From the NCBI GenBank assembly GCA_963575745.1, contig CAUYUJ010020182.1, positions 504,604 to 568,603 on the forward strand: a stretch of DNA of 64,000 bases, written 5' to 3'. The first letter of the stretch is position 1, and each line of letters begins with the position of its first letter. The stretch is from Prorocentrum cordatum (Eukaryota; Sar; Dinophyceae; Prorocentrales; Prorocentraceae). A program made the translations under genes and the position numbers. Of the stretch, positions 1-64,000 are shown one piece after another. The notes beneath the pieces were generated by a model, which ran no database searches, had not been told where the DNA came from, and saw only the letters and a program-made list of their open reading frames with translations.

Positions 1-156
1 TGTCACGTCACACGGAACGCGCTCGGGGCGGCGTCGCGTAAGTAAACGTGACACGCAAATCCTGCGTGTCACCCGGAACGCTTCGGGGCGGCCGGGCGAC
101 GCGACACGCAGGATTTGCGTGTCGCGTAGACGTGACACGCAAATCCTGCGTGTCAC
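1..156. repeat. Array of short perfect hairpins in alternating orientation
   Basis: Three perfect hairpins are visible. At 48-72 a 10-bp stem GTGACACGCA encloses loop AATCC. At 100-126 an 11-bp stem (CGCGACACGCA) encloses loop GGATT, the complement of the first loop. At 132-156 the first unit recurs. Each is followed by a CGGAACG-type spacer, and bases 1-10 look like the end of a further unit. The middle unit is therefore the same palindromic module read on the other strand. No gene is associated; function unknown. Confidence 0.85.
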
Positions 157-258
157 ACGGAACGGCGACGACGTTGCTGTTGTTGTCGCCTTGGAGACAC
201 GTTGGGCGTAGCGCTTGAGCACATGCCTTTCCGTCGGCACCTCTCATTTGCAATTCGT

Positions 259-307
259 GGCCGGAATTGGAAATGACCGGAATTACAAATGACCGGAATT
301 ACAAATG
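259..307. repeat. Short 16-bp tandem repeat
   Basis: About three copies of a unit close to AAATGACCGGAATTAC stand head to tail. Short and locally restricted. Confidence 0.7.
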
Positions 308-318
308 AGTGCTCTGTA

Positions 319-321
319 CTT

Positions 322-372
<51 letters not shown>
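319..372. repeat. (GTC)n microsatellite
   Basis: About 17 nearly perfect GTC units upstream of the first candidate exon. Confidence 0.9.
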
Positions 373-422
373 CCTCGAGTCCTTCTCCTACTTCCCAGTC
401 CTGTCGCTGGCGGCCGGCTCCG

Positions 423-548
423 ATGGACGCGCGGGCCGCGGCGGCGGCCGACGATGCCTCGGAGGATCCGGACGAGCTCTTCCGCCGCTTGGGCGAGTCG
501 GAGGACCCGGATGAGCTCTTCCGCTTGGGCGACATCCTGGACTCTGCG
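423..548 (+). CDS. Candidate first exon of a TPR-repeat protein (partial)
   Basis: An ATG at 423 opens a 42-codon acidic stretch (MDARAAAAADD...) with a tandem duplication of SEDPDELFR followed by LGDILDSA. Read alone the frame stops at 573-575. If spliced at 548 to position 5160 it gives LGDILDSA-GRYAEAAEAF, which matches the A/B helix pattern of a tetratricopeptide repeat (TPR), a protein-protein interaction fold. The trinucleotide GGC is shared at both proposed junctions. Splicing across 4.6 kb of satellite is inference; the two stretches could belong to different genes. Later exons were not identified. Confidence 0.45.
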
Positions 549-612
549 GGCTGCCACGAGGGCGGTGATGACTAGGGGGGGGGATATCATGGCGGGGTCA
601 GGGGAGACAAAG

Positions 613-768
613 GCACCCACACTGCTACCCTTCCTACGTTTTCCCATTTCTGGGCCTCCTGGGAGGCCCTCGTCGCCACCGCTGGATTCACTTCGAAATT
701 TTGGTCAGAACGCACCCTGGGAGAGGTCGGGGGAGTAGCGGTGTCGGTACCTTCCGGTTCCCCCAAAG
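613..768 (+). mobile_element. Introner-like element, family 1, copy 1 (156 bp)
   Basis: A 156-bp element beginning GCACCCACACTGC and ending in CAAAG, flanked by a 5-bp direct repeat CAAAG (608-612 and 764-768). Its core (CTCGTCGCCACCGCTGGATT, then GGTCAGAACGCACCC) recurs at 5570-5670, 13531-13805 and 38894-39051. The last of these is a real intron by reading frame, so the family behaves as an intron-creating element. Here it lies between two copies of a roughly 40-bp sequence (about 558-600 and 766-806). Confidence 0.7.
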
Positions 769-806
769 AGGGCAGTGATGACTAGGGGGGAGTATCATGG
801 CGGGGG

Positions 807-1005
807 CCATTGTATCTCCCAGATTTCATGGCCCTTCTTCTTCTCCTCCTCCCCCTCCTCCGTCCTTCTTCTACTTTTCATGATTATTCTTATTATTTAC
901 GGGCGCAGCCCGTAATTTGATTTTCGAAAAATAAACAGAAATGACTGCCATAACTGAACTGAATCACCAAAGCACGAAAGCCGTTAAAAGGCAGTTTTAT
1001 TTTTG
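807..1005. other. Unassigned spacer
   Basis: Mixed pyrimidine-rich then AT-richer sequence. I see no gene or clear repeat here. Confidence 0.5.
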
Positions 1006-2851
1006 GGGGTGAGGATAGTTTGCTGGCAGTTTTAAGTCAGGGGATTGAGGATATCTCGCTGGCAGTTTTAGGCCAGGGGGTGATGATATCTCGCTGGTAG
1101 TTTTAGGCCAGGGGCGGTGAGGATATTTCGCTGGCAGTTGTAGGGCAGGGTGTTGAGGACATTTCGTTTTCAGTTTTAAGTCAGGGGGTGAGGATATGTC
1201 GCTGGCAGTTTTAGGCCATGGGCTGTTCAGGATATTTCGCTGGCAGTTTCAAGCGAGGGGTGTGAGGAAATTTGTGCTGGTAGTTTTAAATCAGGGGGGC
1301 GAGGATATTTCGCTGGCAGTTTCTGGCCAGGGGGGGAGGATATTTCGCTGGCAGTTTTAAGCGAGTGGTGTGAGGATATTTCGCAGGCAGTTGTAAGACC
1401 GGGGCTGGAGGATATTTCGCTGGCAGTTTTAGCGAGGGGTGTGAGGGTATGTCGCTGGCATTTTTAAGTGAGGGGTGCGGGGATATGTTGCTGGCAGCTG
1501 TAAGTCAGGGGGTGGAGGATATTTTACGGGCAGTTTCAAGCGATGGGGTGTGAGGATATTTCGCTGGCAGTTTCAATCGAGGGATGTGAGGATATTTCGC
1601 TGGCAGCTTAGCTGAGGGGTGTGAGGATATTTCGCTGGCAGTTTTAGGCCAGGGGCGATGAGGGCATTTCGCAGGCAGTTGTAGGGAGGGGGGTTGAGGA
1701 TATTTCGCTGGCAGTTTTGAGTCAGGGGGTGAGGATATGTCGCTAGCAGTTTTAGGCCATGGGCTGTTGAGGATATTTCGCTGGCAGTTTCAAGCGAGGG
1801 GTGTAAGGAAATTTGTGCTTAGTTTTAAGTCAGTGGGGCGAGGATATTTTACTGGCAGTTTCAAGCGAGGGGGTGAGGATATTTCGCTGCCAGTTTTAGG
1901 TCAGGGGGTTGAGGATATCTCGCTGGCAGTTTTAGGCCAGGGGATGATGATATTTCGCTGGCAGTTTAGGCCAGGGGCGGTGAGGACATTTCGCTGGCAG
2001 CTTTAGGGCAGGGGGTTGAGGACGTTTCGCTGGCAGTTTTAAGTCAGGGGGTGAGGATATGTCGCTGGCAGTTTTAGGCCATGGGCTGTTCAGGATATTT
2101 CGCTGGCAGTTTCAAGCGAGGGGTGTGAGGAAATTTGTGCTGGTAGTTTTAATCAGGGGGGCGAGGATATTTCGCTGGCAGTTTCTGGCCAGGGGGGGGA
2201 GGATATTTCGCTGGCAGTTTTAAGCGAGTGGTGTGAGGATATTTCGCAGGCAGTTGTCAGGCCGGGGCTGGAGGATATTTCGCTGGCAGTTTTAGCGAGG
2301 GGTGTGAGGGTATGTCGCTGGCATTTTTAAGTGAGGGGTGCGGGGATATGTTGCTGGCAGCTGTAAGTCAGGGGGTGGAGGATATTTTACTGGCAGTTTC
2401 AAGCGATGGGGTGTGAGGACATTTCGCTGGCAGTTTCAAGCGAGGGATGTGAGGATATTTCGCTGGCAGGCCATGGGGTGTGAGGATATTTCGCTGAGGG
2501 GTGTGAGGGTATTTCGCTGGCAGTTTTAGGCCAGGGGCGGTGAGGGTATTTCGGTGGCAGTTTTAGGCCAGGCGGCAGTTTTAAAAGGATGGGTGTGAGA
2601 ATATTTCGCACGTCAGGGGGCGGAGGATATTTCGCTGGCGGTGTCAGGCCAGGCGGTTGAGGATGTTTCGCTGGCAGTTTTTAAGTTTATGGGGATGGGC
2701 ATATTTCGCTGGTAGTTTTAGGCCAGGGGCTGTGAGGATATTTCGCTGGCAGGTTCAAGCGAGGGGTGTCAGGATATGTTGCCGGCAGTTTTAAGCGAGG
2801 GGTGTGAGGATATGTCGCTGGCAGTTTAAGGCCGGGCGGCAAGGATATTTC
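1006..2851. repeat. Degenerate minisatellite with higher-order structure
   Basis: About forty degenerate units, mostly 40-50 bp, share GAGGATATTTCGCTGGCAGT followed by a variable TTTTAAGCGAGGGGTG-like tail. Blocks of units recur as larger copies: the block around 1215-1500 reappears at about 2078-2360, an offset of 863 bp. Open frames through it are repeat translations, not genes. Confidence 0.9.
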
Positions 2852-3140
2852 CCATACGTAACCAAGCTGCACCATGTGCCACGCACGGGACGACGGAGGG
2901 GATGGGTGAGAGGGAGGACGGGGGACGAGGACGAACAGAATGTGGCGAAAGGGGGGTTCGGAGGTAGGGACTGAGAGGAGTCGTGGTCGTTGCGGGCATC
3001 CACGCGCCACGCGATGCAGTGTTGGGTCTTGCCCTGCCTGGCCCAGCCGAAGGCTACGCATGCAGCGCGGTGCTGCGCCCGTGTATATACTCGCCCCGTG
3101 GCGTGGGGTTGGCGAGGGGCCACGGGGCCAGCTGTCTGTT
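2852..3140. other. Unassigned spacer
   Basis: GC-rich non-repetitive sequence between the minisatellite and the CTA tract. Nothing recognisable on either strand. Confidence 0.5.
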
Positions 3141-3144
3141 TTTT

Positions 3145-3350
3145 TTGTTTATTGCTTCTTCTTCTTCTTCTTATTATTATTCCTGTTCATATTCCTCTTC
3201 TTCTTCGTCTTAGTCTTACGATTCGTAGTATTTCTGCTACTACTACTCTTACTACTACTGCTGCTGCTACTACTACTACTGCTACTGCTACTGCTACTGC
3301 TACTGCTACTGCTGCTGCCTCTACTACTACTACTACTACTACTACGACTA

Positions 3351-3385
<35 letters not shown>

Positions 3386-4298
3386 ACTACTAATACTGCT
3401 ACTGCTACTACTACTACTACACTACTACTACTTATACCCTCCTTGGGGGGGGGGGTGGTTACTACTATCACGTACTACTACTACTACTATTTTAACTACT
3501 ACTACTACTACTAAACTACTACTATACTACGACTACTACTACGACTACGAAACTGACTAACTACTAGTACTAGTATTAGTGTAGTAGTCTGAGTCTACTA
3601 ATACTACTATACTTACGGCTACCACTGCTGCTACTACGAACTACTACGACAAACTACTACTTACTACTACCAACTACTACTACTACTAACTACTACTTAC
3701 TATACTACTCTACACTACTACTACTACTACTATCACTACTACTACTCCACGACACTACTACCACTACTAACTAATACCTTATTACTTGATGATGCTTACT
3801 AACTACTACTACTACTACTACTACTACGGAGTACTAATAGTACTACTAGTATTACTACTAGTAACTACCAGTAGCTACTGATACTGTTACCACTACTACT
3901 ACTACTAACGACACTACTACTACTAGTACTACTACTACTTACTCTACTTACTACTACTAGTACTACTACTACTACTACTGCTGCTGGCTGCTGCTGCTAC
4001 TACTACTAACTACTCTACTAACTAGTACTACTACGACTACTACTACTACTACTACTACGACTACTACTACTCTCTACTTACTATACTACTACGACTACTA
4101 ACTACTACTAGCTACTGCTACTACTACTATTACTACTACTACTACTCTGCTCTGCTGCTGCTACTATTACTTTAATCTACTGCTGCTACTACTACTCTAC
4201 TACTACTATTACTGTTACTACTCTGCTACTACTACAATACGACTACTATGCTACTGCTACTACTACTACTACTACTACTACTACTCCTGCTGGTGTTG

Positions 4299-4333
<35 letters not shown>

Positions 4334-4337
4334 GCTG

Positions 4338-4368
<31 letters not shown>

Positions 4369-4378
4369 CACTACTACG

Positions 4379-4422
<44 letters not shown>

Positions 4423-4433
4423 TACTACTACTA

Positions 4434-4505
<72 letters not shown>
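3145..4505. repeat. (CTT)n then long imperfect (CTA)n microsatellite
   Basis: CTT units at about 3156-3215 are followed by about 1.27 kb of imperfect CTA/ACT trinucleotides (3236-4504) with occasional CTG units. The purest run is about 4250-4504. The poly-L, poly-T and poly-V frames here are translation artefacts. Confidence 0.95.
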
Positions 4506-4790
4506 CGTTTGTTGTTACTACTATTATTATTCGTATTATTCTTACCATTCGTATCGTCATGCTCGTTGACATTACTAGCAGTCTCACTCGCATGTTTTAT
4601 TTTTATTCATGTGTCTCATTATTATCATTATTGTTCGTATTTGTCTTCTTATTATCCTCCTCCCTCGGCCCTTTAGTATTATTATTGTTATGATTATTTT
4701 TCCTCGTCTTCACTTTGGCATCTGTCTTCTTCTTGTCCCGCCGCGTCCCCCCAGGGCCGCGCGCGCGCCTCGGGCCACGGTGGGTCGGAG
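4506..4790. other. AT-richer ATT/CGT-like spacer
   Basis: Decayed ATT trinucleotides give way to GC-rich sequence. No gene seen. Confidence 0.5.
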
Positions 4791-4794
4791 GCTC

Positions 4795-5150
4795 CCCCCT
4801 CCTCGGACGCGCCCCCTCCTCTGATGCGCCCCCCTCCTCGGAGCCCCTCCTCGGGCGCCCCCTCCCTCGGACGCCCCCTCCTCGAGCGCCCCCTCCTCGA
4901 ACGCCCCTCCTCGGACGCCGCCCCCGCGGACGCCCCCACCTCGGACGCCCCCGCCTCGGACGCGCCCCCCACCTCGGACGCCCCCTCCTCGGACGCGCCC
5001 CCCTTCTCGGACGCCCCCTCCTCGGGCGCCCCCCTCCCTCGGACGCCCCCTCCTCGGGCGCCGCCTGGGCGCCTCCTCCTCGGGCGCCCCCCTCGTGGGC
5101 GCTCCTCCGCGGACGCCCCCGAGGGCGCCCCCTCCGCGGGCGCTCCCGAG
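4795..5150. repeat. GC-rich minisatellite upstream of the TPR exon
   Basis: About twenty units of 15-18 bp close to CCTCGGACGCCCCCT. The tract runs in the same open frame as the downstream TPR exon (encoding S-D-A-P repeats), so it could be an exon extension, but an acceptor AG sits right at the repeat-exon border. Confidence 0.8.
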
Positions 5151-5159
5151 GACGGCCAG

Positions 5160-5306
5160 GGCCGCTACGCGGAGGCCGCGGAGGCCTTCGAGCGCAGCGC
5201 GCGGCGGGCGCAGTGCGCGGGCGCTGCGGCGGCGGGCGCCCTGCTGAACCGGGGCTTCGCGCTGCGGAGCTGCGGCCGCCGCGGCGCGGCCGCGGAGGCC
5301 TTTCGC
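5160..5306 (+). CDS. Candidate second exon of a TPR-repeat protein (partial)
   Basis: The frame reads GRYAEAAEAFERSARRAQ, then ALLNRGFALRSCGRRG and AAAEAFR. These are helix B of one TPR and helices A and B of the next, including the small-residue positions typical of TPRs. It follows CCAG (5156-5159), a good acceptor, and joins in frame to the exon at 423-548 to complete the first repeat. The 3' boundary is not certain because the frame runs on into T-rich sequence at about 5330. A fragment AWREALRAGAA at about 13806 could be a later exon. Remaining exons are not found. Confidence 0.55.
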
Positions 5307-5377
5307 TTGGCATCGTTCGGGCGTGCGCAGTTTTTTCCCTTTTTTTCTCCGACGGTGCCAGTTTTTTTCCATCCTCC

Positions 5378-5964
5378 TCCCTCCTCCTCCACGCCTCCTC
5401 CTCCTCCTCCTCCTCCACCCTCCTCCTCCTCCCACTTCCTCCTCCTCCTCCTCCCCTCCCCTTCCTCCTCTTCCTCCTCCTCCTCCCTTCCTCCTCCTCC
5501 TCCTCCTCCTCCTCGTCCTCCCTCCTCCTCCTCCTCCTCCCCTCGTTGTCCCCTTTGTTGGGGCCTCCTGGCTGGGCCTCCGTCGTCGCCGCCGCTGGAT
5601 TCGCCTCGGAGTCCTGGTCAGAACGCGCCCCGGGAGAGGTCCGGGGAGTAGCGGTGTCGGTACCTTTTGGTCTCCCCCTCCTCCTCCTCCTCCTTCCTCC
5701 TCGCCCTCCTCCTCCTCGTCCTCCTCTCCGCCTCCTTCCTCCCCCCTCCTCTCCCCCCTCCTCCTCCCTCCTCTCCTCCTCCTCCTCCTCCGCCTCCTCG
5801 GCCTCCTTGCTCCCCTCCTCCTCCTCCCCTTCCCCTCCTCCTCCTCCCTCCTCGTGGTCCTCGCTCCTCCTTTCATTCTTTTCTCCCCCCCCTCCCTCCT
5901 TGTCCCAACCTCCACACTCCTCTTCTCCCCCTCCCTCCTTCCTTCTCCCCTCCTCCTCCCCCCT
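5378..5964. repeat. (CCT)n tract with embedded introner relic
   Basis: Imperfect CCT repeats fill 5378-5552 and 5679-5964. Between them, about 5553-5678, is a family-1 introner copy with the conserved GGTCAGAACGCGCCCCGGGA and GGTGTCGGTACC blocks, but with both ends merged into CCT repeat so no direct repeat can be read. Confidence 0.85.
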
Positions 5965-5987
5965 TCCGTAGCCATTTTTGGCTCAAG
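5965..5987 (+). other. Spliced-leader (SL) relic at the 5' end of LINE1
   Basis: The sequence matches the conserved dinoflagellate 22-nt SL (CCGTAGCCATTTTGGCTC core) except for one extra T in the T run. It is followed directly by the LINE1 leader. SL RNA is trans-spliced onto nuclear mRNA 5' ends in dinoflagellates, so a genomic SL marks reverse-transcribed mRNA. Confidence 0.85.
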
Positions 5988-6138
5988 ATGCCTAGTTTCC
6001 ACAGGGGAGAACAGCCAGCCCCTCGCTATCCGCGGCCAGTGCCCAGGGCTTTTTTGTTTTCTTGAGCCCGACAGCTTTGTTCAACTCTCCGTGTGCCTCC
6101 TGCAGCCCGCAGGTGAGCTTCCTCAGTCACTCTCGTCC

Positions 6139-7362
6139 ATGGCGCCTCCGCAGCAGCGCAGCGCCTATGTCAAGTGCTACTCCTGCTCGTACTCCTGGAA
6201 CTACAAGACCAACCAGACGTGCTACTGGTGCAGCAAAGCCTTGGCGCCGTGGACAGACTCCCCGCCTCCAGTTCAAGGCGCCTGGGAGGCCCGCGCCAAG
6301 GCTGCAGCCCAGGCCGACCCCAGCTGTACCCAGCAGCCCAGCCCCGAGACGGGATGGGAACCGTGGTCGTCATGGCCCAAGTCCCGCCGCCGCCGAGGCA
6401 ATGGCAATGGCAAGAACCAAGAGGACGACTGGTGGGCCAACAAGAACGACACCCCCAAGGTGCGCTCCGCAGAGGATATCCTTGCGGAGCTCCAGGCGAT
6501 CGCCCCCCACATCGACAAGGCAGCCATCGACGGTATCAAGTCGCAGATCCCGCCGCCCCAGCCGCAGAAGCCAGCCGACCTCAACGACATCTACAGCCGC
6601 GCCCAGGCCACGGAGCGCCGCTGCAAGAACAATCTGGAGAGGCTGCTCGAGAGTGAGCAAAAGGCGCTCAGCTGGTACACCGAGCGCAAGGCGGCGTCGG
6701 AGGAGGCCGCCTACAAGTTGGCAGAAGCCCAGGCCGAGGCCCAAGCAGCTCTCGATGCCCTTCAAGTCGCTCGCAAGGGCGGCACGGCTCCCACGGCCTC
6801 GCAGCAGAACCCGACGTTCAACCTCACCAGCCTCCTCGAGGACGGTGACATATCCATCGAAGCGGGTTCGGCGTTCGATCTCCAAGGCCTCGACATCGAC
6901 GACAGCGATCGCCAGGCATGGGGATCCCTTCAGCAGCGCTTCGCCACGGAGCTCAAGGCCAAGGTCACCGAGCTCTTCGGCAACACCGCCAGCCGCATCA
7001 GCCAGCTCCGCACAGAGGCCAGCACCATGCGCACGCGCTTCGCCGCCAAGCGTCAGCGGGCCGACGAGGACGGTCACGCCCGAGAGGGAGGTGGATCTCC
7101 GCCCGCCGCCTCGGCGGCAGCAGGCGAACCCCCAGCGGCAGCCGCAGCGGACGCTGATGGCTCCGTGGCCTCATCGCCAGCGGCGCCAGGCGACGAGCCT
7201 CCCGCACCTGCTGCTGGTGCTACTTCTGACGGCAGCGTCGCTGCACAGCCTGTACCAGCGATCAACAAGGACCCCGACCTCGAAGACAAGGCACAGAAGA
7301 TGCTCAGCCAGATGCGCAAGCCCACCGCTACCGCCGCGGCTGGAGCGCAGCAGCCTCTTTAG
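6139..7362 (+). CDS. LINE1 ORF1: zinc-finger, coiled-coil protein
   Basis: 407 residues from the first ATG after the SL relic. Residues 12-31 hold a CX2C-X11-CX2C finger with an internal Asn, resembling the RanBP2-type fold, which in other proteins binds RNA or ubiquitin. An acidic and Lys-rich middle follows, then a long Ala/Glu/Lys-rich helix (about residues 150-215) likely to form a coiled coil, and an Ala/Pro-rich tail. This layout fits a LINE ORF1 RNA-binding protein. It ends in TAG 58 bp before the ORF2 ATG. The frame is open upstream only because of CCT repeat. Role as ribonucleoprotein component is inferred from position. Confidence 0.8.
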   Translation: MAPPQQRSAYVKCYSCSYSWNYKTNQTCYWCSKALAPWTDSPPPVQGAWEARAKAAAQADPSCTQQPSPETGWEPWSSWPKSRRRRGNGNGKNQEDDWWANKNDTPKVRSAEDILAELQAIAPHIDKAAIDGIKSQIPPPQPQKPADLNDIYSRAQATERRCKNNLERLLESEQKALSWYTERKAASEEAAYKLAEAQAEAQAALDALQVARKGGTAPTASQQNPTFNLTSLLEDGDISIEAGSAFDLQGLDIDDSDRQAWGSLQQRFATELKAKVTELFGNTASRISQLRTEASTMRTRFAAKRQRADEDGHAREGGGSPPAASAAAGEPPAAAAADADGSVASSPAAPGDEPPAPAAGATSDGSVAAQPVPAINKDPDLEDKAQKMLSQMRKPTATAAAGAQQPL

Positions 7363-7420
7363 CCGACTACTACCCGACCCTGGACGGAATGGTGAGACGG
7401 GACGCCTACCGTCAGAGACC

Positions 7421-10400
7421 ATGAAATACGACAACCCACCGATCATCAACACAATGGACGCAGTCCTCGACCCGTTCGACGAGCTGGCCGAGTTGGACGC
7501 CCACATCGATTTCGCAGCCACAGTTCAGTTTGCTACCGCCCCGCCCGAGACGCTGTCCTCGGCAGGGGGCGATGAGGCGGCACAGTCCGTCGACGCAGTA
7601 TCATGGGACCCAGGGCAGCCGCAGCGTGCCGAGCGAGCCGACCCTGATGCCGCTCCGCCCGAGACGCTGTCCTCGGTAGGGAGTGATGAGACGGCCCGAG
7701 CTGTCGACAAGCAGTTGGTACAGGAACCAGGGGATCAGGTGCCAAAGGCACACCCTGATGCCGCCCCGCCCAAGACTCAGTCCTTGGTAGGGGGCGATGA
7801 GATGGCGGAAGCCATCGGCTCGACCGCTGTGGAAGGCCCATGCAAGCCCAGCAGCCCGAGACCCGTCCCCAGACCCGTCTACCAAGACGAAGGCCCTACG
7901 AATCCCACGCCGTCAGATCACTCCCTTTTCTTCTCCAACATTACCCAGTGGGGGCCACAGTCGGAGAAATGGTTGGCAGGACCAGGCAAACAATATCAGA
8001 TGGTGGCATTGGTGGAGACACACATCTCGCACGGTAAGGCCCCTCTCATCTACAACAAGCTAGCATCAGATGGTTGGAGGATATCATCGACTACAGCCAC
8101 GCCGACCAGCAGATCCGACGGAGGCAACACGGGCGGCGAGATCATACTCTCCAGGTACCACGTCCAGGCCACAACCTTCAACCACCTCCGCGACCTGGCC
8201 ATCTCCCAGCGCAGGCCCGACCCGTTCCGAGGCTTCACCCCCATGGTATGGCACAGACGCTCGGGCAACCTGGTCGTTATTGCAGCATACCTGGAACCCC
8301 ACAGGCAGATCGAGGGTGCAGTGCACGATAAGCTACTTTCGCTGGGGGCCTTCGTCACTATGCTCTCTGACCCGTGGATCATCCTGGCCGATTGGAATAT
8401 GACTCCTGAGCAGCTCGCAGCGACAGAGTGGCCCGCCAAATGGAATGCTACCATCGTGCGAGCGCCTGGATCTGCCACGTGCGACAAGGGCCAGGGGCTC
8501 ACGCTCGACTTCGCATTGGTCAAGTCTGGCATCGAGCACACGATCTCCATTCGCCAGTGCCCCACCGTCCCCTGGGCCACCCACGTGGGCTTTGAGGTTC
8601 GAGCAGGCAGTGCAGACCCCTGGTGGTATCAGTCGATCCATACCCCCAGAGCCTTCCCCACAGTGGACAGACCCAGGATCCCACCCGACCCCAATAGCAA
8701 GTCCGCCATCAAGAGACGCAAAACAGCAGAAGCTCGAGCGGCACGCCTACGCGAACTACCTCCTGAACTCCAACAAACAGCAGCACAACTCCAGCCTCAA
8801 GACGAGCCCGCAGCACAGGAGCCCATCCCTTACGCTATCCCGACCGACCTCTGGGAGGAGCAATGGCAGCAAGCAGTGCCCACACGTTGTAAGCAGCCCC
8901 GCGCGCACTTCGTGTACACTCACTGGGCGCACCACGCCGACGACCTCAACCTCAAGTACGCCAAATGGGTCACGGCGCTCGAGAACACCATGATCAGCCA
9001 TCACCAGATCGACCCCAAGGAAGCCGCAGCCTTCACAGGCCGTGCCCAAGGCTACCAATTTTCCTGGAAGAAGACGGCCGCCGCCCCAGGCCGCGTTCAC
9101 GTACATGACCCTCAGTCTGAATGGTGGGCAATCACGCTCGCCCTCATCAAGCGCTACGCTGCGCTTCACGACAAGCCCAAGCACACAGCGCTCATGCAGC
9201 AGCAGGCCTCCATCATCCAGCAGCGCGCGGACCACTTCAGCACTCACTTTCACGACCTCCAGTTCGAGAAGGTCGAGGACACCATCTTCCGCTGGTTTGC
9301 ACTCGTCTGGGCCCCGCACTTGGACAACGAGGACACCGGCGACTTGGTCACCATTACTGCTACCTGGGCCTCCAGAGCGCTGGCCGCCGCCCTCGCTAAG
9401 TCCAAGAGGGCCTACGGCGCCTGGCTCGCCAAGCAATGGAAACACCGCCCTGGAGTACTACACGCCCATGTCAAGCCAGCGCCCGTGCGCCACATCGAGG
9501 CCTACACGACCAACCTGACCATCGCCGACCCCGCCGTTATCATGGACAGCAAGAAGCAACAATGGCAACAAGTATGGCAGGCCACAGAGACCCCGGACGA
9601 CATCCTACAGGCGCTATCAAAGGCCAAGACAGCAGCCGCACACCAACCGCTCGAGCCCATCACAGCCGAGATCGTACATCGTTTTCACGGCCGCGTGCCA
9701 CCCAGTAAAGCACATGGAGTGGACGCACTTGGACCTCGCGACCTCCATCGACTACCAGAACCAGCAGTCGAAGCCTATGCGGATATCCTCAACGCAGTAG
9801 AGCAGGCAGGCATTTGGCCACTACAACTCTCAGGCACTATTGCAGCCCTAGCAGCCAAGAAGTCTGGAGGCGACAGGGTCCTCGGCATGCTACCTCACAT
9901 GGCCAGGCTCTGGTATCGCATCAGATCGACGGCATCTACTTCCTGGACCCAAGGACTGGATGACTTTTGGACTACAGCCATCAAAGGCTCCTCAGCTCTC
10001 CAGGCCGCCCTGCACAGGGCCTTGTTAGACGAGACAGCCTCAGCACTTGGCATACAGTCAGCCACATTGCTATTGGACATTCAGAAGTTCTACGACAATA
10101 TCAAGCTCGCCAACCTCATCATGGTCGGCCTCAACTGCGGCTTCCCACCCATCGTTCTACTTCTGGAAGTACAGCTATACCTCGCGCCCAGATTCTTGCG
10201 CAGCCGACAATGGGTGAGTATGCCTATCTTCGCCTCCAAAGGCATCATCGCAGGCCCCCCGCATGGCACGACCTTGGCGCGACTCATATTACTTCCTATT
10301 CTACGGCAAGCCCAAGCTCAGGCTGAGCTAGCCCAGATGTGGACCTTCGTAGACGACACCGTCCTCCGAGTCGAAGGAGTCCTACGCACACTTCAGAAGC

Positions 10401-12850
10401 ACCTCCCCCGTGCCGCCAAGACGCTCTGCGACGGTTTAAAGGACTTCGAGTTGCCCATCTCTGACAAGACGGTCCTCATCGGCTCCACCCCCAAGGTCCG
10501 CAAATCGCTTGCCAAGAAGTTGCGGCAGTACGACATCCCTGTCACAGCGACCGCCACGGCCGTCGACCTCGGAGTTGACGCGGCCGCGGCTACTCGACGG
10601 GTACAAGCCAAAGCCAGGAAGCGACAGAGCTCAGCCGCAGCTAGGTTTCGCAAGATACACCGACTACGGAGCACTGCACAGCAGGCTCGAATCTCAGCAG
10701 GACTGTGGCGTACTGGCGCTCTCCCCGAAGGAGTCTTCGGTCATCAGGTGCACGGCCTTGCTCGACACGCTCTACTACGATGGCGCCGTCAGGCCGCCAT
10801 CGCTGCCACGGGGGCAGCAGCGGGCCGATGCCTCACCTCCCTCCTCGGCGCCACCTTCGACGGCATGGGCCCAGGAGTTTCCCTAAGAATCGAGTTCATC
10901 GAGGCTTGGCTCCAGCGCTGGATACGCCACCCGAGCACGCACGCCAGGATCATCAGAGCATGGCCAAGGATCAAGACCACCTTGCTAGCCGCAGGCCCCA
11001 AGCTGTGGTGCAGGGTCAAGGGACCCACTGGCGCGACCATCGCAACACTGCTGGAGGCCAGCTGGGAGCCGACCTCAGCCACCACGTGGAGGCGCACAAA
11101 GGACGGCTACATTGAGGAGTGGAACCTCCCCTCTGCCCACGACCCAGACCTCCCCGACGCCGACATCCACACAGTATTGCAGGACCTCAGCGAGGATTTT
11201 CACAGGCTCCTTTGGACTCAGGCCGCTACCCATGACCATGGCGACACGCTGGCTGGAGGAGCGGACATGGTCACTATCCGCATCGAGCAAAGGAGGTTCC
11301 TCGCAAACGGTGATTTCAGCGACTGGGCCCTCAACAACACCGTCATCAGTGGAGGACAATGGACCAGGGACCGCCTCCACAACTCGGGCTACCAGATTGA
11401 CAGGAACTGCGACCGATGCAGCGCAGGAGTTCCTGAAACCCTGTTTCACCGTATGTGGCAGTGTGAGGCGAACGTGGGGCCTGAGTTTGAGGCCAGTGAC
11501 AAGCTACTACCGCGAGCCGTGGCGGGGGCCGAAGCTGACCCTGCCCTGTGGCTCCGTGGCATTCCCTCCGCCGCTCTCACTACGCCCGCGTTCGAGCCAT
11601 TGACTGGGAGGGACGGGTGGGAGTTGGTTGGCGCGGTGCGGGATGGGTTGCCGTCGTGGGAAGGAGCTCGTAACGCTGAGGGCGAGTTGTTTCTTTTTGG
11701 CGACGGATCTGGCGGCGCCTTTTCCGACGACGTCAGACGAAGACGTGTTGGTTCTGGCCTCGCGGCCCTCCGATGGGACCCTCCCTCGGCTTCATGGGCC
11801 CTCCATGCTGGCCTCCTCGCCCCCCTCCCAGGCCCCCGCCAGACTGTCCCAAGAGGCGAATTGCATGCGTTTTGCCTGGCTCTCGAGACGTGCCAGCATG
11901 ATTTCACGTTTGTTACCGATCACCTAGCCCTACAGCGCGGCTGGCAGAATGGCAGATGTCTCCGACCTGGCAGCCTCAGAGGCAAGAATAAGAATGGGGA
12001 TCTCTGGCTGAGAATTCGGCACCTCGTGCAGGATCGACCTGGCGGCTGCTCTTCGGTCTCGGTGCTCTGGACCCCATCTCATGCCGATCCCCTCTCGTTG
12101 AATGGTTTCCAAAAATTTATGGCTCTCGGCAACCAGCATGCCGATGAGCTCGCGGGAAGAGCGGCCCACAAGTCGGCCACCCTTGCCCTCCCGCCTGTCC
12201 CCAGGACTGATGAATATGACGCTATTGCAGCCATCGTCCGACAGAGGGCCCGACTGATCTTACGTTCCTTAGGCAAGAATTCAGAGCCTCGAGGACAGTG
12301 GCCAGAAAGGCAATTCACCCAGGTTGCAGCCCCTCGCTCTCAGCTGCAGACCGCGATCGCGGCTTCTCAGCACAAATTCGAGCGGTGTGCAGACAAATGG
12401 AGATGCCCTGCTTGCCTCATCATCGTTGACGCGTGCCGCGTTATTCCAGCTGCCGCCACTGAGTGTGTGCCGCCTTGCCCCCTTCCCGAGTTCGCCGCGT
12501 GTGGAGAGGTGCTGTGGTCGAGGGGTCCCCGCGTGATCAGTGGCAAGTTGATCCACCCCTCCCACTTTTTGGCCACCATCCCCAAGTGGCAGATGTTCTT
12601 TTGTGTGAAGTGCGGCCATACGGCCACGCACCAGGTTAAAAGCCTTCTTTTGCCGTGCCCTCTCTCCCACCAAGTGGGAGAGCGCAGGGCCCTGGGACCC
12701 ACGGGCAAAGGCCTCGAGAACCTCAGCAGGATCAGGCGAGGCCTCCACCCGTCCAGAGCGGGTCCCAGCAAGGCAGTGCTTGAAGCTTTGCACGTTTCGG
12801 CAGCCGAAGCCGCGATCGGTTCCTTCGCGGCGGGTGCTGCCACCGAGTAA
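7421..12850 (+). CDS. LINE1 ORF2: endonuclease, reverse transcriptase and RNase H
   Basis: 1809 residues with no interruption. The N-terminus has three degenerate APPETLSS-GGDE repeats. From about residue 173 an endonuclease/exonuclease/phosphatase domain shows NITQWG, LVETH, ADWNMTP, LDFALV and ATH, the expected metal-site and histidine motifs. RT motifs follow: LLLDIQKFYDNI (A, about residue 883), GIIAGPPHGTTLA (B) and TFVDD (C, about 974). RNase H (about 1420-1590) has FGDGSGG, RGELHAF, VTDHLAL and GNQHADELAGR, giving the D-E-D-D set. The C-terminus has Cys pairs (RCPAC, FCVKCGHTA) suggesting zinc ribbons. The enzyme would nick target DNA and prime reverse transcription there. ATG 7421 is the first after ORF1; the frame is open further upstream, so a fused reading cannot be excluded. 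Confidence 0.93.
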   Translation: MKYDNPPIINTMDAVLDPFDELAELDAHIDFAATVQFATAPPETLSSAGGDEAAQSVDAVSWDPGQPQRAERADPDAAPPETLSSVGSDETARAVDKQLVQEPGDQVPKAHPDAAPPKTQSLVGGDEMAEAIGSTAVEGPCKPSSPRPVPRPVYQDEGPTNPTPSDHSLFFSNITQWGPQSEKWLAGPGKQYQMVALVETHISHGKAPLIYNKLASDGWRISSTTATPTSRSDGGNTGGEIILSRYHVQATTFNHLRDLAISQRRPDPFRGFTPMVWHRRSGNLVVIAAYLEPHRQIEGAVHDKLLSLGAFVTMLSDPWIILADWNMTPEQLAATEWPAKWNATIVRAPGSATCDKGQGLTLDFALVKSGIEHTISIRQCPTVPWATHVGFEVRAGSADPWWYQSIHTPRAFPTVDRPRIPPDPNSKSAIKRRKTAEARAARLRELPPELQQTAAQLQPQDEPAAQEPIPYAIPTDLWEEQWQQAVPTRCKQPRAHFVYTHWAHHADDLNLKYAKWVTALENTMISHHQIDPKEAAAFTGRAQGYQFSWKKTAAAPGRVHVHDPQSEWWAITLALIKRYAALHDKPKHTALMQQQASIIQQRADHFSTHFHDLQFEKVEDTIFRWFALVWAPHLDNEDTGDLVTITATWASRALAAALAKSKRAYGAWLAKQWKHRPGVLHAHVKPAPVRHIEAYTTNLTIADPAVIMDSKKQQWQQVWQATETPDDILQALSKAKTAAAHQPLEPITAEIVHRFHGRVPPSKAHGVDALGPRDLHRLPEPAVEAYADILNAVEQAGIWPLQLSGTIAALAAKKSGGDRVLGMLPHMARLWYRIRSTASTSWTQGLDDFWTTAIKGSSALQAALHRALLDETASALGIQSATLLLDIQKFYDNIKLANLIMVGLNCGFPPIVLLLEVQLYLAPRFLRSRQWVSMPIFASKGIIAGPPHGTTLARLILLPILRQAQAQAELAQMWTFVDDTVLRVEGVLRTLQKHLPRAAKTLCDGLKDFELPISDKTVLIGSTPKVRKSLAKKLRQYDIPVTATATAVDLGVDAAAATRRVQAKARKRQSSAAARFRKIHRLRSTAQQARISAGLWRTGALPEGVFGHQVHGLARHALLRWRRQAAIAATGAAAGRCLTSLLGATFDGMGPGVSLRIEFIEAWLQRWIRHPSTHARIIRAWPRIKTTLLAAGPKLWCRVKGPTGATIATLLEASWEPTSATTWRRTKDGYIEEWNLPSAHDPDLPDADIHTVLQDLSEDFHRLLWTQAATHDHGDTLAGGADMVTIRIEQRRFLANGDFSDWALNNTVISGGQWTRDRLHNSGYQIDRNCDRCSAGVPETLFHRMWQCEANVGPEFEASDKLLPRAVAGAEADPALWLRGIPSAALTTPAFEPLTGRDGWELVGAVRDGLPSWEGARNAEGELFLFGDGSGGAFSDDVRRRRVGSGLAALRWDPPSASWALHAGLLAPLPGPRQTVPRGELHAFCLALETCQHDFTFVTDHLALQRGWQNGRCLRPGSLRGKNKNGDLWLRIRHLVQDRPGGCSSVSVLWTPSHADPLSLNGFQKFMALGNQHADELAGRAAHKSATLALPPVPRTDEYDAIAAIVRQRARLILRSLGKNSEPRGQWPERQFTQVAAPRSQLQTAIAASQHKFERCADKWRCPACLIIVDACRVIPAAATECVPPCPLPEFAACGEVLWSRGPRVISGKLIHPSHFLATIPKWQMFFCVKCGHTATHQVKSLLLPCPLSHQVGERRALGPTGKGLENLSRIRRGLHPSRAGPSKAVLEALHVSAAEAAIGSFAAGAATE

Positions 12851-12858
12851 ATTGCGAG

Positions 12859-12937
12859 GCCAGGGGGGCCTGTCGCGGTGGGCCGTGGGATGTCGCCCCC
12901 CACGGCTCTCCGAGAAATACTGGATGGCCCCCCTGGC
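12859..12937 (+). other. Nested stem-loop in the LINE1 3' end
   Basis: Nine bases after the ORF2 stop, a 12-bp perfect inverted repeat GCCAGGGGGGCC / GGCCCCCCTGGC (12859-12870 and 12926-12937) encloses a second 8-bp stem GCCGTGGG / CCCACGGC (12882-12889 and 12899-12906). A structured 3' end of this kind is what some LINE reverse transcriptases recognise on their own RNA. Confidence 0.7.
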
Positions 12938-12977
12938 TTCCCTGGGTTCCGAACGGACTACGTCCGATTGCTCCACT

Positions 12978-13528
12978 CCACTCCCCCTCCTCCTCCTCCT
13001 CCTCCTCCTCCTCCTCCTCTCCTCCTCCTCCTTTCTGCCCCCTCCTCCCTCCCCCTCCTCCCTCCCTCTCCCTCCTCCTCCTCTCCTCCTTCTCCTCCTC
13101 TCCTCCCTCTTGTCCTCCTCCCTCCTCCTCCTCCCTCCTCCTTCTCCTCCCGTCTCCTCCTCCTCCCTCCTCCCTCCTCCTCCCTTCTCGCTCCTCGACG
13201 TGCGCATTTTCTTTCGACGTGGGCCATCAAAAAGAGCATTGTGGGGTCCTCTCGCGAAGGAGATATGCGCGCGCGACGCCGAAACACATGCACGGGGAGC
13301 GGCCGTCCGAGCGACGTGGCGGGGAGGAGGAGGAGGAGGAGGAGGAGGAGGAGGAGGAGGAGGAGGAGAGCAGGAGGAGAGAGGAGGGAGGAGGAAGGAG
13401 GAGAGGAGAGGAAGAGGAGGAGGATGAGAGGAGGAGGAGGGGGAGGAAGGGGGAGGAGGGGGAGGAGGGTGAGGTGGGAGGAGAAAGGAGGAAGTGGAGG
13501 AGGAGGAGGAGGAGGAGGAGGAGGAAAA
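12978..13528. repeat. Facing (CCT)n and (GGA)n tracts
   Basis: About 12978-13190 is imperfect CCT; about 13319-13528 is imperfect GGA. They form a long imperfect inverted repeat around a 125-bp unique spacer. Frames through them are artefacts. Confidence 0.9.
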
Positions 13529-13530
13529 AG

Positions 13531-13723
13531 GTGCCCATGCTGCTGCCATTCCGTCGTCCTCGCCGCTCTGGGCCCCCTCGGAGGCTCTCGCCGCCGCCGC
13601 CCTGGATTCGTCTCATAATCCTGGTCAGAGCGCACCCTGGGAGCTGCCGTCGTCTCTTAGTCGTCGTCCTCGTCGTCGTCGTCGTCATCGTCGTCGTGCT
13701 CGATGTCGTCGTCCTCGATGTTT

Positions 13724-13765
<42 letters not shown>

Positions 13766-13805
13766 TCGTCGTCGCCGCCGTGTCGGTGCCTTCCGGTTGC
13801 CCCAG
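13531..13805 (+). mobile_element. Introner-like element, family 1, expanded copy
   Basis: Starts GTGCCCATGCTGC after AAAAAG and ends GGTTGCCCCAG. It carries the family-1 blocks CTGGATTCGTCTC, GGTCAGAGCGCACCC and GTGTCGGTGCCTTCCGGTT. A (GTC)n expansion (about 13652-13780) has grown inside it, so it is 275 bp rather than about 156. Coding-like sequence (AWREALRAGAA) follows its 3' end, so it may be an intron. Confidence 0.65.
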
Positions 13806-13900
13806 GCCTGGCGGGAGGCGCTGCGGGCCGGAGCGGCGGTCGGCCCATGCGTTAAGGGAGGAAAGACCACCCGGACAGGACAATTGGTGTTTACTAAATG

Positions 13901-14000
13901 NNNNNNNNNNNNNNNNNNNNNNNNNNNNNNNNNNNNNNNNNNNNNNNNNNNNNNNNNNNNNNNNNNNNNNNNNNNNNNNNNNNNNNNNNNNNNNNNNNNN
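13901..14000. other. Assembly gap (100 N)
   Basis: Exactly 100 N bases, the usual placeholder for a scaffold join of unknown length. Features on either side should not be assumed contiguous. Confidence 0.98.
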
Positions 14001-14345
14001 GTAATCCTCGGCTTTCACTTCAGGCGTCCTTCTCCTCGTCCACTTCCTCCTCCCTGATCAGACAAATGGGGGGATACGGAAAGGGGGGGCACGAAGTCTG
14101 CTGCATGCAGCTGGTCTCGGCCCCGCCGAAGGGAGGGCGCTTTCCTCGATACATTGGCGCCGCCGACGCCGGGAACGCTGGGAAAACCAGCCACATGAGC
14201 CGATTCGCCAATCCATCATTTAACCCCCTGGTGCTCGTTACGGAATTATACGGAGCGTTTCTGGAGGTTCTCGTCGGCACGGCTGGACGCAGCTTGACAG
14301 AGTTCCCCGGATTGACTCAGGGATGCTCTCAGGGACGGATTCTGA
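14001..14345. other. Unassigned sequence after the gap
   Basis: Open on the plus strand (14001-14350) with ordinary amino-acid composition, but no family recognised. It could contain an upstream exon of the hydrolase gene at 14644. Confidence 0.35.
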
Positions 14346-14365
14346 GTTGACGCTGGTCTTCTTCC

Positions 14366-14596
14366 TCATCCTCCTCCTCCTCCTCCTCCTCCTCCTCCTC
14401 CTCCTCCTCCTCCTCCTCCTGTCCTCCTCCTCCTCCTCCCCCTCCCCCCCGTCCTCCACCTCCTCCTCCTCCTCCCCTCACGCCCCTCCTCCTCCTCACG
14501 CCTCCTCCTCCTCCTCCTCCTCCTCCTCCTCCTCCTCCTCCTCCTCCTCCTCCTCCTCTTCCTCTCTACTCTTCCTCTCTCCTCTCTCTTCTCCTT
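14366..14596. repeat. (CTC)n microsatellite
   Basis: Imperfect CTC/CCT units just upstream of the hydrolase exon. In this position it can act as a polypyrimidine tract. Confidence 0.9.
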
Positions 14597-14643
14597 CCTC
14601 TCCCTCATCGTCCTGATGACGACGAGGAGGGGGACGATCCGTG

Positions 14644-15432
14644 ATGAGATTCGGCTGCCGCGCTCCCACCCTCGGGGAAGCACCCAGGCGCAGCGATTCG
14701 GCCAGAACGTTGCTGTTCAGCCACGGCAACAGCACCGACATCGGCATCATGTTCCATCACCTGAGGGACATGTGTTCAAGGCTGCAGTGCGACGTCTTCG
14801 CGTACGAGTGCAGCGGCTATGGTGAGAGCACTGGCGTGCCGAGCGAGGCCGACCTCTACTCCGATATAGAGGCTGCGTATCATTATTTGACGCATGATTG
14901 TGGTACCCCCGAAGACCATATTGTCTGCTACGGCCAGTCCATCGGTAGCGTGCCCTCAATCGACTTGGCCTCCAGGACAGCTGTCGGCGGGGTTGTGCTG
15001 CACGGCGCCCTCAAGAGCGGGCTCGGGGTCATACACGACGTGAAGGCCACGTACTGGTTCGACGTGTTCCAAAACCTGTCACGGATCAAGAACGTCCGGT
15101 CTCCCGTCTTCGTGATCCACGGGACGCACGACGCGGAGGTTCCCTTCGATCACGGCCTGGCGCTCTACGAGGCGTGCCCCGAGGAGCACGCCTACGACCC
15201 CTGGTGGGTCAAGGAGGCTGGCCACAACGACGTCGAGACCAAGCACAGGGCCATGTATTTCGAGCAGCTCGCCGGCTTCTTGAAGGCGCTCGACGGCCAG
15301 GACAAGCGGCGGAGACGGCGCCCAGGCGCCGGCGACGACGCCGAGAACGACCAGGACTACTGCCCAGGCGGCGGCTCGAAGCCACTCCTGAGCGGCACAA
15401 CGAGAGGCGGGCCAGCCGGCAGACGCCACTGA
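14644..15432 (+). CDS. ABHD17-like alpha/beta serine hydrolase (probably 3' exon)
   Basis: An alpha/beta-hydrolase close to the ABHD17 family, whose animal members remove palmitate from membrane proteins. Seen in order: LLFSHGNSTDIG (oxyanion strand), YECSGYGESTG, YSDIEAAYHYL, the nucleophile elbow YGQSIGSVPS (Ser codon 14938-14940), IHGTHDAEVPF (acid) and AGHNDVE (His). The triad is complete. Similarity begins at about SDSARTLLF, just after AG at 14692-14693. Known ABHD17 proteins have a further N-terminal Cys-rich segment, so the true N-terminus is probably in upstream exons near or in the gap; the ATG at 14644 is only the first in frame. The basic tail (DKRRRRRP onward) is extra relative to animal homologues. 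The stop is TGA at 15430. Substrate unknown. Confidence 0.85.
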   Translation: MRFGCRAPTLGEAPRRSDSARTLLFSHGNSTDIGIMFHHLRDMCSRLQCDVFAYECSGYGESTGVPSEADLYSDIEAAYHYLTHDCGTPEDHIVCYGQSIGSVPSIDLASRTAVGGVVLHGALKSGLGVIHDVKATYWFDVFQNLSRIKNVRSPVFVIHGTHDAEVPFDHGLALYEACPEEHAYDPWWVKEAGHNDVETKHRAMYFEQLAGFLKALDGQDKRRRRRPGAGDDAENDQDYCPGGGSKPLLSGTTRGGPAGRRH

Positions 15433-16320
15433 GCGTTGAGAATTCATGCGCCGCTACTCGTCGACGGCGGGCATGCACAGTCAGAGGGCCTGGCACTGAG
15501 CTGCGGATTGCAGCTGGGATCGTGCAGCGGGTGTCTCTCTGCCAGAGGGAGCCTCTGTGATGGTCCGCCTCTGCTCCTCTCGTTGTTCCTCATACCGGCT
15601 CGATCAGCCACGCTCTCTGTCGCTGGGCTTTTCCCTCCCAGACCTTCTCCACTGCCCCCTCCTGAGGACCCAGATCCTTGCACGCAGCTAGGGATCAACA
15701 TTGGTCTGCGGAATACGCGAAGGAAAATCGTCAGCTCGGCCGTCTCCTGTCGGCCAGCTGAAATGCCGGCGGATGTCCGAGGTGCTGAAACGTGGTGGTG
15801 ACCATGTCCAGGAGGAGAAATTAGAGGGAGTTGGCGGAGGAAAAGGATGAGAAGTGCCAAATGTTCGCGTTGCAGTGTTGGCTAGACGTCGTTCAATTCT
15901 ACATCTTCCTTCGGATACGTGCGCGACAACACGTTCCTGCGTGCGTCTGCATTGGCTTAGCCTGCCCTGGGTACTCACGCTTTGATCTGTTATGCTGGTG
16001 ATTTCCGCTGGCGTCACTTCTTTAGCATTCCTTGTGCATGGGTGGGGCCAAGCAGGGCAAGCAACAAAAATGAGATGGTATTCTGTGGGGGAGAGGCCAG
16101 ACGATTTCGCACGGTTTCATGGCCTCGACGTTAGTTTCGAATCTTCTTGGTAGTCTGGATGAGGTGATTGGAGATGGTTGTGCTGTGTTGCATTGGATTT
16201 GCCAGCTCCTGGACTTATTTCTTGCTCACTCGCTCCTCCTGGTCACCCGCCCCTTGCTCAGTCGCCCCTTCTGGTCCTTGTCTTGCTTATTCGCTCCTCT
16301 CCCTTGGGCCACGCATTTAT
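15433..16320. other. Intergenic, nothing recognised
   Basis: Mixed-composition DNA without long coding frames of natural composition and without clear repeats. It includes the presumed 3' UTR of the hydrolase gene. Confidence 0.5.
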
Positions 16321-16324
16321 AACG

Positions 16325-16490
16325 GGGTCATCTGCGCCGACATTGGCGCTCAAGCTGCCCGCGTAAGGTCGCGCGTAAGCGCCCTCGCTTCAAATGTGGC
16401 GTACCGCGCGGGCGGCCCGCGTAAGCCGCCGCGTAAGGTCGCTATGTCATCTCGCGTAAGACCCGTTTTAGATCGTCGCTCAGTTCTTGC
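16325..16490. repeat. Dispersed repeat E, copy 1
   Basis: Shares CGACATTGGCG-like and CCCTCGCTTC, GGCGGCCCGCGT and CCGCGTAAGGTC blocks with 40210-40370 in the same orientation. GCGTAAG recurs several times inside it. Confidence 0.6.
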
Positions 16491-16659
16491 TCCTGACTTG
16501 CTCAGTCGCCGGATGTTGCTCTCACTCTTGACGCTCAGCGTACCCTTACCGACCCATCCATGACCGATCTCCAGGCGAGCTGCGCCGAGGGAAGAGCAGC
16601 AGCATACGCATTCCAGGAGTGAACCACGTGTTGCGATGTGCTCGCGCATCTTTAAAAGA

Positions 16660-16925
16660 GAGAGGATGAGGAGGCAGGAGGAGGAAGCTTAGGAGGAATA
16701 GGGAGGAGGATGAGGAGAAGGAGGAGGAGGAGGAGGAGGAAAGGAGGAGGAAGCGGAGGAGGGAGAGGGATGAGGAGGAGGAGGAGGAGGAGGTCGAAGA
16801 GGCAGAGGAGGCGGCGAAAGAGGAAGTGGGCGATGGGACATGATGGAACAAGAACAGGGCGACGAGGATGACGGCGACCGTGACGGCGACGACGACGGCG
16901 GCGGCGACGACGACAACAGGATCCG
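16660..16925. repeat. (GGA)n and (GAC)n tracts
   Basis: Imperfect GGA units at 16664-16806, then GAC/GGC units at about 16860-16920. Confidence 0.85.
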
Positions 16926-16959
16926 ACTACAAAATCCGTCGCGGGTCTTTCTCTCAGGG

Positions 16960-17480
16960 ATCTTCTTGAAGCCATCTTGGGGTATGCGATCGCCTTAGTT
17001 GGAAGCCTTTGGTTTAGGGTTGTCTTGGCGCCCTCTTTGGGAGCCTTGGGGGCAATCTTGGGGTCAACCTGAAGGACGTCAACAAAGGAAGTGGATGTTC
17101 CTACTTCGGCCCCTCCTGAGCGTGAGCAATCGCCTCCATGGGGCCGTCTTCGGACGCTCTTGGGGCGCTGTTGGGCGTTGTGGGGGCCGTCTTGGATCCC
17201 CGATGAGCCACTCTTGGGGCTCTCTTGAGCGATCGTGGAGCATCTCGAGGCCTCAGGAGCGCATCGGAAGCGAAAAGGCGGGAAGGCGCATCTCATGTTC
17301 TTGTTGAAGGTGTCGGAAGAATTTGGACCCCTGCAGGGCGTCCTTGTGAGGCTCCGTGGCCGCTCGGAGCCGCCCTGGGGCGGTTCGGGTTTTTGCTTGG
17401 AGGCATCGTGCAGGCAATGTTGAGACGTCTTGCTCCATCTTGTGCCATCGTGAGCCATCTGATGCTCTCTCGGACGCCAT
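16960..17480. repeat. Degenerate CTTGGGG-rich minisatellite (repeat A body)
   Basis: Many units of roughly 12-20 bp around TCTTGGGGC separated by variable bases. The same composition forms the body of the TIR elements at 30453-31356 and 42442-43019. No termini could be fixed here. Confidence 0.6.
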
Positions 17481-17591
17481 GCTGAACGCCCTGGCTGGTC
17501 GCGAAGCCCTCCGCCGAGGGGAGGGGGAGGTGGGGGGCGTGTGTGTGTGGGGGGGTAGGGTAAACCCCTTCCCGAAGGGGCAGACCCTGAG

Positions 17592-17757
17592 ATCTGACGT
17601 AGCAAATAATGTGCAACACCCTAAAATATCACGCCCAGAGCCCTAGACCTCATCCGTCTGCGTTATTTTTCGAGCCAGATCGGCATGAGGGTCCCGGGGC
17701 CCGAAATGAAGCGAAAACGCGCGTTGCGAAAAAAACTGCAAAGCCAGGATCCCAGGG
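17592..17757 (+). repeat. Dispersed repeat B, copy 1
   Basis: Shares GAGATCTGACGTAGC, CATCACGCC-like, TCGAGCCAGATCG, GAGGGTCCCGGGGCCCGAAA and GAAAAAAACTGCAA-type blocks with 28683-28832, 29359-29500 (reverse) and 41838-42008. Confidence 0.75.
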
Positions 17758-17867
17758 AGGGGAGGGGAGGTGGGGGGCGTGTGGGGTGGGGTGGGGGGGG
17801 GGTAAACCTCTTCCCTAAGGGGCATAAGGGGGTTGGAACAGGATCTGGACCACCTCCGCCTAGAGTC

Positions 17868-18022
17868 AGGAGGGAAAAACACACAGACACAATGAATCGT
17901 CGATTCCCAGGAAAACACGGGAAAATATGGAAAGTGAGGGGGAAGACGAAAACCCAGAAAATGCAAGAAGACATGTGGAATCCTGGGATTTGTGTGTACT
18001 TGGTCTCCCTGGGCCCCTTCGT
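17868..18022 (+). mobile_element. Introner-like element, family 2, copy a
   Basis: Carries ACACACAGACACAATGAATC, GTCGATTCCCAGGAAAA, GGGAAAATATGG, AACCCAGAAAATG, GGAATCCTGGGATTTGTGTG and CCCTGGGCCCCTT. The same order of blocks forms the PKA-R intron at 55341-55519 and occurs at 54885-55238 and, reversed, at 40010-40180. No coding exon was recognised beside this copy. Confidence 0.75.
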
Positions 18023-18875
18023 AGAGGGCTGGTGGGACTCGGGGTCGTGATCCGCACGGCCCCCCTGGTGCGCCCCCTGTTTTCTCCCCCTGCTCCTCAC
18101 CGTCGTGCCCGTCCTTCCTTCTGTCTCGCCGGAGCTCCTGGACGAGACGCCCCTCAAACAGCTGCATCAGCATGCACTTTCAGACGTCCACGCGGGTTTG
18201 TTGGACCTGCGCGGGGGGCCCTCCTCGCCCTCCTCCCCTCCCTCGTTCTACTCCTCAGGCTCCTCCTGATCCTTCCTCTTCCTCCTCTTCCTCCTAATCC
18301 TCTCTCCATCCTTCTCCCCCCCCTCCTCATCATCCTTCTACTGCTACTCCTCCCACGGGTGACTACGCCAAAGCTTATGACCTTTGATGGCCCCAGTGCA
18401 TCAGTGGACCATCAAAGTTAGTGCATCAACCCGTCCTCGCTGATGGCCGCCTCATCCTTTGAAGCCTATCGCGAGTTTGGTGGGCCTCCTCCTCCTCATC
18501 CTCCTCTTCGGCCGAAGGCACGAACCTGATTTGTAGGGAACAACAACTGACGGTGCTGCATGATTCTGTTGGCCTCGCGGGCAGCAGCGAAGCTCGAACA
18601 GCTCGGGCGAGACATTGATGCAAGACGCGGTGTCGGCGCTCTCATTTGGGCAAAATGGTACGCCTGGCAGTCGTCCGCGCGTGATCATTCCCCAAAGGGT
18701 GCTTGCATTTAGGGGTTCTTGCTTCTCCTCTAAGGAACTGGGCCGTAGGGTCGGTCTGGCGCCTATGTAACCGCCGTCACCGCCCCGTCGCCGACTCGTC
18801 GCCACCCGTCGTCTGGGTCGTGTGGTCAGTGTGGCGGTTATGTGGCCGCCGTCGCCGCCCGTCGCCAGGGCCTTG
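18023..18875. other. Spacer with decayed CCT and one small palindrome
   Basis: Pyrimidine-rich repeat at about 18220-18350. A 9-bp inverted repeat CTTTGATGG / CCATCAAAG (18382-18390, 18409-18417). No gene seen. Confidence 0.45.
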
Positions 18876-18879
18876 AGGC

Positions 18880-19500
18880 GCATTGCAATCCAATCGTTTG
18901 CAATGCAATCGCTGGCAATGCAATCGATTGCACTCGATTGCAAGTCATAGATGCCACCATATAGATTGCACCACACAGCTCACACGCCTGCAATACAATC
19001 GATTGCAATCCAATCGATGGCAATACAATCGATTGCAATTCAGTCGGTTGTAATCGACTTCATCGCATTGTTTGCACCACATAGTTCTCACAAAGTAAAT
19101 GAGTGTGCTAGCTCCTACCACATAGATTGTTCCACATCTTTCGCACACCATATAATGCACCACAGATACTGCACCAGAACGTACTCACCACACATATATC
19201 ATGTCACATGGATCGCGCAACATGGAGCGTGCACCATAGGTTGCACCACATCGATTGATCCACATATCTTGCGCAGCATAGGTGCACCATATATGTATAT
19301 AGATATTGCACCACATAGGTTGCATCACGTATAGTACTTCACATACGTTGCAGGTTGTACAACATATACTGCGCCACATAGATAGTACAGCACAGATTAC
19401 ACACCACAAGTTGCACAGCATATACTGCACAACCTATATGGCACGCAGCAGGCAACATAAATGAGACAGCACAGATCGTACCAAACATATATCACAGCAT
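18880..19500. repeat. GCAATCGATT repeats and CACCACATAG-TTGCA minisatellite
   Basis: 18880-19065 is a run of CAATGCAATCGATTG-type units. About 18955-19500 is a degenerate minisatellite around CACCACATAGGTTGCACCAC. The second family recurs in the opposite orientation at 56450-56975 and briefly at 62080-62140. Confidence 0.85.
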
Positions 19501-19509
19501 ATATTGGGC

Positions 19510-19845
19510 TTCATTCCTTGAGTGGTAAAAACACTGCGTAGACATAAACTCTCGGAGCTGCGAAAATTTATGATTATGCAGTCTGTTGTAATTCTAGCTT
19601 CTGCGGCACGCGAAACATGTGCTTCGCCTTTGTGGAGCAGCGGAGCAGTGGCGCACACTTCCAGATTGACTGCACGACTACGAACAGCGGTGGCACAGTT
19701 GAGACGCGAAACTGATTCGTGAGGAACTTGGGCACACCATCGACATGCTGCCCGGCGAACAATCAGGAGACAAGAACGAGCTCCCATTTTGCTCAATTGC
19801 CCTCATCCACCAGTCTGGCACGGTGAAGTGATGAGTAAAGGCCTC
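19510..19845 (+). pseudogene. Decayed RPL9 copy upstream of the intact gene
   Basis: Colinear but heavily mutated match to the RPL9 coding region downstream. About 19650-19760 matches the YAHFPIN...VEIRNFLGEK stretch (GCGCACACTTCC, GGTGGCACAGTTGAGA, ACATGCTGCC), with an in-frame TGA. About 19772-19830 matches the KDELI and AALIHQS stretches (AAGAACGAGCTC, then GCCCTCATCCACCAGTCTGG). Indels disrupt the frame and part of the 3' end is missing. It runs up to the SL relic of the intact gene, so an older RPL9 copy sits directly upstream of a newer one. Confidence 0.75.
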
Positions 19846-19847
19846 CC

Positions 19848-19869
19848 TCCGTGGCCATTCGGGCTCAAG
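19848..19869 (+). other. Degenerate spliced-leader relic before RPL9
   Basis: 22 nt aligned without gaps to the dinoflagellate SL, with three mismatches (GTG for GTA, and CG for TT in the T run); it ends GGGCTCAAG. It lies 76 bp upstream of the RPL9 ATG, as expected if a trans-spliced RPL9 mRNA was copied back into the genome. Confidence 0.65.
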
Positions 19870-19945
19870 GCTGTCGGAATTTCCAGCGAGGGATCCCCCA
19901 CGCGCACGCCCCCCCGCCCGCGCGCGACCCTTGCGAGAAGGAGCG

Positions 19946-20512
19946 ATGAAGACGCTGATGCAGGAGGAGGTCGTGAAGGTCCCGAAGGGCATCAAGATTT
20001 CTATCAAGTCCAAGATCGTGGAGGTCTCCGGCAAGCACGGTACCCTGAAGCGCAGCTTCAAGCATTTGCCCATCGAGTTGCGTTTGGCCAACAGCAGCAA
20101 AGAGGTCCGGGCCAGAATGTATTTCGCCAAGTCGAAGCAGCTGTCCATGCTCAACAGTTGTTGCAGCCACATCGCGAACCTCTTCACTGGTGTGGAGCAG
20201 CGCTTCCAGTACAAACTGCGCCTCGTGTACGCGCACTTCCCGATCAACGTCACGATCACTAATGGTGGTGGCACCGTCGAGATCCGCAACTTCCTCGGGG
20301 AGAAGATCGTGCGTACCGTGAACATGCTGTCGGGCGTGAAGATCGAGAAAAGCACGGCGACCAAGGACGAGCTCATTGTCACCGGTGCGGACATCGACCT
20401 GACTTCGCGCTCGGCCGCCCTCATCCACCAGTCTTGCCTGGTCAAGAACAAGGATATCCGTAAGTTCCTGGACGGCATCTACGTCAGCAGCCACGGTGCC
20501 ATCGAGGACTGA
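19946..20512 (+). CDS. RPL9: 60S ribosomal protein L9 (uL6), intronless
   Basis: 188 residues, the usual eukaryotic length (about 190). The start MKTLMQEE corresponds to the family MKT... N-terminus, so ATG 19946 is chosen over upstream in-frame codons. Diagnostic stretches include the GTLKRSFKH region, YAHFPINVTI, VEIRNFLGEK, a KDELI-type block and KNKDIRKFLDGIYVS near the C-terminus. uL6 binds 25S/28S rRNA near the sarcin-ricin region of the large subunit. There is no intron, a degenerate SL relic upstream and a decayed copy before that, which together point to a retroposed gene. No frame damage is seen, so it is probably expressed; no promoter was recognised. Confidence 0.97.
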   Translation: MKTLMQEEVVKVPKGIKISIKSKIVEVSGKHGTLKRSFKHLPIELRLANSSKEVRARMYFAKSKQLSMLNSCCSHIANLFTGVEQRFQYKLRLVYAHFPINVTITNGGGTVEIRNFLGEKIVRTVNMLSGVKIEKSTATKDELIVTGADIDLTSRSAALIHQSCLVKNKDIRKFLDGIYVSSHGAIED

Positions 20513-20810
20513 GGTTGGCAGGGGCTGGTGCAGCAGCGCGTGATGACGAGAGATCCTTCGGCGCAAGCGGAAAACTCCACAAGATCAGCGGCGGCTTCAC
20601 TCTTGCTTCTTCCTACTCGCCCGCATCCTTCCTTGTCCGCTGCCGCGTCATTGTCCCCCTGCCCTGGCCGTGCCACAAAGTCCCCGACAGCCTACATCCT
20701 CTACCCGCCACGTTCTACGCCTCGTTCTAGCTTCCCCCGCAGAAAAGGCCAGCTGGCATGATTCAACAAACAGTTCTTGAATTTGGGGATTCTTGTCTGT
20801 GTGTTCCAAA
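20513..20810. other. RPL9 3' flank
   Basis: Unique sequence after the RPL9 stop. No poly(A) remnant or gene seen. Confidence 0.5.
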
Positions 20811-20998
20811 CCCAGATATGCGACGTCATGATTTGTTCAATACGACGCCCCTGGAAGTCCCGACCCTTTCCCCGGGACTGGCTTTTCATCCTGAGTTGTT
20901 TTTGCACGGTCCCGAGGCCCGGCGAGGGCCCCCCGAGGCCGAAAGCGGACAAAAATTTCCCGTCCTGATTTTTGTTGCACGACGCGATCATGTCTGGG
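20811..20998 (+). mobile_element. MITE-like element C, copy 1 (188 bp)
   Basis: Ends are CCCAGATATG and CATGTCTGGG, a 10-bp terminal inverted repeat with one mismatch. Internal blocks (TTCAATACGACGCCCCTGGA, GGTCCCGAGGCCCGG) match the copies at 21935, 44602, 51085 and 54113. Too short to encode a transposase. Confidence 0.75.
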
Positions 20999-21194
20999 AA
21001 GGCGTGGCCCTCTTGTATGGCTCCCAACGGCCTGTCCCTGGCCCTCGCAGGTTCCCGTGGCTTCCCGTGGGTCCCTGCCTTCTCTTCCCTCCCCGCCCGC
21101 CCTGGTTGTCGCACGTACCCGCGGCGGCCTGGACCCTTCCGAGTCTGGCCTCCGACGGCTCTCCCTGCAAGTCGGGGGTGGCCAGGCGCGGGGG

Positions 21195-21395
21195 AGGACC
21201 AGGGGAAGAGGAGGAGGAGGAGGAGGAAGCAGGGAGGAGGTGGAGGAGGAGGAGGAGGAGGAAGCGGGGAGGAGGAGGAGGAGGAGGAGGAGGTGAGAGA
21301 AGAGGAGGAGGAGGGGGGAGGGAAGAGGGAGGAGGGAGGAGGTCGTATTCGAGGAGGAGGAGGAGGAGGAGGAGGAGGAGGAGGAGGGGGGCGGT
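21195..21395. repeat. (GGA)n tract
   Basis: Imperfect GGA units; open frames through it are low-complexity. Confidence 0.9.
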
Positions 21396-21934
21396 GGGGG
21401 GTCCTGGCCGGAGCCACGACATCTCACTGGATCTCGCGGCCCCCGCTTCTGCCTTCGATGCGCTCCCTGCCCCCCCCCCTGCCAGTCATCCTCGCACATG
21501 CCTCTGGCCATGAATTGCGGGGCCCTCTCTCGGACGCCCCCGACACCTGTCGGTCGTTAAACGTATTTTTTTTTGGGGGGGGGATCCCAATCTACCTCAG
21601 GCGCCTTCCTCCTTCAATGATCGAGTGGTTTCGCCTTGTCCTTCCCCTTCACAGGGGGCGGGCGGGAGCCCAATCTACTTCCAACGCCTTCCTACTTCAT
21701 GTTTCTACCCACTTCCGACCGACGGGTTTTGCTCTCATCCGCACTGACCTCGTTTGCTGAACTTCCCGGTGAGGCAGCACGGGAGTCATGTGCTCTGCTG
21801 GCCGGGGCTTGCGGTGATCGAGGGCAGCCCCCGTTGGGATCTCTGGCACCGGCGTATGACAAGCAAGCAAGCCCCGCCCTCAGCAGAGCCCGGCCAGCAA
21901 AACATCGATCCCATTCTTGTCTCGATGGAAGAGA
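21396..21934. other. Spacer with a short direct duplication
   Basis: CCCAATCTACCTCAGGCGCC (about 21586) recurs as a close variant at about 21669. No gene recognised. Confidence 0.45.
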
Positions 21935-22106
21935 CCCAGACATGATCGCGTCGCCAAAAAAAAACATCGGGACGGGAGGTTTTTGGCCGTTTCCGGCCTC
22001 GGGGAGCCATCGCCGGGCCTCAGGACCGGCAAAAAACGATTCAGGATGAAAAACTGGTCCTGGCAAGGACCCCGTATTGAAAAATGCAGGACGTCGCATG
22101 TCTGGG
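21935..22106 (-). mobile_element. MITE-like element C, copy 2 (172 bp)
   Basis: Perfect 10-bp terminal inverted repeat CCCAGACATG / CATGTCTGGG. The interior is the reverse complement of the copy at 20811. Confidence 0.8.
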
Positions 22107-22157
22107 GAAGCCGGGGGGCTCCCTGCAACACTGGGAACGCGGGGCCGCAATCAGGAA

Positions 22158-22322
22158 GAGAAGGAAGAGGAGGAGGAGGAGGAGGAGGAGGAGGAGGAGG
22201 AGGAAGAGGAGGAAGAGGAGGAAAGGAGGAGGAGGAGGAGGAGGAGGAAGGAGTAGGGGGAGGGGGAGGAGGGGGAGGAGAAGGAGGAAGAGGAGGAAGA
22301 GGAGGAGGGGGAGGAGGAGGAA
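22158..22322. repeat. (GGA)n tract
   Basis: Imperfect GGA/AGG units. Confidence 0.9.
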
Positions 22323-22442
22323 CCCTCCGCGCGAGGTATGCTGGCCCGAGCGCTGGGCCCCCCGTCCGCCCATGGGCTCGCGCCGTTCGCGCGGGGCCCG
22401 CCCGGATAGGTCAGCGGGCCTGCCAGCGGGCCCGGCGGGGAG

Positions 22443-22502
22443 ATGGTGCGGGGTGCCCAGGCCGCCGTGTACGACGAGTACCTGGAGGACTCTTCTGCGC
22501 CG
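22443..22502 (+). CDS. Possible small exon, unassigned
   Basis: A short plus-strand frame, MVRGAQAAVYDEYLEDSSAP, has natural composition amid low-complexity DNA. No family recognised and no confident splice sites; it may be chance. Confidence 0.2.
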
Positions 22503-22549
22503 GGGCGGGGCTCTCTGGAGAGCGGAACAGCTCGCCCTCCTTTCATCCG

Positions 22550-22864
22550 TTCTTCCTCCGTCTTCTTCCTCCTCCTCCTCCCTCCTCCTCCGCCTCCTCC
22601 TCCTCCTCCTCCTTCTTCATCCCCTCCTGCCCCTCCTTCTGTTCCCCCTTCTCATGCTCCCTCATAATCCTCATCATCTTCAGCAGCATCATCATCATCC
22701 TCATCTTCATCCTCATCGTCATCATCGTTCCTGTTTCCTTCTACCCCGCCTCCGCTTCCTCCGCCGCCGCCTCCTCCTCATCATCACCGTCGCTATCAGC
22801 ATTAACATCATCATCATCACCAGCAGCAGCATCATCATCACTAGCAGCAGCAGCAGCATCATCC

Positions 22865-22912
<48 letters not shown>

Positions 22913-23111
22913 CCAACATCATCATGATAATCGTCATCATCAACAACATCATCGTCGTCATCATCATTAGCAGTATCATTATCAGCATCGTCATCATCAT
23001 CAGCGGACTCATCAACATCATCATCAGAAGCAGCATCATCGTCATCGTTATCAGCATCATCACCACCATAATCATCCTCAACATCAACAGCAGAAGCATC
23101 ATCGTCGTCAC

Positions 23112-23152
<41 letters not shown>

Positions 23153-23410
23153 GCATCATCGTCATCACCGTCACCATGGTCATCATGGCCCTCATCGTGA
23201 CAGTATCACCAACATCATCAGCATCAGCATCATCATTATCATCAGCATTGTCAGTTTCAGTATCGTCATCATCGTCACTCTCATTATAACCCTCACCATC
23301 AGCATCGCCACCATCAACCTCATCATCATCATCATCATCATTCCCATGATCATCGCTATCATCATCATCATCACCATCATCATCATCACCATCCCCCTTC
23401 TCCGCTCCTC
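22550..23410. repeat. (CTC)n then long (CAT)n microsatellite
   Basis: CTC units at about 22560-22625, then about 700 bp of imperfect CAT/ATC trinucleotides (22670-23400). The His, Ile and Met homopolymer frames are artefacts. Confidence 0.95.
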
Positions 23411-23559
23411 CTCCTCAGCCTCGTCCATTCCTTTTCCTCATGACTGTATCCTCCCTGTCGCATCCTAAGGCCAGTCGGAAGGGCGGGCTGGGCGTTTCGC
23501 TTGAGACTTCTTTATCATATATGAGTTTGAAGCTTAGAAGCTGGCAGGCGCTTCACAGA

Positions 23560-23960
23560 TGGAGGACGGGTGGTTCTCAAATGTGACTCTCGCTTTATCG
23601 CCGCGCACACTCGTCTTAAGCATCTGGAAGAGCTGCACGGATTGAGGGCCGCTCGTTTTCAAAATGTGGTTATCGCATCAGCCCCGCGCACATTCGTTCT
23701 AAGCAATTGCAAGATCTTCGCCCGTTGAGGGCGGCTCGTTTTCAAAATGTGGCTCTCGCCTTAGAGCCGCGTTCATTCGTTTTTAACAATTGCAAGAGCT
23801 TCGCGGATTGAGGGCGGCTCGTTTTCAAAATGTGGTTCTCGCCTTAGCGCCGCGCACAGTCGGTTTTGAGGGCGGTTCGTTCTCAAAATGTGGTTTCGTC
23901 TGAGCGCCGCGCACATTCGCTTCAATCATGTACCGGAGTTTCACGGGTTGTCATGGTCAA
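23560..23960. repeat. About 83-bp tandem repeat
   Basis: Five units keyed by CGTTTTCAAAATGTGG (near 23573, 23656, 23739, 23821, 23879), each followed by CTCGCCTTAGCGCCGCGCAC-like sequence. The last unit is shortened. A related motif with CTGCAGCGCTGG occurs in the 52-kb repeats. Confidence 0.85.
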
Positions 23961-25865
23961 AACGTACCAGAAATTGCGTGTTGGAGCGTTTCAAGATTGT
24001 CAGGGCGCAACAGTTACATTAATTCGCGCGTTGGAGTCCCAGGCATGGCGTTTTGGCACCATTCAGAATCATCAAAACGCAACAGTCAGGTTGACCCGTG
24101 GCGGAGCATGATGCTTTGGCACACTTCAGGGTTTTCACACGGCTGTCTCCCAACGGGGCATTTCCCTCAGCGAAGATGAATCTTTGTAGGGGCCTCTGAA
24201 AAGGGAGCGTGGAGGGAGGGTGTATTCTAGCATCGTTGATGAGTCTTGGGTTTACGCTGGTCCTCCTCCTCCTCCTCCTGCTCCTCATCCCCCTTCTCAT
24301 CCTCCTGCCTCTCCCTCTGCTCCCCCATCCCGCTTCTCCTCTTTCTCCCTCTTCCCCTCCGCCCCCTTCAGCGCACGACGAGCACCCAGAGGAATCCGCT
24401 GCAGATCCTGGCCGTGCCGACGCGGCAGCGACCTCAGCGCGGGCATGCGAGGATGAAGGCCACCAGCGCCTGGGAAAAGTAAACAGTATGAATATTGTAG
24501 TTGTACTACCAATCAGAAAGGATGTAGATCAACAGTACTGAAGTTGTACTACCAAGTTGTAGTATAATGAAACACTATGAAAGAAGACATAATTAATACT
24601 ACTCTCCGTCTTCCCCTGAAGTTGGCCGGAAGATCTCCCACCCGCTCCGCGCGCGTTTTTTTCGCGTTGGATTTCAAACAACGTATTATTTTGTAGTGTG
24701 TTGCACTCCGATTGTCTTCGGTGTTTTCAAATCGTGTTCCCGCCGCAGCGTGGTCTTTATTTTCGGATCGGTGCTTTGCTCCTGTCGTTCAGAATAACGT
24801 TTTCACCCCAGCGCGGACAACTTTTTGGGATCAGAATATTGCTTCACTGTGGTCTCCCGTCTCATTTCCCCTCCTCCGCTTTCCCCTGGAATTCCTCTCA
24901 ATCCGTCCGCTTCAGTTCCTGCTGGTGCTGTTCGTCCTCATCCTTTCCCTCCCGCTCATCCTCCTGCTCACCCACCACGTCCTCCCTTGCACGCAGCTCC
25001 CCTTCTCCGATTGCGCATAACGCGAAGTGGTTTTTCTGTGGGAGTAGCAGGTCGGCTATGACACGCGTCCGCGGATAGAGACAAATCAGCGCCATGGGAA
25101 GGGATGGGAGCGAGGGAAACGATGTCTGATGAGGCGCGAGCGCGCCTAGCTTGACCGTCTCCCCCTCTGTCCCTTCCTCCTTCCCCTCGTTCCTCTCCCT
25201 CCTCCCTGCTCCCCGCATCCCTGCTCCGCCCCTCGTCGTTTCCCTTCCTTTGCCCCCTTCTCTGTATGCTCGACCCCCGTGCCTCCCATCAGCTTGCTCT
25301 CCATCTGCCCCGCTTGCGGGAGCCCCTGAGACAGCACGCTCTGAGGACAGGATGAGGGTCGTCCTCGAGGCCCTCGTGGAGGCGCTGCTCTTAGAAATAG
25401 TGGATTCTCCGATGGTGCCTTCATCCGTCCTCCTCCCCCCCCCTCTCCCCATCACCATCATCATTCCACTCCTCCGCCCTCTTTCCTCCTCGCCCTCCTC
25501 CTGTTCCCCACCCCTCGTTCACTTCTCCTCCTCGTCCTCCTCGTCCGCCGTTGGCCACGCGCTGGGTGCTAGAACCCAGGACGTCTGAGAGCACGCAGAA
25601 ATGCCCCCTTCGTGCGACGTGTGTGGTAGACTTCTGATGACTTCGGCTGCCTTGCGGGGGGGAGCCGCGCGGTAGTGAGGAGAAGTTTCGGCGCGGCCTT
25701 GAGCAGAGCGTCCTAGGATGTTGCTAGCTCGGCCGTTTGCTTCATGAGCGCAGAGTCGCAGAGACGATTGGTTGGGACAAGGAGAGTCGAGCAGACGAAC
25801 GGACAGAAGAGGCGACCGCGGCTGAGGCCGCTGGTCAGAGGGCCCACGGGCCGCGGCAGGTCTCC
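23961..25865. other. Gene-poor spacer
   Basis: Mixed sequence with pyrimidine-rich patches (24250-24380, 25170-25260). Short natural-looking frames near 24380 and 25340 (RMRVVLEALVEALLLEI) might be exons, but I cannot assign them. Confidence 0.4.
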
Positions 25866-25867
25866 AC

Positions 25868-26025
25868 CCGCCCCCCCGCCTCTTCCTCCTCCTCCTCCTC
25901 CTCCTCCTCCTCCTCCTCCTCCTCCTCCTCCTCCTCTTTCCCTCCTCCTCCTCCTCCTCCTCCTCCTCCTCCTCCTCCTCCTCCTCCTCCTCCTCCTCCT
26001 CCTCCTCCTCCTCCTCCTCCTCCTT
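25868..26025. repeat. (CTC)n microsatellite
   Basis: About 155 bp of nearly pure CTC. Confidence 0.95.
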
Positions 26026-26065
26026 TTAATCAGCATCATCAGCAGCATCCTTGTTCATGTTTATG

Positions 26066-26415
26066 GTACTCTGCCAGGGCTCTGGGCTCAGGCTTTGCAT
26101 AGCATACACAGCTAGCCTGCGGTCCTCTGTTTCGGCCAGACCGACTCCGCAAACACGGTTGGAGTTTTGGCATCCGCCACGCGCAGTTTGCAGGCTTCTT
26201 CTGGGGTCCAGTTTGGTGTGGTGGTGGCAACGGCTGTCACGGTACATCTTCGTTCCGCTGCTTTGCCTACTCGGCATTTGCATTGCCACCCCGATGGCGC
26301 ATCAATGTCGTCACTGGTTCTCTGCCAGGATTGTGGGCTCAGGCTATGGAGTACACAACTGGCCGGCGGCCCGTTGTTTCGGCCAGACCGATTCGGAGTG
26401 TGAACAGGCGACTGT
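26066..26415. repeat. Direct duplication with a third partial copy at 28450
   Basis: CTCTGCCAGG-CTGTGGGCTCAGGCT and TTTCGGCCAGACCGA blocks occur at about 26070-26170 and again at 26310-26410. A shorter copy lies at about 28468-28510. Confidence 0.7.
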
Positions 26416-26892
26416 AGGCAGCCCGTAGGATTATCGAGAGGGCCTACCCCCATTTTTTTCTAATATTGCGCATTTCGCGGTCCCCGCCACGACGCGCTTA
26501 TTTCGAGGTATTTACTTGAAGGCGTCCACCTCGAGGTCCTACATGTCGAGGTCGTTCCACCTGATGGACACTTGGGCGCGATGCCGGCTCCTTGGCCGCA
26601 GTCGCACTGCCCCCAGTGGTTTCGCCCACCAGGCCCCGCTGCACCGCCATTATGCCTTCATGGCAGCAGGGCGTCCGCGGCGGGGCCCAAAAGGGCAGTC
26701 CAACCCGGCTGGCCCAACCTCCTCTCTTGCCCCTGCTGGCCCAACCCGAGGCAGCCACTGACTGCCAATACCTTCCCACCTCGTTCACGCGCTCCTCCGC
26801 CCAACCCCAAGCAGTGCCGTGTACTACGCCCCCGTCTTAGCCTCTAACGGTGCGCGATACCGTTTTCTCAAATGCGCTTCCCTTCCTCTTTC
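26416..26892. other. Unassigned spacer
   Basis: Non-repetitive; includes CTCCTCCGCCCAACCCCAAG near 26790, repeated at about 28270 beyond the CTC tract. No gene seen. Confidence 0.45.
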
Positions 26893-28235
26893 TCCCGCCC
26901 CCTCCCCCTCCTCCTCCTCCTCCTCCTCCTCCTCCTCCTCCTCCTCCTCCTCCTCCTCCTCCTCCTCCTCCTCCTCCCCTCCTCCTCCTCCTCCTCCCCC
27001 TCCTCCTTCCTCCTCCTCCTCCTCCTCCTCCTCTCCCCTCCTCCCCTCCTCCCTCTCCTCCTCCTTCTCCTCCTCTCCTCTCCTCCTCCTTCCTCCTTCC
27101 TCCTCCCCTCCTCCTCTTCCTACATCTTCCTCCCCTACTCCTCCTCCTCCTCCTCCTCCTCCTCCTCCTCCTCCTCCTCCTCCTACGCTCCTCCTTCTCC
27201 TCCTCCTCCGCATCCCTCATCCATCTCCGCCTCCCTCCTCCTCCCCCTCCTCCTCCTCCCCTCCTCCTCCTCCTCCTCCTCCTCCTCCTACTCCTCCTCT
27301 CCTCCTCCTCCTCTCCTCCTCCCTCCTCCTCCTCCTCCTCCTCGCTCCTCTCCTCCTCCCCTCATCCTCCTCTCTCCTCCTCCTCCTCCTCCTCCTCCTC
27401 CTCCTCCTCCTTGTGCTCTCCTCCTCCTCCTCCTCCTCCTCCTCCTCCTCCTCCTCCTCCTCCTCCGCCCCTCCTCCTCCTCCTGCTCCTCCTCCTCCTT
27501 CCTCCTCCTTGGGCTCTTCCTCCTCCTCCTCCTTCTCCTTCTTCTTCCCCTCCTCCTGCCCTCCTCCTCCTCGTACTCCTCCTCCTCCTCCTCCTCCTCC
27601 CTCCTCTCCTCCTCCTCCTCTCCTCCTCCCTCCTCCCCTTCCCCTCCCTGTGCTCCTCCTCCTCCTCCTCCTCCTCCTCCGCTTCCTCCTCCTCCTCCTC
27701 CTCCTCTTCCCCTGGGGGGGGTGGGACTTCCGCTGGCCAGCTTCGATCGAACAACGTCATCATGGGATTCCAAGGCCCTTGCATGCTCATCACGCATGCT
27801 TACTATATGGGTTGACTGTCCTCGTCACCACCCGGGCTGCGCATCGGCTTTGGTGGGGGCCTCCTCCTCCTCCTCCTCATCCTCCTCCTCTTCCTCCTCC
27901 TCCTTCTCCTTTTCCTTTTGTTCCTTTTCCTCCTCCTCCTCATCCTCCTCCTCCTCCTCCTTCTCCTTCTCCCCCACCTCCTTTTGCTCCTCCTCCTCCT
28001 CCTCCTCCTCCTCCTCCTCCTCCTCCTCCTCCTCCTCCTCCTCCTCCTCCTTGTGCTCCTCCTCCTCCCCTCCTCCTCCTCCTCCTCCTCCTCCTCCTCC
28101 TTGTGCTCCTCCCCCTCCTCCTTCTCCTCCTTCTCTTCCTCCTCCTCCCTCTCCTCCTCCTCCTCCTCCTCCTCCTCCTCCTCCTCCTCCTGTTCCTCCT
28201 TCTCCTCCTCCGCCTCCTCCCCCTTCTCCGATCAG
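26893..28235. repeat. Very long (CTC)n tract
   Basis: About 1.2 kb of imperfect CTC/CCT interrupted once by unique sequence (27713-27857). Both flanks carry the same sequence (about 26750-26815 and 28240-28300), suggesting a duplication that spanned the tract. Confidence 0.95.
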
Positions 28236-28682
28236 CCCCAATCCCCCATTCCTTTCCCACCTCGCTCGCCCGCTCCTCCGCCCAACCCCAAGCAGGCCCG
28301 CTCCACTGACTCGGCTGTCCCCCTTTCTTGGAGACGTACTGCTACCAGCGTGGGCCCCGAACAGTGGGGAAAGGAACTGTGGAGTAGGGTGCCAGCCGCG
28401 CTTCTGCCCGGCCACCAGATGGCACACATCATCATCACTTGCAGCGTCATCATCTCTGGAAGTCTGCCAGGACTCTGGGCTAAGGTCATGCATTGCATAC
28501 CCTGCATGGAGCGGCGTGATTCCTAACAAATTCGAACATTCACACCCGGGAGGTGGGCTGATCAGAAATTGTCCGGGTCCAAGTGCGCGCACCTCCTCTC
28601 CACCCTTTCTCTTCTGCGTCCTTCTTCAGCATCCTCCTCCTCCTCTTCTTCCGCCTCTCCGAGCACGGGCGCCTCAGCCCAC
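28236..28682. other. Unassigned spacer with duplicated flank
   Basis: Contains the second copies of the 26.75-kb and 26.3-kb segments. No gene seen. Confidence 0.45.
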
Positions 28683-28832
28683 CCTGAGATCCGATGTAGC
28701 GCAAAATAAAAGGCAGCATCGTGAAACATCACGCCCGGAGTCGGATCGATCTGTGAGGGTCCCGGGGCCCGAAAAAGGGCGAAAATGCCCGGCTCGAAAA
28801 AATTGAGGCGCTAGGATCTCGGGGCACCTGCA
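28683..28832 (+). repeat. Dispersed repeat B, copy 2
   Basis: GAGATCCGATGTAGCGC, CATCACGCCCGGAG, CGGATCGATCTGTGAGGGTC and AAAAAATTGAGGCGC blocks match the family order. Confidence 0.75.
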
Positions 28833-29358
28833 TTCTTCTCCCCCTCGTTGGTTTCTTGCTGCCTGTCCTGCCCCGCTCGCCATCCTCAACCTCTTTACCG
28901 GTCTTTTCGGAGCGCGCCGGCCCATCCTCATTCTTCCTGCGTCCTTCTACCGACACCATGTTGGGACCCGCTCGTTACATCCCTCCGTCGTTTCGGCGGG
29001 CTGGGCGTGGGCCTTCAAGCTAAGGCCATGGGCGAAAAGCGTGCCTTCCGGTGAGGGCTCTCACTTTCGCGCCTTCCTCTTCCCCCGCGCCCTCCTCCTC
29101 CCCGTCTGCAGTCTCCTCCTCCCGCCCGCTTCCCTCCCCTTCAGCATGATTGCTCCCGCCCCTCCCGCCAGATTCTCTCTCCCCGCCACCTGGGCGCACC
29201 TTCCACGAGGGCAGGCCCACCATTCCAGGCGGTGCCCGGGCGGCGCCACGCGAGAGCGACATCGCGCCGAGCGCGAGGGAGGGGTCGTCATGCGCTCGGG
29301 AGGAGCAGACTTGGCTTCGGCCCTGGCCACGGCGCTGCCCGGTGCAGGGCGCCACTCC
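28833..29358. other. Unassigned spacer
   Basis: Pyrimidine-rich patches; a short natural-looking frame (RSGGADLASALATALPGA) near 29300 is not assignable. Confidence 0.35.
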
Positions 29359-29500
29359 CTGAGGTCCTGACGTTGCAATTTTTGTCGCAATCGGCGTTTT
29401 CGCTCAATTTCGGGTCCCAGCACCCTCAAAGATCGATCCGGCTCGAAAAGTGGCGCAGAAAGATGGGGTCCGGGGCTCCGGTCGTGATTTTTTGCGACGG
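29359..29500 (-). repeat. Dispersed repeat B, copy 3 (reverse)
   Basis: Reverse complement of repeat B: TTGCAATTTTTGTCGCAATC, GATCGATCCGGCTCGA and CCGGGGCTCCGGTCGTG. Confidence 0.7.
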
Positions 29501-29696
29501 CGGACTTCAGGGCTCCTGCACAGTCCTCGTGTGGGTTGCTAGCCGGTGCGCGCCCCCGGTGGCAATCGGCAGCAGGCTGCGAGCTGGGGGGGGGCTTCCC
29601 CAGGCGACGGGTGCCCCCCCTTGGTACGTGATCCTTCCTTGGCACAGGGATTGCTCAAAGGCAACCCGCTCGCAGACCTGGCTGTTTGGTTAGTGA

Positions 29697-29912
29697 TCCT
29701 CCTCCTCCTCCTCCTCCTCCTCCTCCTTCTCCTCCTTCCCCTCCTCCTCCTCCTCCTCCTCCTCCTCCTCCTCCTCCTCTCCTCCTCTCCTCCTCCTCCT
29801 CCTCCTCCTCCTCCTCCTCCTCCTCCTCCTCCTCCTCCTCCCCTCCTCCTCTTCCTCCTCCTCCTCCTCCTCCTCTTCCTCATCCTCCTCCTACTCCTCA
29901 TCATCCTCCTCC
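29697..29912. repeat. (CTC)n tract before an SL relic
   Basis: Imperfect CTC/CCT runs directly into the SL relic at 29913. Confidence 0.9.
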
Positions 29913-29934
29913 TCCGTAGCCATTTTGGTTCAAG
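29913..29934 (+). other. Spliced-leader relic at the 5' end of LINE3
   Basis: 22 nt with a single C-to-T change in the GGCTCAAG end. It directly follows CTC repeat and begins the LINE3 leader. Confidence 0.85.
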
Positions 29935-30112
29935 GCGCGATTCGGCCATGGGCGCGCGGGCGCGCGGGGGGCCGTGGGCGATATTTGCCCAACGGGTGAT
30001 TCGTCCAGTTCTTCCTCCAGAGCCTCTTCCAAGCTCGTTTGTATTTTCCTTTAGTGCACCGTCCAAGCTCAATTGTGATTTCCTTCAGTAAGGGTTGATT
30101 CGGATTTCCACA

Positions 30113-30452
30113 ATGGCGCATCATATTGGACAGGTCTTCCAGGATATGCTCAAGATAGATATCGCCAAGCCGGGGGCCCGTAAGGCTGCCAGTGTGGACA
30201 AAGAAGATGCTGAACGCAGCACCAAAGAGCCTCGCAATTCAAAAGGGGGAGCCAAGGGTTCGAATGTTGATTCTCTCGGAGAAAATGGCTTTGCCTTGGG
30301 TTCTTCAGGTTCCGCGGCCCCCGACACTTCGGGACTCCTCTCACAACTGGAAGCCCTACTGGACAGAAAGTTTTTTCCTTGTCGAAGAAAAGTCCGATGC
30401 GATCTCTTATAACATGCAGGTTTTCAAAAAAAGATGTTGTTCAGGAGTTCTA
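30113..30452 (+). pseudogene. LINE3 ORF1, 5' part
   Basis: ATG 30113 begins MAHHIGQVFQDMLKIDIA and runs about 86 codons to SQLEALLDRK. A frameshift near 30371-30377 moves the continuation (FLVEEKSDAISYNMQVFKK) to another frame. The ORF is then cut by a TIR element. The remainder resumes at about 31357 as VVEGVNSNAAQIEACKLENE and an IQLLETEQKAIRAEL coiled coil. An RNA-binding role is inferred only from position in the LINE. Confidence 0.65.
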
Positions 30453-31356
30453 GACGCTTCGCGTATCCCCACCAGCCTTTTCCGAGAGTTTGGACGCCTG
30501 TTGTCCCGCTTCACGAGGCCGCTGACCAAAAAGTATCCCCACCAGCCCATCCAGAAACGATGTCCAGGCGAGTTGAAAGGTGATCAGGGAAGTGCGGGAG
30601 CCCAGAGGGGGACGGCCGAACCGTGTGAAGGACAGAGGGGGCGAAGGAGAAAATTTGATGGATGGATGAGGGAGTAGGGAGAAGGAGGATGAATAGGATG
30701 AGGAGGAGGATGAGGAGGAGGAGGAGGAGGAGGAGGAGGAGGAGGAGGAGGAGGAGGAGGAGGAGGAGGCAAAGGCGGAGGGGGAGGAGGAAGATGATAA
30801 GGGATAGGAGGAGGAAGGAGGAGGAGGAGAGCAAGCAAAGAGCCAGAGGTCTCTTGGATGCTTCTCGGAGCCTCTTGGGGTATCTCTTGGGCGCCTTGGG
30901 ACGTCTTGGGGGTCTCTTGGCGGTCGTGGGGGGTTCGTCGGCGTCGTGGGTTCCTCGGGGGGGGGGGGGGCTCGTGGGGCCGCTTGGGATCCTTTGGGGG
31001 GCCTCCTGGGGGCCTCTTGGGGGCCTCTGGGGCCATCTTGGGGCCATTTTGGAACCTCTTGGGGCCTCCTGGGCGCTTCTTGGGGCCATCTTGGAGGAGA
31101 TCGATCAAACAAGAGGGGGGCATGAATTAGCGCCCCCCCCCCAGGAGGCCAAAATGAGGCCAGGACCTTAGTAAAACCAATGAGTTTGGCTTCCTCGCCG
31201 AGGCCGCTTTGGGCGCCCCGACGACTCGCGAAACCCCCTGTCCAGGTCCATGGGGAGGGGGCAGAGGGAGGGGCAAGCCCCCCCCCGAAGGGGAAGAAGG
31301 AGGGGTGGAAAAGGACACTGCCTCAACCACCTACGCCCGGAGGGCTGGTGGGACTC
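30453..31356 (+). mobile_element. Repeat A: TIR element inserted in LINE3 ORF1
   Basis: Begins GACGCTTCGCGTATCCCCAC and ends GGGCTGGTGGGACTCT; CCCACCAGC / GCTGGTGGG forms a short terminal inverted repeat. The body has a GGA tract (30690-30835), the CTTGGGG minisatellite (about 30850-31090), a CATCTTGGAGG-GATCG block and a GAAGGGG-rich 3' region. A 578-bp copy with the same ends is at 42442-43019. No transposase frame. Confidence 0.7.
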
Positions 31357-32170
31357 TCGGCTGTAGTTGAGGGGGTCAACAGCAATGCAGCACAGATCGA
31401 AGCATGCAAACTTGAAAATGAGATTTTCAAAGCCTATGGAGACAAGATTCAGTTGCTCGAGACAGAACAAAAGGCGATTAGGGCTGAACTTGCTGCTAAC
31501 GAGGCCCCCCCTGTAGTTGCGGGCTTTTCGCCGAAAGGGGCCCCCCCCCTGGGCCAGCGCCCCTCGTTCAGAAAGAGACATTTTCATCTTTTCCAATCTG
31601 GGCTGGGATCTGAAGAAGCCAGAAGCCCTCGAGAAAGCCGGGGATGTTATCCGTGGAGCGGGGGTCGCCCAGCCCGTAGACATTGTCGCCCCCTTTACGG
31701 TTACGGTAGTTGTGTCGAGATCAAATGGGCCTCGGCTGCAAAGAGAAGTCAAGCTGCTGAGACATTCCGCCAGAAGGCTTTGGCCACGGGGATAGGCCGA
31801 TATGACGTGGTCAGATCCGCACGAGGGACGAAAGGGCTCCAGGGAGGCTTTTCAAGACAGTGGCAGACGCCGTTATAACCGCCATGGAACGCAACACCGA
31901 TTCCATATTGTGGTTTGTTCTCGTACTCGCAAGATCTGGTTTGAAGATCATCTCGTCGGGGCGGTTGTTGCAGGGGAATGGAAGTGGGATGATGTTCGTT
32001 TCGAAAGGACCCGAATGGCCCAGTACAAGGGGGCGGTTCGCAAGGCGGCAGATGAAGCCCTCAAGAAATGAGGGGGGCACGGGCATGTTAGGGGGTTCTT
32101 CTGCGCACTGAACGTCCAGGGCACGTGCGCGGATGACGCTGCAATTCAAGCTATCTTGGGTTTATTAGAG
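31357..32170 (+). pseudogene. LINE3 ORF1 remainder
   Basis: Coiled-coil segment at 31360-31500, then shuffled frames. A stretch around 31880-32070 (RKIWFEDHLVGAVVAGEW, then KAADEALKK) looks like the C-terminal domain of a LINE ORF1 protein. Several frameshifts. Confidence 0.5.
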
Positions 32171-32175
32171 CTGAA

Positions 32176-32560
32176 ATGCTGGGGTCGCATTTGATTTTAG
32201 AGGTGGGCTTTAGGAGCGGCCCCGAAGAGGGCAATGGGGAACTCTCCCCCGCCTCGGGCGGTCGCGCTTTCCTCCGCCATCATCCTGGCCCCGGGCGCAG
32301 GGCCACGGGCATCCTGATCCGCCATTATCTCGGAAAACGCGTGAAAGATGTCATATGCGATTGGAGGTCTGTTCGTGTTGATTCCTTCCAGTTTATCTTC
32401 AAGGTTGCCGCCATCCTGCCCGCTCCTTTCTCTTCTCCCATATCGATCATGACCTCTTTGCGGACGCTCTCGATATGGCTAGTGCTCTTGGAAGAGCTCG
32501 ACCCAGAGGTTGGATTCTTTCCTGGCTGGGGGAGATGAATGCCGATCAAGGAAATGGGGG
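32176..32560 (+). pseudogene. LINE3 endonuclease relic
   Basis: The frame includes GRRATGILIRHYLGKRVKDV, then VLLEELDPEVGFFPGWG-like text, and continues in another frame as MNADQGNGG. The order resembles the middle of a LINE AP-type endonuclease, where a GDWN metal motif would precede the NAD. Catalytic residues are not all preserved. Confidence 0.45.
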
Positions 32561-33199
32561 CCCCGCATATGAATCCTTTCTTGGCGCGCGTCGCTATCTC
32601 AGACTGGGCCGGGCCCCTCTAAGTTTTCTTTGGCCAGCGCCCCTTTTGCCGGGAGACCTGGCGGGGGCCGAGCTCTTTCCCAAGACCCTTCTGTAATTGA
32701 TCTTGCGGCGCTGGACGGGGGGGGGGGTCTCAATCTGATAGCATTGCGCGGCGGGCTGGGACTCCAGGGGATCACGCATTGATCGGCTGCGATGCGCTGG
32801 CATTCTCTTCCAAAGGAAAGCCCCGCAGGCCGCTGCGCTGGGTTCCCTCTGACATCTTTGAGGCCCCCAACATTGCTGAGCAAATTTTCCCCGAGGCGTC
32901 GGAACGCGTCCGCTTCGATCGGGGCGAACGCCCTGATTCGCGCTCGGTGAAATTTCAGGACACGACCGGCCTGGTCTCTCTTCCATCAGTTTCTGGGGGT
33001 CGGTCCTGGGGCAAGCGCGCGAAGCTGCGCAGGCCCCGCCCAGGAAAATAAGACGGCGCGCCGAAGAACCTTTCTGGATCAAGTCATTGAGAGTAAAATA
33101 TCGTTCTGCTTGCACAAAAAAAAAACGCGCTTCGGCTGGCGCCCCGCTGTCGAGAGCCCCCAAGATCATTCGGTTAGTCAGAGACTCTAGTCGGATTGC
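32561..33199. other. LINE3 interior, too decayed to assign
   Basis: Scattered short frames (for example APNIAEQIFPEASERVRF at about 32860) but no readable domain. Confidence 0.35.
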
Positions 33200-34980
33200 A
33201 CCTTTAACATTTCAGAAAGTGTAGGTTTGGGCCTCCCGCAAGATTATCCTTCCTATTCTGGGTTTTGTACAAGATGGTCAACAGGTCCTTGATCATGCAA
33301 AATGCCCCCAGCTTGTCTGCCAGGAGTATTCGGCCAGGTGGGGTCTCTCAGATGCTGGCACGAGGGGAGATGATGAGATGCTTCGTAGCTCTGGCTTCTG
33401 GGATGATTTTGAGACACCGGTTGATCGTGATACATTGGGTGAGGCAGTGGATGATATCCAGGCCCCCCGTAAGACAGGCCCCTACTTGGGTTGGATTGCT
33501 ATTGTCAAGATTGCAGGGGGGAGTGGGTTACAACACCTCCTGGTTGGGCATCATTTGCCAAGGGCATTTGGGAAACAAAATCAAGGGCTTCGGTCTGCCC
33601 TCTCAAACTTGAGTTGCCATCCCTCAGCTTACGATTGCCAAGATCTACCATATATTCATATATTGCTCGTTCCATCCTACCCGCCTTGGATAACTACACT
33701 CAGTCAAAAGGCATTCCTGGCCTCATCTAGGGGTTAAGTAAAGGAGGCCAACTCCAAGAGCTTCACACTTCAGTTTACCATATATTGGAGCATAGCCGCG
33801 ATCATGTCAACAACGGCATGGCGGGCATCACAGACATCAAAGCTCATCGCGATCAAATACGTTATGGGTTAGCACTTAGAAGCCTCACTGGGAGAGGGGT
33901 ATGTTGCTTTCTAGCAATGGGTTGCCTAAGACTTCGCAGGGGGCCCAGGGTCACCTTTTCCATCTTAGACTCAGAGACGGATGTGATCGACCGCCGAAAG
34001 GGGGTTGGCGCAGGGAGCTGGCACGGCATGTACGCCTGCAAGAACCACCGTGGAAGACTGTTTCATCTGCGCCCTTGGAAAGATCTATGGGGCATCCCTG
34101 GGCATCCATTTGAGAAGCGAGACCTCGGGGATTGACTTCTCTCCCTCCCTCCTCAGTTGGTCAGACAACATCTTCGCGATAGGTTCTAGCTTCGAAGATC
34201 TAACTCGGCTCGCGAGTGTCCTCGAAGGGGTTCTCTGGGAGTTGCATAGGGTCCGTATCCAACCAGACAGGGAAATCCTCGCCTCCGATCCCCGCGCTTT
34301 CGACAGCTCCGACAGGACGGACGCAGGCGGACCTCAGTGGACTGTCGTATCTGAGGCGAGGATTATCGGTATCATGTTGTCTAACGGCTCATGCAATGCG
34401 GATGTTCGCAGGGGGCTTCAGCAGATTTGCAGCGCGTTTTGGTCCAATAGCACATTTCTTGTGAATGGCAAAATTCCTGTGAGCACACGGCTTGGGGAAC
34501 CCAACCGCATGGCCTGCGGCATCATCAGGTCGAGAGGTGCTGCTTGGGTTCCCTCGAAGCATACTTGGGATTTTATTTCCAAAACCCCGAACAAACTCAT
34601 CAACATCACGCTTAAGACCAAAAGACAGTCTGAGGGGACTTCCGATCAGTTTAACCCCAGGAGGAACAGGAAAGTCAAACAGTACAGGGGCGTCTGCCGG
34701 ACTCTTGTCCATACGGAGTCAGCCAGTAGCTGGCTTGCACACGTGCAGAGGCATCCTGAAGACCATTCATTCCCCCCGGCTTTTTCGAAACTGTAAACAC
34801 TGGGTGTCGGACAATCGGTGTTTTGACAGCCCAGGGGTAGCCGAGCCAATTCCAGAATTCACAGGGACCATGTTTTACGATATGATCAGGTCTTGGACCT
34901 CTCGTTTCTCTCACGAGGGCTCTCGAGACAAGAAGGTGCGTCATCAACTAGCTCGGGTCATGTTGGATTGGGCATGAAGT
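33200..34980 (+). pseudogene. LINE3 reverse-transcriptase relic
   Basis: The best frame is 34005-34796, with LLSWSDNIFAIGSSFEDLTR, where SWSDN sits at the position of RT motif C, then a thumb-like VLWELHRVRIQPDREIL and a post-RT region. Upstream frames (33378-33737, 33785-34135) are pieces in different phases. At least three frameshifts and an end stop near 34794. Confidence 0.5.
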
Positions 34981-35235
34981 ATCATTTCTCCTCCTCTCAG
35001 TAACTGCGCGGCTCAAGTATGCGCTGCGCCTCTGTGCTTTTATTCGCCCCGCCTCTGATCGGAGGCCTTATCATTGCAATCTCTTCTTCAGCAGAAGATC
35101 GACCTTCTCCTGACCTGGACGAGGTCTGGTGTCCAATCACTCCCACTGTTCCCCTGGGTTCTTCTCTAACCGCACCCACTTCTTCCGGGTTCCTTCGATC
35201 GCAAGGCTCTGGGCCGGCGGGCATTCAATCGCAAA

Positions 35236-36237
35236 ATGGCTTCAGATGGCAAGGGCGGCGACGAAGGCACCCCTTTGGGTTCGGCTGAGAAGCAGAAGCT
35301 TTTAAAATATATGCTGGAGAAGTACAGGAAGACCATATTGGAGCCCACAACGAAGTCCCCGCCGCCAGTTTTGCCCGGGAACCCTCTGCCTCCACCTCCG
35401 CCGACTGCACCTGCTGCTACTGAAGAGGCTCCGAAAAGGTCCGCCAGCAGGAGCCGCGGCAGGTCGCCGATTGCAAGGCGCAGAATGGCACCAGGCGGTC
35501 ATGGTCCAACAGGAGGAGGCGCTGGCTCCCCTGGGGGCAAGAGCACGCCCGCTACACAAGATTACGAGTCAGCTGGCCACGCCGACGCCCAGAAAGACTC
35601 TTCCAAGGGGGGAACACATGGGGGGGCCAGCGGTTCCAGCTCCACCGATTCCAGCGCAGAGCCCGCGGGTGCTAAAGCGGTTCCCGGGCCTCGAATCCCA
35701 CCAGCCAAACCGTGGGAGCACTCCGTCAAGCCGTGGGTCAGCCCGATTGGCCCGCCCATTCTCAAGTCCCAGATCAGGAAGGATGAAGATGTCTGTCCGA
35801 TATTTCCTCCTTCAGATGGGTTGGATTACGATAAGGCGGACAGGGAGAATTGCATTCTAGTCTTTTGTCTTCAATTTACCGATTGTGACTTCCGCTCACG
35901 CGATGCTGGATCAGGCTCTATTTACACGGCGAAGGAACTCACCCCTTTTGTTGTCGACAGCCAAGGCCCTCTTCTCAGCAACTCGGGGACTCCTGCCCCC
36001 CAAGAGAAGGGGTTCCCCAGGGCCAGCGATGCCATCGACACTATTCATCGCTATGGGTTCGCCTTTGCGGGGCGGTTTCAGATGAAGTTCCGCGGCTGCT
36101 CCTTTGCGACGAGCGACGAAGCCAAAGAGGTTGGCCCGCATATCATCCCCCATGCCAAATCAGCGAGCAGCTCCAGGAATATTAAGGGCGGTGAGGCCCT
36201 GTCCTACTGCTCAAAATGGGAGAGGTGGAAGATGTGA
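35236..36237 (+). CDS. Intact 333-residue ORF, unassigned
   Basis: ATG at 35236 (CAAAATGGC context) to TGA, with no interruption. The N-terminus is helical and Lys-rich (EKQKLLKYMLEKYRKTIL), followed by a Pro/Ser/Arg-rich linker with RSASRSRGRSP, a Gly/Ser/Thr-rich stretch, and a compact C-terminal half (about residue 190 on) with ordinary globular composition (ENCILVFCLQFTDCDF, AIDTIHRYGFAFAGRF). I do not recognise the family. Codon use is less GC-biased than in the PKA-R or RPL9 exons, closer to LINE3 just upstream, so it may be element-borne. It could also be one exon of a larger gene. Confidence 0.55.
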   Translation: MASDGKGGDEGTPLGSAEKQKLLKYMLEKYRKTILEPTTKSPPPVLPGNPLPPPPPTAPAATEEAPKRSASRSRGRSPIARRRMAPGGHGPTGGGAGSPGGKSTPATQDYESAGHADAQKDSSKGGTHGGASGSSSTDSSAEPAGAKAVPGPRIPPAKPWEHSVKPWVSPIGPPILKSQIRKDEDVCPIFPPSDGLDYDKADRENCILVFCLQFTDCDFRSRDAGSGSIYTAKELTPFVVDSQGPLLSNSGTPAPQEKGFPRASDAIDTIHRYGFAFAGRFQMKFRGCSFATSDEAKEVGPHIIPHAKSASSSRNIKGGEALSYCSKWERWKM

Positions 36238-37258
36238 GCGATCTGATTTCAGTCTACTGCGGCCCTCATGACGCATCAGCGAGGTGCCACCTTTTATGCA
36301 AGCAACGGTCAGCATTCTGAATTGCGTTCCTCATGGTGGGTTATTGCTGTCTCCGCTCTTTCTCATTATCATTCGCATTCTCTTACTATGATTGGGTTCT
36401 TCTCAGTTCACAATTCAGTCACGCCTCATCTGAGGTCTGCATATTTCTTGGGTTGGCATGTTTTCTAGCGCCGCCCCCTCAGAGGCCAATTGATTGTTCA
36501 GACGGCCTGGCCGGGGCTGCGCATGGAAAAAAAGAGCCCCACCTCCCGCCTGTCCCTCTGGGTTTGCCCTCTTTTGTGGGATCTGGGGTTCCTCCTCGGT
36601 TTGTTCCCATCTTTGGCGTCCGACTGGAACGGCCTCTCAGGATGGGCTTCTTATCTCGATTCCATTTCTGCGGGTGTCCTGGGCACCCTGCCTCGCGCGG
36701 GCTCTAGTACATGTAGCTGTCGGCGTTGTATCGCAGCCACTTGATGCTCGAAGTTTGTACATGTACTTTTGCAGACCCTGTGCATTCAGTCCGCGCATGC
36801 CTCCCGTTCCGCCCCTCTGCTCCCTAACCGAACGATCCCACTGTCATCGAACATGGCGTTGGCCTTGGGCATTCGAGACCAAAACACTTTCTGGCGACTG
36901 ACGACGTGTTATCCCGTCTGCAATCCTCTCCGTTGTGGTACAGTCGCGTGAACTCTCTTCCAGTGAAGTTTCAGGCGTGGGATTCGTCGTCCTTGTGGTT
37001 TTCTGTATCTTCGTACACTGTCCAATGGTTTGATGTTGATAGGCGGATGCGCTTTGGGCCTCGTTCGAATATGACTTCTGGGTTACGGATTTGTCCTCTC
37101 AACGCCAGGGTGGAGTGGAGTAAGGTGGAGGAGCGTCGTCGGTTCGATAGCTAGTCTTCTTCCTCGTAGTGCCTGGGAGCTTTTATATTTGAGACGCTTC
37201 TGTCTGCGCGCACTACGCTGCGTCTACTCTACCGGCATTTCAGCCTCAAACAGAGTAG
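36238..37258. other. Lower-GC region with fragmentary frames
   Basis: Several short plus-strand frames of natural composition (for example FQAWDSSSLWFSVSSYTVQW, 36906-37154) in different phases. No family recognised; could be exons or a decayed element. Confidence 0.35.
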
Positions 37259-37582
37259 GCACTGCGCCCTCCCTTTGCGGCCCGCCACCACTCTGGGTTC
37301 TTCCACCTGTGCTTGCAACGCGGGGGGCGCAAGGCTACCCTCGCCGTCCTCCTCGCTAACTCGAGGACTAAGTGGCACGAGGGATCGGGTGGCTGGTGGC
37401 ACTACAGCGAGCAGGACGAGTCCGAAACAAAGGTGTGGGAACACGAATGCCACGCGATCTGGGTTGACCCAAAGAGCGGCTGGGCACAGAACGTGATGTG
37501 TTACCTGGACAGTCTCGATTGGACTGACGACGGTGTGGTCGATTACTGGAAGTGGAGGGCTGTTCCATCGATGCACGACTAA
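37259..37582 (+). CDS. Unassigned ORF or exon, Trp-rich
   Basis: The open frame follows TAG at 37256-37258, which could also serve as an AG acceptor, and ends at TAA 37580. It reads ARHHSGFFHLCLQRGGRKAT, then SGGWWHYSEQDESETKVWEH and a C-terminal DDGVVDYWKWRAVPSMHD. Eight Trp in about 107 residues and regular alternation suggest a real folded domain. There is no ATG before the conserved-looking part, so it is probably an exon. Family not recognised. Confidence 0.45.
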   Translation, partial: ALRPPFAARHHSGFFHLCLQRGGRKATLAVLLANSRTKWHEGSGGWWHYSEQDESETKVWEHECHAIWVDPKSGWAQNVMCYLDSLDWTDDGVVDYWKWRAVPSMHD

Positions 37583-38168
37583 AGGAGACCTTTCTCCGTA
37601 TTCCTCACTAGACCCTGCCCAATACAAAACGTTATAAATCTTGGGCTGGTCCGCTATGCTTATTTCTCGCAAAAGCTGGAGTTTTTCATGTTCTCGCGCG
37701 CTAACTTGGGTTCACAGTGCTGTTTATTCCACATTCTTCCTTTCTAAATCAATTTGGGCTCCTACTCTCTAGTCTCTGCTTCCATTGTTCATCTGACCCC
37801 TTACCTTCAATGGCTTCTGATCACAGGATCCCTCAGCCACTGTGATTTTATCGGATTTTCACGATTCACGGGTGGTTTTTTTCAGTTCGATGGGTTGTAT
37901 TCCAGTTCGTTGTGAGTCATTGCTCGCGTTCTATGTGGTTTCTTGGAAGATTCCAATGCGAACGCCGCCTGGAGGGCTAGTTACAAATTGGGATCAGCCG
38001 ATCAGTCTGGGTTCTTATATGCGCTTTCTTCTCTCCCTTTCTCCTGCTCTCCCTCCTCTCGCTTTCTTTTCTCATTGTCTTATTTTCTTCCCCACCTTCT
38101 GTCGAGGGACAGTTCTCGGTAGCGCTTCTGCGTCACGCGGATCTCGGGAGCCCGTCTTTAAGGGCGTG
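37583..38168. other. Spacer upstream of the PKA-R gene
   Basis: T-rich, non-repetitive. No gene seen. Confidence 0.5.
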
Positions 38169-38290
38169 TCATCATAATCATCATCATCCTCCTCATCATC
38201 ATGCCCCTGCTGCTGCTGTTGCTGCTGCTGCTCCTCCTGCTCCTCCTGCTCCTCCTCCTCCTTCTCCTCCTCCTCCTCATCATCATCATC
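38169..38290. repeat. (ATC)n/(TGC)n/(CTC)n cluster
   Basis: Three adjoining trinucleotide runs. Confidence 0.9.
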
Positions 38291-38772
38291 CCTCCCCCCC
38301 AACTCCCGTCGCGTCCTTTTCCCTCCTCCTCCCCCTTTCCCCCCACGGAGAGAGGGATGGCTCCAGAGACCCCCGGGCGGAACGCGAAGCCATGAGTCCC
38401 AGCTGGATTGATTTGGATCGGAGTGATGCGTCCTAGTTTTTTTCGATTTCTCGAAGACTTTCGGAGCGTCTCGGGGGCAGCGTTGGGAGGGGGATGAAGC
38501 TTCGAGTTTTGAGGTTTTCGAACGTGTTCGTCCAGTCTCGGCGGCTTTCCAGCCTTGGGATACCTTCCAGAAGCTGCGCCTCGCCGCGGGCGTTCTGGGG
38601 GTGCCGGAATCGTCCCGAAAGGCCCCCGGAAACCCGAGTTACGAATTGGAAATTCGAGATCCGTCGAGTAGTCAACGTTCGGGGGGGGTGTTTCTCTAGA
38701 TTTCCGACGATGTGATTTTGCCCGATCGCGACGTTTCTCCTTCCACTTCGCATTGAAAAAGCACATATTCGG
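38291..38772. other. Presumed 5' flank of the PKA-R gene
   Basis: Non-repetitive sequence. No SL acceptor or upstream exon could be fixed, although helix I of the docking domain is missing from the recognised exon and may be encoded here. Confidence 0.4.
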
Positions 38773-38893
38773 ATGTCTGGGTCTAAGTCCCTGCTGGTGC
38801 ACAAGCCCGACGACGTGGAGAAATTCTCCATGGACTTCCTGGTCCAGTGGCACAAAGACCACGACCCGGAGCAGGAAGTCGGAGGAGGAAAAG
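38773..38893 (+). CDS. PKA regulatory subunit, exon with docking-domain helix
   Basis: The frame from ATG 38773 reads MSGSKSLLVHKPDDVEKFSM then DFLVQWHKDHDPEQEVGGGK and one G. KPDDVEKFSMDFLVQW fits helix II of the RIIa dimerisation/docking domain that joins two regulatory subunits and binds anchoring proteins. Helix I is absent, so either an upstream exon joins at about 38788 (AG of TCTAAG) or the domain is shortened. The next intron (38894-39051) is a family-1 introner. Assignment to the PKA-R gene rests on order, strand and agreement with exons at 50351-62961, not on transcript evidence. Confidence 0.6.
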
Positions 38894-39051
38894 GTATCCA
38901 TACGGCTACCCTTCCCTTTGTTTTCGTCTTTCTTTGGCCTCCTGGGAGGCCCTCGTCGCCACGGCTGGATTCGCCTCGAAATTCTGGTCAGAACGCAGCC
39001 CGGGAGAGGTCCGTGGAGCGGTATCGGTTCCTTTTGGCTCTTCCCAGGAAG
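38894..39051 (+). mobile_element. Family-1 introner forming a PKA-R intron (158 bp)
   Basis: Starts GTATCC after AAAAG and ends GGAAG before AGGTTCAG; removal keeps the frame (GGGK-EVQKLRAERD). The interior has CTCCTGGGAGGCCCTCGTCG and GGTCAGAACGCAGCCCGGGA, as in the copies at 613 and 5553. AAG occurs at both ends, as a residue of insertion. The apparent acceptor TTCCCAG at 39041-39047 would put a stop in frame, so AAG at 39049-39051 is favoured. Confidence 0.75.
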
Positions 39052-39144
39052 AGGTTCAGAAACTGCGCGCTGAGCGGGACGCGGTGTTGAGGCGGCGTGA
39101 CGCGGCGAAGAAGGAGCTGGAAGAATTGGGGATGGACCCGGAGG
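39052..39144 (+). CDS. PKA regulatory subunit, coiled-coil exon
   Basis: Continues the preceding exon in phase: EVQKLRAERDAVLRRRDAAK then KELEELGMDPE, a charged heptad-like helix following the docking domain. The donor is probably AG-GCCGGA at 39144-39145 (GC type), but the frame stays open beyond. The next recognised exon is at 50351, about 11.2 kb away; an intermediate exon may be missed. Confidence 0.55.
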
Positions 39145-39429
39145 CCGGACGGGCCCCAGCGCAAAGCATTGCAGAACAGCACCGCCAGTGCTATTCGTGT
39201 TGGGAACTCTGGCTCAGCATGCCGCGCCGCCGGTGGTGGCCCACCCCGCTGCGGCGCGGCGCGGCAACCACACCCCAGTCTCCGAGCGTCAGCGTTCCGA
39301 GCTTTGCCCAGCCGCCCGCCACGCGCGGCGGAGCGACATATCCTACCCGCCTGCAGGGCCGAGCGCGTGGCCAGGGCCACCGCCGCGACACGCGCAGCAA
39401 AAGACTTTGTGACCGTAGGTGGGGCGCTC

Positions 39430-39564
39430 CATTACTCGCAAAGTGCCTACTCGCAAACGCCCCGAAAACACATGTCTGCTTCGATGTCATTTATCGTAGA
39501 TCCCCCACGGCTGACGGAACCAGGCCATTTGCGAGTAGCCTGAGTAGCTACTTTGCGAGTAGTG
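39430..39564. mobile_element. MITE-like element (135 bp) with TACTCGCAAA ends
   Basis: Terminal inverted repeat CATTACTCGCAAAGT / ACTTTGCGAGTAGTG (14 of 15 match), each followed inward by a second TACTCGCAAA / TTTGCGAGTA copy. No coding capacity. Confidence 0.75.
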
Positions 39565-40009
39565 AAACGCGCTCGCCGGACAAGGATGAATTCGTTCCAG
39601 AGCATTCCGGAAACCTTCTCAGGGCGTGCTGGAGCGCTCCGAGAAGGCCGCGGCGCCCGAGGCATCCTCCAGAACCGCCGGATTTCAGATACCGTGGGGG
39701 CGTTGGCTAAGGAATGCTGATGAGGGCGGCGGTGACATCCATGGCCAAGCCTCAATTGGCGTTTCACCGGCTTCCAGGCCCTGGATTCCTTATCCAGTGG
39801 TTCCTTGTCCAATACCTTCGCCGTACGCATTCTCGAGTTATCCTCCTCCGATGTTGTCCTTGTCCTGGCTTCGTCTTAGGCCTGCGCCTCGGAGGCACCG
39901 GTGGCTTGGCATCCCGCCCTTGGCGGAGGGCGCGCAGGAAGGCCGGCGGGAGTAGTTAAGACGAGGCCGGCCTCGGTGTCAGCAGGCCAGCGAGAGCCAG
40001 AGTTGACCC
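39565..40009. other. PKA-R intron, unassigned part
   Basis: Unique sequence; no exon recognised. Confidence 0.4.
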
Positions 40010-40180
40010 CCAAAAGTAAAAGGGGCCCAGGGACACCCAAATAAATAGGCACGAATCCCAGGATTCCCCATATCTTCCCATATCTTCTGGGTTTTCGTGT
40101 TCCTCCCCACTTCCCATATTTTCGCATATTTTCCTGGGAGTCGACGATTACTTGTGCCTGTGTGTTATTCCCCTCCTGAA
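40010..40180 (-). mobile_element. Introner-like element, family 2, copy b (reverse)
   Basis: Reverse complement of the family-2 blocks: GGGGCCCAGGGACACCC, ATCCCAGGATTCCCCATATC, CTTCTGGGTTTTCGTGTTCC, TTTTCCTGGGAGTCGACGAT. Being reversed within the PKA-R intron it cannot be spliced as a sense intron here. Confidence 0.75.
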
Positions 40181-40209
40181 AGAGACGTGAAGTGAGCGAC
40201 GCAAAATCA

Positions 40210-40370
40210 GGTTCGATTGCGCCAGCATTGGCGAGTAAGGTGCTCGCGCAAGGTCTCATGTAAGCCCCCTCGCTTCCAGCTTTGCGTGCCGCGCCGGCGG
40301 CCCGCGTCAGCCACCGCGTAAGGTCCCCAGGTCGTATCGTGGAAGTCCCATTCGCTTTCGTCGCTCAAGG
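40210..40370. repeat. Dispersed repeat E, copy 2
   Basis: Matches 16325-16490 (CCAGCATTGGCG, CCCTCGCTTC, GGCGGCCCGCGT, CCGCGTAAGGTC). Confidence 0.6.
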
Positions 40371-40541
40371 TTGCTTTTGTTTGTGATTCAGGGTTTTCGG
40401 AATGGGCTAACCAAGCATGTTACTTGTGATGCCGCATAAGCCCAGGCCTCTGGCGGATTCGCTCCTCTTCGTTCCGCGGGCACAGCACGAGCCGGTTTCG
40501 ACGGGGGTCGTGCTTCTCGCCGCAGCAGGGGGACGAAGGTG

Positions 40542-40897
40542 AGTCTGAGGAGGAGGGGGAGAGGGAAGAGGAAGAGGAGGAAGAGGAGGAAGAGGCAGAG
40601 GAGGAGGACGGAGGAGGACGAAGAGCAGGAGGATGTGCACGAAGAACAGGAGTGCAGGAGCAGGACGAGGAGGTGGAGGAAGAGGAGGAGGAGGAGAAGA
40701 AGGACGCCCGAGAGGAGGCGGAGCAGGAGGGGAAGACGGGCCATGAGCGGCACGGCGAGAACGAGAAGCAGAATCCGCGGGAGGGTGAGGAGGAGAAGGA
40801 AAAAGACGAGGAGGAGGAATAGGAGGAACAGGTGGACGACGACACGACGACGACGATGACCATGATTTCATCGTCGACGACGTTGACGGCGATGACA

Positions 40898-40944
<47 letters not shown>

Positions 40945-40975
40945 CAGCAGCAGCAGTAGCAGCAGGAGCAGGAAA
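40542..40975. repeat. (GGA)n, (GAC)n and (GCA)n tracts
   Basis: GGA at 40542-40830, GAC at about 40845-40945, GCA at about 40942-40970, all in a PKA-R intron. Confidence 0.9.
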
Positions 40976-41039
40976 AGGAAGAAGAGTCGGAGCAGTGGCA
41001 GTGGGGTGGTGGTGGTGGTGGGGGGGGTGGGGGGGGGAG

Positions 41040-41235
41040 ACCCTAACGGGCGGGTCGGTCAGTTGGGCCCTACCAGGCAGGTCGGGCAGGTCGGGCGGGT
41101 CGGGCGGGCGGGGCGTTAAAGCGGGCGGACGAGCCTGCTCGCAAGGCAGCGGGCAGACCACAGGGGGTCCGGGCGGGCGGGCCCTGACGGGCGGGCCAGG
41201 CGGGCGGGCGGGACGCAACCAAAGAGCTCTCAAGC
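41040..41235. repeat. GGGCGGGC-rich repeat
   Basis: Degenerate GGGCGGGTC and GGGCGGGCGG units; a smaller patch recurs at 41490-41570. Confidence 0.8.
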
Positions 41236-41306
41236 CATGGCTGCGCCATGCTTTTTCCCCTGCCTGGCTCTGGATCAGGGGACGGAGAACGGTATAGAAT
41301 AAACTG

Positions 41307-41420
41307 TTCCGCCGTCGGGGACGCCTGCCCCAGGGCGGCTGGAAAGTTTAGACCCCTGCAGTGCCACGTCGTGGCATAAGCCTTGTAGCCGTCATGGGGC
41401 ACGCGTCCCCGACGGCGGAA
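41307..41420. mobile_element. MITE-like element D (114 bp)
   Basis: Perfect 18-bp terminal inverted repeat TTCCGCCGTCGGGGACGC / GCGTCCCCGACGGCGGAA. A diverged copy at about 63463-63585 keeps GGGCGGCTGGAAAGTTTA inside. No coding capacity. Confidence 0.8.
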
Positions 41421-41574
41421 AAGTTGTATGTTATACAGTTGTGCATGCCGGCTTGCAGCAAATCGAGCGGGCTTGCTCGCAAGCCAGTTGGCGGGCCCTA
41501 ACGGGCGGGCGGGGCGCTAAAACGGGCGGGTCAAGCGGGCGGAGCCTGACGGGCGGGCAGGAGGGGCGCTGAAG

Positions 41575-41690
41575 TGGCAGGCGAACCCGACTGGGCGAAC
41601 CCGACTGGGCAAGCCGATTGGGCAAACCGACCGGGTGAATCGACACTGGGCAAGCCGATTGGGCAAACCGACCGGGTGAATCGACTACAC
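41575..41690. repeat. Tandem repeat around CCGATTGGGCAAACCGACCG
   Basis: A unit of about 38 bp (GGCAAGCCGATTGGGCAAAC then CGACCGGGTGAATCGAC) appears twice, after two shorter CGAACCCGACTGGG units. Confidence 0.85.
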
Positions 41691-41837
41691 GTAAGAGTGA
41701 CCCTTCGCCGTTATGACCTCTGGTGCGGGCTCACAGGGGTCCCCCCGATCGCTGAGCGCGATGCGATAGTGGCTGCTCGCGCGCTTGGATTTGGCCGCCT
41801 TGCGCCCCCGTATTCCGCGCACTGAAGGTCATAGACC

Positions 41838-42008
41838 TTGAGATCCGCCGTTGCAAACAAAAATTCAACACCGCAAAAATTCACGACCGGAGCCCCGGAC
41901 TCCATCTCTCTGCGTCAGTTTCTCGAGCCGGATCGATCTGTGAGGGTCCGGGGGCCAGAAATTCAGCGAAGACGCCGATTGTGAAAAAAATTGCAATGCC
42001 AGGGTATC
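41838..42008 (+). repeat. Dispersed repeat B, copy 4
   Basis: GAGATCCGCCGTTGCAA, ACGACCGGAGCCCCGGACTC, GAGCCGGATCGATCTGTGAG and GAAAAAAATTGCAATGCCAG. Confidence 0.8.
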
Positions 42009-42245
42009 AGGGGGGGGCCACTCCTGGTGTGTAGCCGAGCGCAACCGACCCCAGCGGAAGCGCTCGCGGCGACGCCGGCCGGGCGAAGCCGACCCGGGCG
42101 ATGCCGACCGCATCGAGGCAGGCCGCGGGCCGAGCCGATGTTGGGCGGAGCCGACCGCGGGCGAGACCGAGCGGGCGCGAGGGCTCGGCCCCTTCCGTGG
42201 GGGGCAGATTTTTGTCTTGCATCAAGCTGCAGCGGCCCCTTCCCC

Positions 42246-42418
42246 CGCCCCCTCCTCCTCTTTCTCCCCCTCCTCCTCCTCCTCCTCCTCCTCCTCCTCC
42301 TCCTCCTCCTCCTCCTCCTCCTCCTCCTCCTCCTCCTCTTCCTCCTCCTCCACCCCCTCCTCCTCCCCCCCCTCCTCCTCCTCCTCCTCCTCCTCCTGCT
42401 TCTCCTCCTCCTCCTCGA
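42246..42418. repeat. (CTC)n tract
   Basis: Imperfect CTC units just before a repeat A copy. Confidence 0.9.
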
Positions 42419-42441
42419 AAGCAGAGCAAATGTTAATTATT

Positions 42442-43019
42442 GACGCTTCGCGCATCCCCACCAGCTCATGCAGAAACGATGCCGATGAGAGTTGACGGGG
42501 TAGAGAGGAAGAGCCACGCATAGTCAAACAGCGAGGGAGGCTTGGGAGGCTCCGTGGCCATCTCGAGCCGTCTTGGAGCTGTCTTGGGGCTGCTTGGAGC
42601 ATCTTGGGAGCCACCTTGGAGGTCATCTTGGGCTCTTTGAGGCCGCTCCGGGGCCGTTTGGGTGCTTCCTGGGTGCCTCTTGGAGCCCTCTTGGGGCCTC
42701 TTGGGGCGCTCTTGGAGCCCTCTTGGGGGCCTCTTGGGAGCCCTGGAGCGCCTCTTGGGGCCATCTTGGAGGCGGTCGGTCAAAAGAGGGGTGTCCTCGA
42801 TGTAGCTCCCTCCCTCGGGGGCTACGATCCTCGTGAGGGGTGTCAAAACTTAACCATCCCAGGGGCCAAAAAAGGAACCTCTGCTACATCGGGCCCCCTC
42901 CCCAAAAAACCTCAGAGAGGAGAGGGGAAGGGTCCCCCTCCCCGAAGGGAAGAGGGGTTGTGGAAGAGGAAAGAGACCCTCCTCAGACCACCTGTCGCCC
43001 AAAGGGCTGGTGGGACTCT
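42442..43019 (+). mobile_element. Repeat A: TIR element, second copy (578 bp)
   Basis: Same ends as 30453-31356: GACGCTTCGCGCATCCCCAC and GGGCTGGTGGGACTCT. It has the CTTGGGG minisatellite body and the CATCTTGGAGGCGGTCGGTC block, but no GGA insert. Confidence 0.7.
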
Positions 43020-44067
43020 TCAGTCAGGTTTTTTCTTGCTGACACTCCGCAGCAGCAGTTTGAAGCAGGTCTCCGCACACAAGCCAGGAAACACCGAGCC
43101 TGCCGAAGCGTTTGGGTCATGCTCACACATGGAACATACGATCGCGGAGCGTCCAGGAGTGAAAAAACAACGTACACGCACATGAATCCACATTGGTTTC
43201 GAAAGTACGCATTGCGCGAGCGTCCGTATCACAAGGTTGGTCTCCCGGACTGGGGGGCCGCATTCGTGTACGCGGTTGGTCGCGCACGTCTTTTGTGGGC
43301 CCCTTTTGCAGTCAAGGCGAAGAGCGGAGCTGCAGCCAGCGCACGGATTCAGCTAGTGAGGCAACATGTGCCGCATCAGGTTGCAGCGCCTCTTGTCGGC
43401 GGACATGGCGTCCAGCGAATACGACAAATGCACGTGCCAATGCATAGGCGAAAAGGCGTGGGGTGTCTTCGTGGACGCGGGCAGCTGTGTCCAGCGCCCG
43501 CTGCCCACCCACGTTCGCCAAAACCAACTTCAGGCGCTGAGGGGAAGCGGAGACCTCAGCGCTGCTAGTGGGAGCGGGGTTCCCCACCTTGGGGTATGTT
43601 TGAAGGTGGAGCCCCTCGCTTAGTTGCTATCCCCAGCACTTTGCCGCTGAGACTGTGAGGTGTAGAGGCAGCTGCGCAACTGTACAATCTGCTAATGTAG
43701 CCCACACACACATACACACTTCATGCATCAAATCCATGGGCCCGTTTTCCACACAAGGTGGCCCCAGCTAAGTCCGCATAAGTGGCTGAAGCCGCCACTG
43801 GACAACGTGAGGCCGTCGTCTCCAGTTGAGAGCATCACGGATGTCACAAACGTTCAGCGCGCAGGGTCCTTCGATAGGGAAGCGCGTCAGAGCCAGAGTT
43901 TCTGCTCCCAGGATCAAGGGGGCGAACCCTGATTTCGGATCCGCCGTGCTGTGGCTGATATCCCCATTCAAACTTGTGTCGGAATTGCACCCCAAGCGAT
44001 GTGAAAAAGTAGGGCGGAAATGCCCGCCTCTGACAAGGTAATAGTTGTTGACATTCACGCAGTAGCT
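43020..44067. other. PKA-R intron, unassigned part
   Basis: Mixed-composition sequence. Plus and minus frames of up to about 240 codons overlap here, but none shows a recognisable family. Confidence 0.4.
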
Positions 44068-44350
44068 TGGCGGAAGCATCGACGGCAAAGCAGGGCGGAG
44101 ATCGGCATCGAAGGAGCTTGACGCGCGGAGCGAGAAGTTCCCGCCCTGCTTGCGAAATCGCCCCAAAGAGTGGCGGACCCGAAGTCCAGGAACAAAAAAC
44201 ACAGTTTTCTGGCGGAAGCACCGACGGCAAAGCAGGGCGGGAATCGGTATCAAAGGAGCTTGACACGCGGGGCGAGAAGCTCCCGCCCTGCTTGTGCAAT
44301 CGCCCCAAAGGCGTGGCGGGCCCGAAGTCCAGGGCACGCAAAGATCGCGC
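44068..44350. repeat. 142-bp tandem duplication
   Basis: Two units start TGGCGGAAGCATCGACGGCA (44068) and TGGCGGAAGCACCGACGGCA (44210), each with GGAGCTTGAC, CCCGCCCTGCTTG and GTGGCGG-CCCGAAGTCCAGG. Confidence 0.85.
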
Positions 44351-44479
44351 CCCGCAGCCTGGGCCGCAGACGTGACCTCCTCCGGGGCGGCGGTGCGAGG
44401 TAGCGCGGGCGAGCGCGCGTCGCGTGGCGCGAAGTGCGAGGCTGGACGACCCAGGCCCGACGTCGGATCCGCCGACCGA

Positions 44480-45085
44480 GACGGGGGCTCCCGCCCTACG
44501 GGGCGTTCCTTCCGACGCAGCTGCGGGTGGGAGAGTCCACCAGAGCATGCACGGCGGAGTCGAAGTCAGGGGGGGGGCACCGAGAGGCAGTGACCTTCGT
44601 CCCCAGACCCCCGACGTCAGCATTTTTTCGCCACGTCACCCCCCCGAGGTCTGGACCCCTTCACCGGGACCGGTTTTTCATCCCGAGCCTTTTTTGACGG
44701 TCCCGAGGCCTGGTAAGGGCCCCCTGGAGGCCGAGAATGGCGAAGAATTCCCGTCACGAGTTCTGCGCTACCCGAGAAGGTTTGGAGTGGGCGACCCAGG
44801 CCAGACCTCGGAGCCGCCGTACTTCTTGTTGGACGATCTCGCAAATGGGGCGGAGATCTCCGCCCTGCTTTCAAGATCCTCTGATGCCCATTTCTTGACA
44901 CCGCTCGGACGTGTGGATTTTTTCTCAGCGAGGACCTTCGAGGAGCATCCTCGACCATCGGGCCAGCAAAGCACGCACGAAACCGACAGCGCTCCTTCCG
45001 ACACAGCTGTGAGGCGGAGGGTCTCCACCAGAGCATGTCCGGCGGAGTCGAAGCCAGGGAGGCACCGAGAGGCAGTGACCTGAGC
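44480..45085. repeat. Direct duplication flanking a MITE C copy
   Basis: About 44500-44595 and 44985-45082 share GTCCACCAGAGCATG, GGCGGAGTCGAAG and GGCACCGAGAGGCAGTGACC. Between them is a MITE C copy beginning CCCAGACCCCCGACGTC (44602); its 3' end (about 44780) is eroded. Confidence 0.75.
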
Positions 45086-45184
45086 TTTCTGCGAAGACAC
45101 AGGCGGCTCCACGGAGGGCACGAATGCCTCCGAGGAGCCCCGCCGCGCTCCGAGAAGGCCGGCTCTTCTTCGGACGCCTCTCCA

Positions 45185-45770
45185 GGAGGATGGGGCGGAG
45201 GAGGAGGAGGAGGAAGAGGAGGAGGTGGAGGAGGAGGAGAGGAGGAGGAGGAGGAGGAGGAGGAGGAGGCGAGAGGCGGAAGAGGGGAGGGAGGAAGAGG
45301 AGGAAGAGGAGGAGAGGAGGAGGAGGAAGAGAGAGAAGAGGAGGGGAGGACGAGGACGATGACGAGGACGAGGTCGAGGACCAGGAGGAGGAGGAGGAGA
45401 GAGGAGGAGGGAGGAGGAGGAGGAGGGAGGAGGAGGAGGAGGAGGAGAGGAAGGAGGAGGAGGGAGGAGGAGAGGAGGAGGGAGGGAGGAGGAGGACGGA
45501 GGAGGAGGGAGGGAGGGAGGACGGGCGGGCGGGCGGGGGGGAGGAGGACAGGGAGGAGGAGGAGGAGGCGGAGGTGGAGGAAGAGGAGGAAGAGGAGGAA
45601 GAGGAGGAAGAGGAGGAGGAGGAGGAGGAGGAAGAGGAGGAAGAGGATGAGGAGGACGAGGACGAGGACGATGACGAGGACGAGGGCGAGGACGAGGACA
45701 GGGAGGAGGAGGAAGAGTAGGAGGAGGAGGAGGAGGAGCAGCAGGAGGAGGAGGAGGAGGACGAGGAGGA
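45185..45770. repeat. Long (GGA)n tract with GAC patches
   Basis: About 590 bp of imperfect GGA; GACGAGGAC patches at 45350 and 45655. Confidence 0.95.
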
Positions 45771-45977
45771 TCCCCGAGTCTCAGGAGAGCGCGTGTTCCC
45801 CGCCTCCCGCCGCGGGGGGCCTGGTCTCCACCTGAGGAGCCAGACCCCCCGACCGTGAACTGCATGCAGTCGACGGCTTTCCCCTGAACGGGGGCCCTGC
45901 GCCGTGCGGCTGCCTAGGGCCCCCGGCCGCGAGGCCGAGCGCGACGGGCTTACCGATGTCGACGCCCAGCTCGCTTG

Positions 45978-46655
45978 TCACGTGCCCGAGCCGCGACCTG
46001 CGCGGGGGCCGTCGTACGCGGTCAGCATCTCCTCGAAGTTGCTGGCCATTGCGATCAGCTCGTCGCGGTCGAACGGGATCTCGGGCACCTTGGGGAGCCT
46101 CGCGCGCGTCGCCAGGCGGCGGACGAGATTCCGAAGCTGCCAGATCTCCAATCCAGCGCGCCAGCTCTTGTCATTGTGCTCGCCGCCCTTGCCCGTGTTC
46201 TTGCCCTTGCCCTCGCGCGAGGCCGCGCTGGATGGCGGGCGGCTCCGCTGCACCAACGGCAGAGCATCAGCCCAGCTGTCGTCCTCCAGCAACGGCACGG
46301 GCGATGGATCGGGAGCCGCAGCGCCCCGCACGGCACCCTCCGCCGCCCCGCCCCCGTCGTCGACCACCTCCATGTCGAGCGGCGCCATGTCCGCGGCTGC
46401 TCCTCGGCCTCGTCCGCGCGGGCGGCGCCGCCGCCGCGGGGCGGCGGGTGGCGCGGCCGCCTCCGCAGGCGGGGCGGGAGCAGGCGGCGGCGCCGCCAGC
46501 ACGGCCACGGCCGTGCGGAGGAGGCCCTCAGCCGCGCGCAGCAGGCGCACCGCGTCGCGGCCGCCTGCGGGGGCGCGGGCCGCCAGCCCAGCGGCGGCGT
46601 GGACCGCGAGGAGCGCGCCGCGCGCGCCCTCGAGCGGTGCCGCGCGGGCAGCCAT
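45978..46655 (-). CDS. Antisense 225-residue ORF within a PKA-R intron, unassigned
   Basis: On the minus strand ATG (46655) starts MAARAAPLEGARGALLAVHA and the frame runs to TGA at 45978. The first half is Ala/Arg-rich helical (GGRDAVRLLRAAEGLLRTAV), then a basic Pro/Arg segment, an acidic stretch (MAPLDMEVVDD), and a C-terminal helical part LEIWQLRNLVRRLATRARLP then VPEIPFDRDELIAMASNFEE. Composition and alternation look like real protein rather than repeat translation; both flanks are GGA tracts. Possibly one exon, with a donor near the last codons. Family not recognised. Confidence 0.45.
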   Translation of the reverse strand: MAARAAPLEGARGALLAVHAAAGLAARAPAGGRDAVRLLRAAEGLLRTAVAVLAAPPPAPAPPAEAAAPPAAPRRRRRPRGRGRGAAADMAPLDMEVVDDGGGAAEGAVRGAAAPDPSPVPLLEDDSWADALPLVQRSRPPSSAASREGKGKNTGKGGEHNDKSWRAGLEIWQLRNLVRRLATRARLPKVPEIPFDRDELIAMASNFEEMLTAYDGPRAGRGSGT

Positions 46656-46675
46656 CGCCGTACCAGGCCCCGCCG

Positions 46676-46972
46676 CCGGAGGAGGAGGAGGAGGAGGGGG
46701 AGGAGCAGGAGGAGCAGAGGAGGAGGAGGAGGGAGGAGGAGGAGGGAGGGAGGAGGGGAGGGAGGGAGGGACGGGGGGCGGTCGGGCGGGCGGGCGGGCG
46801 GGCGGGAGGAGGAGGAGGAGGAGAAGGAGGAGAAGGAGGAGGAGACGGAGGAGGAGACGGAGGACCAGGACAAGGAGGAGGATGAGGGAAAGAAGGAGGA
46901 TGAGGAGGAAAAGAAGGAGGAGGAGGAGGAGGAGGAGGAGGAAAAGCAGGAGGAGGAGGAGGAGGAGGAGGA
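46676..46972. repeat. (GGA)n tract
   Basis: Imperfect GGA with a GGGCGGGCGG patch at 46780-46805. Confidence 0.9.
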
Positions 46973-47371
46973 CACAACTCTCCACTCCCGTGGCCTTTCG
47001 GGAGGATCGGGGCACCCCTGGAACACTCTCGGCGAGGGGGCAGCCACTGGAACGTATCCCGAGGCAGGAAGACCGCAGAGAACGGACGAAAAGGCACGAC
47101 TCCCCTCCCCATCAGAGAAAGTCTATATCAAGACCGTGCTCAAATTAAAGGCCGGCCGGGACACACTCTCTCTTTCTCTCTTCCCTCACTGGATGCCCCA
47201 GCGTTGAAAACGAGCGCGCGACGAACTGAATGTGTCGCCGCGCCGTTTTTGTCCCGACCCGCGGCCTTCCGTCTTGGGGAGGGCCCCTCGGCCACTGGGG
47301 CAAACTCCCCCTCGGACGCTCGCTCGCATGCTTGCTCCAGTTAGCAAGCGAGCGAGCGAGAAAGCGAGCAC
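46973..47371. other. PKA-R intron, unassigned part
   Basis: Unique sequence; contains GCGAGCGAGCGAG-like short repeat at 47345-47365. No exon recognised. Confidence 0.45.
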
Positions 47372-47985
47372 CCGTCGTCGTCGCCGTCGCCGTCGTCGTC
47401 GTCGTTTTTGTCTTCGTCTTCGTCGTCGTCGTCGCCGTCGCCGTCGTCGTCGTCGTGGGTTCGCCGTGGGTTCGCCGCGGTGCCGGCTTCGTCGACTCGG
47501 GCGCGCGCGGAGCAGACGGCGCCGCGACGCGTGCGCGCTGTCGCGCTGGGGTTCCCGCCCGCCGGCGAGAGGTCGGCGAGCTCGGCGAGCAGGACGAGGA
47601 CGAGGAGGAGCGGCGGCCCCGAAAATGAGGAGGAGGAGGAGGACGAGGACGATGGGGAGGAGAAGGAGGACGAGGACGAGGACGAGGAGGAGGAGGAGGA
47701 AGAGGACGGCCCGAAAAGGAGCAGGAGGAGGAAGAACGAGGATGGGGGGGTGGGGGAGCTGCGGTCTGCGCTGGCCAGTGGGGGGCCCGTTCTCACTTCT
47801 CGCTCGTGGTCGTCCTGTTCCTCCCATTCGTTCTCCCGCTCTTTCATGTCCTCCTCCTCGTCTTCCTCATCCTCCTCCTTCTCCTCTTCCTCGTTTTCCT
47901 GTTATTCCTTCCAGTATGCCTCCTCTTCCTCCTCCTCCTCCTCCTCGTCCTCGTCCTCGTCCTCCTCCTTCTCCTTCTATTATTA
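47372..47985. repeat. (GTC)n, (GGA)n and (CTC)n tracts
   Basis: GTC/GCC at 47372-47462, GGA/GAC at 47598-47720, CTC at 47848-47980, with short unique spacers. Confidence 0.9.
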
Positions 47986-48059
47986 TGACTCGTCCGACAT
48001 ACACCATCCATCATCATCCCACCATACCTCATCCTCATCATTATTTTTATTATCATTGC

Positions 48060-48068
48060 CATCGCCAT

Positions 48069-48099
<31 letters not shown>

Positions 48100-48176
48100 A
48101 TCATCATCACCATCATCATCACCATCATCATCATGTTCATCATGTTCATCATCATCATCATCATCAGCAGCATCAG

Positions 48177-48207
<31 letters not shown>

Positions 48208-48855
48208 GTCATCATCATCATCATCAGCATCGTCAGTATCATCAGTATCATCAGTATCATCAGCAGCATCATCGTCATCGTCATCATCATCAGCATACTC
48301 AGCATTAATGCCATCATCGTCATCATCAACATCATCATCAGCAGCATCATCATCATGGTCATCAGCATCATCATCATCATCGTCGTCGTCGTCGTCATCA
48401 TCACACCCATTGTCATCACACCCATCATCATCATCAGCAGCAGCAGCACACCCATCATCAGCAGCATCACCACTATCATCATTGCATGATCATCATCATC
48501 AGCATCATCAGCAGCAGGATCATCATCATCATCAGCATCATCATCATCCGCATCATCGTCATCGGAATTGTTATCGTCATCATCGCCATCGCCATCATCA
48601 CATCAATCATCTTCATCGTCAGCATCACAGTTATCATCCTCATCACCACTATCCTCATCATCGTAATCATCATCATCACGATCATCGGCATCATCATTAC
48701 CATCATCAGCACCATCATGTTGATCATCAACAGTAGCAGCATCATCATCTTTATCATTATCAGCATCATCATACGAATCATCACTTCATCGGCATCATCA
48801 TCATAATCATCGCCATCGCCATCGCTATCGCCATCGTCAGCATCACCACCACCAG

Positions 48856-48888
<33 letters not shown>

Positions 48889-48905
48889 CAACTCCGTCAC
48901 CACCA
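48060..48905. repeat. Long (CAT)n microsatellite
   Basis: About 850 bp of imperfect CAT/ATC with AGC interruptions. Confidence 0.95.
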
Positions 48906-49077
48906 TCACCATCGCCACCGTTATTTTATGTGTCATGCTCCGATTCTTAATCGTAATATTCCTCCCTCTCCTCCTGACCACACCCATCACCATCATCACT
49001 ACACAATTCTCCCTCCCAGGAGGACTCTGAAGGCCCAAAATATCCAAACTTACATCAAGAGTTGACCAGCATTCCCT

Positions 49078-50215
49078 GCTGCTTCTCCTCCTCCTCCTCC
49101 TCATCATCCTCCTCCTTCTCCTCCTTCCTTCTCCTCGTCCTTGATCCTCATTATTCCTTTCCTTCCCCTCGTCATCATACTGTTGCTCCTCCTCGTCCGC
49201 CTCATCCTGCTTCCCTCGCGCGAGCGGCGACGACGACGACGACCACGACGACCACGACGACCACAACGACCTCGACCACCACGACCACCACGACGACTGC
49301 GGCGACGACCGCACCGCTGGAGCTCCCGTCTCCCCGAGTGCGTGCGCCGCCACACCCAAAGGGCTGCTCCGACCGTTCTGTCCCACCTGCTGTCCAGGGT
49401 GGCCCTCGCACCACGCCAGAAGTTGCCGCGCGTATCTCAGAGCCTGGAGGAGGAGGAGGAGGAGGAGGAGGAGCAGGAGGAGGAGGGAGGTCTTTTCATA
49501 CGTTTGACGTGTGGATGTGTTTTCGGCTTTCGGGGGCCTCCGGAAGACTGGCCAAAAAAGACATCCAAGAATCGTCATCTTCGCAGATCGATTGCGCTGG
49601 AAGAGCGCACAAGCGCTGCACGAGCACACCAGGGCGCGAACTCAAGGCAAGGAGGACGACGACAACGAGGAGGACGAGGAAGACGACGCAAGAGGACGAC
49701 GACGCAGAAGGACCAGAAGGACGAGTAGGAGAAGGAGGGAGGGAGGGGGGAGGAGGAGGAGGAGGAGGAGGAGGAGGAGGAGGAGGAGGAAAGAGGAGGA
49801 CGGAGGAGGAGGAGGACGGAGGAGGAGGAGGAAGAAGGAGGAGGAGGAAGGAGGAGCACGAGGAGGAGGAGGAGGAGGAGGAGGCGCATCGAGGCAGCTC
49901 TGCTGGGCCTCCCCCCGGAGTGGCCCCACCCTTCGCCGTGGCACGATCCCGCCCAGGAGGCGGCGGAGATGGAGAAGATAAGGTCCGCTCAGAACAGGAG
50001 CCCAACCCTCCCGACTGGGCGCCGACAAAGACGACGGCGACGGCGTCGTCGATGGCGACGACGCTGGCGGCGCTGGCGACGACGACGGCAACGCCGCCAA
50101 CCGCGCCGACGATCACGACACGACGACCACGACGACCACAACGACCACGACGACCGCAACGACCACGACGACCACGACGACCACGACGACCACGTCGACG
50201 AGGACGTCGTCGTTT
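49078..50215. repeat. Cluster of CTC, CGA, GGA and GAC tracts
   Basis: CTC 49078-49135; CGA 49218-49310; GGA 49445-49495 and 49735-49900; CGA/GAC 50015-50215. About 49310-49445 and 49500-49650 are unique but unassigned. Confidence 0.85.
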
Positions 50216-50229
50216 GGGAGGTTCCTGGG

Positions 50230-50350
50230 CGTCCCGACGACGAGGTCCCCGTCGCCACCGCTGGATGGCCTGGAACAGTCAGCCAGGATGAACCCCGGGA
50301 GGGGTCCTGTGCGATCTGGGCGCCCGGTTTCGTTTCCAGCCTGATTGGAG
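50230..50350 (+). mobile_element. Possible eroded family-1 introner before the pseudosubstrate exon
   Basis: Weak match to the family-1 core: GGTCCCCGTCGCCACCGCTG, then ACCCCGGGAGGGGTCC. It ends at the acceptor region TTTCCAGCCTGATTGGAG. Confidence 0.4.
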
Positions 50351-50488
50351 GGGCCTCCGAGGAGGCGGCGCTCGGGCGTGATGTCTCAGAGTATCGACGC
50401 CCAGTCGCTCTCCGACTACCAGAAGCCCGTCTTCGAGAAGAGCGAGGAGGACGTGGTGAAGATCAAGACTGCACTCAAGGAGAGCAAG
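50351..50488 (+). CDS. PKA regulatory subunit, pseudosubstrate and linker exon
   Basis: The frame reads GPPRRRRSGVMSQSIDAQ, then SLSDYQKPVFEKSEEDVVKI and KTALKESK. RRRRSGVMS aligns with the RI-type inhibitory site (RRRRGAIS in mammals): two Arg, then a non-phosphorylatable Gly at the phospho-acceptor position and a hydrophobic residue. That segment occupies the catalytic subunit's active site when cAMP is absent. The next residues align without gap to the N3A helix before domain A. A TGA at 50342-50344 places the acceptor after it, at GGAG (50350). The end at AAG 50488 is set by alignment to the next exon; its splice sites are not canonical. Confidence 0.75.
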
Positions 50489-50746
50489 CAGATGCAGGCG
50501 ACCGCCCGCTCTCGCGCGCGTGACCGCGCGCAGGGCTCTGACATTCGTTGCGGGCTGGCGCTGGAGTTGCGCCGTTGATGGTCATAAGCGTGCTTTTGTT
50601 CTGGTTGTCGACAGTTGGCTGAAGGGTGGGGAACGGGGGACGGGTCTGGGTCTGGGCCGGTGCTTCGTCGATCCGCTCCTGACAGTCGCGAAAGCAGAGG
50701 GGTCCTGAACAGTCGCCAAAAGCAGATAACATCTGCTCTATGGGGT
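50489..50746. other. PKA-R intron, unassigned
   Basis: Unique sequence, no exon seen. Confidence 0.45.
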
Positions 50747-50942
50747 AGGAGGAGGAGGAGGAGGAGGCGGCGGAGGAGGAGGAGGCGGAGGAGGAGGAGG
50801 AGGAGGAGGAGGAGGAGGAGGAGGAGACGGAGGAGGCGGAGGACGAGGAGGAGGAGGCGGAGGCGGAAAAGGAGGAGGAGGAGGCGGAGGAGGAGGAGGA
50901 GGTGGAGGAGGAGGCGGAGGAGGAGGAGGAGGAGGGGGGCAG
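50747..50942. repeat. (GGA)n/(GGC)n tract
   Basis: Imperfect GGA with GGC units. Confidence 0.9.
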
Positions 50943-51084
50943 GGGCGGGGAAGGGGTCCAGGGGCCCCCGCCGAGCGGCAAAGCAAGTCAAAAGCCTGAG
51001 CTTGGCGCGCACGCGGGGCGCGCGCAGCGGCTCTGCGGCGCTCGAGCTCATGCACGCGCGATCTCTGGAGGTCTCCTGAGAGTT

Positions 51085-51277
51085 CCCAGATCCACGCATG
51101 ATCGCGTCGTAACAACAAATCACGACGGGAGGTTTTTGGCAGCGTTCGCCCTCGGGGGGCCCTCGCCGGGCCTCGGGACCGTCAAAGGACGACTCAGGAC
51201 GAAAAGCCGGTCCCGGGGAAAGGGTGGGGACTTCCAGGGACCCCATATTGAAAAAGTCAGGACGTCGCATGTCTGGG
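51085..51277 (-). mobile_element. MITE-like element C, copy at 51 kb
   Basis: Ends CCCAGA...CATGATCGCGTCG and GACGTCGCATGTCTGGG; interior as 21935-22106 (GACGGGAGGTTTTTGGC, GGCCTCGGGACCGTC). Confidence 0.75.
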
Positions 51278-51777
51278 GAGAGGCCCCCCGCCAGAGGCCA
51301 CTGGAGGCCCAAGGTGGGCCCAGGTCATGTCAAGCCCGCTGGGAACTTGCGAAATCCTTGGAGCGGCGGCGCACGTGCGACGATGGCGTGCGTGGACTTG
51401 CGCGTCGATGTATGTTCATTTGCATTTCGGCCTGCATGCCGCCGATTGCCATTCACTGTGTCTCTCGATTCGCAGGCGCGCGTGCGCAGCGCAATGTGCC
51501 GCTGGCACACGGGATGCTCGCGCCGCCCGCCACCGAGTCCAGACGTCCCGCTTGTCCACGGGTCTGCCCCTCCGTCAGCTCACGGCGACTGCGCATCGGA
51601 AGTGTCGCCCGTTCGCTGGCCCACCCGTCCCCGCGTCCAAGCTTTTCCGAGGGATGCTGCGCCCAACCGGACGCCCCCAGACGCCTCCAGAAGTCCCCGC
51701 TCTGGAGGCCTCGCACCTCCGGAGGCCTGCCGAGGCCCAAGGGGGTCGCGAGGCGGCACAAGTAGAGCGTCGAACCC
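51278..51777. other. PKA-R intron, unassigned
   Basis: Unique sequence with several short frames, none recognised. Confidence 0.4.
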
Positions 51778-52022
51778 CGATCCCCCCCGCCCTCCTCCCC
51801 CCGCCGCTCCTCGCAGACTCCCAGAAACCCCGCTCCCTTCTCCCCTGCCTCCCTCCTCCCCTCCCTCCCTCCTCCCCCCCCCTCCCTCCTCCCCTCCCTC
51901 CCTCCTCCCCTTCGTCCTCCTCTCCCCCCTCCCCTCCCTCCTCCCCCTCCCTCATCCCCCCTCCTGCCTCCCTCCTCCCTCCCCTCCCTCCTCACCTCAC
52001 CCTCCCTCCTCCCCCCCTTCCT
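51778..52022. repeat. CCCTCCTCCCC minisatellite
   Basis: Repeated CCCTCCCTCCTCCCC-like units. Confidence 0.9.
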
Positions 52023-52154
52023 CCACAATGAAACAATATGAATGCTACTCTCCTCTCTCCCCTGGTGGCGTCCAGGGAATGGCCGGCCCCCTCCGCGTAC
52101 TGGTTTTTTGCCCACCGGATTCCCGGAAAAATTGTTTTCGCTTGGGTGATTTTC

Positions 52155-53100
52155 AAAATGCTGCTCTCGCTGGAGCGCTGGCCTCATTTTCGGGCTACCG
52201 CTCGTTCAGAATGGTGCTCCCGCTGCAGCGCTGGCCTCATTTCCGTGCTTCCGCTCATTCCGAATCGTACTCCCGCTGTAGCGTTGGCGTCAGTATTTCC
52301 AGCCCCAGGCCACGGCATGTCTTTCGGTCCTTCCAAATACTGGGTAGTCGAAGGCCAGACTGTCAAATTGGATTGGGCCCCAAGGGCCAATCTGGCCCGG
52401 CCAAACTGGATGATTTGGGTTATTCGCCAGACTGGATTCGCGTTGGCTCCCTCGCCAGATTGCCCCCGTTTGCCAGATTGGGCCTGCCAGATTGGCGCCA
52501 GATTGGCTTCGACTACCCAGAAATAGGCCCCACAGTTTAGAAAATGCCGTGAAGAAAAACCATCAGAAGTGATTACACATTCGGTGCCGTTTCGTTGATT
52601 TTTGGGGCCGCATAAGCCCCCCCCTTTTGGGGTGTCGCCACGCCATGTTCTGTCAGGCTACGCGTCCTCATGTCCGCGCTTCCGCGCTTTGGTTTTTATT
52701 CAAAATGCTGCTTTCGCTGAAGCGCTGGCTTCATTTTCGGGCTACCGCTCGTTCCGAATCGTGCTCCCGCTGCGGCGCTGGCCTCATTTCCGCGCGTCCG
52801 CTCGTTCCGAATCGTGCTCCCGCTGCAGCGCTGGCGTCATTATGTCCAGCGCCATGCCTCCCGCTGCAGCGCTGGCGTCATTATGTCACTATGTCCTTCC
52901 AAATAGGACAAAACATATAAAAAATGCCCACCCGAAAAAATCATCGGAAGGGATTACACATTCGGTATCGATTCGTCGATTTTGGGGGCCGCGGAAGCCC
53001 CCCCCCACTTTGGGGCGTCGCCACGCCATGCTATGTTATGCTACGCGTTAATCTTCAAGACCATGCTATGCCATGTAATGCTATGCCATGCTACGACATC
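52155..53100. repeat. GCTGCAGCGCTGGC tandem repeats and a 380-bp direct duplication
   Basis: Units around CGTGCTCCCGCTGCAGCGCT, about 55-60 bp, occur at 52155-52300 and 52700-52880. Around them a longer segment (CACATTCGGT, GCCCCCCCC, GTCGCCACGCCATG, CTACGCG) is present at 52575-52665 and 52955-53045. It ends in CATGCTATGC-type repeats to 53095. Confidence 0.8.
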
Positions 53101-54112
53101 CGACTGAGCGAATAGAATGGAGATCTACGCCATGGTAAGGGATGGGAGGGAGGGGTAGGACGTCAGATATGACGCGAGCGCACATAGTTTGTCTCGCCCC
53201 CCATCCTGCCCCCCCCCTCCTCCCAGAACCCACCCCAGATCTCGAGAGTGCCCCGTCCATTCCAGGACGTGGCTCCCTCTCAAGCAAGCAAGGAGCGGTG
53301 GCCCCTCCTCCCTGGGCGGACGCTTGCGGACGACCCGTGGACGCAGGCCGAGATGCAGACGGCAATGGCTCCGTCAGAGGAAAGTCCTGGTGCGTCGAGA
53401 AGGGAGAGGCGAGTGAGGGATCATTGCGTTTGGACCTAGATCTGCTTTCTGGGAGTCTGGGTACGCCGAGAGGGGAGAGGCGAATGAGGGATCGTTGCGT
53501 TTGGACCTTGTTTGTATCTGCTTATTGGGCGGCTCCGCACGTTGTATGGGGCCTCTGGATGCTTCTGCGGACCTCCTGATATCTCAAGCGAGCTCCAGGG
53601 TCCTCCGTAGGTATCTGGTTCGCGGAGCGGGGAAACAGCGAGAGCGATGTTCCGCTTGGTCCAGCTGCGAAGCCGTATGCGCAAAAGTGCACCAAAATTG
53701 GCCAGGTACATTTGAGGAGTAGTTTGGCTACCAGGGTATTGCTCTTACAATACAGCAGTACTCTCAGGTGGCGAAGGATGCTGATAGTTTGTGGAGTCGA
53801 TTTCCCCAACTGGGGTACATACCGAACTAAGCCTAACTTCTCACTTCCACTACTCCTTGTCGATTGATTGGGGCATCTCTTTGCGTGGGAGTTGGCATGG
53901 CGACGATCGAGCACCAGCGGTTGGAAGGCATGGGTCTAGGGCCAGCCCTCAGGGCGAGGCGAGTCTGGAAATTCAGGTCAAGGGCTGTTCTGCAGGGCTG
54001 AGGATGGTCGGGAGGACCATGTCCAAAGCTCGGTGCGCGAGAGGGCATGCCTCGGGCCTGGCACCGCGAGACTGGGCCACCAGCAAGGCAGCGACTGCAC
54101 TTCACACCCTTT
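53101..54112. other. PKA-R intron, unassigned, with a small tandem copy
   Basis: GAGGCGAGTGAGGGATCATT and its copy GAGGCGAATGAGGGATCGTT (about 53405 and 53478) mark a 70-75-bp tandem duplication. Otherwise nothing recognised. Confidence 0.45.
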
Positions 54113-54296
54113 CCCAGACCCCCTCACGGTGTGAAAAAAACACGACGTGAGGTTTTTCGTTGTTTTCGGCCTTCAGGGGCCTTTACCGGGCCTCGGATCT
54201 GTCCAAAAACGAGTCAGGATGAAAAACCGGTCTTTGGGAAGAGGTCCTGACCTCGGGGGGTCGACGTTGTAAAAAAAACGACGTCGGGGGTCTGGG
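54113..54296 (-). mobile_element. MITE-like element C, copy at 54 kb (184 bp)
   Basis: Perfect 11-bp terminal inverted repeat CCCAGACCCCC / GGGGGTCTGGG. Interior GGCCTTCAGGGGCCTTTACC and AGTCAGGATGAAAAACCGGT as in the family. Confidence 0.8.
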
Positions 54297-54548
54297 TTAC
54301 TTATCCGTCCCCCCAAGCCCTCTCCGCATCCTCGTCGTCCTCCGGGGATTTCAGAGCTGACCACGACATAGAGAAGCCCCACCCTGGGGCCTCGGGGTAG
54401 TGAAGCTCTGCAGCCGGGCCACGAGCCTCGAGACGAAGCCCCGAGGCTCCACTCTGGGCTTGCCGTGACCACTCTGGGCTGGCCGTTTTCCTTCGGCCTG
54501 GGTCAGGGGCTGCGGCTCGCAGGCCAGAGGGGGCATGGCCACGCTTGG

Positions 54549-54566
54549 CGACGACGACGACGACGA

Positions 54567-54632
<66 letters not shown>

Positions 54633-54672
54633 CAGCGGCAGCGGCAGCGGCAGCGGCAGCGGCGGCGGCGGG
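54549..54672. repeat. (GAC)n and (GGCAGC)n
   Basis: About 28 GAC units followed by about five GGCAGC units. The poly-Asp and Ser-Gly frame (from 54535) has an ATG but no recognisable domain. Confidence 0.9.
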
Positions 54673-54884
54673 AACGACGGCGCCTTCGCACGAGCGCTGC
54701 GGGGGATCGGCTCTGCCACCCAAGGGGGGCCGCGGTGCCCCTCGGGCCTGCGGGTCGCCTCGGCTCCGTGCGCCCAGGGCAGGCAGGTCGGCCATGAAAC
54801 CAGCCTGCCGGCAAGCGCCCCAGCGAGGGCCTCATGGGGCTTCAGAAGGCTGAGAGCGCCCGAGGAGGGTCAGGTGTGGAAGCA

Positions 54885-55091
54885 TTCAGGAGGCAAAAAA
54901 AGGCACTCAGACACAAAGAACTGCCGATCCCCAGGAGAATATGGAAGAGATGGGAAAGTGGATTGGAAGACGAACACCCAGGTAGCATGGAAAGTTTGAG
55001 GAATCCTGGGATGTTTGTCTATTTGTGTGTACGTGTGTGTGTGTGTTGTGTGTATGTGTGTGTTGTTTTTTGTGTTGTGTGTTGTGTGTGT

Positions 55092-55122
<31 letters not shown>

Positions 55123-55238
55123 GTGTGTGTGTTGTGTATGTGGTGTTGTGTGTATGTGTGTTGTGTATGTGTGTTGTGCGTGTTGTGTGTTGTGTGGTCT
55201 GTGTTGTGTGTTGTGTGTGTGTCCCTGGGCACCTGCAG
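54885..55238 (+). mobile_element. Introner-like element, family 2, copy with (TG)n expansion
   Basis: Family-2 blocks (CACTCAGACACAAAGAAC, CCGATCCCCAGGAGAATATG, GGAATCCTGGGATG, TTGTGTGTACGTGTGTG) then about 190 bp of TG/TGTGTA repeat and the closing TCCCTGGGCACCTGCAG. It lies directly upstream of the domain-A exon at 55278. Confidence 0.75.
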
Positions 55239-55277
55239 ACATGGGCGGCGGGGCGTGCCGGCCGCGCGCTCGGCCAG

Positions 55278-55340
55278 GTGATTTGTGGGCAGCTGGACGC
55301 GGGGCCTCTGCAGGACGTCGTCAACGCCTTCCACACGAAG
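55278..55340 (+). CDS. PKA regulatory subunit, start of cAMP-binding domain A
   Basis: Frame VICGQLDAGPLQDVVNAFHT then K, aligning without gaps to the first helix of domain A in known PKA-R proteins (VLFSHLD...DAMF). The acceptor CTCGGCCAG precedes it. An earlier start at 55239 (after CACCTGCAG) is also in frame. It joins the next exon through a shared AGGAG: here GAAGGAGCTC, there TCAGGAGTTC. Confidence 0.7.
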
Positions 55341-55519
55341 GAGCTCAGGAGGGACAAAAACACACACACACACACACACACAGACACAATTAATCGTCGA
55401 TTCCCCAGAACAGATGGGAAAATATGGGAAGTGGAAGACAAAAACACAGAAAAGATGGGAAAGTATGGGGAATCCTATTATTTGTGTCTATTCATTTGTG
55501 TGTCCCAGGGCCCTCTCAG
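55341..55519 (+). mobile_element. Family-2 introner forming the domain-A intron (179 bp)
   Basis: Begins GAGCTCAGGAGGG (GA donor) and ends CCCTCTCAG. Between are a CA repeat, AGACACAATTAATCGTCGAT, GGGAAAATATGGGAAGTGG, GGGAATCCTATTATTTGTGT and CCCAGGGCCCTC, colinear with copies at 17868, 40010 and 54885. Removal restores domain A. AGGAG is present at both borders, as expected for a target-site duplication shared with the splice sites. Confidence 0.85.
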
Positions 55520-55832
55520 GAGTTCGCGCAGGGCGCCGAGGTCATCAAGCAGGGGGACGACGGGGACTGCCTCTACATCATGAAGCAGGGCAGCGTCGAC
55601 ATCTTCGTCGCGCGCCCGGGGCCCGACGGCGAGGTCCCCAAGGGCGAGCGGGGGTCCAAGGTCCTGACCCTGGGGGAGGGGGGCCTCTTCGGGGAGCTGG
55701 CCCTCATGTACAGCGCCCCCCGCGCGGCCACGGTCGTGGCCGCCGAGGCCGTGGCCACCTGGGTCCTGGACGCGATGGACTTCAAGATGCTCGTGGCCGT
55801 CTCTGGCGCGGCCCAGTACGCCAAGTACGAGG
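55520..55832 (+). CDS. PKA regulatory subunit, core of cAMP-binding domain A
   Basis: 104 codons: EFAQGAEVIKQGDDGDCLYI then MKQGSVDIFVARPGPDGEV and so on to AQYAKYEG. It contains the phosphate-binding cassette LFGELALMYSAPRAATV, with the Glu that contacts the cAMP ribose and the Arg that contacts the cyclic phosphate. The domain has a longer beta4-beta5 loop (GPDGEVPKGERGS) than mammalian RI. The cAMP site looks functional. The exon ends GAG-G before GCTGCC (GC donor). Confidence 0.92.
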
Positions 55833-56012
55833 GCTGCCCGCCACAAACAGACATGCACAGACACCCTCCAATGGATTGTTCCTGGACCTCAGGGGAGGGC
55901 GGCGGTGTATGAATTACCACTGAGAGCCAGCGGCTTTACACACCGCCACCCTCCCTGGAGGTACTTGCAGGGTTCGTCGGAGGGCGTCTGTGTATAGATT
56001 TTCGTGGCGCAG
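55833..56012 (+). mobile_element. Hairpin introner (family 3) forming the next PKA-R intron (180 bp)
   Basis: A GC-AG intron (GCTGCCC...GGCGCAG). It is almost all inverted repeat: ACAGACACCCTCC (55857-55869) pairs with GGAGGGCGTCTGT (55979-55991), and GGAGGGCGGCGGTGTA (55894-55909) pairs with TACACACCGCCACCCTCC (55937-55954). GGCTG is duplicated at both borders (55832-55836, 56012-56016). Confidence 0.75.
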
Positions 56013-56110
56013 GCTGGCTCGCGGGGATTGACCTGCTGAGGCCGCTCAACCACATCGAGCTCGCGACGCTGGCGGACGCCCTGGAGCCAGAAGTCTTCGA
56101 CCCCGACGAG
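56013..56110 (+). CDS. PKA regulatory subunit, inter-domain helix exon
   Basis: Joined to the previous exon it reads YEG-WLAGIDLLRPLNHIELAT then LADALEPEVFDPDE, matching the mammalian [25 protein letters not shown] segment that links domain A to domain B. After 56110 the frame enters GAG and CCGGCCACGACGAC repeat. GAGGAG is shared with the border of the next exon at 62869. Confidence 0.88.
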
Positions 56111-56449
56111 GAGCCGGCCACGACGACGACGACGACTACGACAACGACGACGACGACGTCGCAGGCGACGGCGACGGTGAAGGCGACGGCCACGGCCACG
56201 GCGACGGCGACCGCGTCCTCGTTTCGGATGCTTTGGGCTGATTCTCGGGGTTCTCGTCCCCACGGCTGGGCGCGGCTCGGAAGCCTGGCCAGGATAGACC
56301 CTGGGATGGGGCCGGGGGCACGTTTTGGGGCAGATTTCTGGTCGGGCGCATGGCGAGGTGGGGCGGCCTTCTCAGGAGGCCAGGGGGGGCGCCTAGAATC
56401 GATTTAGAAGCGTGGACCCCAAACAGGGCATCGTGCACGCTGGATGTGT

Positions 56450-56975
56450 AACCCATGTGGTACATGATATGTAGTGCAAGCTTTCTAGTGCAAGCTGTGT
56501 TGTTTAAGCTATGTGGTGCGAGCTATGTGGTGTAAGGTGTAAGCCATGGGATTCGAGCTATGCTGATCTAGTTTAAGATGTATGTTATGTGGTCCAAGCA
56601 GTGTTGTACAATAGATGTGGTGCAAACTGTGTGGTGCAAGACATGTGATCGTTTCTGTGTGGTGCAAGCTATGAGGAATGAATTACGTGATGCACTATGC
56701 AAATCTATGGTGCACGCTATGTGGATAGAGCAATGTGGTAACATACAATATTTGTGGTGCCAGCTGTGTGGCGTAAGCTATGTGGTGTGAGATAATTGTT
56801 TAACGCGCGTGATACAAACTATGGTGTACTAGCTTGGTGTTTAAGTTACGTGGAGCAAGCTGTGTGGTACAACATGTGTAGTGCAAGATATGTGGTGAAT
56901 GCTATGTGGTGCGAGCTGCGTGATGTAAGCCATGTGGTGCAAACTACGCGGTGCAAGTTGAACGGTGAAATATGT
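56450..56975 (-). repeat. GTGGTGCAAGCTATGTGGTG minisatellite
   Basis: Degenerate units, the reverse complement of those at 18955-19500. The tract stops exactly at the LINE2 SL relic and a remnant appears again at 62080-62140, beyond LINE2. Confidence 0.85.
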
Positions 56976-56997
56976 ACCGTAGCCATTTTGGCTCAAG
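56976..56997 (+). other. Spliced-leader relic at the 5' end of LINE2
   Basis: A 22-nt perfect match to the dinoflagellate SL, beginning ACCGTAGCC and ending GGCTCAAG. It is followed directly by ATG and the LINE2 leader. Confidence 0.92.
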
Positions 56998-57170
56998 ATG
57001 GCGGGGGGGGGGCAACAGCTCGAGTCCTCGGGGCTTTTGTTCGCCGTCACTCCCGTCAAAGGACAAGAAGTCTTCTCTCGTGCGCCTCTGGCGCCCAGTG
57101 CTCTTTCACGCGCACGCCCTTGCTCCACCCACTCAGCCCCGTGGGAGCAAGCGGCTGTTCAACCTGCGAG

Positions 57171-58070
57171 ATGCTCCCTGGTGCGGCGGCCTCTGCTCCT
57201 GGCACTCCTCGCGCTGCTCCTGGCTCTCCCGCGCCTCGGGCTGCTGGTGGCTCCACGACGGTTGACGGTGGTGGCGACCCACTGCAACTCCCTGGAGCTG
57301 ACCCGTGGGCCAAGAGGCCACGGACAACGGACGGTGGTGGCGAGCGCGGTGCTGCCGTCGTGGACCCCATGGACGCGGTGCAGGCGGCCATCTCGGCCTC
57401 CCAGGACTTCCTCACGAAGCAGCTGGACGCCAAGCTGGCTACTGTCAAGGCAGAGGTCATCGCGAACTTCGGCGAGCAGCTCAAGGGCCCGTTGGCGGCG
57501 GTCGTGGCCCAACAAGCCTCCCAGAACGCTCAGTTCAGAGGCGACATCAGCGAGCTCCAGACCTCGGCGCAGCGCCTCGGGGAGTCGAACAAGCAGATTC
57601 GAGAGCAGCTCGCGGACATGCGCAAGCAGCTCCACATGCAGGAGGCCCAGATCCCCATCAAAGACTACGAGGGCCTGCTGGAGTGGGACCGCGACGCCGA
57701 CACCAGCATCACTGTGGGCACCGCTGCCGAGAACTTCACTGCTGAAAAGGTCAAGGAGAGCATCCAGCCCATCATGGACAGATGGGAGCTGGAACCTGAT
57801 CAATGGTCTATCCAAGGGAAGAGTCCTGCACGCCGATTCGTGGTCCAGTTCTCGGGTCAGGCCAGTGCGGCCGCGCGCAAAGTCCGCGCCTTCTACGCCA
57901 AGCTCAAGCAAGTGGACGGCTCCTGGCTCCAGACGGAGGTGGCCAACGTCCACGGGCAGACCTCGCGGCTCTACCTCGGCCTGGACCGCTCGGCGACATC
58001 GGCGCGGTGTGAGTTCCAATCCAAGAAGCTCGCGCAGTTCGGTCGTGAGCACGCCCGTGGCAAACGTTGA
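57171..58070 (+). CDS. LINE2 ORF1: coiled-coil nucleic-acid-binding protein
   Basis: 299 residues from ATG 57171 to TGA 58068. A Pro/Ala/Gly-rich N-terminus with an AKRPR basic patch leads to helices (AVQAAISASQDFLTKQLDAK), a coiled coil (ELQTSAQRLGESNKQIREQL) and an RRM-like C-terminal part (FVVQFSGQASAAARKVRAFY, then SRLYLGLDRSATSARCEF). The order resembles L1 ORF1p. After the TGA the same frame stays open to 58403 with plausible protein (RADRQQGVIYCNSMPVVSVV), so the stop may be a recent nonsense change shortening a longer protein. Confidence 0.75.
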   Translation: MLPGAAASAPGTPRAAPGSPAPRAAGGSTTVDGGGDPLQLPGADPWAKRPRTTDGGGERGAAVVDPMDAVQAAISASQDFLTKQLDAKLATVKAEVIANFGEQLKGPLAAVVAQQASQNAQFRGDISELQTSAQRLGESNKQIREQLADMRKQLHMQEAQIPIKDYEGLLEWDRDADTSITVGTAAENFTAEKVKESIQPIMDRWELEPDQWSIQGKSPARRFVVQFSGQASAAARKVRAFYAKLKQVDGSWLQTEVANVHGQTSRLYLGLDRSATSARCEFQSKKLAQFGREHARGKR

Positions 58071-58299
58071 CGTGCAGATCGCCAGCAAGGTGTCATCTAC
58101 TGCAACAGCATGCCCGTGGTCTCGGTGGTGGTCGGTGCCTCTCGAGAGACTCCCTCGCGCTTGCTCTTCAACTACGACGGGTGCTCTACTCACTCCATCA
58201 ACAGGGACGCCATCAAGCAGAGCTTCGAAGAGTTCTTCAGGACCACCTTGGAGGAGAGAGAGGTTCAGTGGAGGATTTGGCCGCACTTTGGCACCATGG

Positions 58300-61200
58300 A
58301 GAGCCTCACACTCGCACAAGAGCATTTCGTTCACCACATGGAATGCGCGTGCTCTGCTATGCAACAATGTCATGCAACGGCGGCGCAAGCTCCAGTGCAT
58401 GTCTGAGGCGCTGCGCTCCACCTCCCTGCTGGCTCTGCAAGAAGTACACGGCTCACATCATGAACTCCAGCATGCGGTTCACCTCGCGCACATTGAGGCG
58501 TCGATCTTCTCTTCCATTCCCGAAGGGGGCACGGGCGGCGCGGCCATCATTGCCCCTGGCCTTCCACAATCCATAGCTGACGACGAGTCGCGCTTCACGC
58601 ACACGGAGCTGGCCCCTGGCCGAGTACAGCGCCTTTTCATAAAGACGATGACGGAGTCTGAGGCGGCCCAAGGCGCACTCCCGAACATGGTGGCCATTTA
58701 CAGTGTTCACAACTTCAGGCTGACGGCGCAGGAGGTTGACAAGGTCACGCGCTCGCAGCCGAGGTGATCACCGCCTCGCAGCAGCCTGAGCGCATCACGA
58801 TCCTCGTCGTGGGTGACTTCAACTTCATGGATGAGGCCCCTTCTGGAGATGAAGGCGCCAGTGGTCAACAAAGGCCTGCCACGATTGCGCCGACACAGCC
58901 CTGAACACCGGCTCGCCTGGGAGTCGGTGCTGACGAACATGACGGAGGTGGACCCCAGTCACAGCAGTGCACGCGGATTGACAAGATTTACACCAGCACC
59001 CCGCCATGGATGCCACTGCAGTGGTGCGCACGAGCAGATGTCCCGCTGGCCCCTGAAGTTCTTTATGACCGAGGCATTTCTGACCACGCCCCTGCCCACC
59101 TGCGCTTTGCCCACGGGCAACAGGAGGAGAACGGACAGCTCCAGCCCATCCCGAAGTACATCTTCGAGCACCCTCTCTTCGAGCACTACCTGGGCATCCT
59201 GATTGCATCCTCTCCCTGGCAGTCCTACGCTCCTTTCACGCAACTCCGAGAACTCAAACGTCTCCAACGTGAAGCGGCTCGTCTCACTCGCAATGACCTC
59301 ACCAATTCCCGTGCTCCGTGCACGGCGGCGGCTTTAACGACATGCAGATCGATATCCCGAGCAGTGTGGAGGGACGACGTGAAGGCTGCACGCACCCTCG
59401 TTGCATGCACGGAACTGGGCGCCACTTTCTTGGACTTCTCGGACGTACCCAACGTCACCCTGAATAACCCACTTGAGTTCAGCAGGAAGTTTGATGAACT
59501 CCAGCAACAATACCAAGATGAAAGACTGGAAGCTATCCACTCGCAGGAGAAAGCACCTGACACCCCCGCTCGAGAGCGTCAGCGACTTCGCAAGATGCAG
59601 AGGGCGATCACACGGCGTGGCAAGCTGTGGGCCCCCTCTGGCAAGGTTCTAAAGCTCAAGGCCATTGAAGTCCTGCGCGACAACTCCAAGACGTCCAACC
59701 CTGATGAGATGATTGCGGAGCTGCAGAAGCAATGGGCGCCAGTGTTCCAGCCGAAGTCGAGCCGCACCCAGCGCGTCGTCCGCTACCTGAAGAAGCACGC
59801 CCAGAAGTTCGATTGCTCCGACATTGACATCCCCACGATTGGCAAAATGAAGCACCTCATCGGACATCTGAACAACTCAGCTCCTGGTCCTGACGGCCTC
59901 CCGTACATGGCCTGGAAGAAGACCCCCATGGCAGCGCAAGTCCTCCTCAATGTCACGCACGAGATCATGAGAGGTCTCCCCGCACCGCTGGACTTCAACG
60001 AGTCGCTGCTGATCTTCACCCCTAAGGGCTCTGAACCTGACGACCACCAGACCGCGACAAGGTTGGCGAAGGCTACGCGGCCCCTATCTCTCAAGAACAC
60101 TGTCTGCAAGATTGTTGTTGCCATGGGCAACTTCCTGATGAAGCCGATTGTCGCGAAGACCGCTCACCATGCACAGAAGGGGTTTCTCCCTCGCCGCCGC
60201 TTCATTGAACATGTGGTCATGATGGATGCGCAGTCGAGGATCGTAGCCATGGCCCCACGTAGCCAGGAAAGGGACCCATTGATGATGATGTTCGGCTTTG
60301 GCGATGCGTTCCCCTCGATGTGCCGCTTCTTCCTCCACACTGTCTTGCAGCTGGGCGGATTCCCCTCCGCGATCCTCAGCATGGTGGACGCCATCGACCT
60401 CTTCCCGCTGGCCTGGACCAACCTGAGCGGCCAACTGCGCATATTATGCTGGCTGGGCTCGGGCATCCTTCAGGGCTGCCCATGGTCGGGCACTCTCTGG
60501 GCGGTCGGCATGGACCCGCTGATCAGGGACATGTTCCACCGCACTCGTCACCACAAGCAAGCAGTGATCGGGGTGTGCGCGGATGATATTGGTTCAGTCC
60601 TCCCCTCGATGCAGATGCTGAAGCCACTCAGCCAGGTCTTTGCTGCGGCGGAGAAGCTGGCGAGACTCACCCTCAAGACGCTGAAGTGCAAGATCATCCC
60701 GCTGGCGGAGGAGTTCAGCACAGAGCTGCAGGCCCGTGTACACGCCAAACTGTTGGAGCTGGTTCCGCGATGGGAGAAGATGCAGATTGTACCAATGGCA
60801 GAGTACCTCGGAGTGCTTCTGGGACCTGCGGTATCCAATGACGTGCGCTGGCAGAAGGTGGTCGAGGGCTGGAAGGTAGCGGCGCGCGCGATAGCGGACT
60901 CGTGTGCCCCCACCAGCACGAGCATCATGATGTACAACCAGAGGGCTGCCTCGAAGGCCTCCTACATGGCCCAAGTGGCTCCATGACCCTCGCACCTCAG
61001 ACGCCAGGAAGCCTGGCTGCTGCACCGCATCTGGCACATCCCGCCCCAGTCCCTGCGCCTGGTGGACATTCTGAGCATAGGACAGTGGTCGAAGGCGCTG
61101 AAGGTCACCTCGATGGAGTACTCGGCCGCCGCAACGCTCATGCGCAGTGCCAAAGAGACGATCATGAACTGGGACCTCTGGATGCGCAGGCTGCAGATGT

Positions 61201-62007
61201 CGATTCAGAATGATCTCGAGTTCCAGCACTTTGGGAACCTGCCCAACCTGGCCCCCAAGCACTGGAAGGAGCCGCCCCTCGCCTTGCACCTGAGGGAGGC
61301 GGCCACGGGGTACAAGGACCAGCCTCGCCCCGACCCGCTGATGAAGGCCTGCCGCTCTGCCCTCTCTGAGTGGCGCGCTGCCAAGCGCGCTGCTGCTGAT
61401 CGATCGCCTGCGGCTCCCATCCGCCTGCAGCGCTTCATCCACTCTCACCTCCTCTCCTCGCTTCTTGATGTCTCCTCCCTTGTCCCCACCTTTCTCTCCC
61501 GTCTGAAGTCCTGGTGGCCCCCTGGGTCTGAGCCTCCCTCGGACCCGATCGAATGGGAACCCGTCTTGGAGCTTTTGAAATCGTTTCCTCCTGCGGGCCA
61601 AATCGGCCCTTGTAAAGACATGGGCTGGTGGCTGGACCACATCTCGCAGGCTTCACCGAGCTGCTGGAGTGCAGGGGTGCGCCTTCGGCTGCTCGAGACT
61701 AGATGACCCATCTGCGATTGATGCCATGCCACACTATGTTGTTTGCTCGCACATGTGGCACGCTGTGTGCATGGCCTGGCACATCCGTATCCTCGCCCCT
61801 GAATGTCTGTCCGAACGCCTAGGGCTGCGGACTGGCGTATCAAGCGAGTCTCATCGTTTAGCATTTGAACGCGTGATCATTGCGTTCCACACGTACAATA
61901 TACAGGCCCGCCTCACCCCTGAGGATTGGGCCTCTCCGAGCGTTGCCATCGCAAGCGCGAAGGCTGGGCGCGCAATGCTCCTCCATACGTATACTGTGCC
62001 TGTCTAG
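58300..62007 (+). pseudogene. LINE2 ORF2: endonuclease-RT polyprotein, broken
   Basis: Endonuclease: ISFTTWNARALL, LLALQEVHG, VVGDFNFMDE and GISDHAPAH occur in order but in changing frames (breaks near 58750, 58870 and 58980). RT lies in one frame, 59010-60986: NNSAPGPDGLPYMAWKK, FGFGDAFPSM (motif A), GILQGCPWSGTLWAVGMDPL (B) and VCADDIGS (C). TGA at 60984 interrupts; the frame continues RRQEAWLLHRIWHIPPQ to about 61680. A frameshift leads to GCAFGCS...HYVVCSHMWHA, a Cys/His ribbon, ending at 62005. RT catalytic Asp residues are kept, so decay is moderate. Confidence 0.85.
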
Positions 62008-62040
62008 GCCCGCTGTTTTCACAGACCTTCATGAATTACG

Positions 62041-62454
62041 AGTGACATATGTATAAGTGTATAGATGTGTTTTACATGTATGGTGTGCAGCGAGCTATGT
62101 GGTACAAACTGGTGTGAGTTATGTGGTGAAGGCTGTGCAGTTCATCGACGGACGGGAACGGGGCCACCGGGCCTGCAGACGGGCTTCTCGTTTGGCAACG
62201 ACGGGGCGGCGACGGCCAGGAACGGGGCCGCCGACCCCGCAGACGGGCCCAGCTCCCTCGAAGGGAAAGTAGAGCCCCTACAGCGCAAGCACTGCTCGTG
62301 GAGCAGTTTCGGAGCTCCGCGCGGAGCTCCGACAGCTTCTATACATGCCGTTCGGTCCTCCCTCCACGGCTGAGGCCACAACCGTTTCTGGGAGGGCTTC
62401 CAGGAAGGCAGCAGGACCTCTTGGACGACCTTCTCCAGTCCGCGTCTTATGAGG
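62041..62454. other. Minisatellite remnant and unassigned intron
   Basis: GTGGTACAAACTGGTGTGAG-type units to about 62140, then unique GC-rich sequence. Confidence 0.5.
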
Positions 62455-62535
62455 CCGCCAAATCGATTCGATTCGCTTCGACTCGTGGGCTGGGCCCGCG
62501 TTCCGATTCGATTCGAGTCGGTTCGATTCGCCAGC
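62455..62535. repeat. GATTC/GACTC repeats
   Basis: Irregular runs of TCGATTCGATTCG and related pentamers. Confidence 0.75.
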
Positions 62536-62868
62536 ATCGGAGGGGGCCCGAGCCGGGCGCGGCGCTCCGATTTCGGCACGAGTCGGGACGTTGCGTTGGC
62601 GACCCAATCCATCTCCGACCCGGGACGATTTCGCCGTCCGATGCAGCTCGGGCCTGTCCGCCGCCGTCCAGGAAGTCCTCTCAGAAATCGCCCGTGCCCC
62701 CGCCGAAGGGCGCCCTTGGCCCCGCCGCCTGCCCAGAAACCGCTCAAGACGGGCCCCCGGGCCCCTTCATGGGCTCCACCTGGGCCAGCTCTCGGAGCCG
62801 TGGCGACGAGAAGCTCCAGAAGATGCCAAAGGCCTCCGAAGCCATGACGTTGCCGCCGCCGCCGAGAG

Positions 62869-62961
62869 GAGATTATCAAGCAGGGCGAGCCAGGCGACTG
62901 TTTCTACATCCTCGAGGACGGCTCGGCGGCGGCGTTCATGAGCGGCGACTTCGGCGAGAAG
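62869..62961 (+). CDS. PKA regulatory subunit, start of cAMP-binding domain B
   Basis: After CCGAGAG the frame reads EIIKQGEPGDCFYILEDGSA then AAFMSGDFGEK. QGEPGD-FYILE-GSA is the conserved beta2-beta4 region of domain B, and it joins the exon ending at 56110 to give EPEVFDPDE-EIIKQGEPGD, the same length as in mammalian RI. The exon seems to end at AAG 62961 before GACCGG (GA donor). The domain-B phosphate-binding cassette and C-terminus lie beyond, or in exons not recognised before 64000. Confidence 0.88.
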
Positions 62962-63462
62962 GACCGGCGGACGATAGAGAGGGATAGAGAGAAAGAGAGG
63001 GAAAGAAAGAGAGACTCTTGTGGGTTGCCAGGTCTTAGTTCGAGGCCCCTGGGGCACCCCAAGAAGAGAGTGCGATCGTGGCGCTGTGGTGGCTTTGCCT
63101 GCCGCCCAGCCGATGACGGCTTGCCTCTCTGGTGGATCATGGCGCTGCCAGAGGAGGATGAGGAGGAGGAGGAGGAGGAGGAGGAGGTGGAGGAGGAGGA
63201 GGAGGAGGCGGAGGCGGAGGCGGAGGCGGAGGCGGAGGAGGAGGCGAAGGCGGAGGAGGAGGAAGACGGAGGAGGAGGCGGAGGCGGAGAAGGAGAAGGA
63301 GGAGGAGGACGGCAGGTTGGACTCACAGCACAACTTCCCTGGTACACCAGTCTCCGGAGCCTGAGGCCGCCTGCGCACATGTTCTTCGTGGCGACGATTC
63401 TCTGCGCCTGAAGCCTTCCCCCGCCTCCCTTCAACGGGGGAAGAGCGGTGTAACATTGATTG
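62962..63462. other. Presumed PKA-R intron with (GGA)n
   Basis: GAGAGAAAGAGAGG purine run at about 62975-63010 and GGA/GGC tract at 63152-63312. No exon recognised. Confidence 0.6.
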
Positions 63463-63585
63463 TTTCGCCGTGGGGGGCGCATGCCCGAGGGCGGCTGGAA
63501 AGTTTACAACCCTACGGTCACACGTCAGGGTAGAAGATGTCCAGCCGCTGTGGGGCAGGCGCCCCCGGCGACGGAGCAAATCATG
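63463..63585. mobile_element. MITE-like element D, diverged copy
   Basis: TTTCGCCGTGGGGGGCGC at the left and GCGCCCCCGGCGACGGAGCA at the right form an imperfect inverted repeat. GGGCGGCTGGAAAGTTTA inside matches 41307-41420. Confidence 0.65.
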
Positions 63586-64000
63586 TCATGCCGTTCTTTG
63601 CCCGCCGATTCCTCCTTCGCGGCCGCCCCCTTCTTCCACTAGCTTGCTGTGTGTGGCAGCAGGTTTGGTGCCGCTCGCCGGCTACCAGAACGCGATGTGC
63701 GCTCGCCTGCGCCGCCGACTCTTGAACAAAAAGGTGGGGCATTTTCGGCCTCAGGGGGCCCTCACCGGGACCCAGGGCGGTCAACAACCGGTCCTGTGCA
63801 AGGCTGGCGGCGACGGGCGAGACGTCGGTGAACAAAGCGATAATCTTCAAATCAAGCCATCTAGCGACGGATCCAGACGAGGGGGCACCGAAAAAGTGTA
63901 TGTAAAAATAATTCGTGTGTTTTTTCCCGTTCCTTAATCAAGATCTTCAGGGGCGCGCGCTGTGGCACGGCGTATCCGAAGTCAGGGTCACCGACCCCCC
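63586..64000. other. End of window, with a MITE C fragment
   Basis: CATTTTCGGCCTCAGGGGGC then CCGGGACC-GGTCAACAACCGG (about 63740-63800) resembles the MITE C interior. No PKA-R exon recognised. Confidence 0.45.

Follow-up and report, generated by a model that had tools for sequence, protein, structure and literature searches.

Each of the three elements that we identified as LINEs or a probable LINE in a 64,000-nt stretch of Prorocentrum cordatum DNA (the whole stretch analysed, referred to below as the window) carries a 22-nt spliced leader (SL) at its left edge. In our judgement it is likely that every one of them arose from a LINE messenger that had received the SL by trans-splicing and was then copied into DNA through its 5′ end.

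A whole-window scan with the 22-nt SL pattern, allowing up to three mismatches, returned matches at 29913 (one mismatch), 56976 (none) and 19848 (three). The mean number of matches expected by chance was 0.00, and none of 100 dinucleotide shuffles gave three or more. Scanning by edit distance (limit 5) added the SL with one inserted T at 5965, giving the following sites:

5965–5987, plus strand: SL relic at the LINE1 5′ end, the 22-nt SL with an extra T (edit distance 1)
19848–19869, plus strand: fourth, older SL relic, upstream of a ribosomal-protein gene (three mismatches)
29913–29934, plus strand: SL relic at the LINE2 5′ end (one substitution)
56976–56997, plus strand: perfect SL at the LINE3 5′ end (no mismatches)

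These are the only sites within edit distance 3, and every copy has the orientation of the gene downstream. At edit distance 5 the scan picked up three minus-strand places as well, one near 18645 and two within LINE3 (near 57304 and 57423). No truncated SL relics were found elsewhere in the window with 15-mers at up to two mismatches or a 12-mer at up to one. The first nucleotides of the four copies (T, T, T and A) are compatible with the D of the SL consensus, so the copies look complete. A first-pass annotation of this DNA had reported the three LINE-associated copies, and both scans bore out their positions and differences from the SL. Its placement of the SL exactly at the LINE starts was likewise upheld, each copy beginning where the flanking repeat array ends. 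The further statement that LINEs contain no internal SL is correct as far as recognisable SLs are concerned, the only internal candidates being the two minus-strand places in LINE3. The copy at 19848, which precedes a Ribosomal_L6 gene, was absent from that annotation.

The nucleotides directly after the SL are AT in LINE1 and LINE3 and GC in LINE2 and the ribosomal gene, and GT follows none of the four copies. Like this lack of a GT donor, the identity, position, boundary and orientation of the SL copies can be read directly from the DNA. Because dinoflagellate splice donors have been reported also as GC or GA in the excerpted literature, the missing GT would be a firm argument against SL RNA genes for LINE1 and LINE3 and a weaker one for LINE2 and the ribosomal gene.

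LINE1 extends from 5965 to about 12980 with a CTC-rich array on both sides. Its components are as follows:

5672–5964, plus strand: CTC-rich array directly 5′ of LINE1 (40/40 pyrimidines before the SL)
5988–6138, plus strand: LINE1 5′UTR, 151 nt, with the ORF1 start taken as 6139
6139–7362, plus strand: LINE1 ORF1, an intact open reading frame of 407 aa with a CxxC...CxxC N-terminus
7421–12850, plus strand: LINE1 ORF2, 1809 aa, intact (P. cordatum homologues P0011–P0016)
9857–10423, plus strand: LINE1 RVT_1 reverse transcriptase (RT) domain (E 5e-7, 30 bits against a cut-off of 29.6)
11342–11470, plus strand: weak zf-RVT match (E 6e-4, below the Pfam cut-off)
11813–12166, plus strand: weak RNase H match (E 0.007, below the Pfam cut-off)
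12981–13196, plus strand: CTC array after the LINE1 3′UTR, its start taken as the LINE1 right edge

The upstream array is CTC-rich at 5672–5871 and then pyrimidine-rich as far as the SL. The start of ORF2 was set at the first ATG after ORF1, and residues 12–197 of the paralogue P0011 align to LINE1 from 6133 with 89.8% identity. APE-like motifs were seen by eye in LINE1, with no Pfam endonuclease match in the window copy.

LINE3 is bracketed by a minisatellite and comprises the following features:

56456–56975, plus strand: TGTGGT-type minisatellite directly 5′ of LINE3
56998–57170, plus strand: LINE3 5′UTR, 173 nt, up to the start codon at 57171
57171–62041, plus strand: LINE3 body with N-terminal region, endonuclease-like part and RT; the frame is broken and the right edge deduced
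62042–62130, plus strand: candidate target-site duplication (62042–62053, 11 of 12 positions matching), suggestive only, and resumed minisatellite

TGTGGT hexamers number 14 at 56456–56933, with two more at 62098 and 62122 and one stray within LINE3 at 60212. The start at 57171 is backed by the P. cordatum relative P0007, which aligns from residue 1 at 88.7%. No LINE3 frame is open throughout. The endonuclease-like part lies near 58255–58959 and the RT at 60066–60698 (RVT_1 E 9e-7). The RT domain scores 0.4 bits above the RVT_1 cut-off in LINE1 and 0.3 bits below it in LINE3. The LINE3 relatives P0003 and P0005 carry a precomputed annotation of endonuclease PF03372, and P0007 matches this family below the cut-off (E 2e-4); the window LINE copies gave no Pfam endonuclease match. 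Protein matches named P. cordatum account for all six obtained with LINE1 (on at least five distinct contigs) and for seven of ten with LINE3 (on at least seven), which suggests that both families are multi-copy in the genome.

The 12-nt, one-mismatch repeat flanking LINE3 is suggestive of a target-site duplication. Among random left ends, 13 of 3000 scored as well (in a cruder control, 25 of 2000), and left ends placed within the minisatellite itself did so in 104 of 525 cases, or in 87 of 525 when the stretch allowed on the right was narrower; because this array repeats itself, the repeat cannot be taken as more than suggestive. A convincing target-site duplication was found for none of LINE1, LINE2 and the ribosomal gene, for which 84, 753 and 1235 of 2000 control left ends, respectively, scored as well. 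The best LINE1 candidate falls in simple repeat.

LINE2 runs from 29913 to about 35000. It is badly decayed, and no right edge could be recognised:

29697–29912, plus strand: TCC array directly 5′ of LINE2 (the array adjoining the SL spans 29697–29915)
29935–30112, plus strand: LINE2 5′UTR, 178 nt, to a putative ATG at 30113 placed from the open frame only
33225–34793, plus strand: broken RT-like coding region of LINE2, similar to P0017

When joined, the three RT-like pieces match the 695-aa protein P0017 with 46% identity over 99%, and a single piece matches it at 52% over 259 aa. Read by eye, P0017 carries RT-like motifs in the right order. Its spacing from motif A to motif B is 59 residues (58 in LINE1 and 57 in LINE3), whereas that from B to C is 50 residues, unlike the 33 and 36 of LINE1 and LINE3. 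Pfam searches returned no RT profile match for LINE2 or P0017, and hhalign comparison of these with the LINE1 and LINE3 RTs gave no support for an RT. A PDB sequence search returned three irrelevant matches for P0017 (E 0.39–0.76) and none for LINE1, and a structure model of P0017 with the LINE2 pieces was too poor for use (mean pLDDT 33). Since the RT call depends on one homologous protein and on motif order, with no profile match, we regard LINE2 as a probable LINE. The earlier description of all three elements as LINEs is thus retained for LINE1 and LINE3, but for LINE2 in this qualified form.

The elements share several properties at their boundaries. With first ORF starts taken as 6139, 30113 and 57171, the first ORF begins 151, 178 and 173 nt past the SL in LINE1, LINE2 and LINE3, so the 5′ ends look complete. 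Arrays adjoin the SL at all three elements, and those of LINE1 and LINE3 continue on the far side of the element. Among the 60 longest self-comparison rows (at least 98 bp, simple arrays masked), none is a direct repeat flanking an element as long terminal repeats would, and visual inspection of the ends of LINE1, LINE3 and the ribosomal gene revealed no poly(A) tail. Comparison of the three bodies by blastn and tblastx, with low-complexity filters on, yielded no match at E 1e-3. In the absence of detectable similarity, one shared SL-bearing ancestor is unlikely and three separate gains are probable; the SL was probably gained independently in three lineages. For the Pfam scan, 83 ORFs or pieces from the plus strand and 63 from the minus strand were used; among them are, letter for letter, 72 of 104 (plus) and 62 of 100 (minus) of the ORFs of at least 100 aa that pass the complexity filter. 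A short RT remnant could have escaped this set, so that three of three refers to the elements found.

LINE1 and LINE2 each stand immediately after an array that is pyrimidine-rich on the sense strand (5672–5964 and 29697–29912). An equally pyrimidine-rich 50-nt stretch lies upstream of 1.6% (LINE1) and 3.3% (LINE2) of window positions, both strands counted. These arrays could reflect a target preference or offer a ready-made splice tract. As a general feature the pyrimidine tract was rejected, being absent before LINE3 and the ribosomal gene.

For LINE1, LINE2 and the ribosomal gene, the first 146 nt were predicted to fold no better than their shuffles, and the predicted LINE3 fold was equalled by 21 of 200 shuffles. 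The LINE1 leader (window 5980–6070) contains CTTGAGCC, the complement of the last eight SL bases. In the predicted fold of this leader CTTGAGCC is not paired with the SL, and by eye it is absent from the LINE2 and LINE3 leaders.

The fourth SL allows a comparison with a host gene:

19946–20512, plus strand: intronless gene, 188 aa, with a Pfam Ribosomal_L6 match (E 5e-23)

This gene is presumably RPL9. Together with its SL it looks like an SL-tagged retrogene of the known kind, so that such a retrogene and SL-bearing LINEs appear within one window. Just 5′ of its SL, at 19600–19847, there is by eye a seeming second, decayed gene copy, and the retrogene may be part of a tandem pair.

We propose that a LINE transcript, whether its own or a read-through product, would receive the capped 22-nt host SL by trans-splicing. 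LINE-type reverse transcription would then run to the capped end, and the copy would be inserted into a repeat array, with the SL as the first 22 nt of the new LINE copy. Trans-splicing, reverse transcription and a LINE source of the enzyme are what we infer from the observed termini. The ribosomal-protein gene with its SL in the same window points to the same process acting on a host mRNA. That trans-splicing precedes reverse transcription, as first put forward from inspection of this DNA, agrees with the SL at the left boundary, the missing GT and the short leader followed by an ORF in these three copies from one window. General occurrence, an SL-set 5′ end in every cycle and SL-capped LINE RNA in the present-day cell would be more speculative steps beyond it.

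Stacked double SL relics had been anticipated for trans-spliced RNAs that pass through further rounds, an expectation that failed: they are absent from all three LINEs, the best 15-nt match within 300 nt being at edit distance 5–6 and no better than in shuffles. A single round would not be expected to leave such relics. Relict leaders truncated after SL nucleotide 7 have been described in dinoflagellate cDNAs, directly downstream of a new SL, in the available text of one study (PMC3229502). Two possible explanations for their absence here are that a new SL takes the place of the old one at the terminal AG of the latter, and that the SL was gained a single time, from sources without an SL.

The latter possibility is the core of the strongest alternative, in which the active sources lack an SL and have a 5′ promoter region of their own, and the SL-bearing elements are processed by-products that seed nothing. 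The 5′ region would be removed by trans-splicing, as in retrogenes. We consider this a genuine possibility, short of probable. Single SL gain predicts the lack of stacked relics observed in all three elements, two of them (LINE2 and LINE3) are broken, and no new life cycle is required. However, LINE1 keeps both ORFs intact behind its 5′ SL and is not an obvious fossil, and all three families would have to be represented here by by-products alone.

Within our preferred reading of retrocopied, trans-spliced LINE RNA, the SL ends in AG, and a later transcript could be re-spliced at that AG, with the SL replaced instead of stacked. The absence of stacked relics fits such replacement in every cycle without proving it, and replacement is by its nature invisible in a single copy. 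The intact LINE1 ORFs lean towards replacement over single addition and are not decisive. A tentative extension, which we hold to be somewhat doubtful, is that these are promoterless LINEs that hand their 5′ end to the host, the inherited SL serving as splice acceptor and the same 22-nt end being rebuilt each cycle. The terminal AG would act as the acceptor, helped in LINE1 and LINE2 by the adjoining pyrimidine array. Any read-through transcript would be re-trimmed and re-capped at the inherited SL, and insertion downstream of any transcription would suffice. Several unrelated LINE lineages would then have converged on SL-defined 5′ ends. In the accessible portion of a Polarella study, the SL was present on 13.54% of full-length transcripts in one isolate and on 50.39% in another, with degradation as a possible reason for its lack (PMC7245778); acquisition of the SL by a transcript may not be automatic.

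It is unlikely that the LINEs were captured within host transcripts, with the SL marking a host mRNA instead of LINE RNA. Some P. cordatum gene models (P0015 and P0016) do resemble fusions of LINE1 protein with other exons, but all three elements have a short leader, similar in length, between the SL and the first ORF, and arrays flank both sides of LINE1 and LINE3. That the sites are SL RNA genes, which occur in arrays in dinoflagellates according to partly available sources, or chance SL-like sequence next to LINEs is highly improbable and largely refuted by the missing GT, the chance expectation given above and the consistent positions.

SL sequence was also found outside the window, in one viral contig and in two stretches of prokaryote genome contigs; no relatives of LINE1 or LINE3 were found in viral contigs. 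The IMG/VR contig L001 (22% GC), which we take to be giant-virus-like, matches the SL exactly over 21 nt at two places on the minus strand of 1936–2913, separated by 147 nt. After the second match comes DNA of about 50% GC that contains a 254-aa ORF and has an A-rich end; the insert looks like a trans-spliced dinoflagellate cDNA in a viral genome. In L002 (positions 1–60), filed as a Dehalococcoidia MAG, the SL adjoins a TCA array, again beside simple repeat; this stretch is probably foreign or chimeric. L003, filed likewise, appears by eye to be eukaryotic rDNA with a spacer SL followed by GT, and is probably contamination carrying a seeming SL RNA gene. GT follows the SL in L003, as an SL RNA gene needs, in contrast to 0/4 copies in the window, which makes SL RNA genes unlikely there.

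If our reading is correct, LINEs could keep a complete 5′ end without a 5′-terminal promoter, and the SL would be a marker of full-length LINE copies in the huge dinoflagellate genomes. A 2018 review, in its available portion, gave the element type behind dinoflagellate retrogenes as unknown and favoured LTR elements (PMC6050394). The complete SL on LINEs would mean that LINE machinery copies SL-capped RNA to the very end, provided that their own enzymes made the copies.

SL relics on retroposed dinoflagellate mRNAs are established (Slamovits and Keeling, 2008, as cited in excerpts of PMC12014239, PMC6050394, PMC3229502 and PMC7245778). Among the matches listed from the searched literature, much of it in excerpt, we found no report of an SL at LINE 5′ ends; within that literature the SL on ordinary retrogenes is thus known and the SL at LINE 5′ ends is new. 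DinoSL-tagged retrogenes resemble the LINEs described here in that a reverse-transcribed and reinserted mRNA bears an SL relic at its 5′ end. They differ in that a host mRNA is copied and repeated rounds can stack truncated relics, whereas in the window LINEs the element's own RNA was apparently copied and a single SL is present.

The L1Tc/ingi elements of trypanosomatids are likewise LINEs in a host with SL-trans-spliced mRNAs. In contrast, in the portions available, L1Tc is described as producing unspliced transcripts from the internal Pr77 promoter, with the 5′ end freed by an HDV-like ribozyme (PMC8190864, PMC4035085). No Rfam ribozyme match reached the gathering score anywhere in the window, and a search of the three LINE 5′ ends to E 1 gave only four matches, each to an lncRNA or snoRNA family and well short of the gathering score. 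Cer1, an LTR retrotransposon of C. elegans, demonstrates that retroelement mRNA can acquire a host SL. As reported in the available text, however, it is the spliced 2.4-kb Cer1 mRNA that occurs with and without SL1, and the 8-kb message is not trans-spliced there (PMC3315495); we would not expect the SL in new Cer1 copies. A dinoflagellate RNA virus with a 5′ DinoSL and endogenised relatives, described in the excerpt of PMC10235124, is similar in being a parasite that carries the host SL at its 5′ end and differs in being an RNA virus, with no LINE 5′ terminus.
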